A DNA stretch of 64,000 bases from the NCBI RefSeq assembly GCF_964204865.1, contig NC_135253.1, positions 22,170,001 to 22,234,000 of the forward strand, given 5' to 3'. The stretch's first letter is position 1; every line of letters starts with the position of its first letter. Under the pieces are notes generated by a model. It ran no database searches. It was given only the letters and a program-made list of their open reading frames with translations, and was not told the origin of the DNA. Shown in pieces: positions 1 to 64,000 of the stretch. The position numbers and the translations under genes were made by a program. The DNA is from Styela clava. Lineage: Eukaryota > Chordata > Ascidiacea > Stolidobranchia > Styelidae.

Positions 1-201
1 AACCTCTCGCAAATAACCATCCCTGCTTGGGATTCGAACTTGCAAACCCACGCAAGGTAATCAGAGGTGCGATGGCGAGCATAATCCAACGCCTAGAAGA
101 TGAGCACCACCTCCGAGGGGAGGACTCAAAATTCGAGCTATTGTATCTTCGAAATACTTATACGTGATGTTTGCGAATGAAGTAAGGAAATGATAAACCC
201 T
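1..201. repeat. Partial S1 spacer at window edge
   Basis: Right part of an S1 spacer, beginning at the conserved aacctctcgc block and running through the B-box module and shared core to the Val-U gene at 202. Confidence 0.85.
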
Positions 202-274
202 TGTTTCCGCCCGGGCTCGAACCGGGGACCTTTCGCGTGTAAAGCGAACGTGATAACCACTACACTACGGAAAC
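202..274 (-). tRNA. tRNA-Val-UAC
   Basis: Consensus Val-U body: 7-bp acceptor, T loop TTCGAGC, anticodon loop TTTACAC (anticodon UAC), A73. Pairing is complete in all four stems. Confidence 0.93.
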
Positions 275-579
275 GCTCGCCACTAGAAGGCAATTGATAA
301 AACTGTTCACTCTTGTTCATATAATACCCTCAAAAACTTCCGAGTTTCCAGTCGCAAGAATTTTCACAGACAGCCGTCACGCTTATCGGATTAAAAACCT
401 TGTTCCCATAAATCCACGCAAGGTAATCAGAGGTGCGATGGCGAGTGTATTCCAACGCCTAGAACGATGAGCAACACCTCCGAGGGGAGGACTCAAAATT
501 CGAGCTATTGTATGTTCTAAATACTTGTACGTGACGGTTGTCGTTACAAAAGAATTATGACAAAGTCAAATGGAGAGTT

Positions 580-652
580 TGTTTCCGCCCGGGCTCGAAC
601 CGGGGACCTTTCGCGTGTTAGGCGAACGTGATAACCACTACACTACGAAAAC
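580..652 (-). tRNA. tRNA-Val-AAC
   Basis: Val-A body with loop CTAACAC. Position 5 is T, giving a U-G wobble with 68 in the acceptor stem. Confidence 0.88.
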
Positions 653-904
653 TCCACGAGCCTAGGGGTGAATTTCTGCAATACATAATTCCCAAATTCC
701 CAAACCTCTCGCAAATAACCATCCCTGCTTGGGATTCGAACCTGCAAACCCACGCTAGGTAATCAGAGGTGCGATGGCGAGCATATTCCAACGCCTAGAA
801 CGATGAGCAACACCTCCGAGGGGAGGACTCAAAATTCGAGCTATTGTATCTTCGAAATACTTATACGTGATGTTTGCGAATGAAGTAAGGAAATGATAAA
901 CCCT

Positions 905-976
905 TGTTTCCGCCCGGGCTCGAACCGGGAACTTTCGCGTGTAAAGCGAACGTGATAACCACTACACTACGGAAAC
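905..976 (-). tRNA. tRNA-Val-UAC (72 nt)
   Basis: Val-U body with a one-base deletion leaving a 4-nt variable loop (AGTT). Stems remain paired. The same variant recurs at 2115. Confidence 0.85.
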
Positions 977-1281
977 GCTCGCCACTGGACGCCAATTGAT
1001 AAGACTGTTCACTCTTGTTTATATAATACCCTCAAAAACTTCCGATTTTCCAGTCGCAAGAATTTTCACAGACAGCCGTCACGCTTGGCGGATTAAAAAC
1101 CGTGTTCCCATAAACCCACGCAAGGTAATCAGAGGTGCGACGGCGAGTGTATTCCAACGCCTAGAACGATGAGCAACACTTCCGAGGGAAGGACTCAAAA
1201 TCCGAGCTATTGTATGTTCGAAATACTTATACGTGACGGTTGTCGATACAAAAGAATTATGACAAAGTCAAATGGAGGGTT

Positions 1282-1354
1282 TGTTTCCGCCCGGGCTCGA
1301 ACCGGGGACCTTTCGCGTGTTAGGCGAACGTGATAACCACTACACTACGGAAAC
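1282..1354 (-). tRNA. tRNA-Val-AAC
   Basis: Consensus Val-A body, loop CTAACAC. The right flank begins catacg rather than the usual tccacg or tacacg. Confidence 0.93.
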
Positions 1355-1448
1355 CATACGAGTCTAAAGGTGGATTTCTGCGATACATAATTCCCGAATT
1401 CTCAAACCTCTCGCAAATAACCATCCCCACGCAAGGTAATCAGCCAAG

Positions 1449-1484
1449 GTAAAGCGAACGTGATAACCACTACACTACGGAAAC
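1449..1484 (-). pseudogene. tRNA-Val-UAC 5' fragment
   Basis: Only body positions 1 to about 36 remain. The T arm and 3' acceptor strand are missing and replaced by S1 sequence (ccacgcaaggtaatcagcc). The fragment marks a recombination junction next to the 1210-bp repeat. Confidence 0.85.
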
Positions 1485-1789
1485 GCTCGCCACTGGACGC
1501 CAATTCGTAAGACTGTTCACTCTTGTTTATATAATACCCTCAAAAACTTCCGATTTTCCAGTCGCAAGAATTTTCACAGACAGCCGTCACGCTTGGCGGA
1601 TTAAAAACCGTGTTCCCATAAACCCACGCAAGGTAATCAGAGGTGCGACGGCGAGTGTATTCCAACGCCTAGAACGATGAGCAACACTTCCGAGGGAAGG
1701 ACTCAAAATCCGAGCTATTGTATGTTCTAAATACTTGTACGTGACGGTTGTCGATACAAAAGAGTTATGACAAAGTCAAATGGAGGGTT

Positions 1790-1862
1790 TGTTTCCGCCC
1801 GGGCTCGAACCGGGGACCTTTCCCGTGTTAGGCGAACGTGATAACCACTACACTACGAAAAC
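1790..1862 (-). tRNA. tRNA-Val-AAC, stem mismatch
   Basis: Val-A body. Position 5 T gives a wobble pair; position 40 C to G gives a G30-G40 mismatch in the anticodon stem. Copy of the gene at 580 (offset 1210). Confidence 0.75.
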
Positions 1863-2114
1863 TCCACGAGCCTAGGGGTGAATTTCTGCAATACATAATT
1901 CCCAAATTCCCAAACCTCTCGCAAATAACCATCCCTGATTGGGATTCGAACCTGCAAACCCACGCAAGGTAATCAGAGGTGCGATGGCGAGCATATTCCA
2001 ACGCCTAGAACGATGAGCAACACCTCCGAGGGGAGGACTCAAAATTCGAGCTATTGTATCTTCGAAATACTTATACGTGATGTTTGCGAATGAAGTAAGG
2101 AAATGATAAACCCT

Positions 2115-2186
2115 TGTTTCCGCCCGGGCTCGAACCGGGAACTTTCGCGTGTAAAGCGAACGTGATAACCACTACACTACGGAAAC
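2115..2186 (-). tRNA. tRNA-Val-UAC (72 nt)
   Basis: Same 4-nt variable-loop variant as at 905, offset 1210. Confidence 0.85.
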
Positions 2187-2491
2187 GCTCGCCACTGGAC
2201 GCCAATTGATAAGACTGTTCACTCTTGTTTATATAATACCCTCAAAAACTTCCGATTTTCCAGTCGCAAGAATTTTCACAGACAGCCGTCACGCTTGGCG
2301 GATTAAAAACCGTGTTCCCATAAACCCACGCAAGGTAATCAGAGGTGCGACGGCGAGTGTATTCCAACGCCTAGAACGATGAGCAACACTTCCGAGGGAA
2401 GGACTTAAAATCCGAGCTATTGTATGTTCGAAATACTTATACGTGACGGTTGTCGATACAAAAGAATTGTGACAAAGTCAAATGGAGGGTT

Positions 2492-2564
2492 TGTTTCCAC
2501 CCGGGCTCGAACTGGGGACCTTTCGCGTGTTAGGCGAACGTGATAACCACTACACTACGGAAAC
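2492..2564 (-). tRNA. tRNA-Val-AAC, chimeric flanks
   Basis: AAC body with the Val-A left flank but a Val-U-type right flank (gcttgccactgg). Position 66 T wobbles with G7. Position 52 A breaks a T-stem pair and the B box. Confidence 0.7.
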
Positions 2565-2652
2565 GCTTGCCACTGGCCGCCAATTCATAAGACTGTTCAC
2601 TCTTTTTTATATAATACCCTCAAAAACTTCCGAGTTTCCAGCCGCAAGAATT
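2565..2652. repeat. S2 spacer, left part, split by insertion
   Basis: S2 sequence up to gccgcaagaatt, where the retroelement inserted. S2 resumes at 3658. Confidence 0.9.
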
Positions 2653-3657
2653 GGATATTATTTTGACAATATCTATTTTTTCCTCTTCTGCTGCCAATAA
2701 GTGGTTATGTACCACCTAGAACACCAGCATAATTTGAATTTTCTGCTGTAACATCAATGTTTCACTTTTGCTCATGGTATTTCTTTGTGTGAGTGTGTAA
2801 TTGAGATTGCTTTCACTGTTTTAATAAATGATTTTACACCTCCATGTTGCCTGCCAATATTGACAGTGTTTGGATATTGTTTTGGTAAATAGTTCCAATG
2901 TATATAGCTTTTTTGTGTTTTTTCCTGTGTTACTAGTCACTATTTTCTTCTAACATTGTCACGCATTGTTAGGTATTTGTATTCACAGCTATTGTCACTC
3001 TATTTTTATTCCCATTATTCAAAACTTCATGCTGCTTTTCAACCATGTATTTATTTATCTGTCTTGCACATTTGATAGGTTTTTGGTGATATTTTGCATT
3101 TCTGACAGCGAGCGATGTCTCCCATAGATTTTGACTTGTTTATTTCTATGCTATATAGGAATCTCAGACCCAAAATATACAGAATTCGAGATCAGCATTA
3201 TTTATATATATTTACTGCAAGGCTAATCCTGGCGATTTCTCAGCTACCATAATCGTATACGAACATTTGAAACATCTATCAGAGACGGAGGAGGTCGTTG
3301 GGATTCTATTACATTTAATTTTATCTACCTGAATTTTGCTGTCTTATTTCAAGCGCAACACTTATTTTACTCCATGTAAATTATCCACTGATTCAAGCAA
3401 TTATTTGGCTTTTATCATTTTAAATTGAGTTATAAGAACTGCCCGATTTTGAATCGTGTCCATATTTTTTTGTATAATCGTATTATTTCTATTTTATTTT
3501 TTGGTGGGTGGGCACGTACTTGTACGTTTTTTAACTTTATTTTAAGTTATGCTCGCCTTCCAGGTATCTCTGTATTTGTTGTTTGTTTACTTTTTTGTAT
3601 TGTTCCGTTTTAGTCAGAGAGCCGAAATAAAATGATTGATTGATTGATTGATTGATT
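2653..3657 (+). mobile_element. Non-LTR retroelement 3' fragment
   Basis: About 1 kb of AT-rich sequence unlike anything else in the window. It ends in AATAAA (3626-3631) and then about six TGAT units. It sits precisely inside an S2 spacer and is flanked by GAATT at 2648-2652 and 3658-3662, a likely target-site duplication. No reverse transcriptase, endonuclease or long frame is visible; the longest frame (3425-3613, 62 codons) looks non-coding. A short tandem 3' repeat instead of poly-A is typical of RTE-like elements (inference). It may be a 5'-truncated LINE or a SINE using one. Confidence 0.75.
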
Positions 3658-3883
3658 GAATTTTCACAGACAGCCGTCACGCTTGGCTGATTAAAAACCG
3701 TGTTACCATAAACCCACGCAAGGTAATCAGAGGTGCGATGGCGAGCATAATCCAACGCCTAGAACGATGAGCAACACCTCCGAGGGAAGGACTGACTCAA
3801 AATCCGAGCTATTGTATATTCTAAATACTTGTACGAGACGGTTGTCGAGACAAAAGAATTATGACAAAGTCAAATGGAGGGTT
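3658..3883. repeat. S2 spacer, right part
   Basis: S2 resumes with gaattttcacagacagccg and runs through the shared core to the Val-A gene at 3884. Confidence 0.9.
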
Positions 3884-3956
3884 TGTTTCCGCCCGGGCTC
3901 GAACCGGGGACCTTTCGCGTGTTAGGCGAACGTGATAACCACTACACTACGGAAAC
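3884..3956 (-). tRNA. tRNA-Val-AAC, chimeric flanks
   Basis: Consensus Val-A body. Left flank is the Val-A type, right flank the Val-U type (gctcgccactag), implying a crossover inside the tRNA. Confidence 0.92.
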
Positions 3957-4261
3957 GCTCGCCACTAGACGGCAATTGATAAGACTGTTCACTCTTGTTT
4001 ATATAATACCCTCAAAAACTTTCGAGTTTCCAGTCGCAAGAATTTTCACAGACAGCCGTCACGCTTGGCGGATTAAAAACCTTGTTCCCATAAACCCACG
4101 CAAGGTAATCAGAGGTGCGATGGCGAGTGTATTCCAACGCCTAGAACGATGAGCAACACCTCCGAGGGGAGGACTCAAAATCCGAGCTATTGCATGTTCT
4201 AAATACTTGTACGTGACGGTTGTCGTTACAAAAGAATTATGACAAAGTCAAATGGAGGGTT

Positions 4262-4334
4262 TGTTTCCGCCCGGGCTCGAACCGGGGACCTTTCGCGTGT
4301 TATGCGAACGTGATAACCACTACACTACGGAAAC
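4262..4334 (-). tRNA. tRNA-Val-AAC
   Basis: Val-A body with loop ATAACAC (position 32 C to A). Stems intact. Confidence 0.88.
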
Positions 4335-4586
4335 CATTCGAGCCTAGGGATGGATTTCTGCGATACATAATTCCCAAATTTCCAAACCTCTCGCAAATAA
4401 CCATCCCTGCTTGGAATTCGAACCTGCAAACCCACGCAAGGTAATCAGAGCTGCGATGGCGAGCGTATTCCAACGCCTAAATCGATGAGTAACACCTCCG
4501 AGGTGAAGACTCAAAATTCGAGCTATTGTATCTTTGAAATACTTATACGTGATGTTTGTGAATTAAGTAAGGAAATAATAAAACCT

Positions 4587-4659
4587 TGTTTCCGCCCGGG
4601 CTCGAACCGGGGACCTTTCGCGTGTAAAGCGAACGTGATAACCACTACACTACGGAAAC
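4587..4659 (-). tRNA. tRNA-Val-UAC
   Basis: Consensus Val-U body. Confidence 0.93.
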
Positions 4660-4968
4660 GCTCGCCACTGGCCGCCAATTCATAAGACTGTTCACTCTTT
4701 TTTATATAATACCCTCAAAAACTTCCGAGTTTCCAGCCGCAAGAATTTTCACAGACAGCCGTCACGCTTGGCGGATTAAAAACCGTGTTACCATAAACCC
4801 ACGCAAGGTAATCAGAGGTGCGATGGCGAGTGTATTCCAACGCCTAGAACGATGAGCAACACTTCCGAGGGGAGGACTGACTCAAAATCCGAGCTATTGT
4901 ATGTTCTAAATACTTGTACGTGACGGTTGTCGATACAAAAGAATTATGACAAAGTCAAATGGAGGGTT

Positions 4969-5041
4969 TGTTTCTGCCCGGGCTTGAACCGGGGACCTTT
5001 CGCGTGTTAGGCGAACGTGATAACCACTACACTACGGAAAC
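4969..5041 (-). tRNA. tRNA-Val-AAC, acceptor mismatch
   Basis: Position 67 G to A gives a C6-A67 mismatch. T-loop G57 to A. Same variant at 6235 (offset 1266). Confidence 0.75.
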
Positions 5042-5293
5042 TACACGAGCCTAGGGGTGGATTTCTGCGATACATAATTCCCGAATTCTCAAACCTCTCG
5101 CAAATAACCATCCCTGCTTGGGATTCGAACCTGCAAACCCATGCAAGGTAATCAGAGATGCGATGGCGAGCATATTCCAACGCCTAGAACGATGAGCAAC
5201 ACCTCCGAGGGAAGGACTCCAAATTCGAGCTATTGTATCTTCGAAATACTTATACGTGATGTTTGCGAATGAAGTAAGGAAATGATAAACCCT

Positions 5294-5365
5294 TGTTTCC
5301 GCCCGGGCTCGAACCGGGACCTTTCGCGTGTAAAGCAAACGTGATAACCACTACACTACGGAAAA
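5294..5365 (-). tRNA. tRNA-Val-UAC, defective
   Basis: One-base deletion in the C run between variable loop and T stem. Position 1 G to T breaks the 1-72 pair. Position 29 T gives a wobble. Probably a pseudogene. Confidence 0.6.
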
Positions 5366-5856
5366 GCTCGCTACTGGACGCCAATTGATAAGACTGTTCA
5401 CTCTTGTTTATATAATACCCTCAAAAACTTCCGAGTTTCCAGTCGCAAGAATTTTCACAGACAGCCGTCACGCTTGGCGGATTAAAAACCTTGTTCCCAT
5501 AAACCCACGCAAGGTAATCAGAGGTGCGATGGCGAGTATATTCCAACGCCTAGAACGATGCGCAACACCTCCGAGGGGAGGACAAATCCGAGCTATTGTA
5601 TGTTCTAAATACTTGTACGTGACGGTTGTCGGATACATAATCCCCAAATTTCCAAACCTCTCGCAAATAACCATTCCTGCTTGGAATTCGAACCTGCAAA
5701 CCCACGCAAGGTAATCAGAGGTGCGTTGGCGAGCGTATTCCAACGCCTAGAACGATGAGTAACACCTCCGAGGTGAGGACTCAAAATTCGAGCTATTGTA
5801 TCTTTGAAATACTTATACGTGATGTTTGTGAATGAAGTAAGGAAATAATAAACCCT
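5366..5856. repeat. S2/S1 fused spacer lacking Val-A
   Basis: S2 from 5366 to the gacggttgtcg block near 5632, then directly S1 from gatacataat. The Val-A gene and its near flanks are absent. The shared CGATAC motif suggests a microhomology deletion. The same junction recurs near 6948. Confidence 0.85.
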
Positions 5857-5929
5857 TGTTTCCGCCCGGGCTCGAACCGGGGACCTTTCGCGTGTAAAGC
5901 GAACGTGATAACCACTACACTACGGAAAC
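5857..5929 (-). tRNA. tRNA-Val-UAC
   Basis: Consensus Val-U body. Confidence 0.93.
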
Positions 5930-6234
5930 TCTCGCCACTGGACGCAAATTCCTAAGACTGTTCACTCTATTTTATATAATACCCTCAAAAACTTCCGAGT
6001 TTCCAGCCGCAAGAATTTTCACAGACAGCCGTCACGCTTGGCGGATTAAAAACCGTGTTACCATAAACCCACGCAAGGTAATCAGAGGTGCTATGGCGAG
6101 TGTATTCCAACGCCTAGAACGATGAGCAACACTTCCGAGGGGAGGACTCAAAATTCGAGCTATTGTATGTTCTAAATACTTGTACGTGACGGTTGTCGAT
6201 ACAAAAGAATTATGACAAAGTCAAATGGAGGGTT

Positions 6235-6307
6235 TGTTTCTGCCCGGGCTTGAACCGGGGACCTTTCGCGTGTTAGGCGAACGTGATAACCACTACACTA
6301 CGGAAAC
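6235..6307 (-). tRNA. tRNA-Val-AAC, acceptor mismatch
   Basis: Copy of the gene at 4969 with C6-A67 mismatch and A57. Confidence 0.75.
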
Positions 6308-6559
6308 TACACGAGCCTAGGGGTGGATTTCTGCGATACATAATTCCCGAATTCTCAAACCTCTCGCAAATAACCATCCCTGCTTGGGATTCGAACCTGC
6401 AAACCCATGCAAGGTAATCAGAGATGCGATGGCGAGCATATTCCAACGCCTAGAACGATGAGCAACACCTCCGAGGGAAGGACTCAAAATTCGAGCTATT
6501 GTATCTTCGAAATACTTATACGTGATGTTTGCGAATGAAGTAAGGAAATGATAAACCCT

Positions 6560-6598
6560 TGTTTCCGCCCGGGCTCGAACCGGGGACCTTTCGCGTGT

Positions 6599-6642
<44 letters not shown>

Positions 6643-6680
6643 GTGTAAAGCAAACGTGATAACCACTACACTACGGAAAC
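6560..6680 (-). pseudogene. tRNA-Val-UAC split by poly-T
   Basis: A run of 39 T (6602-6640 on +, poly-A on the tRNA strand) interrupts the gene at the anticodon loop. GCGTGTAAA is present on both sides (6593-6601 and 6641-6649). This looks like insertion of a poly-A tail with a 9-bp target-site duplication. The 39 T on the template side would be A in the transcript, so it is not a terminator. Confidence 0.85.
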
Positions 6681-7171
6681 GCTCGCCACTGGACGCCAAT
6701 TGATAAGACTGTTCACTCTTGTTTATATAATACCCTCAAAAACTTCCGAGTTTCCAGTCGCAAGAATTTTCACAGACAGCCGTCACGCTTGGCGGATTAA
6801 AAACCTTGTTCCCATAAACCCACGCAAGGTAATCAGAGGTGCGATGGCGAGTATATTCCAACGCCTAGAACGATGAGCAACACCTCCGAGGGGAGGACAA
6901 ATCCGAGCTATTGTATGTTCTAAATACTTGTACGTGACGGTTGTCGGATACATAATCCCCAAATTTCCAAACCTCTCGCAAATAACCATTCCTGCTTGGA
7001 ATTCGAACCTGCAAACCCACGCAAGGTAATCAGAGGTGCGATGGCGAGCGTATTCCAACGCCTAGAACGATGAGTAACACCTCCGAGGTGAGGACTCAAA
7101 ATTCGAGCTATTGTATCTTTGAAATACTTATACGTGATGTTTGTGAATGAAGTTAGGAAATAATAAACCCT
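6681..7171. repeat. S2/S1 fused spacer lacking Val-A
   Basis: Second copy of the fused spacer seen at 5366-5856, with the same junction (gttgtcggatacataatc) near 6948. Confidence 0.85.
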
Positions 7172-7244
7172 TGTTTCCGCCCGGGCTCGAACCGGGGACC
7201 TTTCGCGTGTAAAGCGAACGTGATAACCACTACACTACGGAAAC
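7172..7244 (-). tRNA. tRNA-Val-UAC
   Basis: Consensus Val-U body. Confidence 0.93.
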
Positions 7245-7548
7245 TCTCGCCACTGGATGCCAATTCATAAGACTGTTCACTCTTTTTTATATAATACCCT
7301 CAAAAACTTCCGAGTTTCCAGCCGCAAGAATTTTCACAGACAGCCGTCACGCTTGGCGGATTAAAAACCGTGTTACCATAAACCCACGCAAGGTAATCGG
7401 AGGTGCTATGGCGAGTGTATTCCAACGCCTAGAACGATGAGAACACTTCCGAGGGGAGGACTCAAAATTCGAGCTATTGTATGTTCTAAATACTTATACG
7501 TGACGGTTGTCGAAACAAAAGAATTATGAAAAAGTCAAATGGAGGGTT

Positions 7549-7621
7549 TGTTTCCGCCCGGGCTCGAACCGGGGACCTTTAGCGTGTTAGGCGAACGTGA
7601 TAACCGCTACACTACGGAAAC
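7549..7621 (-). tRNA. tRNA-Val-AAC, stem mismatch
   Basis: Position 41 G to T mismatches C29 in the anticodon stem. D-loop position 16 is C. Confidence 0.7.
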
Positions 7622-7873
7622 TCCACGAGCCTAGGGGTGGATTTCTGCGATACATAATTCCCAAATTCCCAAACTTCTCGCAAATATCCATCCCTGCTTG
7701 GGATTCGAACCTGCAAGCCCACGCAAGGTAATCAGAGGTGCGATGGCGAGCATATTCCAACGCCTAGAACGATGAGCAACACCTCCGAGGGGAGGACTCA
7801 AAATTCGAGCTATTGTATCTTCGAAATAATTATACGTGATGTTTGTGAATGAAGTAAGGAAATGATAAACCTT

Positions 7874-7945
7874 TGTTTGGGCCGGGCTCGAACCGGGGAC
7901 TTTTCGCGTGTAATGCGTACGTGATAACCACTACACAACGGAAAC
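7874..7945 (-). pseudogene. tRNA-Val-UAC, broken acceptor
   Basis: The 3' acceptor strand carries a deletion and changes (+ strand gtttgggccggg for gtttccgcccggg), so it no longer pairs with GTTTCCG. Position 9 T, position 28 A and loop ATTACAC add further decay. Confidence 0.75.
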
Positions 7946-8250
7946 GCTCACCACTGGACGGCAATTGATAAGACTGATCACTCTTGTTTATATAATACCC
8001 TCAAAAACTTCCGAGTTTCCAGTCGCAACAATTTTCACAGACAGCCTTCACGCTTGGCGGATTAAAAACCGTGTTACCATAAACCCACGCAAGGTAATCA
8101 GAGGTGCGATGGCAGGTGTATTCCAACGCCTAGAATGATGAGCAACACTTCCGAGGGGAAGACTCAAAATCCGAGCTATTGTATGTTTGAAATACTTATA
8201 CGTGCCGGTTGTCGATACAAAATAATTATGACAAAGTCAAGTGGAGGGTT

Positions 8251-8323
8251 TGTTTCCGCCCGGGCTCGAACCGGGGACCTTTCGCGTGTTAGGCGAACGT
8301 GATAACCACTACACTACGGAAAC
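8251..8323 (-). tRNA. tRNA-Val-AAC
   Basis: Consensus Val-A body. Confidence 0.93.
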
Positions 8324-8590
8324 TCCACGAGCCTAGGGGTGGATTTCTGCGATACATAATTCCCAAATTTCCAAACTTCTCGCAAATATCCATCCCTGCT
8401 TGGGATTCGAACCTGCAAACCCACGCAAGGTAATCAGAGGTGCGATGGCGAGCGTATTCCAACGCCTAGAACGATGAGCAACACCTCCGAGGGGAGGACT
8501 GACTCAAAATCCGAGCTATTGTATGTTCTAAATACTTGTACGTGACGGTTGTCGATACAAAAGAATTATGACAAAGTCAAATGGAGGGTT

Positions 8591-8663
8591 TGTTTCCGCC
8601 CGGGCTCGAACCGGGGACCTTTCGCGTGTTAGGCGAACGTGATAACCACTACACTACGGAAAC
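8591..8663 (-). tRNA. tRNA-Val-AAC
   Basis: Consensus Val-A body directly following another Val-A. The spacer 8324-8590 begins as S1 and ends as S2, crossing over in the shared core, so a Val-U gene was lost. Confidence 0.93.
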
Positions 8664-8915
8664 TACACGAGCCTAGGGATGGATTTCTGCGATACATAAT
8701 TCCCAAATTTCCAAACCTCTCGCAAATATTCATCCCTGCTTGGAATTCGAACCTGCAAACCCACGCAAGGTAATCAGAGGTGCGATGGCGAGCGTATTCC
8801 AACGCCTAGAACGATGAGTAACACCTCCGAGGTGAGGACTCAAAATTCGAGCTATTGTATCTTTGAAATACTTATACGTGATGTTTGTGAATGAAGTAAG
8901 GAAATAATAAACCCT

Positions 8916-8988
8916 TGTTTCCGCCCGGGCTCGAACTGGGGACCTTTCGCGTGTAAAGCGAACGTGATAACCACTACACTACGGGAAC
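8916..8988 (-). tRNA. tRNA-Val-UAC, mismatches
   Basis: Position 4 T to C (C4-A69 mismatch) and position 52 A (T-stem and B-box change). Confidence 0.65.
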
Positions 8989-9297
8989 GCTCGCCACTGG
9001 ACGCCAATTCATAAGACTGTTCACTCTTTTTTATATAATACCCTCAAAAACTTCCGAGTTTCCAGCCGCAAGAATTTTCACAGACAGCCGTCACGCTTGG
9101 CAAATTAAAAACCGTGTTACCATAAACCCACGCAAGGTAATCAGAGGTGCGATGGCGAGTGTATTCCAACGCCTAGAACGATGAGCAACACTTCCGAGGG
9201 GAGGACTGACTCAAAATCCGAGCTATTGTATGTTCTAAATACTTGTACGTGACGGTTGTCGATACAAAAGAATTATGACAAAGTCAAATGGAGGGTT

Positions 9298-9370
9298 TGT
9301 TTCCGCCCGGGCTCGAACCGGGGACCTTTCGCGTGTTAGGCGAACGTGATAACCACTACACTACGGAAAC
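9298..9370 (-). tRNA. tRNA-Val-AAC, chimeric flanks
   Basis: Consensus Val-A body. Val-A left flank, Val-U right flank (gctcgccactgg). Confidence 0.92.
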
Positions 9371-9679
9371 GCTCGCCACTGGACGCCAATTCATAAGACT
9401 GTTCACTCTTTTTTATATAATACCCTCAAAAACTTCCGAGTTTCCAGCCGCAAGAATTTTCACAGACAGCCGTCACGCTTGGCGGATTAAAAACCGTGTT
9501 ACCATAAACCCACGCAATGTAATCAGAGGTGCTATGGCGAGTGTATTCCAACGCCCAGAACGATGAGCAACACTTCCGAAGGGAGGACTGACTCAAAATC
9601 CGAGCTATTGTATGTTCTAAATACTTGTACGTGACGGTTGTCGATACAAAAGAATTATGACAAAGTCAAATGGAGGGTT

Positions 9680-9752
9680 TGTTCACGCCCGGGCTCGAAC
9701 CGGGGACCTTTCGCGTGTTAGGCGAACGTGATAACCACTACACTAGGGAAAC
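9680..9752 (-). pseudogene. tRNA-Val-AAC, decayed acceptor
   Basis: Position 7 C (C7-C66) and position 68 T (C5-T68) leave two mismatches in the acceptor stem. The rest of the body is intact. Confidence 0.6.
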
Positions 9753-10004
9753 TAAACGAGCCTAGGGGTGGATTTCTGCGATACATATTTTCTAAATTTC
9801 CAAACCTCTCGCAAATAACCATCCCTGCTTGGGATTCGAACCTGCAAATCCACGCAAGGTAATCGGAGGTGCGATGGCGAGCGTATTTCAACGCCTAGAA
9901 CGATGAGTAACACCTCCGAGGGGAGGACTCAAAATTCGAGCTATTGTATCTTTGAAATACTTATAAGTGATATTTGTAAATGAAGTAAGGAAATAATAAA
10001 ACCT

Positions 10005-10077
10005 TGTTTCCGCCCGGGCTCGAAACGGGGACCTTTCGCGTGTAAAGCGAACGTGATAACCACTACACTACGGAAAC
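10005..10077 (-). tRNA. tRNA-Val-UAC, T-stem mismatch
   Basis: Position 53 G to T breaks the T-stem closing pair and the second G of the B box. Confidence 0.65.
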
Positions 10078-10185
10078 GCTCGCCACTAGACGGCAATTGA
10101 TAAGACTGTTCACTCTTGTTTATATAATACCCTCAAAAACTTCCGAGTTTCCAGTCGCAAGAATTTTCACAGACAGCCTTCACGC

Positions 10186-10440
10186 GGATATTTGCGAGAA
10201 GTTTGGGAATTTGGGAATTATGTATCGCAGAAATCCACCCCTAGGCTCGTGGAGTTTCCGTAGTGTAGCGGTTATCACGTTCGCCTAACACGCGAAAGGT
10301 CCCCGGTTCGAGCCCGGGCGGAAACAAACCCTCCATTTGACTTTGTCATAATTCTTTTGTATCGACAACCGGCACGAATAAGTATTTCAAACATACAATA
10401 GCTCGGATTTTGAGTCAGTCCTCCCCTCGGAAGTGTTGCT
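10186..10440. other. Inverted array segment
   Basis: About 255 bp of S1-left, Val-A and S2-right sequence lies reverse-complemented relative to the rest of the array. The left edge follows cagccttcacgc; the right edge follows ctcggaagtgttgct, after which S1 resumes at agggatggattt. Confidence 0.9.
10254..10326 (+). tRNA. tRNA-Val-AAC (inverted)
   Basis: The only plus-strand tRNA in the window. Complete Val-A body with D-loop position 16 C and A73. Stems paired. Confidence 0.92.
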
Positions 10441-10681
10441 AGGGATGGATTTATGCGATACATAATTCCCAAATTTTCAAACCTCTCGCAAATAACCATC
10501 CCTGCTTGGGATTCGAACCTGCAATTCCACGCAAGGTAATCGGAAGTGCGATGGCGAGCGTATTTCAACGCCTAGAACGATGAGTAACACCTCCGAGGGG
10601 AGGACTCAAAATTCGAGCTATTGTATCTTCGAAATACTTATACGTGATGTTTGTGAATGAAGCAAGGAAATGATAAACCCT
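10327..10681. repeat. Inversion right arm plus S1
   Basis: Inverted S2-type flank to 10440, then a regular S1 spacer with its B-box module up to the Val-U gene. Confidence 0.85.
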
Positions 10682-10754
10682 TGTTTCCGCCCGGGCTCGA
10701 ACCGGGGACCATTCGCGTGTAAAGCGAACGTGATAACCACTACACTACGGAAAC
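10682..10754 (-). tRNA. tRNA-Val-UAC
   Basis: Val-U body with position 44 A to T in the variable loop; stems intact. Confidence 0.9.
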
Positions 10755-11063
10755 GCTCGCCACTAGACGGAAATTGATAAGACTGTTCACTCTTGTTTAT
10801 ATAATACACTCAAAAACTTCCGAGTTTCCAGCCGCAAGAATTTTCACAGACAGCCGTCACGCTTGGCGGATTAAAAACCGTGTTACCATAAACCCACGCA
10901 AGGTAATCAGAGGTGCTATGGCGAGTGTATTCCAACGCCTAGGACTATGAGCAACACTTCCGAGGGGAGGACTGACTCAAAATCCGAGCTATTGTATGTT
11001 CTAAATACTTGTACGTGACGGTTGTCGATACAAAAGAATTATGACAAAGTCAAATGGAGGGTT

Positions 11064-11136
11064 TGTTTCCGCCCGGGCTCGAACCGGGGATCTTTCGCGT
11101 GTTAGGCTAACGTGATAACCACTACACTTCGGAAAC
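11064..11136 (-). tRNA. tRNA-Val-AAC, defective
   Basis: Position 8 T to A (loss of conserved U8), position 29 C to A (anticodon-stem mismatch) and a variable-loop change. Confidence 0.6.
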
Positions 11137-11388
11137 TACACGAGCCTAGGGGTGGATTTCTGCGATACATATTTTCTAAATTTCCAAACCTCTCGCAAAT
11201 AACCATCCCTGCTTGGGATTCGAACCTGCAAATCCACGCAAGGTAATCAGAGGTGCGATGGCGAGCGTATTTCAACGCCTAGAACGATGAGTAACACCTC
11301 CGAGGGGAGGACTCAAAATTCGAGCTATTGTATCTTTGAAATACTTATACGTGATGTTTGTGAATGAAGTAAGGAAATAATAAAACCT

Positions 11389-11461
11389 TGTTTCCGCCCG
11401 GGCTCGAAGCGGGGACCTTTCGCGTGTAAAGCGAACGTGATAACCACTACACTACGGAAAC
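11389..11461 (-). tRNA. tRNA-Val-UAC, T-stem mismatch
   Basis: Position 53 G to C breaks the T-stem closing pair and B box. Confidence 0.65.
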
Positions 11462-11770
11462 GCTCGCCACTGGACGCCAATTCATAAGACTGTTCACTCT
11501 TTTTTATATAATACCCTCAAAAACTTCCGAGTCTCCAGCCGCAAGAATTTTCACAGACAGCCGTCACGCTTGGCTGATTAAAAACCGTGTTACCATAAAC
11601 CCACGCAAGGTAATCAGAGGTGCGATGGCGAGCATAATCCAACGCCTAGAACGATGAGCAACACCTCCGAGGGAAGGACTGACTCAAAATCCGAGCTATT
11701 GTATGTTCTAAATACTTGTACGTGACGGTCGTCGATACAAAAGAATTATGACAAAGTCAAATGGAGGGTT

Positions 11771-11843
11771 TGTTTCCGCCCGGGCTCGAACCGGGGACCT
11801 TTCGCGTGTTAGGCGAACGTGATAAACACTACACTACGGAAAC
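11771..11843 (-). tRNA. tRNA-Val-AAC
   Basis: Val-A body with a D-loop G to T at position 18; stems intact. Confidence 0.82.
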
Positions 11844-12095
11844 TCCACGAGCCTAGGGGTGGATTTCTGCGATACATAATTCCCAAATTCCCAAACCTCT
11901 CGCAAATAACCATCCCTGCTTGGAATTCGAACCTGCAAATCCACGCAAGGTAATCGGAGGTGCGTTGGCGAGCGTATTCCAACGCCTAGAACGATGAGTA
12001 TCACCTCCGAGGTGAAGACTCAAAATTCGAGCTATTGTATCTTTGAAATACTTATACGTGATGTTTGTGAATGAAGTAAGGAAATAATAAAACCT

Positions 12096-12168
12096 TGTTT
12101 CCGCCCGGGCTCGAACCTGGGACCTTTCGCGTGTAAAGCGAACGTGATAACCACTACACTACGGAAAC
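12096..12168 (-). tRNA. tRNA-Val-UAC, T-stem mismatch
   Basis: Position 51 C to A mismatches G63. Confidence 0.72.
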
Positions 12169-12477
12169 GCTCGCCACTGGGCGCCAATTCATAAGACTGT
12201 TCACTCTTTTTTATATAATACCCTCAAAAACTTCCGAGTTTCCAGCCGCAAGAATTTTCACGGACAGCCGTCACGCTTGGCGGATTAAAAACCGTGTTAC
12301 CATAAACCCACGCAAGGTAATCAGAGGTGCGATGGCGAGTGTATTCCAACACCTAGAACGATGAGCAACACTTCCGAGGGGAGGACTGACTCAAAATCCG
12401 AGCTATTGTATGTTCTAAATACTTGTACGTGACGGTTGTCGGTACAAAAGAAATATGACAAAGTCAAATGGAGGGTT

Positions 12478-12550
12478 TGTTTCCGCCCGGGCTCGAACCG
12501 GGGACCTTTCGCGTGTTAGGCGAACGTGATAACCACTACACTAGGGAAAC
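12478..12550 (-). tRNA. tRNA-Val-AAC, acceptor mismatch
   Basis: Position 7 G to C gives C7-C66. Confidence 0.75.
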
Positions 12551-12802
12551 TACACGAGCCTAGGGGTGGATTTCTGCGATACATATTTTCTAAATTACCA
12601 AACCTCTCGCAAATAACCATCCCTGCTTGGGATTCGAACCTGCAAATCCACGCAAGGTAATCGGAGGTGCGTTGGCGAGCGTATTTCAACGCCTAGAACG
12701 ATGAGTAACACCTCCGAGGGGAGGACTCAAAATTCGAGCTATTGTATCTTTGAAATACTTATACGTGATGTTTGTGAATGAAGTAAGGAAATAATAAAAC
12801 CT

Positions 12803-12875
12803 TGTTTCCGCCCGGGCTCGAACCGGGGACCTTTCGCGTGTAAAGCGAACGTGATAACCACTACACTACCGAAAC
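12803..12875 (-). tRNA. tRNA-Val-UAC, acceptor mismatch
   Basis: Position 6 C to G gives G6-G67. Confidence 0.75.
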
Positions 12876-13184
12876 GCTCGCCACTAGACGGCAATTGATA
12901 AGACTGTTCACTCTTGTTTATATAATACCCTCAAAAACTTCCGAGTTTCCAGTCGCAAGAATTTTCACAGACAGCCTTCACGCTTGGCGGATTAAAAACC
13001 GTGTTACCATAAACCCACGCAAGGTAATCAGAGGTGCGATGGCGAGTGTATTCCAACGCCTAGAACGATGAGCAACACTTCCGAGGGGAGGACTGACTCA
13101 AAATCCGAGCTATTGTATGTTCTAAATACTTGTACGTGACGGTTGTCGATACAAAAGAATTATGACAAAGTCAAATGGAGGGTT

Positions 13185-13257
13185 TGTTTCCGCCCGGGCT
13201 CGAACCGGGGACCTTTCGCGTGTTAGGCGAACGTGATAACCACTACACTACGGAAAC
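13185..13257 (-). tRNA. tRNA-Val-AAC
   Basis: Consensus Val-A body; first copy of the 1178-bp repeat. Confidence 0.93.
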
Positions 13258-13509
13258 TACACGAGCCTAGGGGTGGATTTCTGCGATACATAATTCCCAA
13301 ATTCCCAAACTTCTCGCAAATATCCATCCCTGCTTGGGATTCGAACCTGCAAGCTCACGCAAGGTAATCAGAGGTGCGATGGCGAGTGTATTCCAACGCC
13401 TAGAACGCTGAGCAACAGCTCCGAGGGGAGGACTCAAAATTCGAGCTATTGTATCTTCGAAATACTTATACGTGATGTTTGTGAATGAAGCAAGGAAATG
13501 ATAAACCCT

Positions 13510-13582
13510 TGTTTCCGCACGGGCTCGAACCGGGGACCTTTCGCGTGTTAGGCGAACGTGATAACCACTACACTACGGAAAC
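13510..13582 (-). tRNA. tRNA-Val-AAC, chimeric flanks
   Basis: AAC body with Val-U left flank (gataaaccctt) and Val-A right flank. Position 64 G to T mismatches C50. Confidence 0.72.
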
Positions 13583-13981
13583 TACACGAGCCTAGGGGTG
13601 GATTTCTGAGATACATATTTTCTAAATTTCCAAACCTCTTGCAAATAACCATCCCTGCTTGGGATTCGAACCTGCAAAGCCACGCAAGGTAATCAGAGGT
13701 GCGATGGCGAGCGTATTTCAACGCCTAGAACGATGAGTAACCCCTCCGTGGGGAGGACTCAACATTCGAGCTATTCCCAAACCTATCGCAAATAACCATC
13801 CCTGCTTGGGATTCGAACTTGCAAACCCACGCAAGGTGATCAGAGGTGCGATGGCGAGCATATTCCAACGCCTAGAACGATGGGCAACACCTCCGAGGGG
13901 AAGACTCAAAATTCGACCTATTGTATCTTCGAAATACTTATACGTGATGTTTGTGAATGAAGTAAGGAAATAATAAACCCT
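13583..13981. repeat. S1 joined to S1
   Basis: S1 runs to the gagctatt block near 13777 and then restarts at cccaaacctatcgc. A Val-U gene, S2 and a Val-A gene are missing. Two B-box modules lie in tandem. Confidence 0.8.
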
Positions 13982-14054
13982 TGTTTCCGCCCGGGCTCGA
14001 ACCGGGGACCTTTCGCGTGTTAGGCGAACGTGATAACCACTACACTACGGAAAC
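13982..14054 (-). tRNA. tRNA-Val-AAC in a Val-U slot
   Basis: Consensus AAC body with Val-U flanks on both sides (aataaaccctt and gctcgccactgg). Gene conversion of a Val-U gene by Val-A is the simplest reading. Confidence 0.92.
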
Positions 14055-14362
14055 GCTCGCCACTGGACGCCAATTCATAAGACTGTTCACTCTTTTTTAT
14101 ATATTACCCTCAAAACCTCCCGAGTTTCAGCCTCAAGAATTTTCACAGACAGCCGTCATGCTTGGCGGATTAAAAACCGTGTTACCATAAACCCACGCAA
14201 GGTAATCAGAGGTGCTATGGCGAGTGTATTCCAACGCCTAGAACGATGAGCAACACTTCCGAGGGGAGGACTGACTCAAAATCCGAGCTATTGTATGTTC
14301 TAAATACTTGTACGTGACGGTTGTCGATACAAAAGAATTATGACAAAGTCAAATGGAGGGTT

Positions 14363-14435
14363 TGTTTCCGCCCGGGCTCGAACCGGGGACCTTTCGCGTG
14401 TTAGGCGAACGTGATAACCACTACACTACGGAAAC
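14363..14435 (-). tRNA. tRNA-Val-AAC
   Basis: Consensus; copy of 13185 (offset 1178). Confidence 0.93.
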
Positions 14436-14687
14436 TACACGAGCCTAGGGGTGGATTTCTGCGATACATAATTCCCAAATTCCCAAACTTCTCGCAAATA
14501 TCCATCCCTGCTTGGGATTCGAACCTGCAAGCTCACGCAAGGTAATCAGAGGTGCGATGGCGAGTGTATTCCAACGCCTAGAACGCTGAGCAACAGCTCC
14601 GAGGGGAGGACTCAAAATTCGAGCTATTGTATCTTCGAAATACTTATACGTGATGTTTGTGAATGAAGCAAGGAAATGATAAACCCT

Positions 14688-14760
14688 TGTTTCCGCACGG
14701 GCTCGAACCGGGGACCTTTCGCGTGTTAGGCGAACGTGATAACCACTACACTACGGAAAC
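14688..14760 (-). tRNA. tRNA-Val-AAC, chimeric flanks
   Basis: Copy of 13510 (offset 1178) with the same position 64 T. Confidence 0.72.
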
Positions 14761-15159
14761 TACACGAGCCTAGGGGTGGATTTCTGAGATACATATTTTC
14801 TAAATTTCCAAACCTCTTGCAAATAACCATCCCTGCTTGGGATTCGAACCTGCAAATCCACGCAAGGTAATCAGAGGTGCGATGGCGAGCGTATTTCAAC
14901 GCCTAGAACGATGAGTAACCCCTCCGTGGGGAGGACTCAACATTCGAGCTATTCCCAAACCTATCGCAAATAACCATCCCTGCTTGGGATTCGAACCTGC
15001 AAACCCACGCAAGGTGATCAGAGGTGCGATGGCGAGCATATTCCAACGCCTAGAACGATGGGCAACACCTCCGAGGGGAAGACTCAAAATTCGACCTATT
15101 GTATCTTCGAAATACTTATACGTGATGTTTGTGAATGAAGTAAGGAAATAACAAACCCT

Positions 15160-15232
15160 TGTTTCCGCCCGGGCTCGAACCGGGGACCTTTCGCGTGTTA
15201 GGCGAACGTGATAACCACTACACTACGGAAAC
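15160..15232 (-). tRNA. tRNA-Val-AAC in a Val-U slot
   Basis: Copy of 13982 (offset 1178), Val-U flanks both sides. Confidence 0.92.
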
Positions 15233-15525
15233 GCTCGCCACTGGACGCCAATTCATAAGACTGTTCACTCTTTTTTATATATTACCCTCAAAACCTCCCG
15301 AGTTTCAGCCGCAAGAATTTTCACAGACAGCCGTCATGCTTGGCGGATTAAAAACCGTGTTACCATAAACCCACGCAAGGTAATCAGAGGTGCGATGGCG
15401 AGCATATTCCAACGCCTAGAACGATGGGCAACACCTCCGAGGGGAAGACTCAAAATTCGACCTATTGTATCTTCGAAATACTTATACGTGATGTTTGTGA
15501 ATGAAGTAAGGAAATAATAAACCCT

Positions 15526-15598
15526 TGTTTCCGCCCGGGCTCGAACCGGGGACCTTTCGCGTGTAAAGCGTACGTGATAACCACTACACTACGGGAAC
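15526..15598 (-). tRNA. tRNA-Val-UAC, mismatches
   Basis: Position 4 C (acceptor) and position 28 A (A28-A42 in the anticodon stem). Confidence 0.6.
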
Positions 15599-15907
15599 GC
15601 TCGCCACTGGGCGCCAATTCATAAGACTGTTCACTCTTTTTTATATAATACCCTTAAAAACTTCCGAGTTTCCAGCCGCAAGAATTTTCACAGACAGCCG
15701 TCACGCTTGGCGGATTAAATACCGTGTTACCATAAACCCACGCAAGGTAATCAGAGGTGCGATGGCGAGTGTATTCCAATGCCTAGAACGATGAGCAACA
15801 CTTCCGAGGGGAGGACTGACTCAAAATCCGAGCTATTGTATGTTCTAAATACTTGTACGTGACGGTTGTCGATACAAAAGAATTATGACAAAGTCAAATG
15901 GAGGGTT

Positions 15908-15980
15908 TGTTTCCGCCCGGTCTCGAACCGGGGACCTTTCGCGTGTTAGGCGAACGTGATAACCACTACACTACGGAAAC
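15908..15980 (-). tRNA. tRNA-Val-AAC, chimeric flanks
   Basis: Val-A body, T-loop position 60 A. Val-A left flank, Val-U right flank. First copy of the 1469-bp repeat. Confidence 0.88.
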
Positions 15981-16289
15981 GCTCGCCACTGGACGCCAAT
16001 TCATAAGACTGTTCACTCTTGTTTATATAATACCCTCAAAAACTTCCGAGTTTCCAGTCGCAAGAATTTTCACAGACAGAATTTCCAAACCTCTCGCAAA
16101 TAACCATCCCTGCTTGGAATTCGAACCTGCAAACCCACGCAAGGTAATCAGAGGTGCGATGGCGAGCGTATTCCAACGCCTAGAACGATGAGTAACACCT
16201 CCGAGGTGAAGACTCAAAATTCGAGCTATTGTATTTTTGAAATACTTATACGTGATGTTTGTGAATGAAGTAAGGAAATAATAAAACCT
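15981..16289. repeat. S2/S1 fused spacer lacking Val-A
   Basis: S2 stops at cacagacag (16079) and S1 continues at aatttccaaacc. A Val-A gene is missing. Repeated at 17548. Confidence 0.85.
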
Positions 16290-16362
16290 TGTTTCCGCCC
16301 GGGCTCGAATCGGGGACCTTTCGCGTGTAAAGCGAACGTGATAACCACTACACTACGGAAAC
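16290..16362 (-). tRNA. tRNA-Val-UAC, T-stem mismatch
   Basis: Position 53 G to A breaks the T-stem closing pair and B box. Confidence 0.68.
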
Positions 16363-16669
16363 GCTCTCCACTGGACGCCAATTCATAAGACTGTTCACTC
16401 TTGTTTATATAATACCCTCAAAAACTTCCGAGTTTCCAGTCGCAAGAATTTTCACAGACAGCCGTCACACTTGGCGGATTAAAAAAACCTTGTTCCCATA
16501 AACCCACGCAAGGTAATCAGAGGTGCGATGGCGAGTGTATTCCAACGCCTAGAACGATGAGCAACACCTCCGATGGGATGACTCAAAATCCGAGCTATTG
16601 TATGTTCTAAATACTTGTACGTGACGGTTGTCGATACAAAAGAATTATGACAGTGTCAAATGGAGTGTT

Positions 16670-16742
16670 TGTTTCCGCCCGGGCTCGAACCGGGGACCTT
16701 TCGCGTGTTAGGCGAACGTGATAACCACTACACTACGGAAAC
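16670..16742 (-). tRNA. tRNA-Val-AAC
   Basis: Consensus Val-A body. Confidence 0.93.
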
Positions 16743-16994
16743 TACACGAGCCTAGGGATGGATTTCTGCGATACATAATTCCCAAATTTCCAAACCTCTC
16801 GCGAATATCCATCCCTGCTTGGAATTCGAACCTGCAAACCCACGCAAGGTAATCAGAGGTGCGATGGCGAGCGTATTCCAACGCCTAGAACGATGAGTAA
16901 CACCTCCGAGGTGAGGACTCAAAATTCGAGCTATTGTATCTTTGAAATACTTATACGTGATGTTTGTGAATGAAGTAAGGAAATAATAAACCCT

Positions 16995-17067
16995 TGTTTC
17001 CGCCCGGGCTCGAACCGGGGACCTTTCGCGTGTAAAGCGAACGTGATAACCACTACACTACGGGAAC
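16995..17067 (-). tRNA. tRNA-Val-UAC, acceptor mismatch
   Basis: Position 4 C gives C4-A69. Confidence 0.75.
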
Positions 17068-17376
17068 GCTCGCCACTGGACGCCAATTCATAAGACTGTT
17101 CACTCTTTTTTATATAATACCCTCAAAAACTTTCGAGTTTCCAACCGCAAGAATTTTCACAGACAGCCGTCACGCTTGGCGGATTAAAAACCGTGTTACC
17201 ATAAACCCACGCAAGGTAATCAGAGGTGCGATGGCGAGTGTATTCCAACGCCTAGAACGATGAGCAACACTTCCGAGGGGAGGACTGACTCAAAAGCCGA
17301 GCTATTGTATGTTCTAAATACTTGTACGTGACGGTTGTCGATACAAAAGAATTATGACAAAGTCAAATGGAGGGTT

Positions 17377-17449
17377 TGTTTCCGCCCGGGCTCGAACCGG
17401 GGACCTTTCGCGTGTTAGGCGAACGTGATAACCACTACACTACGGAAAC
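17377..17449 (-). tRNA. tRNA-Val-AAC, chimeric flanks
   Basis: Consensus body; Val-A left and Val-U right flank. Second copy of the 1469-bp repeat. Confidence 0.92.
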
Positions 17450-17758
17450 GCTCGCCACTGGACGCCAATTCATAAGACTGTTCACTCTTGTTTATATAAT
17501 ACCCTCAAAAACTTCCGAGTTTCCAGTCGCAAGAATTTTCACAGACAGAATTTCCAAACCTCTCGCAAATAACCATCCCTGCTTGGAATTCGAACCTGCA
17601 AACCCACGCAAGGTAATCAGAGGTGCGATGGCGAGCGTATTCCAACGCCTAGAACGATGAGTAACACCTCCGAGGTGAAGACTCAAAATTCGAGCTATTG
17701 TATCTTTGAAATACTTATACGTGATGTTTGTGAATGAAGTAAGGAAATAATAAAACAT

Positions 17759-17831
17759 TGTTTCCGCCCGGGCTCGAATCGGGGACCTTTCGCGTGTAAA
17801 GCGAACGTGATAACCACTACACTACGGAAAC
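17759..17831 (-). tRNA. tRNA-Val-UAC, T-stem mismatch
   Basis: Position 53 A as at 16290 (offset 1469). Confidence 0.68.
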
Positions 17832-18058
17832 GCTCTCCACTGGACGCCAATTCATAAGACTGTTCACTCTTTTTTATATAATACCCTCAAAAACTTCCGA
17901 GTTTCCAGCCGCAAGAATTTTCACAGACAGCCGTCACGCTTGGCTGATTAAAAACGGTGTTACCATAAACCCACGCAAGGTAATCAGAGGTGCGATGGCG
18001 AGCATAATCCAACGCCTAGAACGATGAGCAACACCTCCGAGGGAAGGACTGTAGGGTT

Positions 18059-18131
18059 TGTTTCCGCCCGGGCTCGAACCGGGGACCTTTCGCGTGTTAG
18101 GCGAACGTGATAACCACTACACTACGGAAAC
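18059..18131 (-). tRNA. tRNA-Val-AAC
   Basis: Consensus body. The left spacer is shortened: gggaaggact joins directly to gtagggttt, removing about 80 bp of S2. Confidence 0.92.
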
Positions 18132-18383
18132 TACGCGAGCCTAGATGTGGATTTCTGCGATACATAATTCCCAAATTTCCAAACCTCTCGCAAAAAACCA
18201 TCCCTGCTTGGGATTCGAACCTGCAAACCCACGCAAGGTAATCAGAGGCGCGATGGCGAGCGTATTCCAAGGCCTAGAACGATGAGCAACACCTCCGAGG
18301 GGAGGACTCAAAATTCGAGCTATTGTATCTTCGAAATACTTATACGTGATGTTTGTGAATGAAGTAAGGAAATGATAAACCCT

Positions 18384-18456
18384 TGTTTCCGCCCGGGCTC
18401 GAACCGGGGACCTTTCGCGTGTAAAGCGAACGTGATAACCACTACACTACAGAAAC
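18384..18456 (-). tRNA. tRNA-Val-UAC
   Basis: Val-U body, position 6 T (U6-G67 wobble). Confidence 0.88.
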
Positions 18457-18592
18457 GCTTACCGCTGGACGGCAATTGATAAGACTGTTCACTCTTGTGT
18501 ATTTAATACCCTCAAAAACTTCCGAGTTTCCAGTCGCAAGAATTTTCACAGACAGCCGTCACGCTTGGCGGATTAAAAACCGTGTTCCCATA

Positions 18593-18790
18593 ATTAAAAG
18601 GTGATACAGCGCAATTTTGTATGAAATATCAGATCTCATACGATTCAAAGAAAATTTAGTAATAAATCAAAGTAATATCCTTCTGACAAAAAAATCAATC
18701 TTTCACCACTAAACATTTTAAAGCTATTGGTCTAGTATTCAAAGAGAAAAGCGAATATATCATGACGAAGAAGAAGGACATCAACAAGAA
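18593..18790. repeat. L block, truncated
   Basis: Left half of L. It stops at gacatcaacaagaa and joins tgccgattgataagactg, which is Val-U 5'-flank sequence. The TTG repeat and oligo-A run are missing. Same structure at 25343-25540. Confidence 0.88.
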
Positions 18791-18819
18791 TGCCGATTGA
18801 TAAGACTGTTCACTGTTCA

Positions 18820-18860
18820 CGCGTGTTAGGCGAACGTGATAACCACTACACTACGGAAAC
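18820..18860 (-). pseudogene. tRNA-Val-AAC 5' fragment
   Basis: Body positions 1 to about 41 remain; the 3' half is replaced by Val-U flank sequence (cactgttcac). Same at 25570. Confidence 0.88.
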
Positions 18861-19112
18861 TACACGAGCCTAGGTGTGGATTTTTGCGATACATAATTCC
18901 CATATTTCCAAACCTCTCGCAAATAACCATCCCTGCTTGGGATTCGAACCTGCAAACCCACGCAAGGTAATCAGAGGTGCGGTGGCGAGCGTATTCCAAC
19001 GCCTAGAACGATGAGCAACACTTCCGACGGGAGGACTCAAAATTCGAGCTATTGTATCTTTGAAATACTTATACGTGATGTTTGTGAATGAAGTAAGGTA
19101 ATAATAAACCCT

Positions 19113-19185
19113 TGTTTCCGCCCGGGCTCGAACCGGGGACCTTTCGCGTGTAAAGCGAACGTGATAACCACTACACTACGGAAAC
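19113..19185 (-). tRNA. tRNA-Val-UAC
   Basis: Consensus Val-U body; followed on the right by S2-left and an L block. Confidence 0.93.
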
Positions 19186-19321
19186 GCTCACCACTGGACG
19201 GCAATTGATAAGACTGTTCACTCTTGTGTATTTAATACCCTCAAAAACTTCCGAGTTTCCAGTCGCAAGAATTTTCACAGACAGCCGCCACGCTTGGCGG
19301 ATTAAAATTCGTGTTCCCATA

Positions 19322-19700
19322 ATTAAAAGGTGATACAGCGCAATTTTGGATGAAATATCAGATCTCATACGATTCATAGAAAATTTAGGAATAAATCAAA
19401 GTAATATCCTTCTGACAAAAAAATCAATCTTTCACCACTAAACATTTCAAAGCAATTGGTCTAGTATTCAAAGAGAAAAGCGAATATATCATGACGAAGA
19501 AGAAGGACATCAACAAGAACAACAACATAATATCAAAACGATTCAACGGTCCACGTGTCCAATAAGACAACAACGAGTCGCTCAGACACTTCTTTCGCAT
19601 GATTTCCACGCATTGTTGTTGTTTTTGTTGTTGCCTTTGTTATTTGTGGCTTTGCGTGTTGTTTGTCAGTTTTCATACAAATTTTCAAAAAAAAAGTGGT
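19322..19700. repeat. L block
   Basis: First full L block. It replaces S2-right, Val-A and S1 between two Val-U genes. It contains a TTG-rich microsatellite and an oligo-A run at its right end. On the minus strand a 61-codon frame (19424-19609, GTG start) contains a hydrophobic stretch. I do not recognise L. Confidence 0.88.
19687..19695 (-). terminator. Oligo-T Pol III terminator
   Basis: T9 on the tRNA strand, 26 nt past the 3' end of the Val-U gene at 19722. Confidence 0.65.
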
Positions 19701-19721
19701 AGTAAAGAAATGATAAACCCT

Positions 19722-19794
19722 TGTTTCCGCCCGGGCTCGAACCGGGGACCTTTCGCGTGTAAAGCGAACGTGATAACCACTACACTACGGAAAC
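19722..19794 (-). tRNA. tRNA-Val-UAC
   Basis: Consensus Val-U body with L-derived terminator. Confidence 0.94.
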
Positions 19795-20103
19795 GCTCGC
19801 CACTGGATGCCAATTGATAAGACTGGTCACTCTTGTTTATATAATACCCTCAAAAACTTCCGAGTTTCCAGTCGCAAGAATTTTCACAGACAGCCGTCAC
19901 GCTTGGCGGATTAAAAACCTTGTTCCCATAAACCCACGCAAGGTAATCAGAGGTGCTATAGCGAGTGTATTCCAACGCCTAGAACAATGAGCAACACCTC
20001 CGAGGGGAGGACTGACTCAAAATCCGAGCTATTGTATGTTCTAAATACTTGTACGTGACGGTTGTCGATACAAAAGAATTATGACAAAGTCAAATGGAGG
20101 GTT

Positions 20104-20176
20104 TGTTTCCGCCCGGGCTCGAACCGGGGACCTTTCGCGTGTTAGGCGAACGTGATAACCACTACACTACGGAAAC
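20104..20176 (-). tRNA. tRNA-Val-AAC
   Basis: Consensus Val-A body. Confidence 0.93.
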
Positions 20177-20428
20177 TCCACGAGCCTAGGGGTGAATTTC
20201 TGCAAAACATAATTCCCAAATTTCCAAACCTCTCGCAAATAACCATCCCTGCTTTGGATTCGAACCTGCAAACCCACGCAAGGTAATCAGAGGTGCGGTG
20301 GCGAGCGTATTCCAACGCCTAGAACGATGAGCAACACTTCCGACGGGAGGACTCAAAATTCGAGCTATTGTATCTTTGAAATACTTATACGTGATGTTTG
20401 TGAATGAAGTAAGGTAATAATAAACCCT

Positions 20429-20501
20429 TGTTTCCGCCCGGGCTCGAACCGGGGACCTTTCGCGTGTAAAGCGAACGTGATAAGCACTACACTACGGAAA
20501 C
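20429..20501 (-). tRNA. tRNA-Val-UAC
   Basis: Val-U body with D-loop position 18 G to C. Confidence 0.82.
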
Positions 20502-20809
20502 GCTCGCCACTGGATGCCGATTGATAAGACTGTTCACTCTTGTTTATATAATACCCTCAAAAACTTCCGAGTTTCCAGTCGCAAGAATTTTCACAGACAG
20601 TCGTCACGCTTGGCGGATTAAAAACCTTGTTCCCATAAACCCACGCAAGGTAATCAGAGGTGCGATGGCGAGTGTATTCAACGCCTAGAACGATGAGCAA
20701 CACCTCCGAGGGGAGGACTGACTCAAAATCCGAGCTATTGTATGTTCTAAATACTTGTACGTGACGGTTGTCGATACAAAAGAATTATGACAAAGTCAAA
20801 TATAGGGTT

Positions 20810-20882
20810 TGTTTCCGCCCGTGCTCGAACCGGGGACCTTTCGCGTGTTAGGCGAACGTGATAACCACTACACTACGGAAAC
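20810..20882 (-). tRNA. tRNA-Val-AAC, 61A subfamily
   Basis: Position 61 C to A breaks the G53-C61 pair and alters the B box. First member of a subfamily that later spreads through the 28-47 kb region. Confidence 0.72.
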
Positions 20883-21134
20883 TACGCGAGCCTAGGTGTG
20901 GATTTCTGCGATACATAATTCCCAAATTTCCAAACCTCTCGCAAATAACCATCCCTGCTTGGGCTTCGAACCTGCGAACCCACGCAAGGTAATCAGAGAT
21001 GCGGTGGCGAGCGTATTCCAACGCCTAGAACGATGAGCAACACCTCCGACGGGAGGACTCAAAATTCGAGCTATTGTATCTTTGAAATACTTATACGTGA
21101 TGTTTGTGAATGAAGTAAGGAAATAATAAACCCT

Positions 21135-21207
21135 TGTTTCCGCCCGGGCTCGAACCGGGGACCTTTCGCGTGTAAAGCGAACGTGATAACCACTACACTA
21201 CGGAAAC
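21135..21207 (-). tRNA. tRNA-Val-UAC
   Basis: Consensus Val-U body. Confidence 0.93.
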
Positions 21208-21515
21208 GCTCGCCACTGGATGCCAATTGATAAGACTGTTCACTCTTGTTTATATAATACCCTCAAAAACTTCCGAGTTTCCAGTCGCAAGAATTTTCAC
21301 AGACAGCCGTCACGCTTGGCGGATTAAAAACCTTGTTCCCATAAACCCACGCAAGGTAATCAGAGGTGCGATGGCGAGTGTATTCCAACGCCTAGAACGA
21401 TGAGCAACACCTCCGAGGGGAGGACTGACTCAAAATCCGGGCTATTGTATGTTCTAAATACTTGTACGTGACGTTGTTGATAAAAAAGAATTATGACAAA
21501 GTCAAATGTAGGGTT

Positions 21516-21588
21516 TGTTTCCGCCCGGGCTCGAACCGGGGACCTTTCGCGTGTTAGGCGAACGTGATAACCACTACACTACGGAAAC
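21516..21588 (-). tRNA. tRNA-Val-AAC
   Basis: Consensus body. Its right flank is cut at tttctgcg (21616) and joins S2 at caagaattttc, so a Val-U gene is missing. Confidence 0.93.
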
Positions 21589-21672
21589 TACGCGAGCCTA
21601 GGTGTGGATTTCTGCGCAAGAATTTTCACAGACAGTCGTCACGCTCGGCGGATTAAAAACCGTGTTCCCATA

Positions 21673-22050
21673 ATTAAAAGGTGATACAGCGCAATTTTGG
21701 ATGAAATATCAGATCTCATACGATTCATAGAAAATTTAGGAATAAATCAAAGTAATATCCTTCTGACAAAAAAATCAATCTTTCACCACTAAACATTTCA
21801 AAGCAATTGGTCTAGTATTCAAAGAGAAAAGCGAATATATCATTACGAAGAAGAAGGACATGAACAATAACAACAACATAATATCAAAACGATTCAACGG
21901 TCCACGTGTCCGATAAGACAACAACGAGTCGCTCAGACACTTCTTTCGCATGATTTCCATGCATTGTTGTTGTTGTTGTTGTTGCCTTTGTTTTTGTGGC
22001 TTTGCGTGTTATTTGTCAGTTTTCATACAAGTTTTCAAAAAAAAAGGGTA
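21673..22050. repeat. L block
   Basis: Full L block. Minus-strand frame 21775-21960 carries MLLLLFM where most copies read MLLFLLM. Confidence 0.88.
22037..22045 (-). terminator. Oligo-T Pol III terminator
   Basis: T9 on the tRNA strand, about 25 nt past the gene at 22071. Confidence 0.65.
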
Positions 22051-22070
22051 GTAAGGAAATGATGAACCCT

Positions 22071-22143
22071 TGTTTCCGCCCGGGCTCGAATCGAGGACCT
22101 TTCGCGTGTAATGCGAACGTGATAACCACTACACTACGGAAAC
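22071..22143 (-). tRNA. tRNA-Val-UAC, T-arm changes
   Basis: Position 50 T and position 53 A weaken the T stem and B box; loop ATTACAC. Confidence 0.62.
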
Positions 22144-22452
22144 GCTCGCCACTGGACGCCAATTGATAAGACTGTTCACTCTTGTTTATATAATACCCTC
22201 AAAAACTTCCGAGTTTCCAGTCGCAAGAATTTTCACAGACAGCCGCCACGCTTGGCGGATTAAAAACCTTGTTCCCATAAACCCACGCAAGGTAATCAGA
22301 GGTGCGATGGCGAGTGTATTCCAACGCCTAGAACGATGAGCAACACCTCCGAGGGGAGGACTGGCTCAAAATCCGAGCTATTGTATGTTCTAAATACTTG
22401 TACGTGACGGTTGTCGATACAAAAGAATTATGACAAAGTCAAATATAGGGTT

Positions 22453-22525
22453 TGTTTCCGCCCGGGCTCGAACCGGGGACCCTTCGCGTGTAAAGCGAAC
22501 GTGATAACCACTACACTACGGAAAC
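22453..22525 (-). tRNA. tRNA-Val-UAC in a Val-A slot
   Basis: UAC body flanked on both sides by Val-A flanks (aatatagggttt and tacgcgagcctag). The one clear conversion of Val-A to Val-U. Variable loop altered (ggacccttcg). Confidence 0.85.
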
Positions 22526-22788
22526 TACGCGAGCCTAGGTGTGGATTTCTGCGATACATAATTCCCAAATTTCCAAACCTCTCGCAAATAACCATCCCTG
22601 CTTGGGATTCGAACCTGCAAACCCACGCAAGGTAATCAGAGGTGCGATGGCGAGTGTATTCCAACGCCTAGAACGATGAGCAACACCTCCGAGGGGAGGA
22701 CTCAAAATCCGAGCTATTGTATGTTTGAAATACTTATACGTGACGATTGTCAATACAAAAGAATTATGACAAAGTCAAATATAGGGTT

Positions 22789-22861
22789 TGTTTCCGCCAG
22801 GGCTCGAACCGGGGACCTTTCGCGTGTTAGGTGAACGTGATAACCACTTCACTACGGAAAC
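22789..22861 (-). tRNA. tRNA-Val-AAC, defective
   Basis: Position 63 T (T stem), position 30 A (A30-C40) and position 13 A. Confidence 0.6.
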
Positions 22862-23124
22862 TACACGAGCCTAGGGATGGATTTCTGCGATACATATTTC
22901 CCAAATTCCGTAACCTCTCGCAAATAACCATCCCTGCCTGGGATTCGAATCTGCAAACCCACGCAAGGTAATCAGAGGTGCGATGGCGAGCATATTCCAA
23001 CGCCTAGAACGATGAGCAACACCTCCGAGGGCAGGACTCAAAATCCGAGCTATTTTATGTTTGAAATACTTATACGTGACGGTTGTCGATACAAAAGAAT
23101 TATGACAAATTCAAATGTAGGGTT

Positions 23125-23197
23125 TGTTTCCGCCCGGTCTCGAACCGGGGACCTTTCGCGTGTTAGGCGAACGTGATAACCACTACACTACGGAAAC
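23125..23197 (-). tRNA. tRNA-Val-AAC
   Basis: Val-A body with T-loop position 60 A; stems intact. Follows another Val-A (no Val-U between). Confidence 0.9.
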
Positions 23198-23449
23198 CCC
23201 ACGAGCCTAGGGATGAATTTCTGCAAAACATAATTCCCAAATTTCAAAACCTCTCGCAAATAACCATTCCTGCTTGGGATTCGAACCTGCGAACCCACGC
23301 AAGGTAATCAGAGATGCGGTCGCGAGCGTATTCCAACGTCTAGAACGATGAGCAACACCTCCGACGGGAGGACTCAAAATAAGAGCTATTGTATCTTTGA
23401 AATACTTATACGTGATGTTTGTGAATGAAGTAAGGAAATAATAAACCCT

Positions 23450-23522
23450 TTTTTCCGCCCGGGCTCGAACCGGGGAACTTTCGCGTGTAAAGCGAACGTG
23501 ATAACCACTACACTACGGAAAC
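23450..23522 (-). tRNA. tRNA-Val-UAC, end mismatch
   Basis: Position 72 C to A breaks the terminal pair; variable loop AGTTC. Confidence 0.7.
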
Positions 23523-23658
23523 GTTCGCCACTGGACGCCAATTGATAAGACTGTTCACTCATGTTTATATAATACCCTCAAAAACTTCCGAGTTTCTAGT
23601 CGCAAGATTTTTCACAGACAGCCGTCACGCTTGGCGGATTAAAAACCTTGTTCCCATA

Positions 23659-24040
23659 ATTAAAAGGTGATACAGCGCAATTTTGGATGAAATATCAGAT
23701 CTCATACGATTCATAGAAAATTTAGGAATAAATCAAAGTAATATCCTTCTGACAAAAAAATCAATCTTTCACCACTAAACATTTCAAAGCAATTGGTCTA
23801 GTTTTCAAAGAGAAAAGCGAATATATCATGACGAAGAAGAAGGACATCAACAAGAACAACAACATAATATCAAAACGATTCAACGGTCCACGTGTCCAAT
23901 AAGACAACAACGAGTCGCTCAGACACTTCTTTCGCATGATTTCCACGCATTGTTGTTGTTGTTGCTGTTGCCTTTGTTATTTGTGGCTTTGCGTGTTATT
24001 TGTCAGTTTTCATACAAGTTTTCAAAAAAAAAAAGTGGTA
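23659..24040. repeat. L block
   Basis: Full L block with a longer TTG tract. Minus-strand frame 23761-23946 has K for N in SLNTRP. Confidence 0.88.
24024..24034 (-). terminator. Oligo-T Pol III terminator
   Basis: T11 on the tRNA strand, 26 nt past the gene at 24061. Confidence 0.68.
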
Positions 24041-24060
24041 GTAAAGAAATGATAAACCCT

Positions 24061-24133
24061 TGTTTCCGCCCGGGCTCGAACCGGGGACTTTTCGCGTGTA
24101 AAGCGAACGTGATAACCACTACACTACGGAAAC
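24061..24133 (-). tRNA. tRNA-Val-UAC
   Basis: Val-U body with a variable-loop change (gggacttttcg on +). Confidence 0.88.
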
Positions 24134-24427
24134 GCTCGCCACTGGACGCCAATTGATAAGACTGTTCACTCTTGTTTATATAATACCCTCAAAAACTTCC
24201 GAGTTTCCAGTCGCAAGAATTTTCACAGACAGCCGTCACGCTTGGCGTATTAAAAACCTTGTTCCCATAAACCCACGCAAGGTAATCAGAGATGCGGTCG
24301 CGAGCGTATTCCAACGTCTAGAACGATGAGCAACACCTCCGACGGGAGGACTCAAAATTCGAGCTATTGTATCTTTGAAATACTTATACGTGATGTTTGT
24401 GAATGAAGTAAGGAAATAATAAACCCT

Positions 24428-24500
24428 TGTTTCCGTCCGGGCTCGAACCGGGGACCTTTCGCGTGTAAAGCGAACGTGATAACCACTACACTACGGAAAC
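24428..24500 (-). tRNA. tRNA-Val-UAC, T-stem mismatch
   Basis: Position 65 G to A mismatches C49. The spacer to its left is S2 switching to S1 in the shared core, so no Val-A lies between 24061 and 24428. Confidence 0.74.
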
Positions 24501-24808
24501 GCTCGCCACTGGATGCCAATTGATAAGACTGTTCACTCTTGTTTATATAATACCCTCAAAAACTTCCGAGTTTCCAGTCGCAAGAATTTTCACAGACAGC
24601 CGTCACGCTTGGCGGATTAAAAACCTTGTTCCCATAAACCCACGCAAGGTAATCAGAGGTGCGATGGCGAGTGTATTCCAACGCCTAGAACGATGAGCAA
24701 CACCTCCGAGGGGAGGACTGACTCAAAATCCGGGCTATTGTATGTTCTAAATACTTGTATGTGACGTTGTTGATAAAAAAGAATTATGACAAAGTCAAAT
24801 GTAGGGTT

Positions 24809-24881
24809 TGTTTCCGCCCGGGCTCGAACCGGGGACCTTTCGCGTGTTAGGCGAACGTGATAACCACTACACTACGGAAAC
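24809..24881 (-). tRNA. tRNA-Val-AAC
   Basis: Consensus Val-A body. Confidence 0.93.
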
Positions 24882-25133
24882 TACGCGAGCCTAGGTGTGG
24901 ATTTCTGCGATACATAATTCCCAAATTTCCAAACCTCTCGCAAATAACCATCCCTGCTTGGGATTCGAACCTGCAAACCCACGCAAGGTAATCAGAGGCG
25001 CGATGGCGAGCGTATTCCAAGGCCTAGAACGATGAGCAACACCTCCGAGGGGAGGACTCAAAATTCGAGCTATTGTATCTTTGAAATACTTATACGTGAT
25101 GTTTGTGAATGAAGTAAGGAAATGATAAACCCC

Positions 25134-25206
25134 TGTTTCCGCCCGGGCTCGAACCGGGGACCTTTCGCGTGTAAAGCGAACGTGATAACCACTACACTAA
25201 AGAAAC
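25134..25206 (-). tRNA. tRNA-Val-UAC, acceptor mismatch
   Basis: Position 6 T (wobble) and 7 T (T7-C66 mismatch). Confidence 0.68.
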
Positions 25207-25342
25207 GCTTACCGCTGGACGGCAATTGATAAGACTGTTCACTCTTGTGTATTTAATACCCTCAAAAACTTCCGAGTTTCCAGTCGCAAGAATTTCCACA
25301 GACAGCCGTCACGCTTGGCGGATTAAAAACCGTGTTCCCATA

Positions 25343-25540
25343 ATTAAAAGGTGATACAGCGCAATTTTGTATGAAATATCAGATCTCATACGATTCAAAG
25401 AAAATTTAGTAATAAATCAAAGTAATATCCTTCTGACAAAAAAATCAATCTTTCACCACTAAACATTTCAAAGCAATTGGTCTAGTATTCAAAGAGAAAA
25501 GCGAATATATCATGACGAAGAAGAAGGACATCAACAAGAA
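25343..25540. repeat. L block, truncated
   Basis: Same truncated L and same junction as 18593-18790 (offset 6750). Confidence 0.88.
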
Positions 25541-25569
25541 TGCCGATTGATAAGACTGTTCACTGTTCA

Positions 25570-25610
25570 CGCGTGTTAGGCGAACGTGATAACCACTACA
25601 CTACGGAAAC
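25570..25610 (-). pseudogene. tRNA-Val-AAC 5' fragment
   Basis: Same fragment as 18820 (offset 6750). Confidence 0.88.
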
Positions 25611-25862
25611 TACGCGAGCCTAGGTGTGGATTTCTGCGATACATAATTCCCAAATTTCCAAACCTCTCGCAAATAACCATCCCTGCTTGGGATTCGAACC
25701 TGCAAACCCACGCAAGGTAATCAGAGGCGCGATGGCGAGCGTATTCCAAGGCCTAGAACGATGAGCAACACCTCCGAGGGGAGGACTCAAAATTCGAGCT
25801 ATTGTATCTTTGAAATACTTATACGTGATGTTTGTGAATGAAGTAAGGAAATGATAAACCCT

Positions 25863-25935
25863 TGTTTCCGCCCGGGCTCGAACCGGGGACCTTTCGCGTG
25901 TAAAGCGAACGTGATAACCACTACACTACAGAAAC
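25863..25935 (-). tRNA. tRNA-Val-UAC
   Basis: Val-U body, position 6 T wobble. Confidence 0.88.
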
Positions 25936-26071
25936 GCTTACCGCTGGACGGCAATTGATAAGACTGTTCACTCTTGTGTATTTAATACCCTCAAAAACTT
26001 CCGAGTTTCCAGTCGCAAGAATTTTCACAGACAGCCGTCACGCTTGGCGGATTAAAAACCGTGTTCCCATA

Positions 26072-26444
26072 ATTAAAAGGTGATACAGCGCAATTTTGGA
26101 TGAAATATCAGATCTCATACGATTCAAAGAAAATTTAGTAATAAATCAAAGTAATATCTTTCTGACAAAAAAATCAATCTTTCACCACTAAACATTTCAA
26201 AGCAATTGGTCTAGTATTCAAAGAGAAAAGCGAATATATCATGACGAAGAAGAAGGACATCAACAAGAACAACAACATAATATCAAAACGATTCAACGGT
26301 CCACGTGTCCAATAAGATAACAACGAGTCGCTCAGACACTTCTTTCTCATGATTTCCACGCATTGTTGTTGTTGTTGCCTTTGTTTTTGTGGCTTTGCGT
26401 GTTATTTGTCAGTTTTCCTACAAGTTTTCAAAAAAAAAGTGGTA
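26072..26444. repeat. L block
   Basis: Full L block; minus-strand frame 26174-26359. The large duplication begins in or near its right half. Confidence 0.88.
26430..26438 (-). terminator. Oligo-T Pol III terminator
   Basis: T9, 26 nt past the gene at 26465. Confidence 0.65.
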
Positions 26445-26464
26445 GTAAGGAAATGATAAACCCT

Positions 26465-26537
26465 TGTTTCCGCCCGGGCTCGAACCGGGGACCTTTCGCG
26501 TGTAAAGCGAACGTGATAACCACTACACTACGGAAAC
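26465..26537 (-). tRNA. tRNA-Val-UAC
   Basis: Consensus body; first gene of the large duplication copy 1. Confidence 0.94.
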
Positions 26538-26850
26538 GCTCGCCACTGGACGTCAATTGATAAGACTGTTCACTCTTGTTTATATAATACCCTCAAAAAC
26601 TTCCGAGTTTCCAGTCGCAAGTATTTTCACAGACAGCCGTCACGCTTGGCGGATTAAAAACCTTGTTCCCATAAACCCACGCAAAGTAATCAGAGGTGCG
26701 ATGGCGAGTGTATTCCAACGCCTAGAACGATGAGCAACACCTCCGAGGGGAGGACTGACTCAAAATCCGAGCTATTGTATGTATGTTCTAAATACTTGTA
26801 CGTGACGGTTGTCGATACAAAAGAATTATGACAAAGTCAAATGGAGGGTT

Positions 26851-26923
26851 TGTTTCCGCCCGGGCTCGAACCGGGGACCTTTCGCGTGTTAGGCGAACGT
26901 GATAACCACTACACTACGGAAAC
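26851..26923 (-). tRNA. tRNA-Val-AAC
   Basis: Consensus Val-A body; the S2 to its left carries a GTAT duplication (tgtatgtatg). Confidence 0.93.
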
Positions 26924-27175
26924 TACACGAGCCTAGGTGTGGATTTCTGCGATACATAATTCCCATATTTCCAAACCTCTCGCAAATAACCATCCCTGCT
27001 TGGGATTCGAACCTGCAAACCCACGCAAGGTAATCAGAGGTGCGGTGGCGAGCGTATTCAAACGCCTAGAACGATGAGCAACACTTCCGACGGGAGGACT
27101 CAAAATTCGAGCTATTGTATCTTTGAAATACTTATACGTGATGTTTGTGAATGAAGTAAGGTAATAATAAACCCT

Positions 27176-27248
27176 TGTTTCCGCCCGGGCTCGAACCGGG
27201 GACCTTTCGCGTGTAAAGCGAACGTGATAACCACTACACTACGGAAAC
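27176..27248 (-). tRNA. tRNA-Val-UAC
   Basis: Consensus Val-U body. Confidence 0.93.
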
Positions 27249-27384
27249 GCTCACCACTGGACGGCAATTGATAAGACTGTTCACTCTTGTGTATTTAATA
27301 CCCTCAAAAACTTCCGAGTTTCCAGTCGCAAGAATTTTCATAGACAGCCGCCACGCTTGGCGGATTAAAAACCGTGTTCCCATA

Positions 27385-27765
27385 ATTAAAAGGTGATACA
27401 GCGCAATTTTGGATGAAATATCAGATCTCATACGATTCATAGAAAATTTAGGAATAAATCAAAGTAATATCCTTCTGACAAAAAAATCAATCTTTCACCA
27501 CTAAACATTTCAAAGCAATTGGTCTAGTATTCAAAGAGAAAAACGAATATATCATGACGAAGAAGAAGGACATCAACAAGAACAACAACATAATATCAAA
27601 ACGATTCAACGGTCCACGTGTCCAATAAGACAACAACGAGTCGCTCAGACACTTCTTTCGCATGATTTCCACGCATTGTTGTTGTTTTTGTTGTTGCCTT
27701 TGTTATTTGTGGCTTTGCGTGTTGTTTGTCAGTTTTCATAAAAATTTTCAAAAAAAAAAGTGGTA
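27385..27765. repeat. L block
   Basis: Full L block; minus-strand frame 27487-27672 reads SFFSL for SLFSL. TTG tract interrupted by TTTTTG. Confidence 0.88.
27750..27759 (-). terminator. Oligo-T Pol III terminator
   Basis: T10, 26 nt past the gene at 27786. Confidence 0.66.
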
Positions 27766-27785
27766 GTAAAGAAATGATAAACCCT

Positions 27786-27858
27786 TGTTTCCGCCCGGGC
27801 TCGAACCGGGGACCTTTCGCGTGTAAAGCGAACGTGATAACCACTACACTACGGAAAC
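27786..27858 (-). tRNA. tRNA-Val-UAC
   Basis: Consensus Val-U body. Confidence 0.94.
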
Positions 27859-28168
27859 GCTCGCCACTGGATGCCAATTGATAAGAATGGTCACTCTTGT
27901 TTATATAATACCCTCAAAAACTTCCGAGTTTCCAGTCGCAAGAATTTTCACAGACAGCCGTCACGCTTGGCTGATTAAAAACCTTGTTCCCATAAACCCA
28001 CGCAAGGTAATCAGAGGTGCTATGGCGAGTGTATTCCAACGCCTAGAACGATGAGCAACACCTCCGAGGGGAGGACTGACTCAAAATTCGAGCTATTGTA
28101 TGTTCTAAATACTTGTACGTGACGGTTGTCGATACAAAAGAATTATGACAAAGTCAAATGGAGGGTTT

Positions 28169-28241
28169 TGTTTCCGCCCGGGCTCGAACCGGGGACCTTT
28201 CGCGTGTTAGGCGAACGTGATAACCACTACACTACGGAAAC
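28169..28241 (-). tRNA. tRNA-Val-AAC
   Basis: Consensus body; one extra T in the left flank (gagggttttg). Confidence 0.93.
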
Positions 28242-28493
28242 TCCACGAGCCTAGGGGTGAATTTCTGCAAAACATAATTCCCAAATTTCCAAACCTCTCG
28301 CAAATAACCATCCCTGCTTGGGCTTCGAACCTGCGAACCCACGCAAGGTAATCAGAGATGCGGTGGCGAGCGTATTCCAACGCCTAGAACGATGAGCAAC
28401 ACCTCCGACGGTAGGACTCAAAATTCGAGCTCTTGTATCTTTGAAATACTTATACGTGATGTTTGTGAATGAAGTAAGGAAATAATAAACCCT

Positions 28494-28566
28494 TGTTTCC
28501 GCCTGGGCTCGAACCGGGGACCTTTCGCGTGTAAAGCGAACGTGATAACCACTACACTACGGAAAC
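28494..28566 (-). tRNA. tRNA-Val-UAC, T-stem mismatch
   Basis: Position 63 G to A mismatches C51. Confidence 0.74.
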
Positions 28567-28874
28567 GCTCGCCACTGGATGCCAATTGATAAGACTGTTC
28601 ACTCTTGTTTATATAATACCCTCAAAAACTTCCGAGTTTCCAGTCGCAAGAATTTTCACAGACAGCCGTCACGCTTGGCGGATTAAAAACCTTGTTCCCA
28701 TAAACCCACGCAAGGTAATCAGAGGTGCGATGGCGAGTGTATTCCAACGCCTAGAACGATGAGCAACACCTCCGAGGGGAGGACTGACTCAAAATCCGGG
28801 CTATTGTATGTTCTAAATACTTGTACGTGACGTTGTTGATAAAAAAGAATTATGACAAAGTCAAATGTAGGGTT

Positions 28875-28947
28875 TGTTTCCGCCCGTGCTCGAACCGGGG
28901 ACCTTTCGCGTGTTAGGCAAACGTGATAACCACTACACTACGGAAAC
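28875..28947 (-). tRNA. tRNA-Val-AAC, 61A subfamily
   Basis: Position 61 A plus position 29 T (U29-G41 wobble). Confidence 0.7.
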
Positions 28948-29199
28948 TACGCGAGCCTAGGTGTGGATTTCTGCGATACATAATTCCCAAATTTCCAAAC
29001 CTCTCGCAAATAACCATCCCTGCTTGGGCTTCGAACCTGCGAACCCACGCAAGGTAATCAGATATGCGGTGGCGAGCGTATTCCAACGCCTAGAACGATG
29101 AGCAACACCTCCGACGGGAGGACTCAAAATTCGAGCTATTGTATCTTTGAAATACTTATACGTGATGTTTGTGAATGAAGTAAGGAAATAATAAACCCT

Positions 29200-29272
29200 T
29201 GTTTCCGCCCGGGCTCGAACCGGGGACCTTTCGCGTGTAAAGCGAACGTGATAACCACTACACTACGGAAAC
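29200..29272 (-). tRNA. tRNA-Val-UAC
   Basis: Consensus Val-U body. Confidence 0.93.
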
Positions 29273-29580
29273 GCTCGCCACTGGATGCCAATTGATAAGA
29301 CTGTTCACTCTTGTTTATATAATACCCTCAAAAACTTCCGAGTTTCCAGTCGCAAGAATTTTCACAGACAGCCGTCACGCTTGGCGGATTAAAAACCTTG
29401 TTCCCATAAACCCACGCAAGGTAATCAGAGGTGCGATGGCGAGTGTATTCCAACGCCTAGAACGATGAGCAACACCTCCGAGGGGAGGACTGACTCAAAA
29501 TCCGGGCTATTGTATGTTCTAAATACTTGTACGTGACGTTGTTAATAAAAAAGAATTATGACAAAGTCAAATGTAGGGTT

Positions 29581-29653
29581 TGTTTCCGCCCGGGCTCGAA
29601 CCGGGGACCTTTCGCGTGTTAGGCGAACGTGATAACCACTACACTACGGAAAC
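29581..29653 (-). tRNA. tRNA-Val-AAC
   Basis: Consensus Val-A body. Confidence 0.93.
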
Positions 29654-29905
29654 TCCGCGAGCCTAGGTGTGGATTTCTGCGATACATATTTCCCAAATTT
29701 CCAAACCTCTCGCAAATAACCATCCCTGCTTGGGATTCGAACCTGCAAACCCACGCAAGGTAATCAGAGGTGCGATGGCGAGCGTATTCCAAGGCCTAGA
29801 ACAATGAGCAACACCTCCGAGGGGAGGACTCAAAATTCGAGCTGTTGTATCTTTGAAATACTTATACGTGATGTTTGTGAATGAAGTAAGGAAATGATAA
29901 ACCCT

Positions 29906-29978
29906 TGTTTCCGCCCGGGCTCGAACCGGGGACCTTTCGCGTGTAAAGCGAACGTGATAACCACTACACTACGGCGAC
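29906..29978 (-). tRNA. tRNA-Val-UAC, acceptor mismatches
   Basis: Positions 3 C and 4 G give two mismatches (3-70, 4-69). Likely non-functional. Confidence 0.58.
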
Positions 29979-30114
29979 GCTTACCGCTGGACGGCAATTG
30001 ATAAGACTGTTCACTCTTGTGTATTTAATACCCTCAAAGACTTCCGAGTTTCCAGTCGCAAGAATTTTCACAGACAGCCGTCACGCTTGGCGGATTAAAA
30101 ACCGTGTTCCCATA

Positions 30115-30488
30115 ATTAAAAGGTGATACAGCGCAATTTTGGATGAAATATCAGATCTCATACGATTCAAAGAAAATTTAGGAATAAATCAAAGTAATAT
30201 CTTTCTGACAAAAAAAATCAATCTTTCACCACTAAACATTTCAAAGCAATTGGTCTAGTATTCAAAGAGAAAAGCGAATATATCATGACGAAGAAGAAGG
30301 ACATCAACAAGAACAACAACATAATATCAAAACGATTCAACGGTCCACGTGTCCAATAAGATAACAACGAGTCGCTCAGACACTTCTTTCTCATGATTTC
30401 CACGCATTGTTGTTGTTGTTGCCTTTGTTTTTGTGGCTTTGCGTGTTATTTGTCAGTTTTCATACAAGTTTTCAAAAAAAAAGTGGTA
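30115..30488. repeat. L block
   Basis: Full L block; minus-strand frame 30218-30403 identical to the common form. Confidence 0.88.
30474..30482 (-). terminator. Oligo-T Pol III terminator
   Basis: T9, 26 nt past the gene at 30509. Confidence 0.65.
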
Positions 30489-30508
30489 GTAAGGAAATGA
30501 TAAACCCT

Positions 30509-30581
30509 TGTTTCCGTCCGGGCTCGAACCGGGGACCTTTCGCGTGTAAAGCGAACGTGATAAGCACTACACTACGGAAAC
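30509..30581 (-). tRNA. tRNA-Val-UAC, T-stem mismatch
   Basis: Position 65 A and D-loop position 18 C. Confidence 0.7.
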
Positions 30582-30889
30582 GCTCGCCACTGGATGCCGA
30601 TTGATAAGACTGTTCACTCTTGTTTATATAATACCCTCAAAAACTTCCGAGTTTCCAGTCGCAAGAATTTTCACAGACAGCCGTCACGCTTGGCGGATCA
30701 AAAACCTTGTTCCCATGAACCCACGCAAGGTAATCAGAGGTGCGATGGCGAGTGTATTCAACGCCTAGAACGATGAGCAACACCTCCGAGGGGAGGACTG
30801 ACTCAAAATCCGAGCTATTGTATGTTCTAAATACTTGTACGTGACGGTTGTCGATACAAAAGAATTATGACAAAGTCAAATATAGGGTT

Positions 30890-30962
30890 TGTTTCCGCCC
30901 GTGCTCGAACCGGGGACCTTTCGCGTGTTAGGCGAACGTGATAACCACTAAACTACGGAAAC
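30890..30962 (-). tRNA. tRNA-Val-AAC, 61A subfamily
   Basis: Position 61 A plus position 12 G to T in the D stem. The duplicate at 44271 has the normal position 12, one of the few differences between the large copies. Confidence 0.65.
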
Positions 30963-31214
30963 TACGCGAGCCTAGGTGTGGATTTCTGCGATACATAATT
31001 CCCAAATTTCCAAACCTCTCGCAAATAACCATCCCTGCTTGGGCTTCGAACCTGCGAACCCACGCAAGGTAATCAGAGATGCGGTGGCGAGCGTATTCCA
31101 ACGCCTAGAACGATGAGCAACACCTCCGACGGGAGGACTCAAAATTCGAGCTATTGTATCTTTGAAATACTTATACGTGTTGTTTGTGAATGAAGTAAGG
31201 AAATAATAAACCCT

Positions 31215-31287
31215 TGTTTCCGCGCGGGCTCGAACCGGGGACCTTTCGCGTGTAAAGCGAACGTGATAACCACTACACTACGGAAAC
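31215..31287 (-). tRNA. tRNA-Val-UAC, 64C subfamily
   Basis: Position 64 G to C mismatches C50. Confidence 0.72.
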
Positions 31288-31595
31288 GCTCGCCACTGGA
31301 TGCCAATTGATAAGACTGTTCACTCTTGTTTACATAATACCCTCAAAAACTTCCGAGTTTCCAGTCGCAAGAATTTTCACAGACAGCCGTCACGCTTGGC
31401 GGATTAAAAACCTTGTTCCCATAAACCCACGCAAGGTAATCAGAGGTGCGATGGCGAGTGTATTCCAACGCCTAGAACGATGAGCAACACCTCCGAGGGG
31501 AGGACTGACTCAAAATCCGGGCTATTGTATGTTCTAAATACTTGTACGTGACGTTGTTGATAAAAAAGAATTATGACAAAGTCAAATGTAGGGTT

Positions 31596-31668
31596 TGTTT
31601 CCGCCCGTGCTCGAACCGGGGACCTTTCGCGTGTTAGGCAAACGTGATAACCACTACACTACGGAAAC
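31596..31668 (-). tRNA. tRNA-Val-AAC, 61A subfamily
   Basis: Position 61 A and 29 T. Confidence 0.7.
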
Positions 31669-31920
31669 TACGCGAGCCTAGGTGTGGATTTCTGCGATAC
31701 ATAATTCCCAAATTTCCAAACCTCTCGCAAATAACCATCCCTGCTTGGGCTTCGAACCTGCGAACCCACGCAAGGTAATCAGATATGCGGTGGCGAGCGT
31801 ATTCCAACGCCTAGAACGATGAGCAACACCTCCGACGGGAGGACTCAAAATTCGAGCTATTGTATCTTTGAAATACTTATACGTGATGTTTGTGAATGAA
31901 GTAAGGAAATAATAAACCCT

Positions 31921-31993
31921 TGTTTCCGCCCGGGCTCGAACCGGGGACCTTTCGCGTGTAAAGCGAACGTGATAACCACTACACTACGGAAAC
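31921..31993 (-). tRNA. tRNA-Val-UAC
   Basis: Consensus Val-U body. Confidence 0.93.
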
Positions 31994-32301
31994 GCTCGCC
32001 ACTGGATGCCAATTGATAAGACTGTTCACTCTTGTTTATATAATACCCTCAAAAACTTCCGAGTTTCCAGTCGCAAGAATTTTCACAGACAGCCGTCACG
32101 CTTGGCGGATTAAAAACCTTGTTCCCATAAACCCACGCAAGGTAATCAGAGGTGCGATGGCGAGTGTATTCCAACGCCTAGAACGATGAGCAACACCTCC
32201 GAGGGGAGGACTGACTCAAAATCCGGGCTATTGTATGTTCTAAATACTTGTACGTGACGTTGTTAATAAAAAAGAATTATGACAAAGTCAAATATAGGGT
32301 T

Positions 32302-32374
32302 TGTTTCCGCCCGTGCTCGAACCGGGGACCTTTCGCGTGTTAGGCGAACGTGATAACCACTACACTACGGAAAC
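32302..32374 (-). tRNA. tRNA-Val-AAC, 61A subfamily
   Basis: Position 61 A only. Confidence 0.72.
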
Positions 32375-32626
32375 TACGCGAGCCTAGGTGTGGATTTCTG
32401 CGATACATAATTCCCAAATTTCCAAACCTCTCGCAAATAACCATCCCTGCTTGGGCTTCGAACCTGCGAACCCACGCAAGGTAATCAGAGATGCGGTGGC
32501 GAGCGTATTCCAACGCCTAGAACGATGAGCAACACCTCCGACGGGAGGACTCAAAATTCGAGCTATTGTATCTTTGAAATACTTATACGTGTTGTTTGTG
32601 AATGAAGTAAGGAAATAATAAACCCT

Positions 32627-32699
32627 TGTTTCCGCGCGGGCTCGAACCGGGGACCTTTCGCGTGTAAAGCGAACGTGATAACCACTACACTGCGGAAAC
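32627..32699 (-). tRNA. tRNA-Val-UAC, 64C subfamily
   Basis: Position 64 C and position 8 T to C (loss of conserved U8). Confidence 0.62.
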
Positions 32700-32993
32700 G
32701 CTCGCCACTGGATGCCAATTGCTAAGACTGTTCACTCTTGTTTATATAATACCCTCAAAAACTTCCGAGTTTCCAGTCGCAAGAATTTTCACAGACAGCC
32801 GTCACGCTTGGCGGATTAAAAACCTTGTTCCCATAAACCCACGCAAGGTAATCAGAGGTGCGATGGCGAGTGTATTCCAACGCCTAGAACGATGAGCAAC
32901 ACCTCCGACGGGAGGACTCAAAATTCGAGCTATTGTATCTTTGAAATACTTATACGTGTTGTTTGTGAATGAAGTAAGGAAATAATAAACCCT

Positions 32994-33066
32994 TGTTTCC
33001 GCGCGGGCTCGAACCGGGGACCTTTCGCGTGTAAAGCGAACGTGATAACCACTACACTACGGAAAC
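32994..33066 (-). tRNA. tRNA-Val-UAC, 64C subfamily
   Basis: Copy of 31215 (offset 1779). It directly follows another Val-U: the junction of the 1779-bp duplication falls in the S2/S1 shared core near 32880-32930. Confidence 0.72.
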
Positions 33067-33374
33067 GCTCGCCACTGGATGCCAATTGATAAGACTGTTC
33101 ACTCTTGTTTACATAATACCCTCAAAAACTTCCGAGTTTCCAGTCGCAAGAATTTTCACAGACAGCCGTCACGCTTGGCGGATTAAAAACCTTGTTCCCA
33201 TAAACCCACGCAAGGTAATCAGAGGTGCGATGGCGAGTGTATTCCAACGCCTAGAACGATGAGCAACACCTCCGAGGGGAGGACTGACTCAAAATCCGGG
33301 CTATTGTATGTTCTAAATACTTGTACGTGACGTTGTTGATAAAAAAGAATTATGACAAAGTCAAATGTAGGGTT

Positions 33375-33447
33375 TGTTTCCGCCCGTGCTCGAACCGGGG
33401 ACCTTTCGCGTGTTAGGCAAACGTGATAACCACTACACTACGGAAAC
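33375..33447 (-). tRNA. tRNA-Val-AAC, 61A subfamily
   Basis: Copy of 31596 (offset 1779). Confidence 0.7.
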
Positions 33448-33699
33448 TACGCGAGCCTAGGTGTGGATTTCTGCGATACATAATTCCCAAATTTCCAAAC
33501 CTCTCGCAAATAACCATCCCTGCTTGGGCTTCGAACCTGCGAACCCACGCAAGGTAATCAGATATGCGGTGGCGAGCGTATTCCAACGCCTAGAACGATG
33601 AGCAACACCTCCGACGGGAGGACTCAAAATTCGAGCTATTGTATCTTTGAAATACTTATACGTGATGTTTGTGAATGAAGTAAGGAAATAATAAACCCT

Positions 33700-33772
33700 T
33701 GTTTCCGCCCGGGCTCGAACCGGGGACCTTTCGCGTGTAAAGCGAACGTGATAACCACTACACTACGGAAAC
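33700..33772 (-). tRNA. tRNA-Val-UAC
   Basis: Consensus; copy of 31921 (offset 1779). Confidence 0.93.
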
Positions 33773-34080
33773 GCTCGCCACTGGATGCCAATTGATAAGA
33801 CTGTTCACTCTTGTTTATATAATACCCTCAAAAACTTCCGAGTTTCCAGTCGCAAGAATTTTCACAGACAGCCGTCACGCTTGGCGGATTAAAAACCTTG
33901 TTCCCATAAACCCACGCAAGGTAATCAGAGGTGCGATGGCGAGTGTATTCCAACGCCTAGAACGATGAGCAACACCTCCGAGGGGAGGACTGACTCAAAA
34001 TCCGGGCTATTGTATGTTCTAAATACTTGTACGTGACGTTGTTAATAAAAAAGAATTATGACAAAGTCAAATATAGGGTT

Positions 34081-34153
34081 TGTTTCCGCCCGTGCTCGAA
34101 CCGGGGACCTTTCGCGTGTTAGGCGAACGTGATAACCACTACACTACGGAAAC
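34081..34153 (-). tRNA. tRNA-Val-AAC, 61A subfamily
   Basis: Copy of 32302 (offset 1779). Confidence 0.72.
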
Positions 34154-34405
34154 TACGCGAGCCTAGGTGTGGATTTCTGCGATACATAATTCCCAAATTT
34201 CCAAACCTCTCGCAAATAACCATCCCTGCTTGGGCTTCGAACCTGCGAACCCACGCAAGGTAATCAGAGATGCGGTGGCGAGCGTATTCCAACGCCTAGA
34301 ACGATGAGCAACACCTCCGACGGGAGGACTCAAAATTCGAGCTATTGTATCTTTGAAATACTTATACGTGTTGTTTGTGAATGAAGTAAGGAAATAATAA
34401 ACCCT

Positions 34406-34478
34406 TGTTTCCGCGCGGGCTCGAACCGGGGACCTTTCGCGTGTAAAGCGAACGTGATAACCACTACACTGCGGAAAC
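34406..34478 (-). tRNA. tRNA-Val-UAC, 64C subfamily
   Basis: Copy of 32627 (offset 1779): 64 C and 8 C. Confidence 0.62.
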
Positions 34479-34786
34479 GCTCGCCACTGGATGCCAATTG
34501 CTAAGACTGTTCACTCTTGTTTATATAATACCCTCAAAAACTTCCGAGTTTCCAGTCGCAAGAATTTTCACAGACAGCCGTCACGCTTGGCGGATTAAAA
34601 ACCTTGTTCCCATAAACCCACGCAAGGTAATCAGAGGTGCGATGGCGAGTGTATTCCAACGCCTAGAACGATGAGCAACACCTCCGAGGGGAGGACTGAC
34701 TCAAAATCCGGGCTATTGTATGTTCTAAATACTTGTACGTGACGTTGTTGATAAAAAAGAATTATGACAAAGTCAAATGTAGGGTT

Positions 34787-34859
34787 TGTTTCCGCCCGTG
34801 CTCGAACCGGGGACCTTTCGCGTGTTAGGCGAACGTGATAACCACTACACTACGGAAAC
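34787..34859 (-). tRNA. tRNA-Val-AAC, 61A subfamily
   Basis: Position 61 A only. Confidence 0.72.
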
Positions 34860-35111
34860 TACGCGAGCCTAGGTGTGGATTTCTGCGATACATAATTCCC
34901 AAATTTCCAAACCTCTCGCAAATAACCATCCCTGCTTGGGCTTCGAACCTGCGAACCCACGCAAGGTAATCAGAGATGCGGTGGCGAGCGTATTCCAACG
35001 CCTAGAACGATGAGCAACACCTCCGACGGGAGGACTCAAAATTCGAGCTATTGTATCTTTGAAATACTTATACGTGATGTTTGTGAATGAAGTAAGGAAA
35101 TAATAAACCCT

Positions 35112-35184
35112 TGTTTCCGCCCGGGCTCGAACCGGGGACCTTTCGCGTGTAAAGCGAACGTGATAACCACTACACTACGGAAAC
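35112..35184 (-). tRNA. tRNA-Val-UAC
   Basis: Consensus Val-U body; used here as the reference unit. Confidence 0.94.
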
Positions 35185-35492
35185 GCTCGCCACTGGATGC
35201 CAATTGATAAGACTGTTCACTCTTGTTTATATAATACCCTCAAAAACTTCCGAGTTTCCAGTCGCAAGAATTTTCACAGACAGCCGTCACGCTTGGCGGA
35301 TTAAAAACCTTGTTCCCATAAACCCACGCAAGGTAATCAGAGGTGCGATGGCGAGTGTATTCCAACGCCTAGAACGATGAGCAACACCTCCGAGGGGAGG
35401 ACTGACTCAAAATCCGGGCTATTGTATGTTCTAAATACTTGTACGTGAAGTTGTTGATAAAAAAGAATTATGACAAAGTCAAATGTAGGGTT
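35185..35492. repeat. S2 spacer, reference copy
   Basis: Begins gctcgccactgg. Contains a TATA-like site on the minus strand, gtcgcaagaattttcacagac, the cgtcacgcttggcgg block, then the core shared with S1 (cccacgcaaggtaatcagag to cttgtacgtga) and the Val-A left flank ending in agggttt. All regular S2 copies follow this order. Confidence 0.9.
35226..35234 (-). promoter_or_regulatory. TATA-like site upstream of Val-U
   Basis: TTATATAAA on the tRNA strand, 42-50 nt upstream of the Val-U gene at 35112. Present in most S2 copies. In many S2 copies that lead into L blocks the site reads gtgtatttaata instead. Function unproven. Confidence 0.4.
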
Positions 35493-35565
35493 TGTTTCCG
35501 CCCGTGCTCGAACCGGGGACCTTTCGCGTGTTAGGCGAACGTGATAACCACTACACTACGGAAAC
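35493..35565 (-). tRNA. tRNA-Val-AAC, 61A subfamily
   Basis: Position 61 A only. Confidence 0.72.
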
Positions 35566-35817
35566 TACGCGAGCCTAGGTGTGGATTTCTGCGATACATA
35601 ATTCCCAAATTTCCAAACCTCTCGCAAATAACCATACCTGCTTGGGCTTCGAACCTGCGAACCCACGCAAGGTAATCAGAAATGCGGTGGCGAGCGTATT
35701 CCAACGCCTAGAACGATGAGCAACACCTCCGACGGGAGGACTCAAAATTCGAGCTATTGTATCTTTGAAATACTTATACGTGATGTTTGTGAATGAAGTA
35801 AGGAAATAATAAACCCT
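35566..35817. repeat. S1 spacer, reference copy with B-box module
   Basis: Begins tacgcgagcctagg. On the minus strand it contains GGTTCGAAGCC (B-box match; GGTTCGAATCC in older copies) about 55 nt after a loose A-box-like stretch (TAGGCGTTGG). No acceptor or T-stem pairing can be drawn, so it is a tRNA-derived or SINE-head-like module, not a tRNA gene. The core to its right is shared with S2. Confidence 0.75.
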
Positions 35818-35890
35818 TGTTTCCGCCCGGGCTCGAACCGGGGACCTTTCGCGTGTAAAGCGAACGTGATAACCACTACACTACGGAAAC
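35818..35890 (-). tRNA. tRNA-Val-UAC
   Basis: Consensus Val-U body. Confidence 0.93.
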
Positions 35891-36198
35891 GCTCGCCACT
35901 GGATGCCAATTGATAAGACTGTTCACTCTTGTTTATATAATACCCTCAAAAACTTCCGAGTTTCCAGTCGCAAGAATTTTCACAGACAGCCGTCACGCTT
36001 GGCGGATTAAAAACCTTGTTCCCATAAACCCACGCAAGGTAATCAGAGGTGCGATGGCGAGTGTATTCCAACGCCTAGAACGATGAGCAACACCTCCGAG
36101 GGGAGGACTGACTCAAAATCCGGGCTATTGTATGTTCTAAATACTTGTACGTGACGTTGTTGATAAAAAAGAATTATGACAAAGTCAAATGTAGGGTT

Positions 36199-36271
36199 TG
36201 TTTCCGCCCGGGCTCGAACCGGGGACCTTTCGCGTGTTAGGCGAACGTGATAACCACTACACTACGGAAAC
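36199..36271 (-). tRNA. tRNA-Val-AAC
   Basis: Consensus Val-A body. Confidence 0.93.
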
Positions 36272-36523
36272 TACGCGAGCCTAGGTGTGGGTTTCTGCGA
36301 TACATAATTCCCAAATTTCCAAACCTCTCGCAAATAACCATCCCTGCTTGGGATTCGAACCTGCAAACCCACGCAAGGTAATCAGAGGTGCGATGGCGAG
36401 CGTATTCCAAGGCCTAGAACGATGAGCAACACCTCCGAGGGGAGGACTCAAAATTCGAGCTATTGTATCTTTGAAATACTTATACGTGATGTTTGTGAAT
36501 GAAGTAAGGAAATGATAAACCCT

Positions 36524-36596
36524 TGTTTCCGCCCGGGCTCGAACCGGGGACCTTTCGCGTGTAAAGCGAACGTGATAACCACTACACTACGGAAAC
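36524..36596 (-). tRNA. tRNA-Val-UAC
   Basis: Consensus Val-U body. Confidence 0.93.
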
Positions 36597-36732
36597 GCTT
36601 ACCGCTGGAAGGCAATTGATAAGACTCTTCACTCTTGTGTATTTAATACCCTCAAAAACTTCCGAGTTTCCAGTCGCAAGAATTTTCACAGACAGCCGTC
36701 ACGCTTGGCGATTTAAAAACCGTGTTCCCATA

Positions 36733-37106
36733 ATTAAAAGGTGATACAGCGCAATTTTGGATGAAATATCAGATCTCATACGATTCAAAGAAAATTTAGG
36801 AATAAATCAAAGTAATATCTTTCTGACAAAAAAATCAATCTTTCACCACTAAACATTTCAAAGCAATTGGTCTAGTATTCAAAGAGAAAAGCGAATATAT
36901 CATGACGAAGAAGAAGGACATCAACAAGAACAACAACATAATATCAAAACGATTCAACGGTCCACGTGTCCAATAAGATAACAACGAGTCGCTCAGACAC
37001 TTCTTTCTCATGATTTCCACGCATTGTTGTTGTTGTTGCCTTTGTTTTTGTGGCTTTGCGTGTTATTTGTCAGTTTTCATACAAGTTTTCAAAAAAAAAA
37101 GTGGTA
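36733..37106. repeat. L block
   Basis: Full L block; minus-strand frame 36835-37020 in the common form. Confidence 0.88.
37091..37100 (-). terminator. Oligo-T Pol III terminator
   Basis: T10, 26 nt past the gene at 37127. Confidence 0.66.
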
Positions 37107-37126
37107 GTAAGGAAATGATAAACCCT

Positions 37127-37199
37127 TGTTTCCGCCCGGGCTCGAACCGGGGACCTTTCGCGTGTAAAGCGAACGTGATAACCACTACACTACGGAAAC
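37127..37199 (-). tRNA. tRNA-Val-UAC
   Basis: Consensus Val-U body. Confidence 0.94.
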
Positions 37200-37508
37200 G
37201 CCCGCCACTGGACGTCAATTGATAAGACTGTTCACTCTTGTTTATATAATACCCTCAAAAACTTCCGAGTTTCCAGTCGCAAGAATTTTCACAGACAGCC
37301 GACACGCTTGGCGGATTAAAAACCTTGTTCCCATAAACCCACGCAAAGTAATCAGAGGTGCGATGGCGAGTGTATTCCAACGCCTAGAACGATGAGCAAC
37401 ACCTCCGAGGGGAGGACTGACTCAAAATCCGAGCTATGGTATGTTCTAAATACTTGTACGTGACGGTTGTCGATACAAAAGAATTATGACAAAGTCAAAT
37501 GGAGGGTT

Positions 37509-37581
37509 TGTTTCCGCCCGAGCTCGAACCTGGGACCTTTCGCGTGTTAGGCGAACGTGATAACCACTACACTACGGAAAC
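37509..37581 (-). tRNA. tRNA-Val-AAC, T-stem mismatch
   Basis: Position 51 A mismatches G63; position 61 T wobbles with G53. Confidence 0.68.
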
Positions 37582-37833
37582 TCCACGAGCCTAGGGGTGA
37601 ATTTCTGCAAAACATAATTCCCAAATTTCCAAACCTCTCGCAAATACCCATCCCTGCTTGGGATTCGAACCTGCAAACCCACGCAAGGTAATCAGAGGTG
37701 CGGTGGCGAGCGTATTCCAACGCCTAGAACGATGAGCAACACTTCCGACGGGAGGACTCAAAATTCGAGCTATTGTATCTTTGAAATACTTAAACGTGAT
37801 GTTTGTGAATGAAGTAAGGTAATAATAAACCCT

Positions 37834-37906
37834 TGTTTCCGCCCGGGCTCGAACCGGGGACCTTTCGCGTGTAAAGCGAACGTGATAACCACTACACTAC
37901 GGAAAC
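37834..37906 (-). tRNA. tRNA-Val-UAC
   Basis: Consensus Val-U body. Confidence 0.93.
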
Positions 37907-38214
37907 GCTCGCCACTGGATGCCGATTGATAAGACTGTTCACTCTTGTTTATATAATACCCTCAAAAACTTCCGAGTTTCCAGTCGCAAGAATTTTCACA
38001 GACAGCCGTCACGCTTGGCGGATTAAAAACCTTGTTCCCATAAATCCACGCAAGGTAATCAGATGTGCGATGGCGAGTGTATTCAACGCCTAGAACGATG
38101 AGCAACACCTCCGAGGGGAGGACTGACTCAAAATCCGAGCTATTGTATGTTCTAAATACTTGTACGTGACGGTTGTCGATACAAAGGAATTATGACAAAG
38201 TCAAATATAGGGTT

Positions 38215-38287
38215 TGTTTCAACCCGGGCTCGAACCGGGGACCTTTCGCGTGTTAGGCGAACGTGATAACCACTGCACTACGGAAAC
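38215..38287 (-). tRNA. tRNA-Val-AAC, acceptor mismatch
   Basis: Position 66 T wobble and 67 T mismatch with C6; position 13 C. Confidence 0.66.
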
Positions 38288-38539
38288 TACGCGAGCCTAG
38301 GTGTGGATTTCTGCGATACATAATTCCCAAATTTCCAAACCTCTCGCAAATAACCATCCCTGCTTGGGCTTCGAACCTGCGAACCCACGCAAGGTAATCA
38401 GAGATGCGGTGGCGAGCGTATTCCAACGCCTAGAACGATGAGCAACACCTCCGATGGGAGGACTCAAAATTCGAGCTATTGTATCTTTGAAATACTTATA
38501 CGTGATGTTTGTGAATGAAGTAAGGAAATAATAAACCCT

Positions 38540-38612
38540 TGTTTCCGCCCGGGCTCGAACCGGGGACCTTTCGCGTGTAAAGCGAACGTGATAACCACTA
38601 CACTACGGAAAC
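38540..38612 (-). tRNA. tRNA-Val-UAC
   Basis: Consensus Val-U body. Confidence 0.93.
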
Positions 38613-38920
38613 GCTCGCCACTGGATGCCAATTGATAAGACTGTTCACTCTTGTTTATATAATACCCTCAAAAACTTCCGAGTTTCCAGTCGCAAGAATT
38701 TTCACAGACAGCCGTCACGCTTGGCGGATTAAAAACCTTGTTCCCATAAACCCACGCAAGGTAATCAGAGGTGCGATGGCGAGTGTATTCCAACGCCTAG
38801 AACGATGAGCAACACCTCCGAGGGGAGGACTGACTCAAAATCCGGGCTATTGTATGTTCTAAATACTTGTACGTGACGTTGTTGATAAAAAAGAATTATG
38901 ACAAAGTCAAATGTAGGGTT

Positions 38921-38993
38921 TGTTTCCGCCCGGGCACGAACCGGGGACCTTTCGCGTGTTAGGCGAACGTGATAACCACTACACTACGGAAAC
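38921..38993 (-). tRNA. tRNA-Val-AAC, A58 lost
   Basis: T-loop A58 changed to T (loop TTCGTGC), removing a universally conserved base that is also in the B box. Confidence 0.66.
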
Positions 38994-39237
38994 TACGCGA
39001 GCCTAGGTGTGGATTTCTGCGATACATAATTCCCAAACCTCTCGCAAATAACCATCCCTGCTTGGGATTCGAACCTGCAAACCCACGCAAGGTAATCAGA
39101 GGTGCGATGGCGAGCGTATTTCAAGGCCTAGAACGATGAGCAACACCTCCGAGGGGAGGACTCAAAATTCGAGCTATTGTATCTTCGAAATACTTATACG
39201 TGATGTTTGTGAATGAAGTAAGGAAATGATGAACCTT

Positions 39238-39310
39238 TGTTTCCGCCCGGGCTCGAACCGGGGACCTTTCGCGTGCAAAGCGAACGTGATAACCACTACA
39301 CTACGGAAAC
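39238..39310 (-). tRNA. Val-body tRNA with UGC (Ala) anticodon
   Basis: Otherwise consensus Val-U body with loop TTTGCAC: position 35 A to G changes the anticodon from UAC to UGC. The acceptor has T3-A70, not the G3-U70 pair that alanyl-tRNA synthetase requires. The change also removes A35, a main valine identity base. All stems are intact. Duplicate at 50840. Confidence 0.9.
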
Positions 39311-39446
39311 GCTCACCACTGGACGGCAATTGATAAGACTGTTCACTCTTGTGTATTTAATACCCTCAAAAACTTCCGAGTTTCCAGTCGCAAGAATTTT
39401 CACAGACAGCCGTCACGCTTGGCGGATTAAAAACCGTGTTCCCATA

Positions 39447-39825
39447 ATTAAAAGGTGATACAGCGCAATTTTGGATGAAATATCAGATCTCATACGATTC
39501 ATAGAAAATTTAGGAATAAATCAAAGTAATATCCTTCTGACAAAAAAATCAATCTTTCACCACTAAACATTTCAAAGCAATTGGTCTAGTATTCAAAGAG
39601 AAAAGCGAATATATCATGACGAAGAAGAATGACATCAACAAGAACAACAACATGATATCAAAACGATTCAACGGTCCACGTGTCCAATAAGACAACAACG
39701 AGTCGCTCAGACACTTCTTTCGCATGATTTCCACGCATTGTTGTTGTTGTTGTTGTTGCCTTTGTTTTTGTGGCTTTGCGTGTTATTTGTCAGTTTTCCT
39801 ACAAGTTTTCAAAAAAAAAGTGGTA
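39447..39825. repeat. L block
   Basis: Full L block with 7 TTG units; minus-strand frame 39549-39734. Confidence 0.88.
39811..39819 (-). terminator. Oligo-T Pol III terminator
   Basis: T9, 26 nt past the gene at 39846. Confidence 0.65.
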
Positions 39826-39845
39826 GTAAGGAAATGATAAACCCT

Positions 39846-39918
39846 TGTTTCCGCCCGGGCTCGAACCGGGGACCTTTCGCGTGTAAAGCGAACGTGATAA
39901 CCACTACACTACGGAAAC
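39846..39918 (-). tRNA. tRNA-Val-UAC
   Basis: Consensus; copy of 26465 (offset 13381), first gene of copy 2. Confidence 0.94.
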
Positions 39919-40231
39919 GCTCGCCACTGGACGTCAATTGATAAGACTGTTCACTCTTGTTTATATAATACCCTCAAAAACTTCCGAGTTTCCAGTCGCA
40001 AGTATTTTCACAGACAGCCGTCACGCTTGGCGGATTAAAAACCTTGTTCCCATAAACCCACGCAAAGTAATCAGAGGTGCGATGGCGAGTGTATTCCAAC
40101 GCCTAGAACGATGAGCAACACCTCCGAGGGGAGGACTGACTCAAAATCCGAGCTATTGTATGTATGTTCTAAATACTTGTACGTGACGGTTGTCGATACA
40201 AAAGAATTATGACAAAGTCAAATGGAGGGTT

Positions 40232-40304
40232 TGTTTCCGCCCGGGCTCGAACCGGGGACCTTTCGCGTGTTAGGCGAACGTGATAACCACTACACTACGG
40301 AAAC
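40232..40304 (-). tRNA. tRNA-Val-AAC
   Basis: Consensus; copy of 26851. Confidence 0.93.
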
Positions 40305-40556
40305 TACACGAGCCTAGGTGTGGATTTCTGCGATACATAATTCCCATATTTCCAAACCTCTCGCAAATAACCATCCCTGCTTGGGATTCGAACCTGCAAA
40401 CCCACGCAAGGTAATCAGAGGTGCGGTGGCGAGCGTATTCAAACGCCTAGAACGATGAGCAACACTTCCGACGGGAGGACTCAAAATTCGAGCTATTGTA
40501 TCTTTGAAATACTTATACGTGATGTTTGTGAATGAAGTAAGGTAATAATAAACCCT

Positions 40557-40629
40557 TGTTTCCGCCCGGGCTCGAACCGGGGACCTTTCGCGTGTAAAGC
40601 GAACGTGATAACCACTACACTACGGAAAC
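40557..40629 (-). tRNA. tRNA-Val-UAC
   Basis: Consensus; copy of 27176. Confidence 0.93.
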
Positions 40630-40765
40630 GCTCACCACTGGACGGCAATTGATAAGACTGTTCACTCTTGTGTATTTAATACCCTCAAAAACTTCCGAGT
40701 TTCCAGTCGCAAGAATTTTCATAGACAGCCGCCACGCTTGGCGGATTAAAAACCGTGTTCCCATA

Positions 40766-41146
40766 ATTAAAAGGTGATACAGCGCAATTTTGGATGAAAT
40801 ATCAGATCTCATACGATTCATAGAAAATTTAGGAATAAATCAAAGTAATATCCTTCTGACAAAAAAATCAATCTTTCACCACTAAACATTTCAAAGCAAT
40901 TGGTCTAGTATTCAAAGAGAAAAACGAATATATCATGACGAAGAAGAAGGACATCAACAAGAACAACAACATAATATCAAAACGATTCAACGGTCCACGT
41001 GTCCAATAAGACAACAACGAGTCGCTCAGACACTTCTTTCGCATGATTTCCACGCATTGTTGTTGTTTTTGTTGTTGCCTTTGTTATTTGTGGCTTTGCG
41101 TGTTGTTTGTCAGTTTTCATAAAAATTTTCAAAAAAAAAAGTGGTA
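40766..41146. repeat. L block
   Basis: Copy of 27385-27765 including the SFFSL variant. Confidence 0.88.
41131..41140 (-). terminator. Oligo-T Pol III terminator
   Basis: T10, 26 nt past the gene at 41167. Confidence 0.66.
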
Positions 41147-41166
41147 GTAAAGAAATGATAAACCCT

Positions 41167-41239
41167 TGTTTCCGCCCGGGCTCGAACCGGGGACCTTTCG
41201 CGTGTAAAGCGAACGTGATAACCACTACACTACGGAAAC
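41167..41239 (-). tRNA. tRNA-Val-UAC
   Basis: Consensus; copy of 27786. Confidence 0.94.
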
Positions 41240-41549
41240 GCTCGCCACTGGATGCCAATTGATAAGAATGGTCACTCTTGTTTATATAATACCCTCAAAA
41301 ACTTCCGAGTTTCCAGTCGCAAGAATTTTCACAGACAGCCGTCACGCTTGGCTGATTAAAAACCTTGTTCCCATAAACCCACGCAAGGTAATCAGAGGTG
41401 CTATGGCGAGTGTATTCCAACGCCTAGAACGATGAGCAACACCTCCGAGGGGAGGACTGACTCAAAATTCGAGCTATTGTATGTTCTAAATACTTGTACG
41501 TGACGGTTGTCGATACAAAAGAATTATGACAAAGTCAAATGGAGGGTTT

Positions 41550-41622
41550 TGTTTCCGCCCGGGCTCGAACCGGGGACCTTTCGCGTGTTAGGCGAACGTG
41601 ATAACCACTACACTACGGAAAC
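41550..41622 (-). tRNA. tRNA-Val-AAC
   Basis: Consensus; copy of 28169 with the same extra flank T. Confidence 0.93.
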
Positions 41623-41874
41623 TCCACGAGCCTAGGGGTGAATTTCTGCAAAACATAATTCCCAAATTTCCAAACCTCTCGCAAATAACCATCCCTGCTT
41701 GGGCTTCGAACCTGCGAACCCACGCAAGGTAATCAGAGATGCGGTGGCGAGCGTATTCCAACGCCTAGAACGATGAGCAACACCTCCGACGGTAGGACTC
41801 AAAATTCGAGCTCTTGTATCTTTGAAATACTTATACGTGATGTTTGTGAATGAAGTAAGGAAATAATAAACCCT

Positions 41875-41947
41875 TGTTTCCGCCTGGGCTCGAACCGGGG
41901 ACCTTTCGCGTGTAAAGCGAACGTGATAACCACTACACTACGGAAAC
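41875..41947 (-). tRNA. tRNA-Val-UAC, T-stem mismatch
   Basis: Copy of 28494, position 63 A. Confidence 0.74.
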
Positions 41948-42255
41948 GCTCGCCACTGGATGCCAATTGATAAGACTGTTCACTCTTGTTTATATAATAC
42001 CCTCAAAAACTTCCGAGTTTCCAGTCGCAAGAATTTTCACAGACAGCCGTCACGCTTGGCGGATTAAAAACCTTGTTCCCATAAACCCACGCAAGGTAAT
42101 CAGAGGTGCGATGGCGAGTGTATTCCAACGCCTAGAACGATGAGCAACACCTCCGAGGGGAGGACTGACTCAAAATCCGGGCTATTGTATGTTCTAAATA
42201 CTTGTACGTGACGTTGTTGATAAAAAAGAATTATGACAAAGTCAAATGTAGGGTT

Positions 42256-42328
42256 TGTTTCCGCCCGTGCTCGAACCGGGGACCTTTCGCGTGTTAGGCA
42301 AACGTGATAACCACTACACTACGGAAAC
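42256..42328 (-). tRNA. tRNA-Val-AAC, 61A subfamily
   Basis: Copy of 28875, 61 A and 29 T. Confidence 0.7.
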
Positions 42329-42580
42329 TACGCGAGCCTAGGTGTGGATTTCTGCGATACATAATTCCCAAATTTCCAAACCTCTCGCAAATAACCATCC
42401 CTGCTTGGGCTTCGAACCTGCGAACCCACGCAAGGTAATCAGATATGCGGTGGCGAGCGTATTCCAACGCCTAGAACGATGAGCAACACCTCCGACGGGA
42501 GGACTCAAAATTCGAGCTATTGTATCTTTGAAATACTTATACGTGATGTTTGTGAATGAAGTAAGGAAATAATAAACCCT

Positions 42581-42653
42581 TGTTTCCGCCCGGGCTCGAA
42601 CCGGGGACCTTTCGCGTGTAAAGCGAACGTGATAACCACTACACTACGGAAAC
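42581..42653 (-). tRNA. tRNA-Val-UAC
   Basis: Consensus; copy of 29200. Confidence 0.93.
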
Positions 42654-42961
42654 GCTCGCCACTGGATGCCAATTGATAAGACTGTTCACTCTTGTTTATA
42701 TAATACCCTCAAAAACTTCCGAGTTTCCAGTCGCAAGAATTTTCACAGACAGCCGTCACGCTTGGCGGATTAAAAACCTTGTTCCCATAAACCCACGCAA
42801 GGTAATCAGAGGTGCGATGGCGAGTGTATTCCAACGCCTAGAACGATGAGCAACACCTCCGAGGGGAGGACTGACTCAAAATCCGGGCTATTGTATGTTC
42901 TAAATACTTGTACGTGACGTTGTTAATAAAAAAGAATTATGACAAAGTCAAATGTAGGGTT

Positions 42962-43034
42962 TGTTTCCGCCCGGGCTCGAACCGGGGACCTTTCGCGTGT
43001 TAGGCGAACGTGATAACCACTACACTACGGAAAC
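42962..43034 (-). tRNA. tRNA-Val-AAC
   Basis: Consensus; copy of 29581. Confidence 0.93.
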
Positions 43035-43286
43035 TCCGCGAGCCTAGGTGTGGATTTCTGCGATACATATTTCCCAAATTTCCAAACCTCTCGCAAATAA
43101 CCATCCCTGCTTGGGATTCGAACCTGCAAACCCACGCAAGGTAATCAGAGGTGCGATGGCGAGCGTATTCCAAGGCCTAGAACAATGAGCAACACCTCCG
43201 AGGGGAGGACTCAAAATTCGAGCTGTTGTATCTTTGAAATACTTATACGTGATGTTTGTGAATGAAGTAAGGAAATGATAAACCCT

Positions 43287-43359
43287 TGTTTCCGCCCGGG
43301 CTCGAACCGGGGACCTTTCGCGTGTAAAGCGAACGTGATAACCACTACACTACGGCGAC
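43287..43359 (-). tRNA. tRNA-Val-UAC, acceptor mismatches
   Basis: Copy of 29906 with mismatches at 3-70 and 4-69. Confidence 0.58.
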
Positions 43360-43495
43360 GCTTACCGCTGGACGGCAATTGATAAGACTGTTCACTCTTG
43401 TGTATTTAATACCCTCAAAGACTTCCGAGTTTCCAGTCGCAAGAATTTTCACAGACAGCCGTCACGCTTGGCGGATTAAAAACCGTGTTCCCATA

Positions 43496-43869
43496 ATTAA
43501 AAGGTGATACAGCGCAATTTTGGATGAAATATCAGATCTCATACGATTCAAAGAAAATTTAGGAATAAATCAAAGTAATATCTTTCTGACAAAAAAAATC
43601 AATCTTTCACCACTAAACATTTCAAAGCAATTGGTCTAGTATTCAAAGAGAAAAGCGAATATATCATGACGAAGAAGAAGGACATCAACAAGAACAACAA
43701 CATAATATCAAAACGATTCAACGGTCCACGTGTCCAATAAGATAACAACGAGTCGCTCAGACACTTCTTTCTCATGATTTCCACGCATTGTTGTTGTTGT
43801 TGCCTTTGTTTTTGTGGCTTTGCGTGTTATTTGTCAGTTTTCATACAAGTTTTCAAAAAAAAAGTGGTA
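43496..43869. repeat. L block
   Basis: Copy of 30115-30488. Confidence 0.88.
43855..43863 (-). terminator. Oligo-T Pol III terminator
   Basis: T9, 26 nt past the gene at 43890. Confidence 0.65.
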
Positions 43870-43889
43870 GTAAGGAAATGATAAACCCT

Positions 43890-43962
43890 TGTTTCCGTCC
43901 GGGCTCGAACCGGGGACCTTTCGCGTGTAAAGCGAACGTGATAAGCACTACACTACGGAAAC
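43890..43962 (-). tRNA. tRNA-Val-UAC, T-stem mismatch
   Basis: Copy of 30509. Confidence 0.7.
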
Positions 43963-44270
43963 GCTCGCCACTGGATGCCGATTGATAAGACTGTTCACTC
44001 TTGTTTATATAATACCCTCAAAAACTTCCGAGTTTCCAGTCGCAAGAATTTTCACAGACAGCCGTCACGCTTGGCGGATCAAAAACCTTGTTCCCATGAA
44101 CCCACGCAAGGTAATCAGAGGTGCGATGGCGAGTGTATTCAACGCCTAGAACGATGAGCAACACCTCCGAGGGGAGGACTGACTCAAAATCCGAGCTATT
44201 GTATGTTCTAAATACTTGTACGTGACGGTTGTCGATACAAAAGAATTATGACAAAGTCAAATATAGGGTT

Positions 44271-44343
44271 TGTTTCCGCCCGTGCTCGAACCGGGGACCT
44301 TTCGCGTGTTAGGCGAACGTGATAACCACTACACTACGGAAAC
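44271..44343 (-). tRNA. tRNA-Val-AAC, 61A subfamily
   Basis: Copy of 30890 but with the normal D-stem base at 12. Confidence 0.72.
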
Positions 44344-44595
44344 TACGCGAGCCTAGGTGTGGATTTCTGCGATACATAATTCCCAAATTTCCAAACCTCT
44401 CGCAAATAACCATCCCTGCTTGGGCTTCGAACCTGCGAACCCACGCAAGGTAATCAGAGATGCGGTGGCGAGCGTATTCCAACGCCTAGAACGATGAGCA
44501 ACACCTCCGACGGGAGGACTCAAAATTCGAGCTATTGTATCTTTGAAATACTTATACGTGTTGTTTGTGAATGAAGTAAGGAAATAATAAACCCT

Positions 44596-44668
44596 TGTTT
44601 CCGCGCGGGCTCGAACCGGGGACCTTTCGCGTGTAAAGCGAACGTGATAACCACTACACTACGGAAAC
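44596..44668 (-). tRNA. tRNA-Val-UAC, 64C subfamily
   Basis: Copy of 31215. Confidence 0.72.
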
Positions 44669-44976
44669 GCTCGCCACTGGATGCCAATTGATAAGACTGT
44701 TCACTCTTGTTTACATAATACCCTCAAAAACTTCCGAGTTTCCAGTCGCAAGAATTTTCACAGACAGCCGTCACGCTTGGCGGATTAAAAACCTTGTTCC
44801 CATAAACCCACGCAAGGTAATCAGAGGTGCGATGGCGAGTGTATTCCAACGCCTAGAACGATGAGCAACACCTCCGAGGGGAGGACTGACTCAAAATCCG
44901 GGCTATTGTATGTTCTAAATACTTGTACGTGACGTTGTTGATAAAAAAGAATTATGACAAAGTCAAATGTAGGGTT

Positions 44977-45049
44977 TGTTTCCGCCCGTGCTCGAACCGG
45001 GGACCTTTCGCGTGTTAGGCAAACGTGATAACCACTACACTACGGAAAC
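44977..45049 (-). tRNA. tRNA-Val-AAC, 61A subfamily
   Basis: Copy of 31596. Confidence 0.7.
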
Positions 45050-45301
45050 TACGCGAGCCTAGGTGTGGATTTCTGCGATACATAATTCCCAAATTTCCAA
45101 ACCTCTCGCAAATAACCATCCCTGCTTGGGCTTCGAACCTGCGAACCCACGCAAGGTAATCAGATATGCGGTGGCGAGCGTATTCCAACGCCTAGAACGA
45201 TGAGCAACACCTCCGACGGGAGGACTCAAAATTCGAGCTATTGTATCTTTGAAATACTTATACGTGATGTTTGTGAATGAAGTAAGGAAATAATAAACCC
45301 T

Positions 45302-45374
45302 TGTTTCCGCCCGGGCTCGAACCGGGGACCTTTCGCGTGTAAAGCGAACGTGATAACCACTACACTACGGAAAC
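45302..45374 (-). tRNA. tRNA-Val-UAC
   Basis: Consensus; copy of 31921. Confidence 0.93.
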
Positions 45375-45682
45375 GCTCGCCACTGGATGCCAATTGATAA
45401 GACTGTTCACTCTTGTTTATATAATACCCTCAAAAACTTCCGAGTTTCCAGTCGCAAGAATTTTCACAGACAGCCGTCACGCTTGGCGGATTAAAAACCT
45501 TGTTCCCATAAACCCACGCAAGGTAATCAGAGGTGCGATGGCGAGTGTATTCCAACGCCTAGAACGATGAGCAACACCTCCGAGGGGAGGACTGACTCAA
45601 AATCCGGGCTATTGTATGTTCTAAATACTTGTACGTGACGTTGTTAATAAAAAAGAATTATGACAAAGTCAAATATAGGGTT

Positions 45683-45755
45683 TGTTTCCGCCCGTGCTCG
45701 AACCGGGGACCTTTCGCGTGTTAGGCGAACGTGATAACCACTACACTACGGAAAC
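45683..45755 (-). tRNA. tRNA-Val-AAC, 61A subfamily
   Basis: Copy of 32302. Confidence 0.72.
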
Positions 45756-46007
45756 TACGCGAGCCTAGGTGTGGATTTCTGCGATACATAATTCCCAAAT
45801 TTCCAAACCTCTCGCAAATAACCATCCCTGCTTGGGCTTCGAACCTGCGAACCCACGCAAGGTAATCAGAGATGCGGTGGCGAGCGTATTCCAACGCCTA
45901 GAACGATGAGCAACACCTCCGACGGGAGGACTCAAAATTCGAGCTATTGTATCTTTGAAATACTTATACGTGTTGTTTGTGAATGAAGTAAGGAAATAAT
46001 AAACCCT

Positions 46008-46080
46008 TGTTTCCGCGCGGGCTCGAACCGGGGACCTTTCGCGTGTAAAGCGAACGTGATAACCACTACACTGCGGAAAC
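46008..46080 (-). tRNA. tRNA-Val-UAC, 64C subfamily
   Basis: Copy of 32627 and 34406: 64 C and 8 C. Confidence 0.62.
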
Positions 46081-46388
46081 GCTCGCCACTGGATGCCAAT
46101 TGCTAAGACTGTTCACTCTTGTTTATATAATACCCTCAAAAACTTCCGAGTTTCCAGTCGCAAGAATTTTCACAGACAGCCGTCACGCTTGGCGGATTAA
46201 AAACCTTGTTCCCATAAACCCACGCAAGGTAATCAGAGGTGCGATGGCGAGTGTATTCCAACGCCTAGAACGATGAGCAACACCTCCGAGGGGAGGACTG
46301 ACTCAAAATCCGGGCTATTGTATGTTCTAAATACTTGTACGTGACGTTGTTGATAAAAAAGAATTATGACAAAGTCAAATGTAGGGTT

Positions 46389-46461
46389 TGTTTCCGCCCG
46401 TGCTCGAACCGGGGACCTTTCGCGTGTTAGGCGAACGTGATAACCACTACACTACGGAAAC
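46389..46461 (-). tRNA. tRNA-Val-AAC, 61A subfamily
   Basis: Copy of 34787 (offset 11602 from here on). Confidence 0.72.
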
Positions 46462-46713
46462 TACGCGAGCCTAGGTGTGGATTTCTGCGATACATAATTC
46501 CCAAATTTCCAAACCTCTCGCAAATAACCATCCCTGCTTGGGCTTCGAACCTGCGAACCCACGCAAGGTAATCAGAGATGCGGTGGCGAGCGTATTCCAA
46601 CGCCTAGAACGATGAGCAACACCTCCGACGGGAGGACTCAAAATTCGAGCTATTGTATCTTTGAAATACTTATACGTGATGTTTGTGAATGAAGTAAGGA
46701 AATAATAAACCCT

Positions 46714-46786
46714 TGTTTCCGCCCGGGCTCGAACCGGGGACCTTTCGCGTGTAAAGCGAACGTGATAACCACTACACTACGGAAAC
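46714..46786 (-). tRNA. tRNA-Val-UAC
   Basis: Consensus; copy of 35112. Confidence 0.93.
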
Positions 46787-47094
46787 GCTCGCCACTGGAT
46801 GCCAATTGATAAGACTGTTCACTCTTGTTTATATAATACCCTCAAAAACTTCCGAGTTTCCAGTCGCAAGAATTTTCACAGACAGCCGTCACGCTTGGCG
46901 GATTAAAAACCTTGTTCCCATAAACCCACGCAAGGTAATCAGAGGTGCGATGGCGAGTGTATTCCAACGCCTAGAACGATGAGCAACACCTCCGAGGGGA
47001 GGACTGACTCAAAATCCGGGCTATTGTATGTTCTAAATACTTGTACGTGAAGTTGTTGATAAAAAAGAATTATGACAAAGTCAAATGTAGGGTT

Positions 47095-47167
47095 TGTTTC
47101 CGCCCGTGCTCGAACCGGGGACCTTTCGCGTGTTAGGCGAACGTGATAACCACTACACTACGGAAAC
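47095..47167 (-). tRNA. tRNA-Val-AAC, 61A subfamily
   Basis: Copy of 35493. Confidence 0.72.
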
Positions 47168-47419
47168 TACGCGAGCCTAGGTGTGGATTTCTGCGATACA
47201 TAATTCCCAAATTTCCAAACCTCTCGCAAATAACCATACCTGCTTGGGCTTCGAACCTGCGAACCCACGCAAGGTAATCAGAAATGCGGTGGCGAGCGTA
47301 TTCCAACGCCTAGAACGATGAGCAACACCTCCGACGGGAGGACTCAAAATTCGAGCTATTGTATCTTTGAAATACTTATACGTGATGTTTGTGAATGAAG
47401 TAAGGAAATAATAAACCCT

Positions 47420-47492
47420 TGTTTCCGCCCGGGCTCGAACCGGGGACCTTTCGCGTGTAAAGCGAACGTGATAACCACTACACTACGGAAAC
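47420..47492 (-). tRNA. tRNA-Val-UAC
   Basis: Consensus; copy of 35818. Confidence 0.93.
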
Positions 47493-47800
47493 GCTCGCCA
47501 CTGGATGCCAATTGATAAGACTGTTCACTCTTGTTTATATAATACCCTCAAAAACTTCCGAGTTTCCAGTCGCAAGAATTTTCACAGACAGCCGTCACGC
47601 TTGGCGGATTAAAAACCTTGTTCCCATAAACCCACGCAAGGTAATCAGAGGTGCGATGGCGAGTGTATTCCAACGCCTAGAACGATGAGCAACACCTCCG
47701 AGGGGAGGACTGACTCAAAATCCGGGCTATTGTATGTTCTAAATACTTGTACGTGACGTTGTTGATAAAAAAGAATTATGACAAAGTCAAATGTAGGGTT

Positions 47801-47873
47801 TGTTTCCGCCCGGGCTCGAACCGGGGACCTTTCGCGTGTTAGGCGAACGTGATAACCACTACACTACGGAAAC
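47801..47873 (-). tRNA. tRNA-Val-AAC
   Basis: Consensus; copy of 36199. Confidence 0.93.
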
Positions 47874-48125
47874 TACGCGAGCCTAGGTGTGGGTTTCTGC
47901 GATACATAATTCCCAAATTTCCAAACCTCTCGCAAATAACCATCCCTGCTTGGGATTCGAACCTGCAAACCCACGCAAGGTAATCAGAGGTGCGATGGCG
48001 AGCGTATTCCAAGGCCTAGAACGATGAGCAACACCTCCGAGGGGAGGACTCAAAATTCGAGCTATTGTATCTTTGAAATACTTATACGTGATGTTTGTGA
48101 ATGAAGTAAGGAAATGATAAACCCT

Positions 48126-48198
48126 TGTTTCCGCCCGGGCTCGAACCGGGGACCTTTCGCGTGTAAAGCGAACGTGATAACCACTACACTACGGAAAC
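48126..48198 (-). tRNA. tRNA-Val-UAC
   Basis: Consensus; copy of 36524. Confidence 0.93.
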
Positions 48199-48334
48199 GC
48201 TTACCGCTGGAAGGCAATTGATAAGACTCTTCACTCTTGTGTATTTAATACCCTCAAAAACTTCCGAGTTTCCAGTCGCAAGAATTTTCACAGACAGCCG
48301 TCACGCTTGGCGATTTAAAAACCGTGTTCCCATA

Positions 48335-48708
48335 ATTAAAAGGTGATACAGCGCAATTTTGGATGAAATATCAGATCTCATACGATTCAAAGAAAATTTA
48401 GGAATAAATCAAAGTAATATCTTTCTGACAAAAAAATCAATCTTTCACCACTAAACATTTCAAAGCAATTGGTCTAGTATTCAAAGAGAAAAGCGAATAT
48501 ATCATGACGAAGAAGAAGGACATCAACAAGAACAACAACATAATATCAAAACGATTCAACGGTCCACGTGTCCAATAAGATAACAACGAGTCGCTCAGAC
48601 ACTTCTTTCTCATGATTTCCACGCATTGTTGTTGTTGTTGCCTTTGTTTTTGTGGCTTTGCGTGTTATTTGTCAGTTTTCATACAAGTTTTCAAAAAAAA
48701 AAGTGGTA
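48335..48708. repeat. L block
   Basis: Copy of 36733-37106. Confidence 0.88.
48693..48702 (-). terminator. Oligo-T Pol III terminator
   Basis: T10, 26 nt past the gene at 48729. Confidence 0.66.
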
Positions 48709-48728
48709 GTAAGGAAATGATAAACCCT

Positions 48729-48801
48729 TGTTTCCGCCCGGGCTCGAACCGGGGACCTTTCGCGTGTAAAGCGAACGTGATAACCACTACACTACGGAAA
48801 C
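48729..48801 (-). tRNA. tRNA-Val-UAC
   Basis: Consensus; copy of 37127. Confidence 0.94.
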
Positions 48802-49110
48802 GCCCGCCACTGGACGTCAATTGATAAGACTGTTCACTCTTGTTTATATAATACCCTCAAAAACTTCCGAGTTTCCAGTCGCAAGAATTTTCACAGACAG
48901 CCGACACGCTTGGCGGATTAAAAACCTTGTTCCCATAAACCCACGCAAAGTAATCAGAGGTGCGATGGCGAGTGTATTCCAACGCCTAGAACGATGAGCA
49001 ACACCTCCGAGGGGAGGACTGACTCAAAATCCGAGCTATGGTATGTTCTAAATACTTGTACGTGACGGTTGTCGATACAAAAGAATTATGACAAAGTCAA
49101 ATGGAGGGTT

Positions 49111-49183
49111 TGTTTCCGCCCGAGCTCGAACCTGGGACCTTTCGCGTGTTAGGCGAACGTGATAACCACTACACTACGGAAAC
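49111..49183 (-). tRNA. tRNA-Val-AAC, T-stem mismatch
   Basis: Copy of 37509. Confidence 0.68.
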
Positions 49184-49435
49184 TCCACGAGCCTAGGGGT
49201 GAATTTCTGCAAAACATAATTCCCAAATTTCCAAACCTCTCGCAAATACCCATCCCTGCTTGGGATTCGAACCTGCAAACCCACGCAAGGTAATCAGAGG
49301 TGCGGTGGCGAGCGTATTCCAACGCCTAGAACGATGAGCAACACTTCCGACGGGAGGACTCAAAATTCGAGCTATTGTATCTTTGAAATACTTAAACGTG
49401 ATGTTTGTGAATGAAGTAAGGTAATAATAAACCCT

Positions 49436-49508
49436 TGTTTCCGCCCGGGCTCGAACCGGGGACCTTTCGCGTGTAAAGCGAACGTGATAACCACTACACT
49501 ACGGAAAC
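49436..49508 (-). tRNA. tRNA-Val-UAC
   Basis: Consensus; copy of 37834. Confidence 0.93.
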
Positions 49509-49816
49509 GCTCGCCACTGGATGCCGATTGATAAGACTGTTCACTCTTGTTTATATAATACCCTCAAAAACTTCCGAGTTTCCAGTCGCAAGAATTTTCA
49601 CAGACAGCCGTCACGCTTGGCGGATTAAAAACCTTGTTCCCATAAATCCACGCAAGGTAATCAGATGTGCGATGGCGAGTGTATTCAACGCCTAGAACGA
49701 TGAGCAACACCTCCGAGGGGAGGACTGACTCAAAATCCGAGCTATTGTATGTTCTAAATACTTGTACGTGACGGTTGTCGATACAAAGGAATTATGACAA
49801 AGTCAAATATAGGGTT

Positions 49817-49889
49817 TGTTTCAACCCGGGCTCGAACCGGGGACCTTTCGCGTGTTAGGCGAACGTGATAACCACTGCACTACGGAAAC
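49817..49889 (-). tRNA. tRNA-Val-AAC, acceptor mismatch
   Basis: Copy of 38215. Confidence 0.66.
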
Positions 49890-50141
49890 TACGCGAGCCT
49901 AGGTGTGGATTTCTGCGATACATAATTCCCAAATTTCCAAACCTCTCGCAAATAACCATCCCTGCTTGGGCTTCGAACCTGCGAACCCACGCAAGGTAAT
50001 CAGAGATGCGGTGGCGAGCGTATTCCAACGCCTAGAACGATGAGCAACACCTCCGATGGGAGGACTCAAAATTCGAGCTATTGTATCTTTGAAATACTTA
50101 TACGTGATGTTTGTGAATGAAGTAAGGAAATAATAAACCCT

Positions 50142-50214
50142 TGTTTCCGCCCGGGCTCGAACCGGGGACCTTTCGCGTGTAAAGCGAACGTGATAACCAC
50201 TACACTACGGAAAC
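50142..50214 (-). tRNA. tRNA-Val-UAC
   Basis: Consensus; copy of 38540. Confidence 0.93.
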
Positions 50215-50522
50215 GCTCGCCACTGGATGCCAATTGATAAGACTGTTCACTCTTGTTTATATAATACCCTCAAAAACTTCCGAGTTTCCAGTCGCAAGAA
50301 TTTTCACAGACAGCCGTCACGCTTGGCGGATTAAAAACCTTGTTCCCATAAACCCACGCAAGGTAATCAGAGGTGCGATGGCGAGTGTATTCCAACGCCT
50401 AGAACGATGAGCAACACCTCCGAGGGGAGGACTGACTCAAAATCCGGGCTATTGTATGTTCTAAATACTTGTACGTGACGTTGTTGATAAAAAAGAATTA
50501 TGACAAAGTCAAATGTAGGGTT

Positions 50523-50595
50523 TGTTTCCGCCCGGGCACGAACCGGGGACCTTTCGCGTGTTAGGCGAACGTGATAACCACTACACTACGGAAAC
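50523..50595 (-). tRNA. tRNA-Val-AAC, A58 lost
   Basis: Copy of 38921. Confidence 0.66.
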
Positions 50596-50839
50596 TACGC
50601 GAGCCTAGGTGTGGATTTCTGCGATACATAATTCCCAAACCTCTCGCAAATAACCATCCCTGCTTGGGATTCGAACCTGCAAACCCACGCAAGGTAATCA
50701 GAGGTGCGATGGCGAGCGTATTTCAAGGCCTAGAACGATGAGCAACACCTCCGAGGGGAGGACTCAAAATTCGAGCTATTGTATCTTCGAAATACTTATA
50801 CGTGATGTTTGTGAATGAAGTAAGGAAATGATGAACCTT

Positions 50840-50912
50840 TGTTTCCGCCCGGGCTCGAACCGGGGACCTTTCGCGTGCAAAGCGAACGTGATAACCACTA
50901 CACTACGGAAAC
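50840..50912 (-). tRNA. Val-body tRNA with UGC (Ala) anticodon
   Basis: Copy of 39238 (offset 11602): same loop TTTGCAC on a valine body. Confidence 0.9.
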
Positions 50913-51048
50913 GCTCACCACTGGACGGCAATTGATAAGACTGTTCACTCTTGTGTATTTAATACCCTCAAAAACTTCCGAGTTTCCAGTCGCAAGAATT
51001 TTCACAGACAGCCGTCACGCTTGGCGGATTAAAAACCGTGTTCCCATA

Positions 51049-51430
51049 ATTAAAAGGTGATACAGCGCAATTTTGGATGAAATATCAGATCTCATACGAT
51101 TCATAGAAAATTTAGGAATAAATCAAAGTAATATCCTTCTGACAAAAAAATCAATCTTTCACCACTAAACATTTCAAAGCAATTGGTCTAGTATTCAAAG
51201 AGAAAAGCGAATATATCATGACGAAGAAGAATGACATCAACAAGAACAACAACATGATATCAAAACGATTCAACGGTCCACGTGTCCAATAAGACAACAA
51301 CGAGTCGCTCAGACACTTCTTTCGCATGATTTCCACGCATTGTTGTTGTTGTTGTTGTTGCTTTTGTTATTTGTGGCTTTGCGTGTTATTTGTCAGTTTT
51401 CATACAAGTTTTCAAAAAAAAAAAGTGGTA
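51049..51430. repeat. L block
   Basis: Left part copies 39447-39825; the right part differs (cttttgttatttgtgg), marking the end of the large duplication near 51350. Confidence 0.88.
51414..51424 (-). terminator. Oligo-T Pol III terminator
   Basis: T11, 26 nt past the gene at 51451. Confidence 0.67.
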
Positions 51431-51450
51431 GTAAAGAAATGATAAACCCT

Positions 51451-51523
51451 TGTTTCCGCCCGGGCTCGAACCGAGGACCTTTCGCGTGTAAAGTGAACGT
51501 GATAACCACTACACTACGGAAAC
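51451..51523 (-). tRNA. tRNA-Val-UAC, stem mismatch
   Basis: Position 30 A mismatches C40; position 50 T wobbles. Confidence 0.7.
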
Positions 51524-51832
51524 GCTCGTCACTGGACGCCAATTGATAAGACTGTTCACTCTTGTTTATATATTACCCTCAAAAACTTCCGAGTTTCCAG
51601 TCGCAAGAATTTTCACAGACAGCCGTCACGCTTGGCGGATTAAAAACCTTGTTCCCATAAACCCACGCAAGGTAATCAGAGGTGCGATGGCGAGTGTATT
51701 CCAACGCCTAGAACGATGAGCAACACCTCCGAGGGGAGGACTGACTCAAAATCCGAGCTATTGTATGTTCTAAATACTTGTACGTGAAGGTTGTCGATAC
51801 AAAAGAATTATGACAAAGTCAAACGGAGGGTT

Positions 51833-51905
51833 TGTTTCCGCCCGGGCTCGAACCGGGGACCTTTCGCATGTTAGGCGAACGTGATAACCACTACACTACG
51901 GAAAC
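51833..51905 (-). tRNA. tRNA-Val-AAC
   Basis: Val-A body with loop CTAACAT (position 38). Confidence 0.88.
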
Positions 51906-52156
51906 TACACGAGCCTAGGTGTAGATTTCTGCGATACATAATTCCAAATTTCCAAACCTCTCGCAAATAACCATCCCTGCTTGGGATTCGAACCTGCAAA
52001 CCCACGCAAGGTAATCTGAGGTGCGGTGGCGAGCGTATTCCAACGCCTAGAACGATGAGCAACACTTCCGACGGGAGGACTCAAAATTCGAGCTATTGTA
52101 TCTTTGAAATACTTATACGTGATGTTTGTGAATGAAGTAAGGTAATAATAAACCCT

Positions 52157-52229
52157 TGTTTCCGCCCGGGCTCGAACCGGGGACCTTTCGCGTGTAAAGC
52201 GAACGTGATAACCACTACACTACGGAAAC
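52157..52229 (-). tRNA. tRNA-Val-UAC
   Basis: Consensus Val-U body. Confidence 0.93.
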
Positions 52230-52333
52230 GCTCGCCACTGGATGCCGATTGATAAGACTGTTCACTCTTGTTTATATAATACCCTCAAAAACTTCCGAGT
52301 TTCCAGTCGCAAGAATTTTCACAGACAGAACAT

Positions 52334-52360
52334 ACGTGATAACCACTACACTACGGAAAC
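52334..52360 (-). pseudogene. tRNA-Val 5' fragment
   Basis: Only body positions 1-27 remain (acceptor 5' strand and D arm), joined to S2 at cacagacagaacat. Anticodon lost; the right flank is Val-A type. Confidence 0.85.
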
Positions 52361-52612
52361 TACGCGAGCCTAGGTGTGGATTTCTGCGATACATAATTCC
52401 CAAATTTCCAAACCTCTCGCAAATAACCATCCCTGCTTGGGATTCGAACCTGCAAACCCACGCAAGGTAATCAGAGGTGCGATGGCGAGCGTATTCCAAC
52501 GCCTAGAACGATGAGCAACACCTCCTAGGGAAGGACTGAAAATTCGAGCTACTGTATCTTCGAAATACTTATACGTGATGTTTGTGAATGAAGTAAGGAA
52601 ATGATGAACCTT

Positions 52613-52685
52613 TGTTTCCGCCCGGGCTCGAACCGGGGACCTTTCGCGTGTAAAGCAAACGTGATAACCACTACACTACGGAAAC
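52613..52685 (-). tRNA. tRNA-Val-UAC
   Basis: Val-U body, position 29 T (wobble). Confidence 0.86.
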
Positions 52686-52994
52686 GCTCGCCACTGGACG
52701 CCAATTGATAAGACTGTTCACTCTTGTTTATATAATACCCTCAAAAACTTCCGAGTTTCTAGTCGCAAGATTTTTCACAGACAGCCGTCACGCTTGGCGG
52801 ATTAAAAACCTTGTTCCCATAAACCCACGCAAGGTAATCTGAGGTGCGATGGCGAGTGTATTCCTACGCCTAGAACGATGAGCAACACCTCCGAGGGGAG
52901 GACTGACTCAAAATCCGAGCTATTGTATGTTCTAAATACTTGTACGTGACGGTTGTTGATACAAAAAAATTATGACAAAGTCAAATGTAGGGTT

Positions 52995-53067
52995 TGTTTC
53001 CGCCCGGTCTCGAACCGGGGACCTTTCGCGTGTTAGGCGAACGTGATAACCACTACACTACGGAAAC
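52995..53067 (-). tRNA. tRNA-Val-AAC
   Basis: Val-A body, T-loop position 60 A. Confidence 0.9.
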
Positions 53068-53330
53068 TCCACGAGCCTGGGGGTGAATTTCTGCAAAACA
53101 TAATTCCCAAATTTCCAAACCTCTCGCAAATAACCATTCCTGCTTGGGATTCGAACCTGCAAACCCACGCAAGGCAATCAGAGGTGCGATGGCGAGCATA
53201 TATCAACGCCTAGAACGATGAGCAACACCTCCGAGGGGAGGACTCAAAATCCGGGCTATTGTATGTTCTAAATACTTGTACGTGACGGTTGTTGATAAAA
53301 AAGAATTATGACAGAGTCAAATGTAGGGTT

Positions 53331-53403
53331 TGTTTCCGCCCGGGCTCGAACCGGGGACCTTTCGCGTGTTAGGCGAACGTGATAACCACTACACTACGGA
53401 AAC
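53331..53403 (-). tRNA. tRNA-Val-AAC
   Basis: Consensus; follows another Val-A through an S1-to-S2 recombinant spacer. Confidence 0.92.
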
Positions 53404-53655
53404 TACGCGAGCCTAGGTGAGGATTTCTGCCATACATAATTCCCAAATTTCCAAACCTCTCGCAAATACCCATCCCTGCTTGGGATTCGAACCTGCAAAC
53501 CCACGCAAGGTAATCAGAGGTGCGATGGCGAGCGTATTCCAACGCCTAGAACGATGAGCAACACCTCCGAGGGGAGGACTCAAAATTCGAGCTATTATAT
53601 CTTTGAAATACTTATACGTGATGTTTGTGAATGAAGTAAGGAAATGATAAACCCT

Positions 53656-53728
53656 TGTTTCCGCCCGGGCTCGAACCGGGGACCTTTCGCGTGTAAAGCG
53701 AACGTGATAACCACTACACTACGGAAAC
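53656..53728 (-). tRNA. tRNA-Val-UAC
   Basis: Consensus Val-U body. Confidence 0.93.
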
Positions 53729-54037
53729 GCTCGCCACTGGACGCCAATTGATAAGACTCTTCACTCTTGTTTATATAATACCCTCAAAAACTTCCGAGTT
53801 TCTAGTCGCAAGATTTTTCACAGACAGCCGTCACGCTTGGCGGATTAAAAACCTTGTTCCCATAAACCCACGCAAGGTAATCAGAGGTGCGATGGCGAGT
53901 GTATTCCTACGCCTAGAACGATGAGCAACACCTCCGAGGGGAGGACTGACTCAAAATCCGAGCTATTGTATGTTCTAAATACTTGTACGTGACGGTTGTT
54001 GATAAACAAGAATTATGACAAAGTCAAATGTAGGGTT

Positions 54038-54081
54038 TGTTTCCGCCCGGGCTCAAACCGGTGACCTTTCACGTGTTAGGC
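54038..54081 (-). pseudogene. tRNA-Val-AAC 3' fragment fused to L
   Basis: The 3' part of a Val-A gene (T arm, variable loop, anticodon) runs directly into L at agatctcatacg. T loop and T stem also mutated. Repeated at 54820. Confidence 0.88.
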
Positions 54082-54417
54082 AGATCTCATACGATTCATA
54101 GAAAATTTAGGAATAAATCAAAGTAATATCCTTCTGACAAAAAAATCAATCTTTCACCACTAAACATTTCAAAGCAATTGGTCTAGTATTCAAAGAGAGA
54201 AGCGAATATATCATGACGAAGAAGAAGGACATCAACAAGAACGACAACATAATATCAAAACGATTCAACGGTCCACGTGTCCAATAAGACAACAACGAGT
54301 CGCTTAGACACTTCTTTCGCATGATTTCCACGCATTGTTGTTGTTGTTGCCTTTGTTTTTGTGGCTTTGCGTGTTATTTGTCAGTTTTCATACAAGTTTT
54401 CAAAAAAAAAAGTGGTA
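54082..54417. repeat. L block, 5'-truncated
   Basis: L lacking its first 45 or so bases, fused to the tRNA fragment. Minus-strand frame 54146-54331 reads MLSFLLM. Confidence 0.87.
54402..54411 (-). terminator. Oligo-T Pol III terminator
   Basis: T10, 26 nt past the gene at 54438. Confidence 0.66.
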
Positions 54418-54437
54418 GTAAGGAAATTATAAACCCT

Positions 54438-54510
54438 TGTTTCCGCCCGGGCTCGAACCGGGGACCTTTCGCGTGTAAAGCGAACGTGATAACCACTACA
54501 CTACGGAAAC
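54438..54510 (-). tRNA. tRNA-Val-UAC
   Basis: Consensus Val-U body. Confidence 0.93.
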
Positions 54511-54819
54511 GCTCACCACTGGACGCCAATTCATAAGACTGTTCACTCTTGTTTATTTAATACCCTCAAAAACTTCCGAGTTTCCAGTCGCAAGAATTTT
54601 CACAGACAGCCGTCACGCTTGGCGGATTAAAAAACGTGTTCCCATAAACCCACGCAAGGTAATCAGAGGTGCTATGGCGAGTGTATTCCAACGCCTAGAA
54701 CGATGAGCAACACCTCCGAGGGAAGGACTGACTCAAAATCCGAGCTATTGTATGTTTTAAATACTTGTACGTGACGGTTGTCAATACAAAAGAATTATGA
54801 CAAAGTCAAATGGAGGGTT

Positions 54820-54863
54820 TGTTTCCGCCCGGGCTCAAACCGGTGACCTTTCACGTGTTAGGC
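54820..54863 (-). pseudogene. tRNA-Val-AAC 3' fragment fused to L
   Basis: Copy of 54038-54081 (offset 782). Confidence 0.88.
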
Positions 54864-55199
54864 AGATCTCATACGATTCATAGAAAATTTAGGAATAAAT
54901 CAAAGTAATATCCTTCTGAAAAAAAAATCAATCTTTCACCACTAAACATTTCAAAGCAATTGGTCTAGTATTCAAAGAGAGAAGCGAATATATCATGACG
55001 AAGAAGAAGGACATCAACAAGAACGACAACATAATATCAAAACGATTCAACGGTCCACGTGTCCAATAAGACAACAACGAGTCGCTCAGACACTTCTTTC
55101 GCATGATTTCCACGCATTGTTGTTGTTGTTGCCTTTGTTTTTGTGGCTTTGCGTGTTATTTGTCAGTTTTCATACAAGTTTTCAAAAAAAAAAGTGGTA
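54864..55199. repeat. L block, 5'-truncated
   Basis: Copy of 54082-54417 (offset 782). Confidence 0.87.
55184..55193 (-). terminator. Oligo-T Pol III terminator
   Basis: T10, 26 nt past the gene at 55220. Confidence 0.66.
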
Positions 55200-55219
55200 G
55201 TAAGGAAATTATAAACCCT

Positions 55220-55292
55220 TGTTTCCGCCCGGGCTCGAACCGGGGACCTTTCGCGTGTAAAGCGAACGTGATAACCACTACACGACGTAAAC
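55220..55292 (-). tRNA. tRNA-Val-UAC, acceptor mismatch
   Basis: Position 5 C to A (A5-G68) and 9 A to C. Same pair of changes at 60592, 62278 and 63871. Confidence 0.72.
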
Positions 55293-55601
55293 GCTCGCCA
55301 CTGGACGCCAATTGATAAGACTGTTCACTCTTGTTTATATAATACCCTCAAAAACTTCCGAGTTTCCAGTCGCAAGAATTTTCACAGACAGCCGTCACGC
55401 TTGGCGGATTAAAAACCTTGTTCCCATAAACCCACGCAAGGTAATCAGAGGTGCGATGGCGAGTGTATTCCAACGCCTAGAACGATGAGCAACAACTCCG
55501 AGGGGAGGACTGACTCAAAATCCGAGCTATTGTATGTTCTAAATACTTGTACGTGACGGTTGTCAATACAAAAAAATTATGACAAAGTCAAATGGAGGGT
55601 T

Positions 55602-55674
55602 TGTTTCCGCCCGGGCTCGAACCGGGGACCTTTCGCGTGTTAGGCGAACGTGATAACCACTACACTACGGAAAC
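55602..55674 (-). tRNA. tRNA-Val-AAC
   Basis: Consensus Val-A body. Confidence 0.93.
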
Positions 55675-56041
55675 TACACGGGCCTAGGTGTGGATTTCTG
55701 CGATACATAATTCCCAAATTTCCAAACCTCTCGCAAATAACCATCCCTGCTTGGGATTCGAACCTGCGAACCCACGCAAGGTAATCAGAGATGCGGTGGC
55801 GAGCGTATTCCAACGCCTAGAACGATGAGCAACACCTCCGACGGGAGGACTCAAAATTCGAGCTATTGTATCTTTGAAATACTTATACGTGATGTTTGTG
55901 AATGAAGTAAGGAAATAATAAACCCAACACCTCCGAGGGAAGGACTGAATCAAAATCCGAGCTATTGTATGTTCTAAATACTTGTACGTGACGGTTGTCG
56001 ATACAAAAGAATTAAGTTAAGACAAAGTCAAATGGAGGGTT
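55675..56041. repeat. S1/S2 recombinant spacer lacking Val-U
   Basis: S1 runs to aataataaaccc (55925), then jumps to aacacctccgaggg of S2. The Val-U gene and S2-left are missing. Confidence 0.85.
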
Positions 56042-56114
56042 TGTTTCCGCCCGGGCTCGAACCGGGGACCTTTCGCGTGTTAGGCGAACGTGATAACCAC
56101 TACACTACGGAAAC
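56042..56114 (-). tRNA. tRNA-Val-AAC
   Basis: Consensus; left flank contains an extra taag. Confidence 0.93.
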
Positions 56115-56366
56115 TACACGGGCCTAGGTGTGGATTTCTGCGATACATAATTCCCAAATTGCCAAACCTCTCGCAAATAACCATCCCTGCTTGGGATTCG
56201 AACCTGCAAACCCACGCAAGGTAATCAGAGGTGCGGTAGCGAGCGTATTCCAACGCCTAGAACGATGAGCAACACTTCCGACGGGAGGACTCGAAATTCG
56301 AGCTATTGTATCCTCGAAATACTTATACGTTATGTTTGTGAATGAAGTGAGGAAATGATGAACCTT

Positions 56367-56438
56367 TGTTTCCGCCCGGGCTCGAACCGGGGACCTTTCG
56401 CGTGTAAAGCGAAAGTGATAATCACTACACTACGGAAC
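56367..56438 (-). pseudogene. tRNA-Val-UAC, acceptor deletion
   Basis: One T lost from the 5' acceptor strand (72 nt); position 26 T and a D-loop change. Confidence 0.65.
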
Positions 56439-56747
56439 GCTCGCCACTGGACGCCAATTCATAAGACTGTTCACTCTTGTTTATATAATACCCTCAAAAA
56501 CTTCCGAGTTTCCAGTCGCAAGAATTTTCACAGACAGCCGTCACGCTTGGCGGATTAAAAACCTTGTTCCCGTAAACCCACGCAAGGTAATCAGAGGTGC
56601 GATGGCGAGTGTATTTCAACGCCTAGAACGATGAGCAACACCTCCGAGGGGAGAACTGACTCAAAATCCGAGCTATTGTATGTTCTAAATACTTGTACGT
56701 GACGGTTGTCGATACAAAAGAATTATGACAAAGTCAAATGGAGGGTT

Positions 56748-56820
56748 TGTTTCCACCCGGGCTCGAACCGGAGACCTTTCGCGTGTTAGGCGAACGTGAT
56801 AACCACTACACTACGGAAAC
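56748..56820 (-). tRNA. tRNA-Val-AAC
   Basis: Val-A body; 66 T and 49 T give wobble pairs only. Confidence 0.84.
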
Positions 56821-57070
56821 TCCACGAGCCTAGGGGTGGATTTCTGCGATACATATTTCCCAAATTTCCAAACTTTCGCAAATAACCATCCCTGCTTGAG
56901 ATTCGAACTTTCAAACCCACGCAATGTAATCAGAGGTGCGATGACGAGCATATTCCAACGCCTAGAACGATGAGAAACACCTCCGAGGGGAGGACTCAAA
57001 ATTCGAGCTATTGTATCTCGAAATACTTATACGTGATGTTTGTGAATGAAGTAAGGAAATATTAAACCCT

Positions 57071-57143
57071 TGTTTCCGCCCGGGCTCGAACCGGGGACCT
57101 TTCGCGTGTAATGCGTACGTGATAACCACTACACTACGGAAAC
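57071..57143 (-). tRNA. tRNA-Val-UAC, stem mismatch
   Basis: Position 28 A (A28-A42); loop ATTACAC. Confidence 0.72.
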
Positions 57144-57350
57144 GCTCGCCACTGGACGCCAATTGATAAGACTGTTCACTCTTGTTTATATAATACCCTC
57201 AAAAACTGCCAAGTTTCCAGTCGCAAGAATTTTCACAGACAGCCGTCACGCTTGGCGGATTAAAAACCTTGTTCCCATAAACCCACGCTAGGTAATCAGA
57301 GGTGCGATGGCGAGTGTATTCCAACGCCTAGAACGATGAGCAACTCCTTC

Positions 57351-57366
57351 GGGGGGGGGGGGGGGG
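57351..57366. repeat. G16 homopolymer
   Basis: Sixteen G replace the usual gaggggagg of the shared core in S2. Confidence 0.9.
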
Positions 57367-57455
57367 ACTCAAAATTCGAGCTATTGCATGTTCTAAATAC
57401 TTGTACGTGACGGTTGTCGATACAAAAGAATTATGACAAAGTCAAATGTAGGGTT

Positions 57456-57528
57456 TGTTTCCGCCCGGGCTCGAACCGGGGACCTTTCGCGTGTTAGGCG
57501 AACGTGATAACCACTACACTACGGAAAC
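57456..57528 (-). tRNA. tRNA-Val-AAC
   Basis: Consensus Val-A body. Confidence 0.93.
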
Positions 57529-57780
57529 TACGCGAGCCTAGGTGTGGATTTCTGCGATACATAATTCCCAAATTTCCAAACCTCTCGCAAATAACCATCC
57601 CTGCTTGGGATTCAAACCTGCAAACCCACGCAAGGTAATCAGAGGTGCGATGGCGAGCGTATTCCAACGCCTAGAACGATGAGCAACACCTCCGAGGGGG
57701 GGACTCAAAATTCGAGCTATTGTCTCTTCGAAATACTTATACGTGATGTTTGTGAATGAAGTAAGGAAATGATAAACCTT

Positions 57781-57853
57781 TATTTCCGCCCGGGCTCGAA
57801 CCGGGGACCTTTCGCGTGTAAAGCGAATGTGATAACCACTACACTACGGATAC
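57781..57853 (-). tRNA. tRNA-Val-UAC, defective
   Basis: Position 3 A (mismatch with A70), 72 T (wobble) and 26 A. Confidence 0.62.
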
Positions 57854-58147
57854 GCCCGCCACTGGATGCCAATTCATAAGACTGTTCACTCTTGTTTATA
57901 TAATACCCTCAAAAACTTCCGAGTTTCCAGTCGCAAGAATTTTCACAGACAGCCGTCACGCTTGGCGGATTAAAAACCTTGTTCCCATAAACCCACGCAA
58001 GGTAATCAGAGGTGCGGTGGCGAGCGTATTCCAACGCCTAGAACGATGAGCAACACTTCTGACGGGAGGACTCAAAATTCGAGCTATTGTATCTTTGAAA
58101 TACTTATACGTTATGTTTGTGAATGAAGTAAGGAAATAATAAACCCT

Positions 58148-58220
58148 TGTTTCCGCCCGGGCTCGAACCGGGGACCTTTCGCGTGTAAAGCGAACGTGAT
58201 AACCACTACACTACGGAAAC
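58148..58220 (-). tRNA. tRNA-Val-UAC
   Basis: Consensus body; directly follows another Val-U, with S2 crossing to S1 in the shared core. Confidence 0.93.
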
Positions 58221-58529
58221 GCCCGCCACTGGACGCCAATTGATAAGACTGTTCACTCTTGTTTATATAATACCCTCAAAAACTTCCGAGTTTCCAGTCG
58301 CAAGAATTTTCACAGACAGCCGTCACGCTTGGCGGATTAAAAACCTTGTTCCCGTAAACCCACGCAAGGTAATCAGAGGTGCGATGGCGAGTGTATTCCA
58401 ACGCCTAGAACGATGAGCAACACCTCCGAGGGGAGAACTGACTCAAAATCCGAGCTATTGTATGTTCTAAATACTTGTACGTGACGGTTGTCGATACAAA
58501 AGAATTATGAAAAAGTCAAATGGAGGGTT

Positions 58530-58602
58530 TGTTTCCACCCGGGCTCGAACCGGGGACCTTTCGCGTGTTAGGCGAACGTGATAACCGCTACACTACGGAA
58601 AC
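58530..58602 (-). tRNA. tRNA-Val-AAC
   Basis: Val-A body; 66 T wobble; D-loop 16 C. Confidence 0.85.
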
Positions 58603-58854
58603 TCCACGAGCCTAGGGGTGGATTTCTGCGATACATAATTCCCAAATTCCCAAACCTCTCGCAAATAACCATCCCTGCTTGGGATTCGAACCTGCAAACC
58701 CACGCAAGGTAATCAGAGGTGCGATGGCGAGCATATTTCAACGCCTAGAACTATGAGCAACACCTCCGAGGGGAGGACTCAAAATTCGAGCTATTGTATC
58801 TTCGAAATACTTATACGTGATGTTTGTGAATGAAGTAAGGAAATGATGAACCTT

Positions 58855-58927
58855 TGTTTCCGCCCGGGATCGAACCGGGGACCTTTCGCGTGTAAAGCGA
58901 ACGTGATAACCACTACACTACGGAAAC
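58855..58927 (-). tRNA. tRNA-Val-UAC
   Basis: Val-U body; T-loop position 59 T. Confidence 0.88.
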
Positions 58928-59063
58928 GCTCACCACTGGACGGCAATTGATAAGACTGTTCACTCTTGTTTATATAATACCCTCAAAAACTTCCGAGTTT
59001 CCAGTCGCAAGAATTTTCACAGACAGCCGTCACGCTTGGCGAATTAAAAACCGTGTTCCCATA

Positions 59064-59440
59064 ATTAAAAGGTTATACAGCGCAATTTTGGATGAAATAT
59101 CAGATCTCATACGAATCATAGAAAATTTAGGAATAAATCAAAGTAATATCCTTCTGACAAAAAAATCAATCTTTCACCACTAAACATTTCAAAGGAATTG
59201 GTCTAGTATTCAAAGATAAAAGCGAATATATCATGACGAAGAAGAAGGACATCAACAAGAACAACAACATAATATCAAAACGATTCAACGGTCCACGTGT
59301 CCAATAAGACAACAACGAGTCCCTCAGACACTTCTTTCGCATGATTTCCACGCATTGTTGTTGTTGTTGTTGCCTTTGTTTTTGAGGCTTTGCGTGTTAT
59401 TTGTCAGTTTTCATACAAGTTTTCAAAAAAAAAAGTGGTA
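59064..59440. repeat. L block
   Basis: Full L block; minus-strand frame 59166-59351 with CLRDSL and PIPLK variants. Confidence 0.88.
59425..59434 (-). terminator. Oligo-T Pol III terminator
   Basis: T10, 26 nt past the gene at 59461. Confidence 0.66.
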
Positions 59441-59460
59441 GTAAGGAAATGATAAACCCT

Positions 59461-59533
59461 TGTTTCCGCCCGGGCTCGAACCGGGGACCTTTCGCGTGTA
59501 AAGCGAACGTGATAACCACTACACTACGGAAAC
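59461..59533 (-). tRNA. tRNA-Val-UAC
   Basis: Consensus Val-U body. Confidence 0.94.
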
Positions 59534-59842
59534 GCTCGCCACTGGACGCCAATTGATAAGACTGTTCACTCTTGTTTATATAATACCCTCAAAAACTTCC
59601 GAGTTTCCAGTCGCAAGAATTTTCACAGACAGCCGTCACGCTTGGCGGATTAAAAACCTTGTTCCCATAAACCCACGCAAGGTAATCAGAGGTGTGATGG
59701 CGAGTGTATTCCAACGCCTAGAACGTTGAGCAACACCTCCGAGGGGAGGACTGACTCAAAATCCGATCTATTGTATGTTCTAAATACTTGTACGTGACGG
59801 TTGTCGATACAAAAGAATTATGACGAAGTCAAATGGAGGGTT

Positions 59843-59915
59843 TGTTTTCGCCCGGGCTCGAACCGGGGACCTTTCGCGTGTTAGGCGAACGTGATAACCA
59901 CTACACTACGGAAAC
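59843..59915 (-). tRNA. tRNA-Val-AAC, acceptor mismatch
   Basis: Position 68 G to A mismatches C5. The S1 to its right is deleted: tacataata joins ctattgtatcttcg, removing the B-box module. Confidence 0.74.
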
Positions 59916-60017
59916 TACACGAGCCTAGGGATGGATTTCTGCGATACATAATACTATTGTATCTTCGAAATACTTATAGGTGATGTTTGTGAATGAAGTA
60001 AGGAAATGATAAACCCA

Positions 60018-60090
60018 TGTTTCCGCCCGGGCTCGAACCGGGGACCTTTCGCGTGTTAAGCGAACGCGATAACCACTACACTACGGAAAC
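60018..60090 (-). tRNA. tRNA-Val-AAC derived from Val-U
   Basis: Loop TTAACAC: anticodon AAC but with the Val-U base at 32 and Val-U flanks. Best read as a Val-U gene with U34 changed to A. Position 24 G wobbles with T11. Copy at 63291. Confidence 0.87.
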
Positions 60091-60226
60091 GCTCGCCCCT
60101 AGACGCCAATTGATAAGACTGTTCACTCTTGTTTATATAATACCCTCAAAAACTTCCTAGTTTCCAGTCGCAAGAATTTTCACAGACAGCCGTCACGCTT
60201 GGCGGATTAAAAACCGTGTTCCCATA

Positions 60227-60570
60227 ATTAAAAGGTGTAACAGCGCAATTTTGGATGAAATATCAGATCTCATACGATTCATAGAAAATTTAGGAATAAA
60301 TCAAAGTAATATCCTTCTGACAAAAAAATAAATCTTCCACCACTAAACATTTCAAAGCAATTGGTCTAGTATTCAAAGAGAAAAGCGAATATATCATAAC
60401 GAAGAAGAAGTACATCAACAAGAACAACAACATAATATCAAAACGATTCAACGGTCCACGTGTCCAATAAGACAACAACGAGTCGCTCAGACACTTCTTT
60501 CGCATGATTTCCACGCATTGTTGTTGTTGTTGTTGCCTTTGTTTTTGTGGCTTTCAAAAAAAAAAGTGGG
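60227..60570. repeat. L block, internally deleted
   Basis: L lacking about 34 bp (gcgtgttatttgtcag part) before the oligo-A run; minus-strand frame extended to 74 codons (60290-60514). Confidence 0.87.
60556..60565 (-). terminator. Oligo-T Pol III terminator
   Basis: T10, 26 nt past the gene at 60592. Confidence 0.66.
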
Positions 60571-60591
60571 AGTAAGGAAATAATAAACCCT

Positions 60592-60664
60592 TGTTTCCGC
60601 CCGGGCTCGAACCGGGGACCTTTCGCGTGTAAAGCGAACGTGATAACCACTACACGACGTAAAC
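60592..60664 (-). tRNA. tRNA-Val-UAC, acceptor mismatch
   Basis: Position 5 A and 9 C, as at 55220. Confidence 0.72.
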
Positions 60665-60977
60665 GCTCGCCACTGGACGCCAATTGATAAGACTGTTCAC
60701 TCTTGTCCATATAATACCCTCGAAAACTTCCGAGTTTCCAGTCGCAAGAATTTTCACAGACAGCCGTCACGCTTGGCGGATTAAAAACCTTGTTCCCATA
60801 AACCCACGCAAGGTAAACAATCAGAGGTGTGATGGCGAGTGTATTCCAACGCCTAGAACGATGAGCAACACCTTCGAAGGGAGGACTGACTCAAAATCCG
60901 AGCTATTGTATGTTCTAAATACTTGTACGTGACGGTTGTCGATACAAAAGAATTATGACAAAGTCAAATGGAGGGTT

Positions 60978-61050
60978 TGTTTCCGCCCGGGCTCGAACCG
61001 GGGACCTTTCGCGTGTTAGGCGAACGTGATAACCACTACACTACGGAAAC
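60978..61050 (-). tRNA. tRNA-Val-AAC
   Basis: Consensus Val-A body. Confidence 0.93.
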
Positions 61051-61301
61051 TACACGAGCCTAGGTGTGGATTTCTGCGATACATAATTCCCAAATTTCCA
61101 AACCTCTCGCAAATAACCATCCCTGCTTGGGATTCGAACCGGCAAACCCACGCAAGGTAATCAGAGGTGCGATGGCGAGCGTATTCCAACGCCTAGAACG
61201 ATGAGCAACATCTCCGAAGGAGGACTCAAAATTTGAGCTATTGTATCTTTGACATACTTATACGTGAAGTTTGTGAATGAAGTAAGGAAATAATAAACCC
61301 T

Positions 61302-61374
61302 TGTTTCCGCCCGGGCTCGAACCGGGGACCTTTCGCGTGTAAAGCGAACGTGATAACCACTACACTACGGAAAC
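61302..61374 (-). tRNA. tRNA-Val-UAC
   Basis: Consensus Val-U body. Confidence 0.93.
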
Positions 61375-61668
61375 GCTCGCCGCTGGATGCCAATTGATAA
61401 GACTGTTAACTCTTGTTTATATAATACCCTCAAAAACTTCCGAGTTTCCAGTCGCAAGAATTTTCACAGACAGCCGTCACGCTTGGCGGATTAAAAACCT
61501 TGTTCCCATAAACCCACGCAAGGTAATCAGATGTGCGATGGCGAGCGTATTCCAACGCCTAGAACTATGAGCAACACCTCCGAGGGGAGGACTCAAAATT
61601 CGAGCTATTGTATCTTCGAAATACTTATACGTGATGTTTGTGAATGAAGTAAGGAAATGATGAACCTT

Positions 61669-61741
61669 TGTTTTCGCCCGGGATCGAATCGGGGACCTTT
61701 CGCGTGTAAAGCGAACGTGATAACCACTACACTACGGAAAC
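61669..61741 (-). tRNA. tRNA-Val-UAC, mismatches
   Basis: Position 68 A (acceptor) and 53 A (T stem, B box). Follows another Val-U. Confidence 0.62.
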
Positions 61742-61877
61742 GCTCACCACTGGACGGCAATTGATAAGACTGTTCACTCTTGTTTATTTAATACCCTCAA
61801 AAACTTCCGAGTTTCCAGTCGCAAGAATTTTTACAGACAGCCGTCACGCTTGGCGGATTAAAAACCGTGTTCCCATA

Positions 61878-62256
61878 ATTAAAAGGTGATACAGCGCAAT
61901 TTTGGATGAAATATCAGATCTCATACGATTCATAGAAAATTTAGGAATAAATCAAAGTAATATCTTTCTGACAAAAAAAATCAATCTTTCACCACTAAAC
62001 ATTTCAAAGCAATTCGTCTAGTATTCAAAGAGAAAAGCGAATATATCATGACGAAGAAGAAGTACATCAACAAGAACAACAACATAATATCAAAACGATT
62101 CAACGGTCAACGTGTCCAATAAGACAACAACGAGTCGCTCAGACACTTCTTTCGCATGATTTCCACACATTGTTGTTGTTGTTGTTGCCTTTGTTTTTGT
62201 GGCTTTGCGTGTTATTTGTCAGTTTTCATACAAATTTTCAAACAAAAAAAAGTGGG
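61878..62256. repeat. L block with broken frame
   Basis: Full L block. The otherwise conserved minus-strand frame has a stop: cgtggacc reads cgttgacc, turning the G of WTRGPLNRF into a stop codon near 62108. Confidence 0.87.
62244..62251 (-). terminator. Oligo-T Pol III terminator
   Basis: T8, 26 nt past the gene at 62278. Confidence 0.64.
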
Positions 62257-62277
62257 AGTAAGGAAATAATAAACCCT

Positions 62278-62350
62278 TGTTTCCGCCCGGGCTCGAACCG
62301 GGGACCTTTCTCGTGTAAAGCGAACGTGATAACCACTACACGACGTAAAC
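62278..62350 (-). tRNA. tRNA-Val-UAC, mismatches
   Basis: Position 5 A, 9 C and 40 A (A40 against G30). Confidence 0.6.
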
Positions 62351-62660
62351 GCTCGCCACTGGACGCCAATTGATAAGACTGTTCACTCTTGTTTATATAA
62401 TACCCTCAAAAACTTCCGAGTTTCCAGTCGCAAGAATTTTAACAGACAGCCGTCACGCTTGGCGGATTAGAAAACCTTGTTCCCATAAACCCACGCAAGG
62501 TAATCAGAGGTGCGATGGCGAGTGTATTCCAACGCCTAGAACGATGAGCAACAACTCCGAGGGGAGGACTGACTCAAAATCCGAGCTATTGTATGTTCTA
62601 AATACTTGTACGTGACGGTTGTCAATACAAAAAAATTATGACAAAGTCAAATGGAGGGTT

Positions 62661-62733
62661 TGTTTCCGCCCGGGCTCGAACCGGGGACCTTTCGCGTGTT
62701 AGGCGAACGTGATAACCACTACACTACGGAAAC
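62661..62733 (-). tRNA. tRNA-Val-AAC
   Basis: Consensus Val-A body. Confidence 0.93.
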
Positions 62734-62790
62734 TACACGAGCCTAGGTGTGGATTTCTGCGATAAATAATTCAAAGTCAAATGGAGGGTT

Positions 62791-62863
62791 TGTTTCCGCC
62801 CGGTCTCGAACCGGGGACCTTTCGCGTGTTAGGCGAACGTGATAACCACTACACTACGGAAAC
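62791..62863 (-). tRNA. tRNA-Val-AAC
   Basis: Val-A body with 60 A, only 57 bp from the gene at 62661, the closest full pair in the window. Confidence 0.9.
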
Positions 62864-63115
62864 TACACGAGCCTAGGTGTGGATTTCTGCGATACTTAAT
62901 TCCCAAATTTCCAAACCTCTCGCAAATAACCATCCCTGCTTGGGATTCGAACCGGCAAACCCACGCAAGGTAATCAGAGGTGCGATGGCGAGCGTATTCC
63001 AACGCCTAGAACGATGAGCAACATCTCCGACGGGAGGACTCAAAATTTGAGCTATTGTATCTTTGAAATACTTATACGTGATGTTTGTGAATGAAGTAAG
63101 GAAATGATGAACCTT

Positions 63116-63188
63116 TGTTTCCGCCCGGGATCGAACCGGGGACCTTTTGCGTGTAAAGCGAACGTGATAACCACTACACTACGGAAAC
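63116..63188 (-). tRNA. tRNA-Val-UAC, chimeric flanks
   Basis: UAC body with Val-U left flank and Val-A right flank (tacacgagcctag). Position 41 A mismatches C29; T-loop 59 T. Confidence 0.7.
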
Positions 63189-63290
63189 TACACGAGCCTA
63201 GGGATGGATTTCTGCGATACATAATACTATTGTATCTTCGAAATACTTATAGGTGATGTTTGTGAATGAAGTAAGGAAATGATAAACCCA

Positions 63291-63363
63291 TGTTTCCGCC
63301 CGGGCTCGAACCGGGGACCTTTCGCGTGTTAAGCGAACGCGATAACCACTACACTACGGAAAC
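63291..63363 (-). tRNA. tRNA-Val-AAC derived from Val-U
   Basis: Copy of 60018 (offset 3273), loop TTAACAC. Confidence 0.87.
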
Positions 63364-63499
63364 GCTCGCCCCTAGACGCCAATTGATAAGACTGTTCACT
63401 CTTGGATATATAATACCCTCAAAAACTTCCTAGTTTCCAGTCGCAAGAATTTTCACAGACAGCCGTCACGCTTGGCGGATTAAAAACCGTGTTCCCATA

Positions 63500-63849
63500 A
63501 TTAAAAGGTGTAACAGCGCAATTTTGGATGAAATATCAGATCTCATACGATTCATAGAAAATTTAGGAATAAATCAAAGTAATATCCTTCTGACAAAAAA
63601 ATCAATCTTCCACCACTAAACATTTCAAAGCAATTGGTCTAGTATTCAAAGAGAAAAGCGAATATATCATAACGAAGAAGAAGTACATCAACAAGAACAA
63701 CAACATAATATCAAAACGATTCAACGGTCCACGTGTCCAATAAGACAACAACGAGTCGCTCAGACACTTCTTTCGCATGATTTCCAAGCATTGTTGTTGT
63801 TGTTGTTGTTGTTGCCTTTGTTTTTGTGGCTTTCAAAAAAAAAAGTGGG
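63500..63849. repeat. L block, internally deleted
   Basis: Copy of 60227-60570 with a longer TTG tract (about 8 units). Confidence 0.87.
63835..63844 (-). terminator. Oligo-T Pol III terminator
   Basis: T10, 26 nt past the gene at 63871. Confidence 0.66.
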
Positions 63850-63870
63850 AGTAAGGATATAATAAACCCT

Positions 63871-63943
63871 TGTTTCCGCCCGGGCTCGAACCGGGGACCT
63901 TTCGCGTGTAAAGCGAACGTGATAACCACTACACGACGTAAAC
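63871..63943 (-). tRNA. tRNA-Val-UAC, acceptor mismatch
   Basis: Position 5 A and 9 C; copy of 60592 (offset 3273). The window ends in the S2 to its right. Confidence 0.72.
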
Positions 63944-64000
63944 GCTCGCCACTAGACGCCAATTGATAAGACTGTTCACTCTTGTCCATATAATACCCTC

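Follow-up and report, generated by a model that had tools for sequence, protein, structure and literature searches.

A 64,000-nucleotide stretch of the Styela clava genome (hereafter the window; C4:22170001-22234000, numbered 1..64000) forms the right-hand portion of an array of 358 tRNA genes, mainly on the minus strand, that occupies 155,769 bp (C4:22078886-22234654). We consider it fairly probable that this is a nuclear, rDNA-like tandem of tRNA-Val genes under concerted evolution, one that its sequence marks as probably functional and in which single copies would be dispensable. The array carries two signals at once: near-free decay of single copies, yet a lesser spread of changes in the tRNA bodies than in one spacer class.

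Extent and composition of the array

A preliminary description reported about 160 tRNA bodies and seven fragments, and both counts agree with the present ones. ARAGORN finds 159 tRNA genes in the window (82 with anticodon UAC, 75 with AAC and two with TGC), and BLAST finds seven body fragments, starting at 1449, 7882, 18820, 25570, 52334, 54038 and 54820. One further minus-strand body (6560..6680; BLAST, TRF) is split by 39 A's with a 9-bp duplication on either side, and a minus-strand body at 7874 was not called by ARAGORN. The stated length of at least 64 kb is borne out and exceeded: the array extends over 155.8 kb, about 0.04% of the assembly, and its right end lies 654 bases past the window. 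The 264 kb of joined sequence contains no N, and there are no tRNA genes in the flanking 48.9 kb on the left and 59.3 kb on the right.

The genes were said to be arranged head to tail, which holds for 158 of the 159 window genes, all on the minus strand, and fails for a single plus-strand gene at 10254..10326; across the array, 356 of 358 genes point the same way. All bodies in the window are tRNA-Val, as claimed, but two carry the alanine anticodon UGC (A35 to G; 39238..39310 and its duplicate at 50840-50912, minus strand, by ARAGORN and BLAST), and the altered body occurs twice because it lies inside a 7.9-kb duplication with an offset of 11,602 bp. By anticodon, 355/358 genes of the whole array are Val; the rest, two UGC and one UAU, are Val bodies with one anticodon base altered, and they break the strict form of the same-amino-acid rule of Bermudez-Santana 2010. 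The spacing of a homogeneous cluster in that scheme, less than 1,000 nt between adjacent tDNAs, is found only inside each of six blocks delimited by five longer gaps (4999, 1157, 1362, 5984 and 1320 nt). The number of anticodons, given as two, needs correction: UAC and AAC dominate the window, but a third Val anticodon, CAC, is present in 38/358 genes of the array, none of them within the window.

Of 151 Rfam matches in the window at gathering score, the 150 listed all belong to RF00005 (50.3-67.6 bits; gathering score 29). The claim that the window has no other gene thus stands insofar as there is no non-tRNA Rfam family among the matches listed, and has to be qualified for a single open frame that reaches 110 aa or more and a 1-kb insert inside a spacer (2653..3657, plus strand). 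The insert ends in (TGAT)n, shows by eye an end duplication of ~4 bp and is retroelement-like, resembling a truncated element. In the window, Tandem Repeats Finder reports repeats whose periods range from 130 to 456 bp, besides a TGAT run and a poly-T (one each), without short intergenic repeats of the Entamoeba histolytica type; a search for three TTAGGG units on both strands found no telomeric repeats there. A COX1 search gave no match.

The UAC and AAC body consensus sequences differ at positions 32 and 34 only, and 114/358 bodies are unchanged outside these positions. The UAC consensus is exemplified at 33700..33772 (67.1 bits in Rfam; 36 exact copies in the window) and the AAC consensus at 1282..1354 (64.9 bits; 29 exact minus-strand copies in the window), both on the minus strand. 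Loose box A and box B patterns were found in 151/159 and 130/159 bodies of the window set, respectively. Three bodies folded in isolation did not reach a significant energy (z between -0.87 and -1.19), and the structure therefore rests on the Rfam model.

Cassettes, joining core and downstream T runs

Each unit consists of a gene cassette (leader, tRNA and trailer) and a joining core common to all types. There are two cassette types, UAC/CAC and AAC, whose leaders and trailers, unlike their bodies, mostly align poorly with one another. Bodies lie within their own leader and trailer in 303/354 scored cases (UAC 166/184, AAC 104/129); CAC bodies are found in UAC-type flanks in 33/38 cases, and CAC is probably a derivative of the UAC cassette type.

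The anticodons had been described as alternating, and the tendency is strong: among 159 minus-strand bodies, including that at 7874 and leaving out the plus-strand gene, 118/158 neighbouring pairs alternate, whereas shuffled orders give an expectation of 79.2 and, in 10,000 trials, no more than 107. The same count rules out strict alternation. In the array-wide set of 355 intervals, junctions with the core and without element C (see below) lead from UAC trailer to AAC leader in 100 cases and from AAC to UAC in 93, with 82 UAC to UAC and 18 AAC to AAC. UAC-UAC spacers are too frequent (82/355) to be rare recombinants, and because of this frequency a cassette-plus-core view fits better.

The standard spacer A (e.g., 33448..33699, minus strand, 252 bp) comprises the UAC trailer, the SINE-like core and the AAC leader, with TATGTA mostly at -35 of that leader. 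Spacer B (e.g., 33067..33374, minus strand, 308 bp) comprises the AAC trailer, the core and the UAC leader, with a TATTATATAA-like motif mostly at -52/-49. Downstream of some UAC genes, the core is replaced by element C (e.g., 36734..37126, minus strand), which brings a T8-T11 run; the window contains 18 stretches of it of 343-401 bp and two of 196 bp, and diverged copies are also present in the array flanks. In the window set, AAC genes have a run of T4 or longer at 20-29 nt downstream in 61/74 cases, whereas among 83 UAC genes the first T4 lies at 70-79 nt in 54, a T8-T11 run at 20-29 nt in 18 and a T4 at 0-9 nt in seven. A T4 run 70-79 nt downstream is a poor terminator. The distant T4 of these 54/83 UAC genes, together with the 185/358 bodies that fail our own rule for intactness (173/358 pass), is at odds with the reading preferred here.

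To judge from its sequence, the core corresponds to the 5' part of a SINE-like repeat with dispersed copies; that of spacer A (33520..33610, minus strand) includes a box-B-like part. The best 40 scored of 1095 first-look candidates for the core all fall within the array, where there are 323 core matches, and diverged copies occur in both flanks. Pairwise alignments among six right-flank copies of the repeat span 233-332 bp at 64-97%, and three of these copies are 96-97% alike and contain GGTTCGAATCC. The flank repeat thus has the dispersed copies, box B and common body of a tRNA-derived SINE. Sampled Lys and Cys arrays of the same genome yielded no match to the core or to the SINE-like repeat. 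A known RNA as the identity of the core, and a prokaryotic, plasmid or phage origin of the sequence, were both rejected: a lax Rfam search over 1.5 kb returned tRNA and five chance-level snoRNA/mascRNA rows, and the dimer had no match in phages or plasmids. Viral contigs contained no exact match to either of two patterns, one from the core and one from a body, and a genome-contig collection contained none to the core.

A core of this kind in most standard spacers could also mean that the units are mobile copies of a tRNA-Val SINE rather than tandem gene duplicates. The 107.5 kb of flanks, however, contain no Val body, though the SINE-like repeat is dispersed there, and the units are head to tail with common junctions, nearly all on one strand. 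A mobile origin of the units is therefore largely refuted, and we give it almost no credence.

Growth of the array and decay of its copies

The preliminary suggestion of a satellite-like expansion is well supported by permuted cassettes, by two large duplications (7.9 kb at 99.6% and 7.5 kb at 99.1%) and by the greater likeness of neighbouring spacers: in the window, A spacers separated by fewer than three units diverge by 3.3% (22 pairs), and those at least 30 units apart by 5.7% (758 pairs). It had also been feared that the array might be an expansion introduced by assembly, a concern that the sequence answers in part. Within the larger duplication lies an exact 6,888-bp repeat (32872..39759 and 44474-51361), which may stem from assembly or from haplotype duplication, and more than half of the 100-mers in the window are non-unique. 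Part of the length might thus be a false duplication of a shorter genuine array, but this is improbable: 117/159 window units are distinct over the body and 100 bp on either side, the anticodon mix and the divergence shift along the gap-free array, and subtracting an 11.6-kb block would still leave more than 140 kb.

Mean divergence is ~1.6% in UAC and AAC bodies and 3.7% in A spacers. A test of spread over the whole array took in the 252-bp A spacers, the UAC bodies and the AAC bodies (342 of 356 minus-strand bodies, the others not being 73 nt long); spacer B, which comes in several length classes (308 bp in 27 cases, 309 bp in 22), was excluded. Variable sites arise at 0.473 per bp in bodies and 0.540 in spacer A, and each is shared by 2.28 copies in bodies against 4.69 in spacer A after deduplication (n=64; median p 0.004, an optimistic value given linked sites and one spacer class), or by 2.80 against 6.10 without it. 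Body mutations thus arise nearly as often as those in spacer A and reach about half as many copies. The 294-bp spacers, with 0.325 variable sites per bp (one misaligned of 52 dropped), are close to the bodies at 0.316 and 0.314 (n=35), which counts against the preferred reading. Within spacer A, variability is highest in the AAC leader (0.625 variable sites per bp, each shared by 8.8 copies), which speaks against promoter constraint there. Strong purifying selection on every copy is ruled out, since changes at paired positions retain the pair as often as the spacer spectrum of the window predicts (17/72 distinct changes in the whole array and 11/47 in the window, against 24%); 154 bodies contained no compensatory double changes.

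Unconstrained stem pairing in single copies, the 185 bodies that fail the intactness rule and the high variability of the AAC leader would all suit a mostly silent, tRNA-derived satellite that was amplified through its recombination behaviour, with valine tRNA supplied by other loci, e.g., on C5. There are candidates for such loci: of 350 exact Val-core matches, 113 fall beyond the region fetched, including some on C1, C5 and C14. There is also a possible parallel in the Arabidopsis SYY cluster, likewise composed of tandem-duplicated tRNA genes for few amino acids, which is silenced in most tissues; it differs in comprising Ser and Tyr genes and in being active in root cap cells, as far as the consulted part of that study goes (PMC12308677). 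Against silence stand the body changes that spread half as far as those in spacer A, the bodies that still match the consensus and CpG that is not depleted (the observed/expected ratio is 1.28 for the array, compared with 0.89 and 0.97 for its flanks). We regard a silent satellite as unlikely, though deserving of serious attention. A role in tRNA dosage, as first proposed, is plausible by sequence: it is favoured indirectly by the restricted spread of body changes and by a stretch resembling the AAC leader that precedes two of four Val genes in the C5 sample.

Genes for tRNA are able to act as barriers, and the array could in principle be retained as a chromatin boundary or insulator. CTCF binds the human 1q23.3 tRNA repeat, also a large tRNA-bearing tandem repeat of variable length (9-43 units), whose 7.3-kb GC-rich, CTCF-bound units differ from those described here in that tRNA genes make up less than 6% of the unit, according to the portion of the report consulted (PMC4041453). 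A crude CTCF-core pattern has no site in the window, a result of little weight for this host. We hold an insulator role to be very improbable. In the right flank, four of six pieces have no Rfam match at E 0.5; one of four flank frames encodes a DDE transposase.

For the functional, concertedly evolving tandem favoured here, the following course may be proposed. Each cassette would consist of a short leader with a TATA-like motif, a body that carries box A and box B internally, and a trailer, and a 5' fragment of the dispersed SINE-like repeat would link it to the next. Judging by the junctions and duplications, unequal exchange and segmental duplication via identical bodies and shared cores may grow, shrink and permute the array. 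RNA polymerase III probably transcribes at least some copies, which would supply valine isoacceptors. Individual copies would be dispensable and decay, while the consensus of the array would persist because changed bodies rarely spread; this limited spread is presumably due to selection rather than conversion.

Comparable arrays and wider significance

The array is unusual in general, as the preliminary description held, but not unique, either among organisms or in its own genome. Samples of the latter contain a Lys array (22 genes in 17 kb), a Cys array (10 genes in 6 kb) and a 5S array on C14 (47/47 scored, from 13568 candidates), so that other tRNAs and small RNAs are arrayed alongside valine, as in Hydractinia. 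Tandem arrays or large clusters of tRNA genes are reported, in the parts of the literature consulted, for Hydractinia, Nematostella, zebrafish, stickleback and Entamoeba. A close likeness is to the cnidarian arrays, which share near-identical copies set at roughly even distances, spacers that resemble one another, several tRNAs and 5S arrayed per genome, and tens to hundreds of copies; Nematostella has clusters of fifty and more in which, unlike in the Styela array, pairs mostly mix amino acids, and the consulted parts of these papers describe neither SINE-like spacers nor two isoacceptor cassettes (PMC11067881, PMC2888827).

Entamoeba also has tandem tRNA arrays, uniform per isolate, for which the authors suggested concerted evolution; there, units hold up to five tRNAs, some with 5S, and in E. 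histolytica short tandem repeats separate the genes and the arrays exceed 10% of the genome, in contrast to the single amino acid and SINE-like spacers of Styela (PMC2652664, in part). Plant tandem clusters similarly have neighbouring tRNA genes within 1 kb of each other, mainly of one anticodon, in numbers from 2 to 110, but identical ones reach 26 genes and the part of the source consulted describes no SINE-like joint (PMC12652284). Zebrafish shares the very high tRNA copy number; its array includes snRNA genes, and the work, as consulted, concerns transposons in RNA genes, the Dada targets (PMC3706591). In the flat oyster genome, the consulted text gives tRNA-Ser numbers as high yet unclustered (PMC9679248). 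A literature search that covered few subscription papers found no description of this Val array.

Such arrays are thus already known in a few organisms, and the Styela array is a large and unusually readable case of growth and decay. The question for any single-amino-acid tRNA array is whether its copy number is selected for dosage or drifts like a satellite; here, many units carry diagnostic variants, among them UAC variants that recur 13, 7 and 7 times and the UGC and UAU anticodons, and sequencing of mature tRNA could tell the used copies apart. The SINE-like core common to the cassettes suggests how such arrays may begin and reshuffle. Besides the tRNA body it is the sole sequence that the otherwise unlike isoacceptor cassettes have in common, and for this reason it is proposed as a recombination hook: by capture of a SINE fragment, one tRNA gene might have become an array that expands by itself, an idea we put forward as speculative and rather doubtful. 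If true, the core would set both the copy number and the UAC:AAC:CAC ratio, different hooks would play the parallel part in the Lys and Cys arrays sampled, and the supply of tRNA could be adjusted by rearrangement, much as in rDNA.

Extent and gene content of the array

The valine tRNA array is real and is a very large array devoted to a single amino acid. In the 376.6-Mb assembly (379 contigs) the window occupies C4:22170001-22234000; joined to 140 kb on its left and 60 kb on its right, it yields 264 kb of sequence free of N bases, in which one array extends from C4 22,078,886 to 22,234,654 (155,769 bp). It comprises 358 tRNA genes, 356 of them on the minus strand: 186 carry the Val anticodon UAC, 131 AAC and 38 CAC, and Val bodies with UGC (Ala) and UAU (Ile) anticodons account for two and one, respectively. 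ARAGORN calls no tRNA outside the array in 48.9 kb on the left or 59.3 kb on the right. Five intergenic gaps exceed 1 kb, one of them inside the window, and the biggest (5.0 and 6.0 kb) both fall in the left part. The 38 CAC genes are confined to the part of the array left of the window; bodies there are also more diverged, with 1.3-2.3 changes each (means of 10-kb bins), as against 0.8-1.2 within the window. A 6-kb interruption occupies C4:22131794-22137778; its right end may be akin to tRNA-Ser-derived sequence, which it resembles by eye. In the left flank, a minus-strand frame at C4:22037808-22038800 encodes a DDE transposase domain (PF13359, E 2.2e-35).

Within the window, ARAGORN identifies 159 tRNA genes (82 UAC, 75 AAC, 2 UGC), 158 on the minus strand, with a median start-to-start distance of 381 bp. 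Rfam reports 151 matches that reach the gathering score of 29; the 150 listed are all tRNA, with scores of 50.3-67.6 bits. The preliminary description of a Val-only array with two alternating anticodons holds for the bulk of these genes: 118 of 158 neighbouring pairs alternate between UAC and AAC, with 79.2 expected and a maximum of 107 in 10,000 shuffles. Alternation is not strict, however, and two genes bear UGC. The seven tRNA fragments it counted were recovered, besides one body split by poly(A).

The UGC genes (window 39238-39310 and 50840-50912) are Val bodies with a single base change and sit in two copies of one duplicated block; the UAU body is at C4:22144209-22144281. Such anticodon shifts could potentially produce mistranslating tRNAs if expressed. 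At window 6560-6680, 39 A's interrupt a tRNA body between copies of a 9-bp duplication, such as a retrotransposition event leaving only poly(A) would produce. An AT-rich 1-kb insert at 2653-3657, with a TGAT repeat at its end and a duplication of ~4 bp seen by eye, may represent a non-LTR retroelement 3' end.

Cassettes joined by a SINE-like core

UAC genes are followed by spacer A (252 bp) and AAC genes by spacer B (about 308 bp); the two share a nearly identical central core of roughly 80 bp, are similar for some 45 bp ahead of it and differ elsewhere. With CAC bodies scored against the UAC context, 303 of 354 bodies across the whole array stand in their own context (UAC 166/184, CAC 33/38, AAC 104/129); therefore, the unit is a gene cassette of leader, tRNA and trailer; there are two types of it, and the core joins one cassette to the next. 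The UAC and AAC body consensus sequences are identical save at positions 32 and 34, and CAC seems to derive from the UAC cassette.

By its sequence matches, the core is assigned to the 5' part of a dispersed repeat, termed SINE-like. Diverged core copies occur in the flanks (eight matches right, one left): six of the right-flank copies give pairwise alignments of 233-332 bp at 64-97% identity, and three, 96-97% alike, contain the box B motif GGTTCGAATCC. In the window, box B is scored in 57 of 60 A-type and 0 of 61 B-type spacers. A nearly full-length copy inside the array (C4:22106278-22106591), matching a flank copy at 96.5%, is a later insertion. Behind some UAC and CAC genes the core is replaced by a second element, element C, diverged relatives of which are also present in the flanks (five matches right, two left).

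Transcription signals were scored on the 159 minus-strand bodies of the window, including one, at 7874, that ARAGORN does not call. A loose box A is found in 151 and box B in 130; a TATA-like motif lies near -50 in 69 of 83 UAC leaders and at -35 in 55 of 74 AAC leaders. Runs of T4 or longer are located 20-29 nt downstream of 61/74 AAC genes. Among the 83 UAC genes, the first T4+ run is at 70-79 nt in 54, T8-T11 occurs at 20-29 nt in 18 and T4 within 0-9 nt in 7; the one element C copy examined also has a T8-T11 run. The CpG observed/expected ratio reaches 1.28 in the array, compared with 0.89 and 0.97 in its two flanks and 1.11 in the window spacers alone; these values do not suggest heavy germline methylation of the array.

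Duplication, probable exchange and tests of selection

Classified by flank type, the 355 intervals include, with the core and no element C, 100 that lead from a UAC trailer to an AAC leader, 93 from AAC to UAC, 82 from UAC to UAC and 18 from AAC to AAC. Out-of-context bodies, one kind of which (eight cases) combines a UAC leader with an AAC body and trailer, point to exchange within the tRNA body. Large duplications in the window measure 7.9 kb (99.6% identity) and 7.5 kb (99.1%); the former contains an exact 6,888-bp stretch (window 32872-39759 and 44474-51361), which is either a very recent duplication, a haplotype duplication or an assembly artefact. Window A spacers fewer than 3 units apart differ by 3.3% (22 pairs) and those at least 30 units apart by 5.7% (758 pairs). 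Junctions, duplications and spacer distances fit unequal exchange, segmental duplication and local homogenisation, the events themselves being reconstructed from these traces.

Does selection maintain the bodies? Several results count against function of single copies: 17 of 72 distinct changes at paired positions (24%) keep the pair in the whole array, and both this and the window's 11 of 47 (p = 1) match the 0.240 predicted from the window's spacer mutation spectrum. Window bodies show no compensatory double changes, 65 of 154 have a broken pair, and only 173 of the array's 358 are intact if this is defined as 73 nt in length with all stems, box B and U8-A9 present. Lower variation at non-CpG positions (bodies 24/110 vs spacers 172/497 in one random subsample of the window, p 0.009) speaks for function; window CpG positions do not differ (17/36 vs 31/64).

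The density of variable sites also counts against function: at n = 35 it is 0.316 per bp in UAC and 0.314 in AAC bodies, below the 0.389 of A spacers but close to the 0.325 of 294-bp spacers (1 of 52 dropped). How far changes spread speaks for function. After duplicate removal, the densities are 0.473 for bodies and 0.540 for spacer A, with 2.28 vs 4.69 copies per change (median p 0.004, optimistic because sites are linked). Body changes thus originate at near the spacer A rate and achieve about half the spread. Against function, spacer A is most variable in the AAC leader, with 0.625 variable sites per bp and 8.8 copies for each (0.51-0.52 and 4.5-5.8 in the rest). By contrast, the 20-bp bins of spacer B that start at 241 and 261, in the TATA-bearing part of the UAC leader, show 0.9 and 1.7% change and rank among the lowest of that spacer. 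The low spread is best explained by selection that hinders changed copies from spreading, with consensus-biased conversion as an alternative.

Other arrays and known relatives

Genome-wide, an exact 32-base Val pattern has 350 matches, and its reversed control none: 237 are in the fetched region and 113 elsewhere, including one on C1 and, for CAC, three on C5 at 0.82-0.87 Mb and one on C14. A second Val locus, C5:822653-868358, uses both strands and other spacers. A 6-kb sample of it (862501-868500) has four Val genes on both strands, two preceded by an AAC-leader-like stretch (77 and 88% identity), with a single SINE-like copy and fragments of element C; the core unit is absent between its Val genes.

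The genome-wide tRNA family search scored 63 of 32,363 candidates. The 17 kb sampled on C2 (15895001-15905000 and 15935001-15942000) contain tRNA genes of one kind, 22 of Lys-UUU; the 6-kb sample of C10 (6887001-6893000) contains ten Cys-GCA genes plus one opposite-strand call and shows periods of 511 and 1224 bp. No copy of the core or of the SINE-like repeat was detected in these samples, and their spacers do not match those of the Val array. From this sample, isotype-specific arrays seem to be a recurrent feature of this genome. All 47 5S matches scored, of 13,568 candidates, fall at C14:1.615-1.807 Mb, in a 5S rRNA array (C14:1615493-1806602) of some 190 kb with many neighbours about 1.3 kb apart. 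High-scoring tRNAs, ~45 kb apart if more than one, also appear on small contigs (C54, C98, C154, C191, C216, C296, C318). C54:11501-13500 (2 kb) packs nine tRNAs of different isotypes tightly, and its matches to a phage collection are, among the 20 listed, all confined to the tRNA stretch; these contigs may be a contaminant, prokaryotic or phage, that was assembled into concatemers.

Large tRNA arrays or clusters are already known, as the cited parts of published accounts describe. In Hydractinia, the tRNAs of all 20 amino acids have tandem arrays, each with tens to hundreds of copies; Nematostella carries tRNA, 5S and U5 arrays (PMC11067881), and its >17,000 tRNA genes and pseudogenes are 89% clustered, mostly as mixed pairs, with some clusters of fifty and more (PMC2888827). 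Further relatives are the Entamoeba arrays (PMC2652664), plant clusters of up to 110 genes (PMC12652284), the Arabidopsis SYY cluster (PMC12308677), the human 1q23.3 repeat (PMC4041453) and zebrafish tRNA genes (PMC3706591). Neither a SINE-like joint nor a pair of isoacceptor cassettes is described in the cited portions of these accounts. As read from its sequence, the Val array of S. clava is most likely an rDNA-like multigene array whose copies would work collectively.
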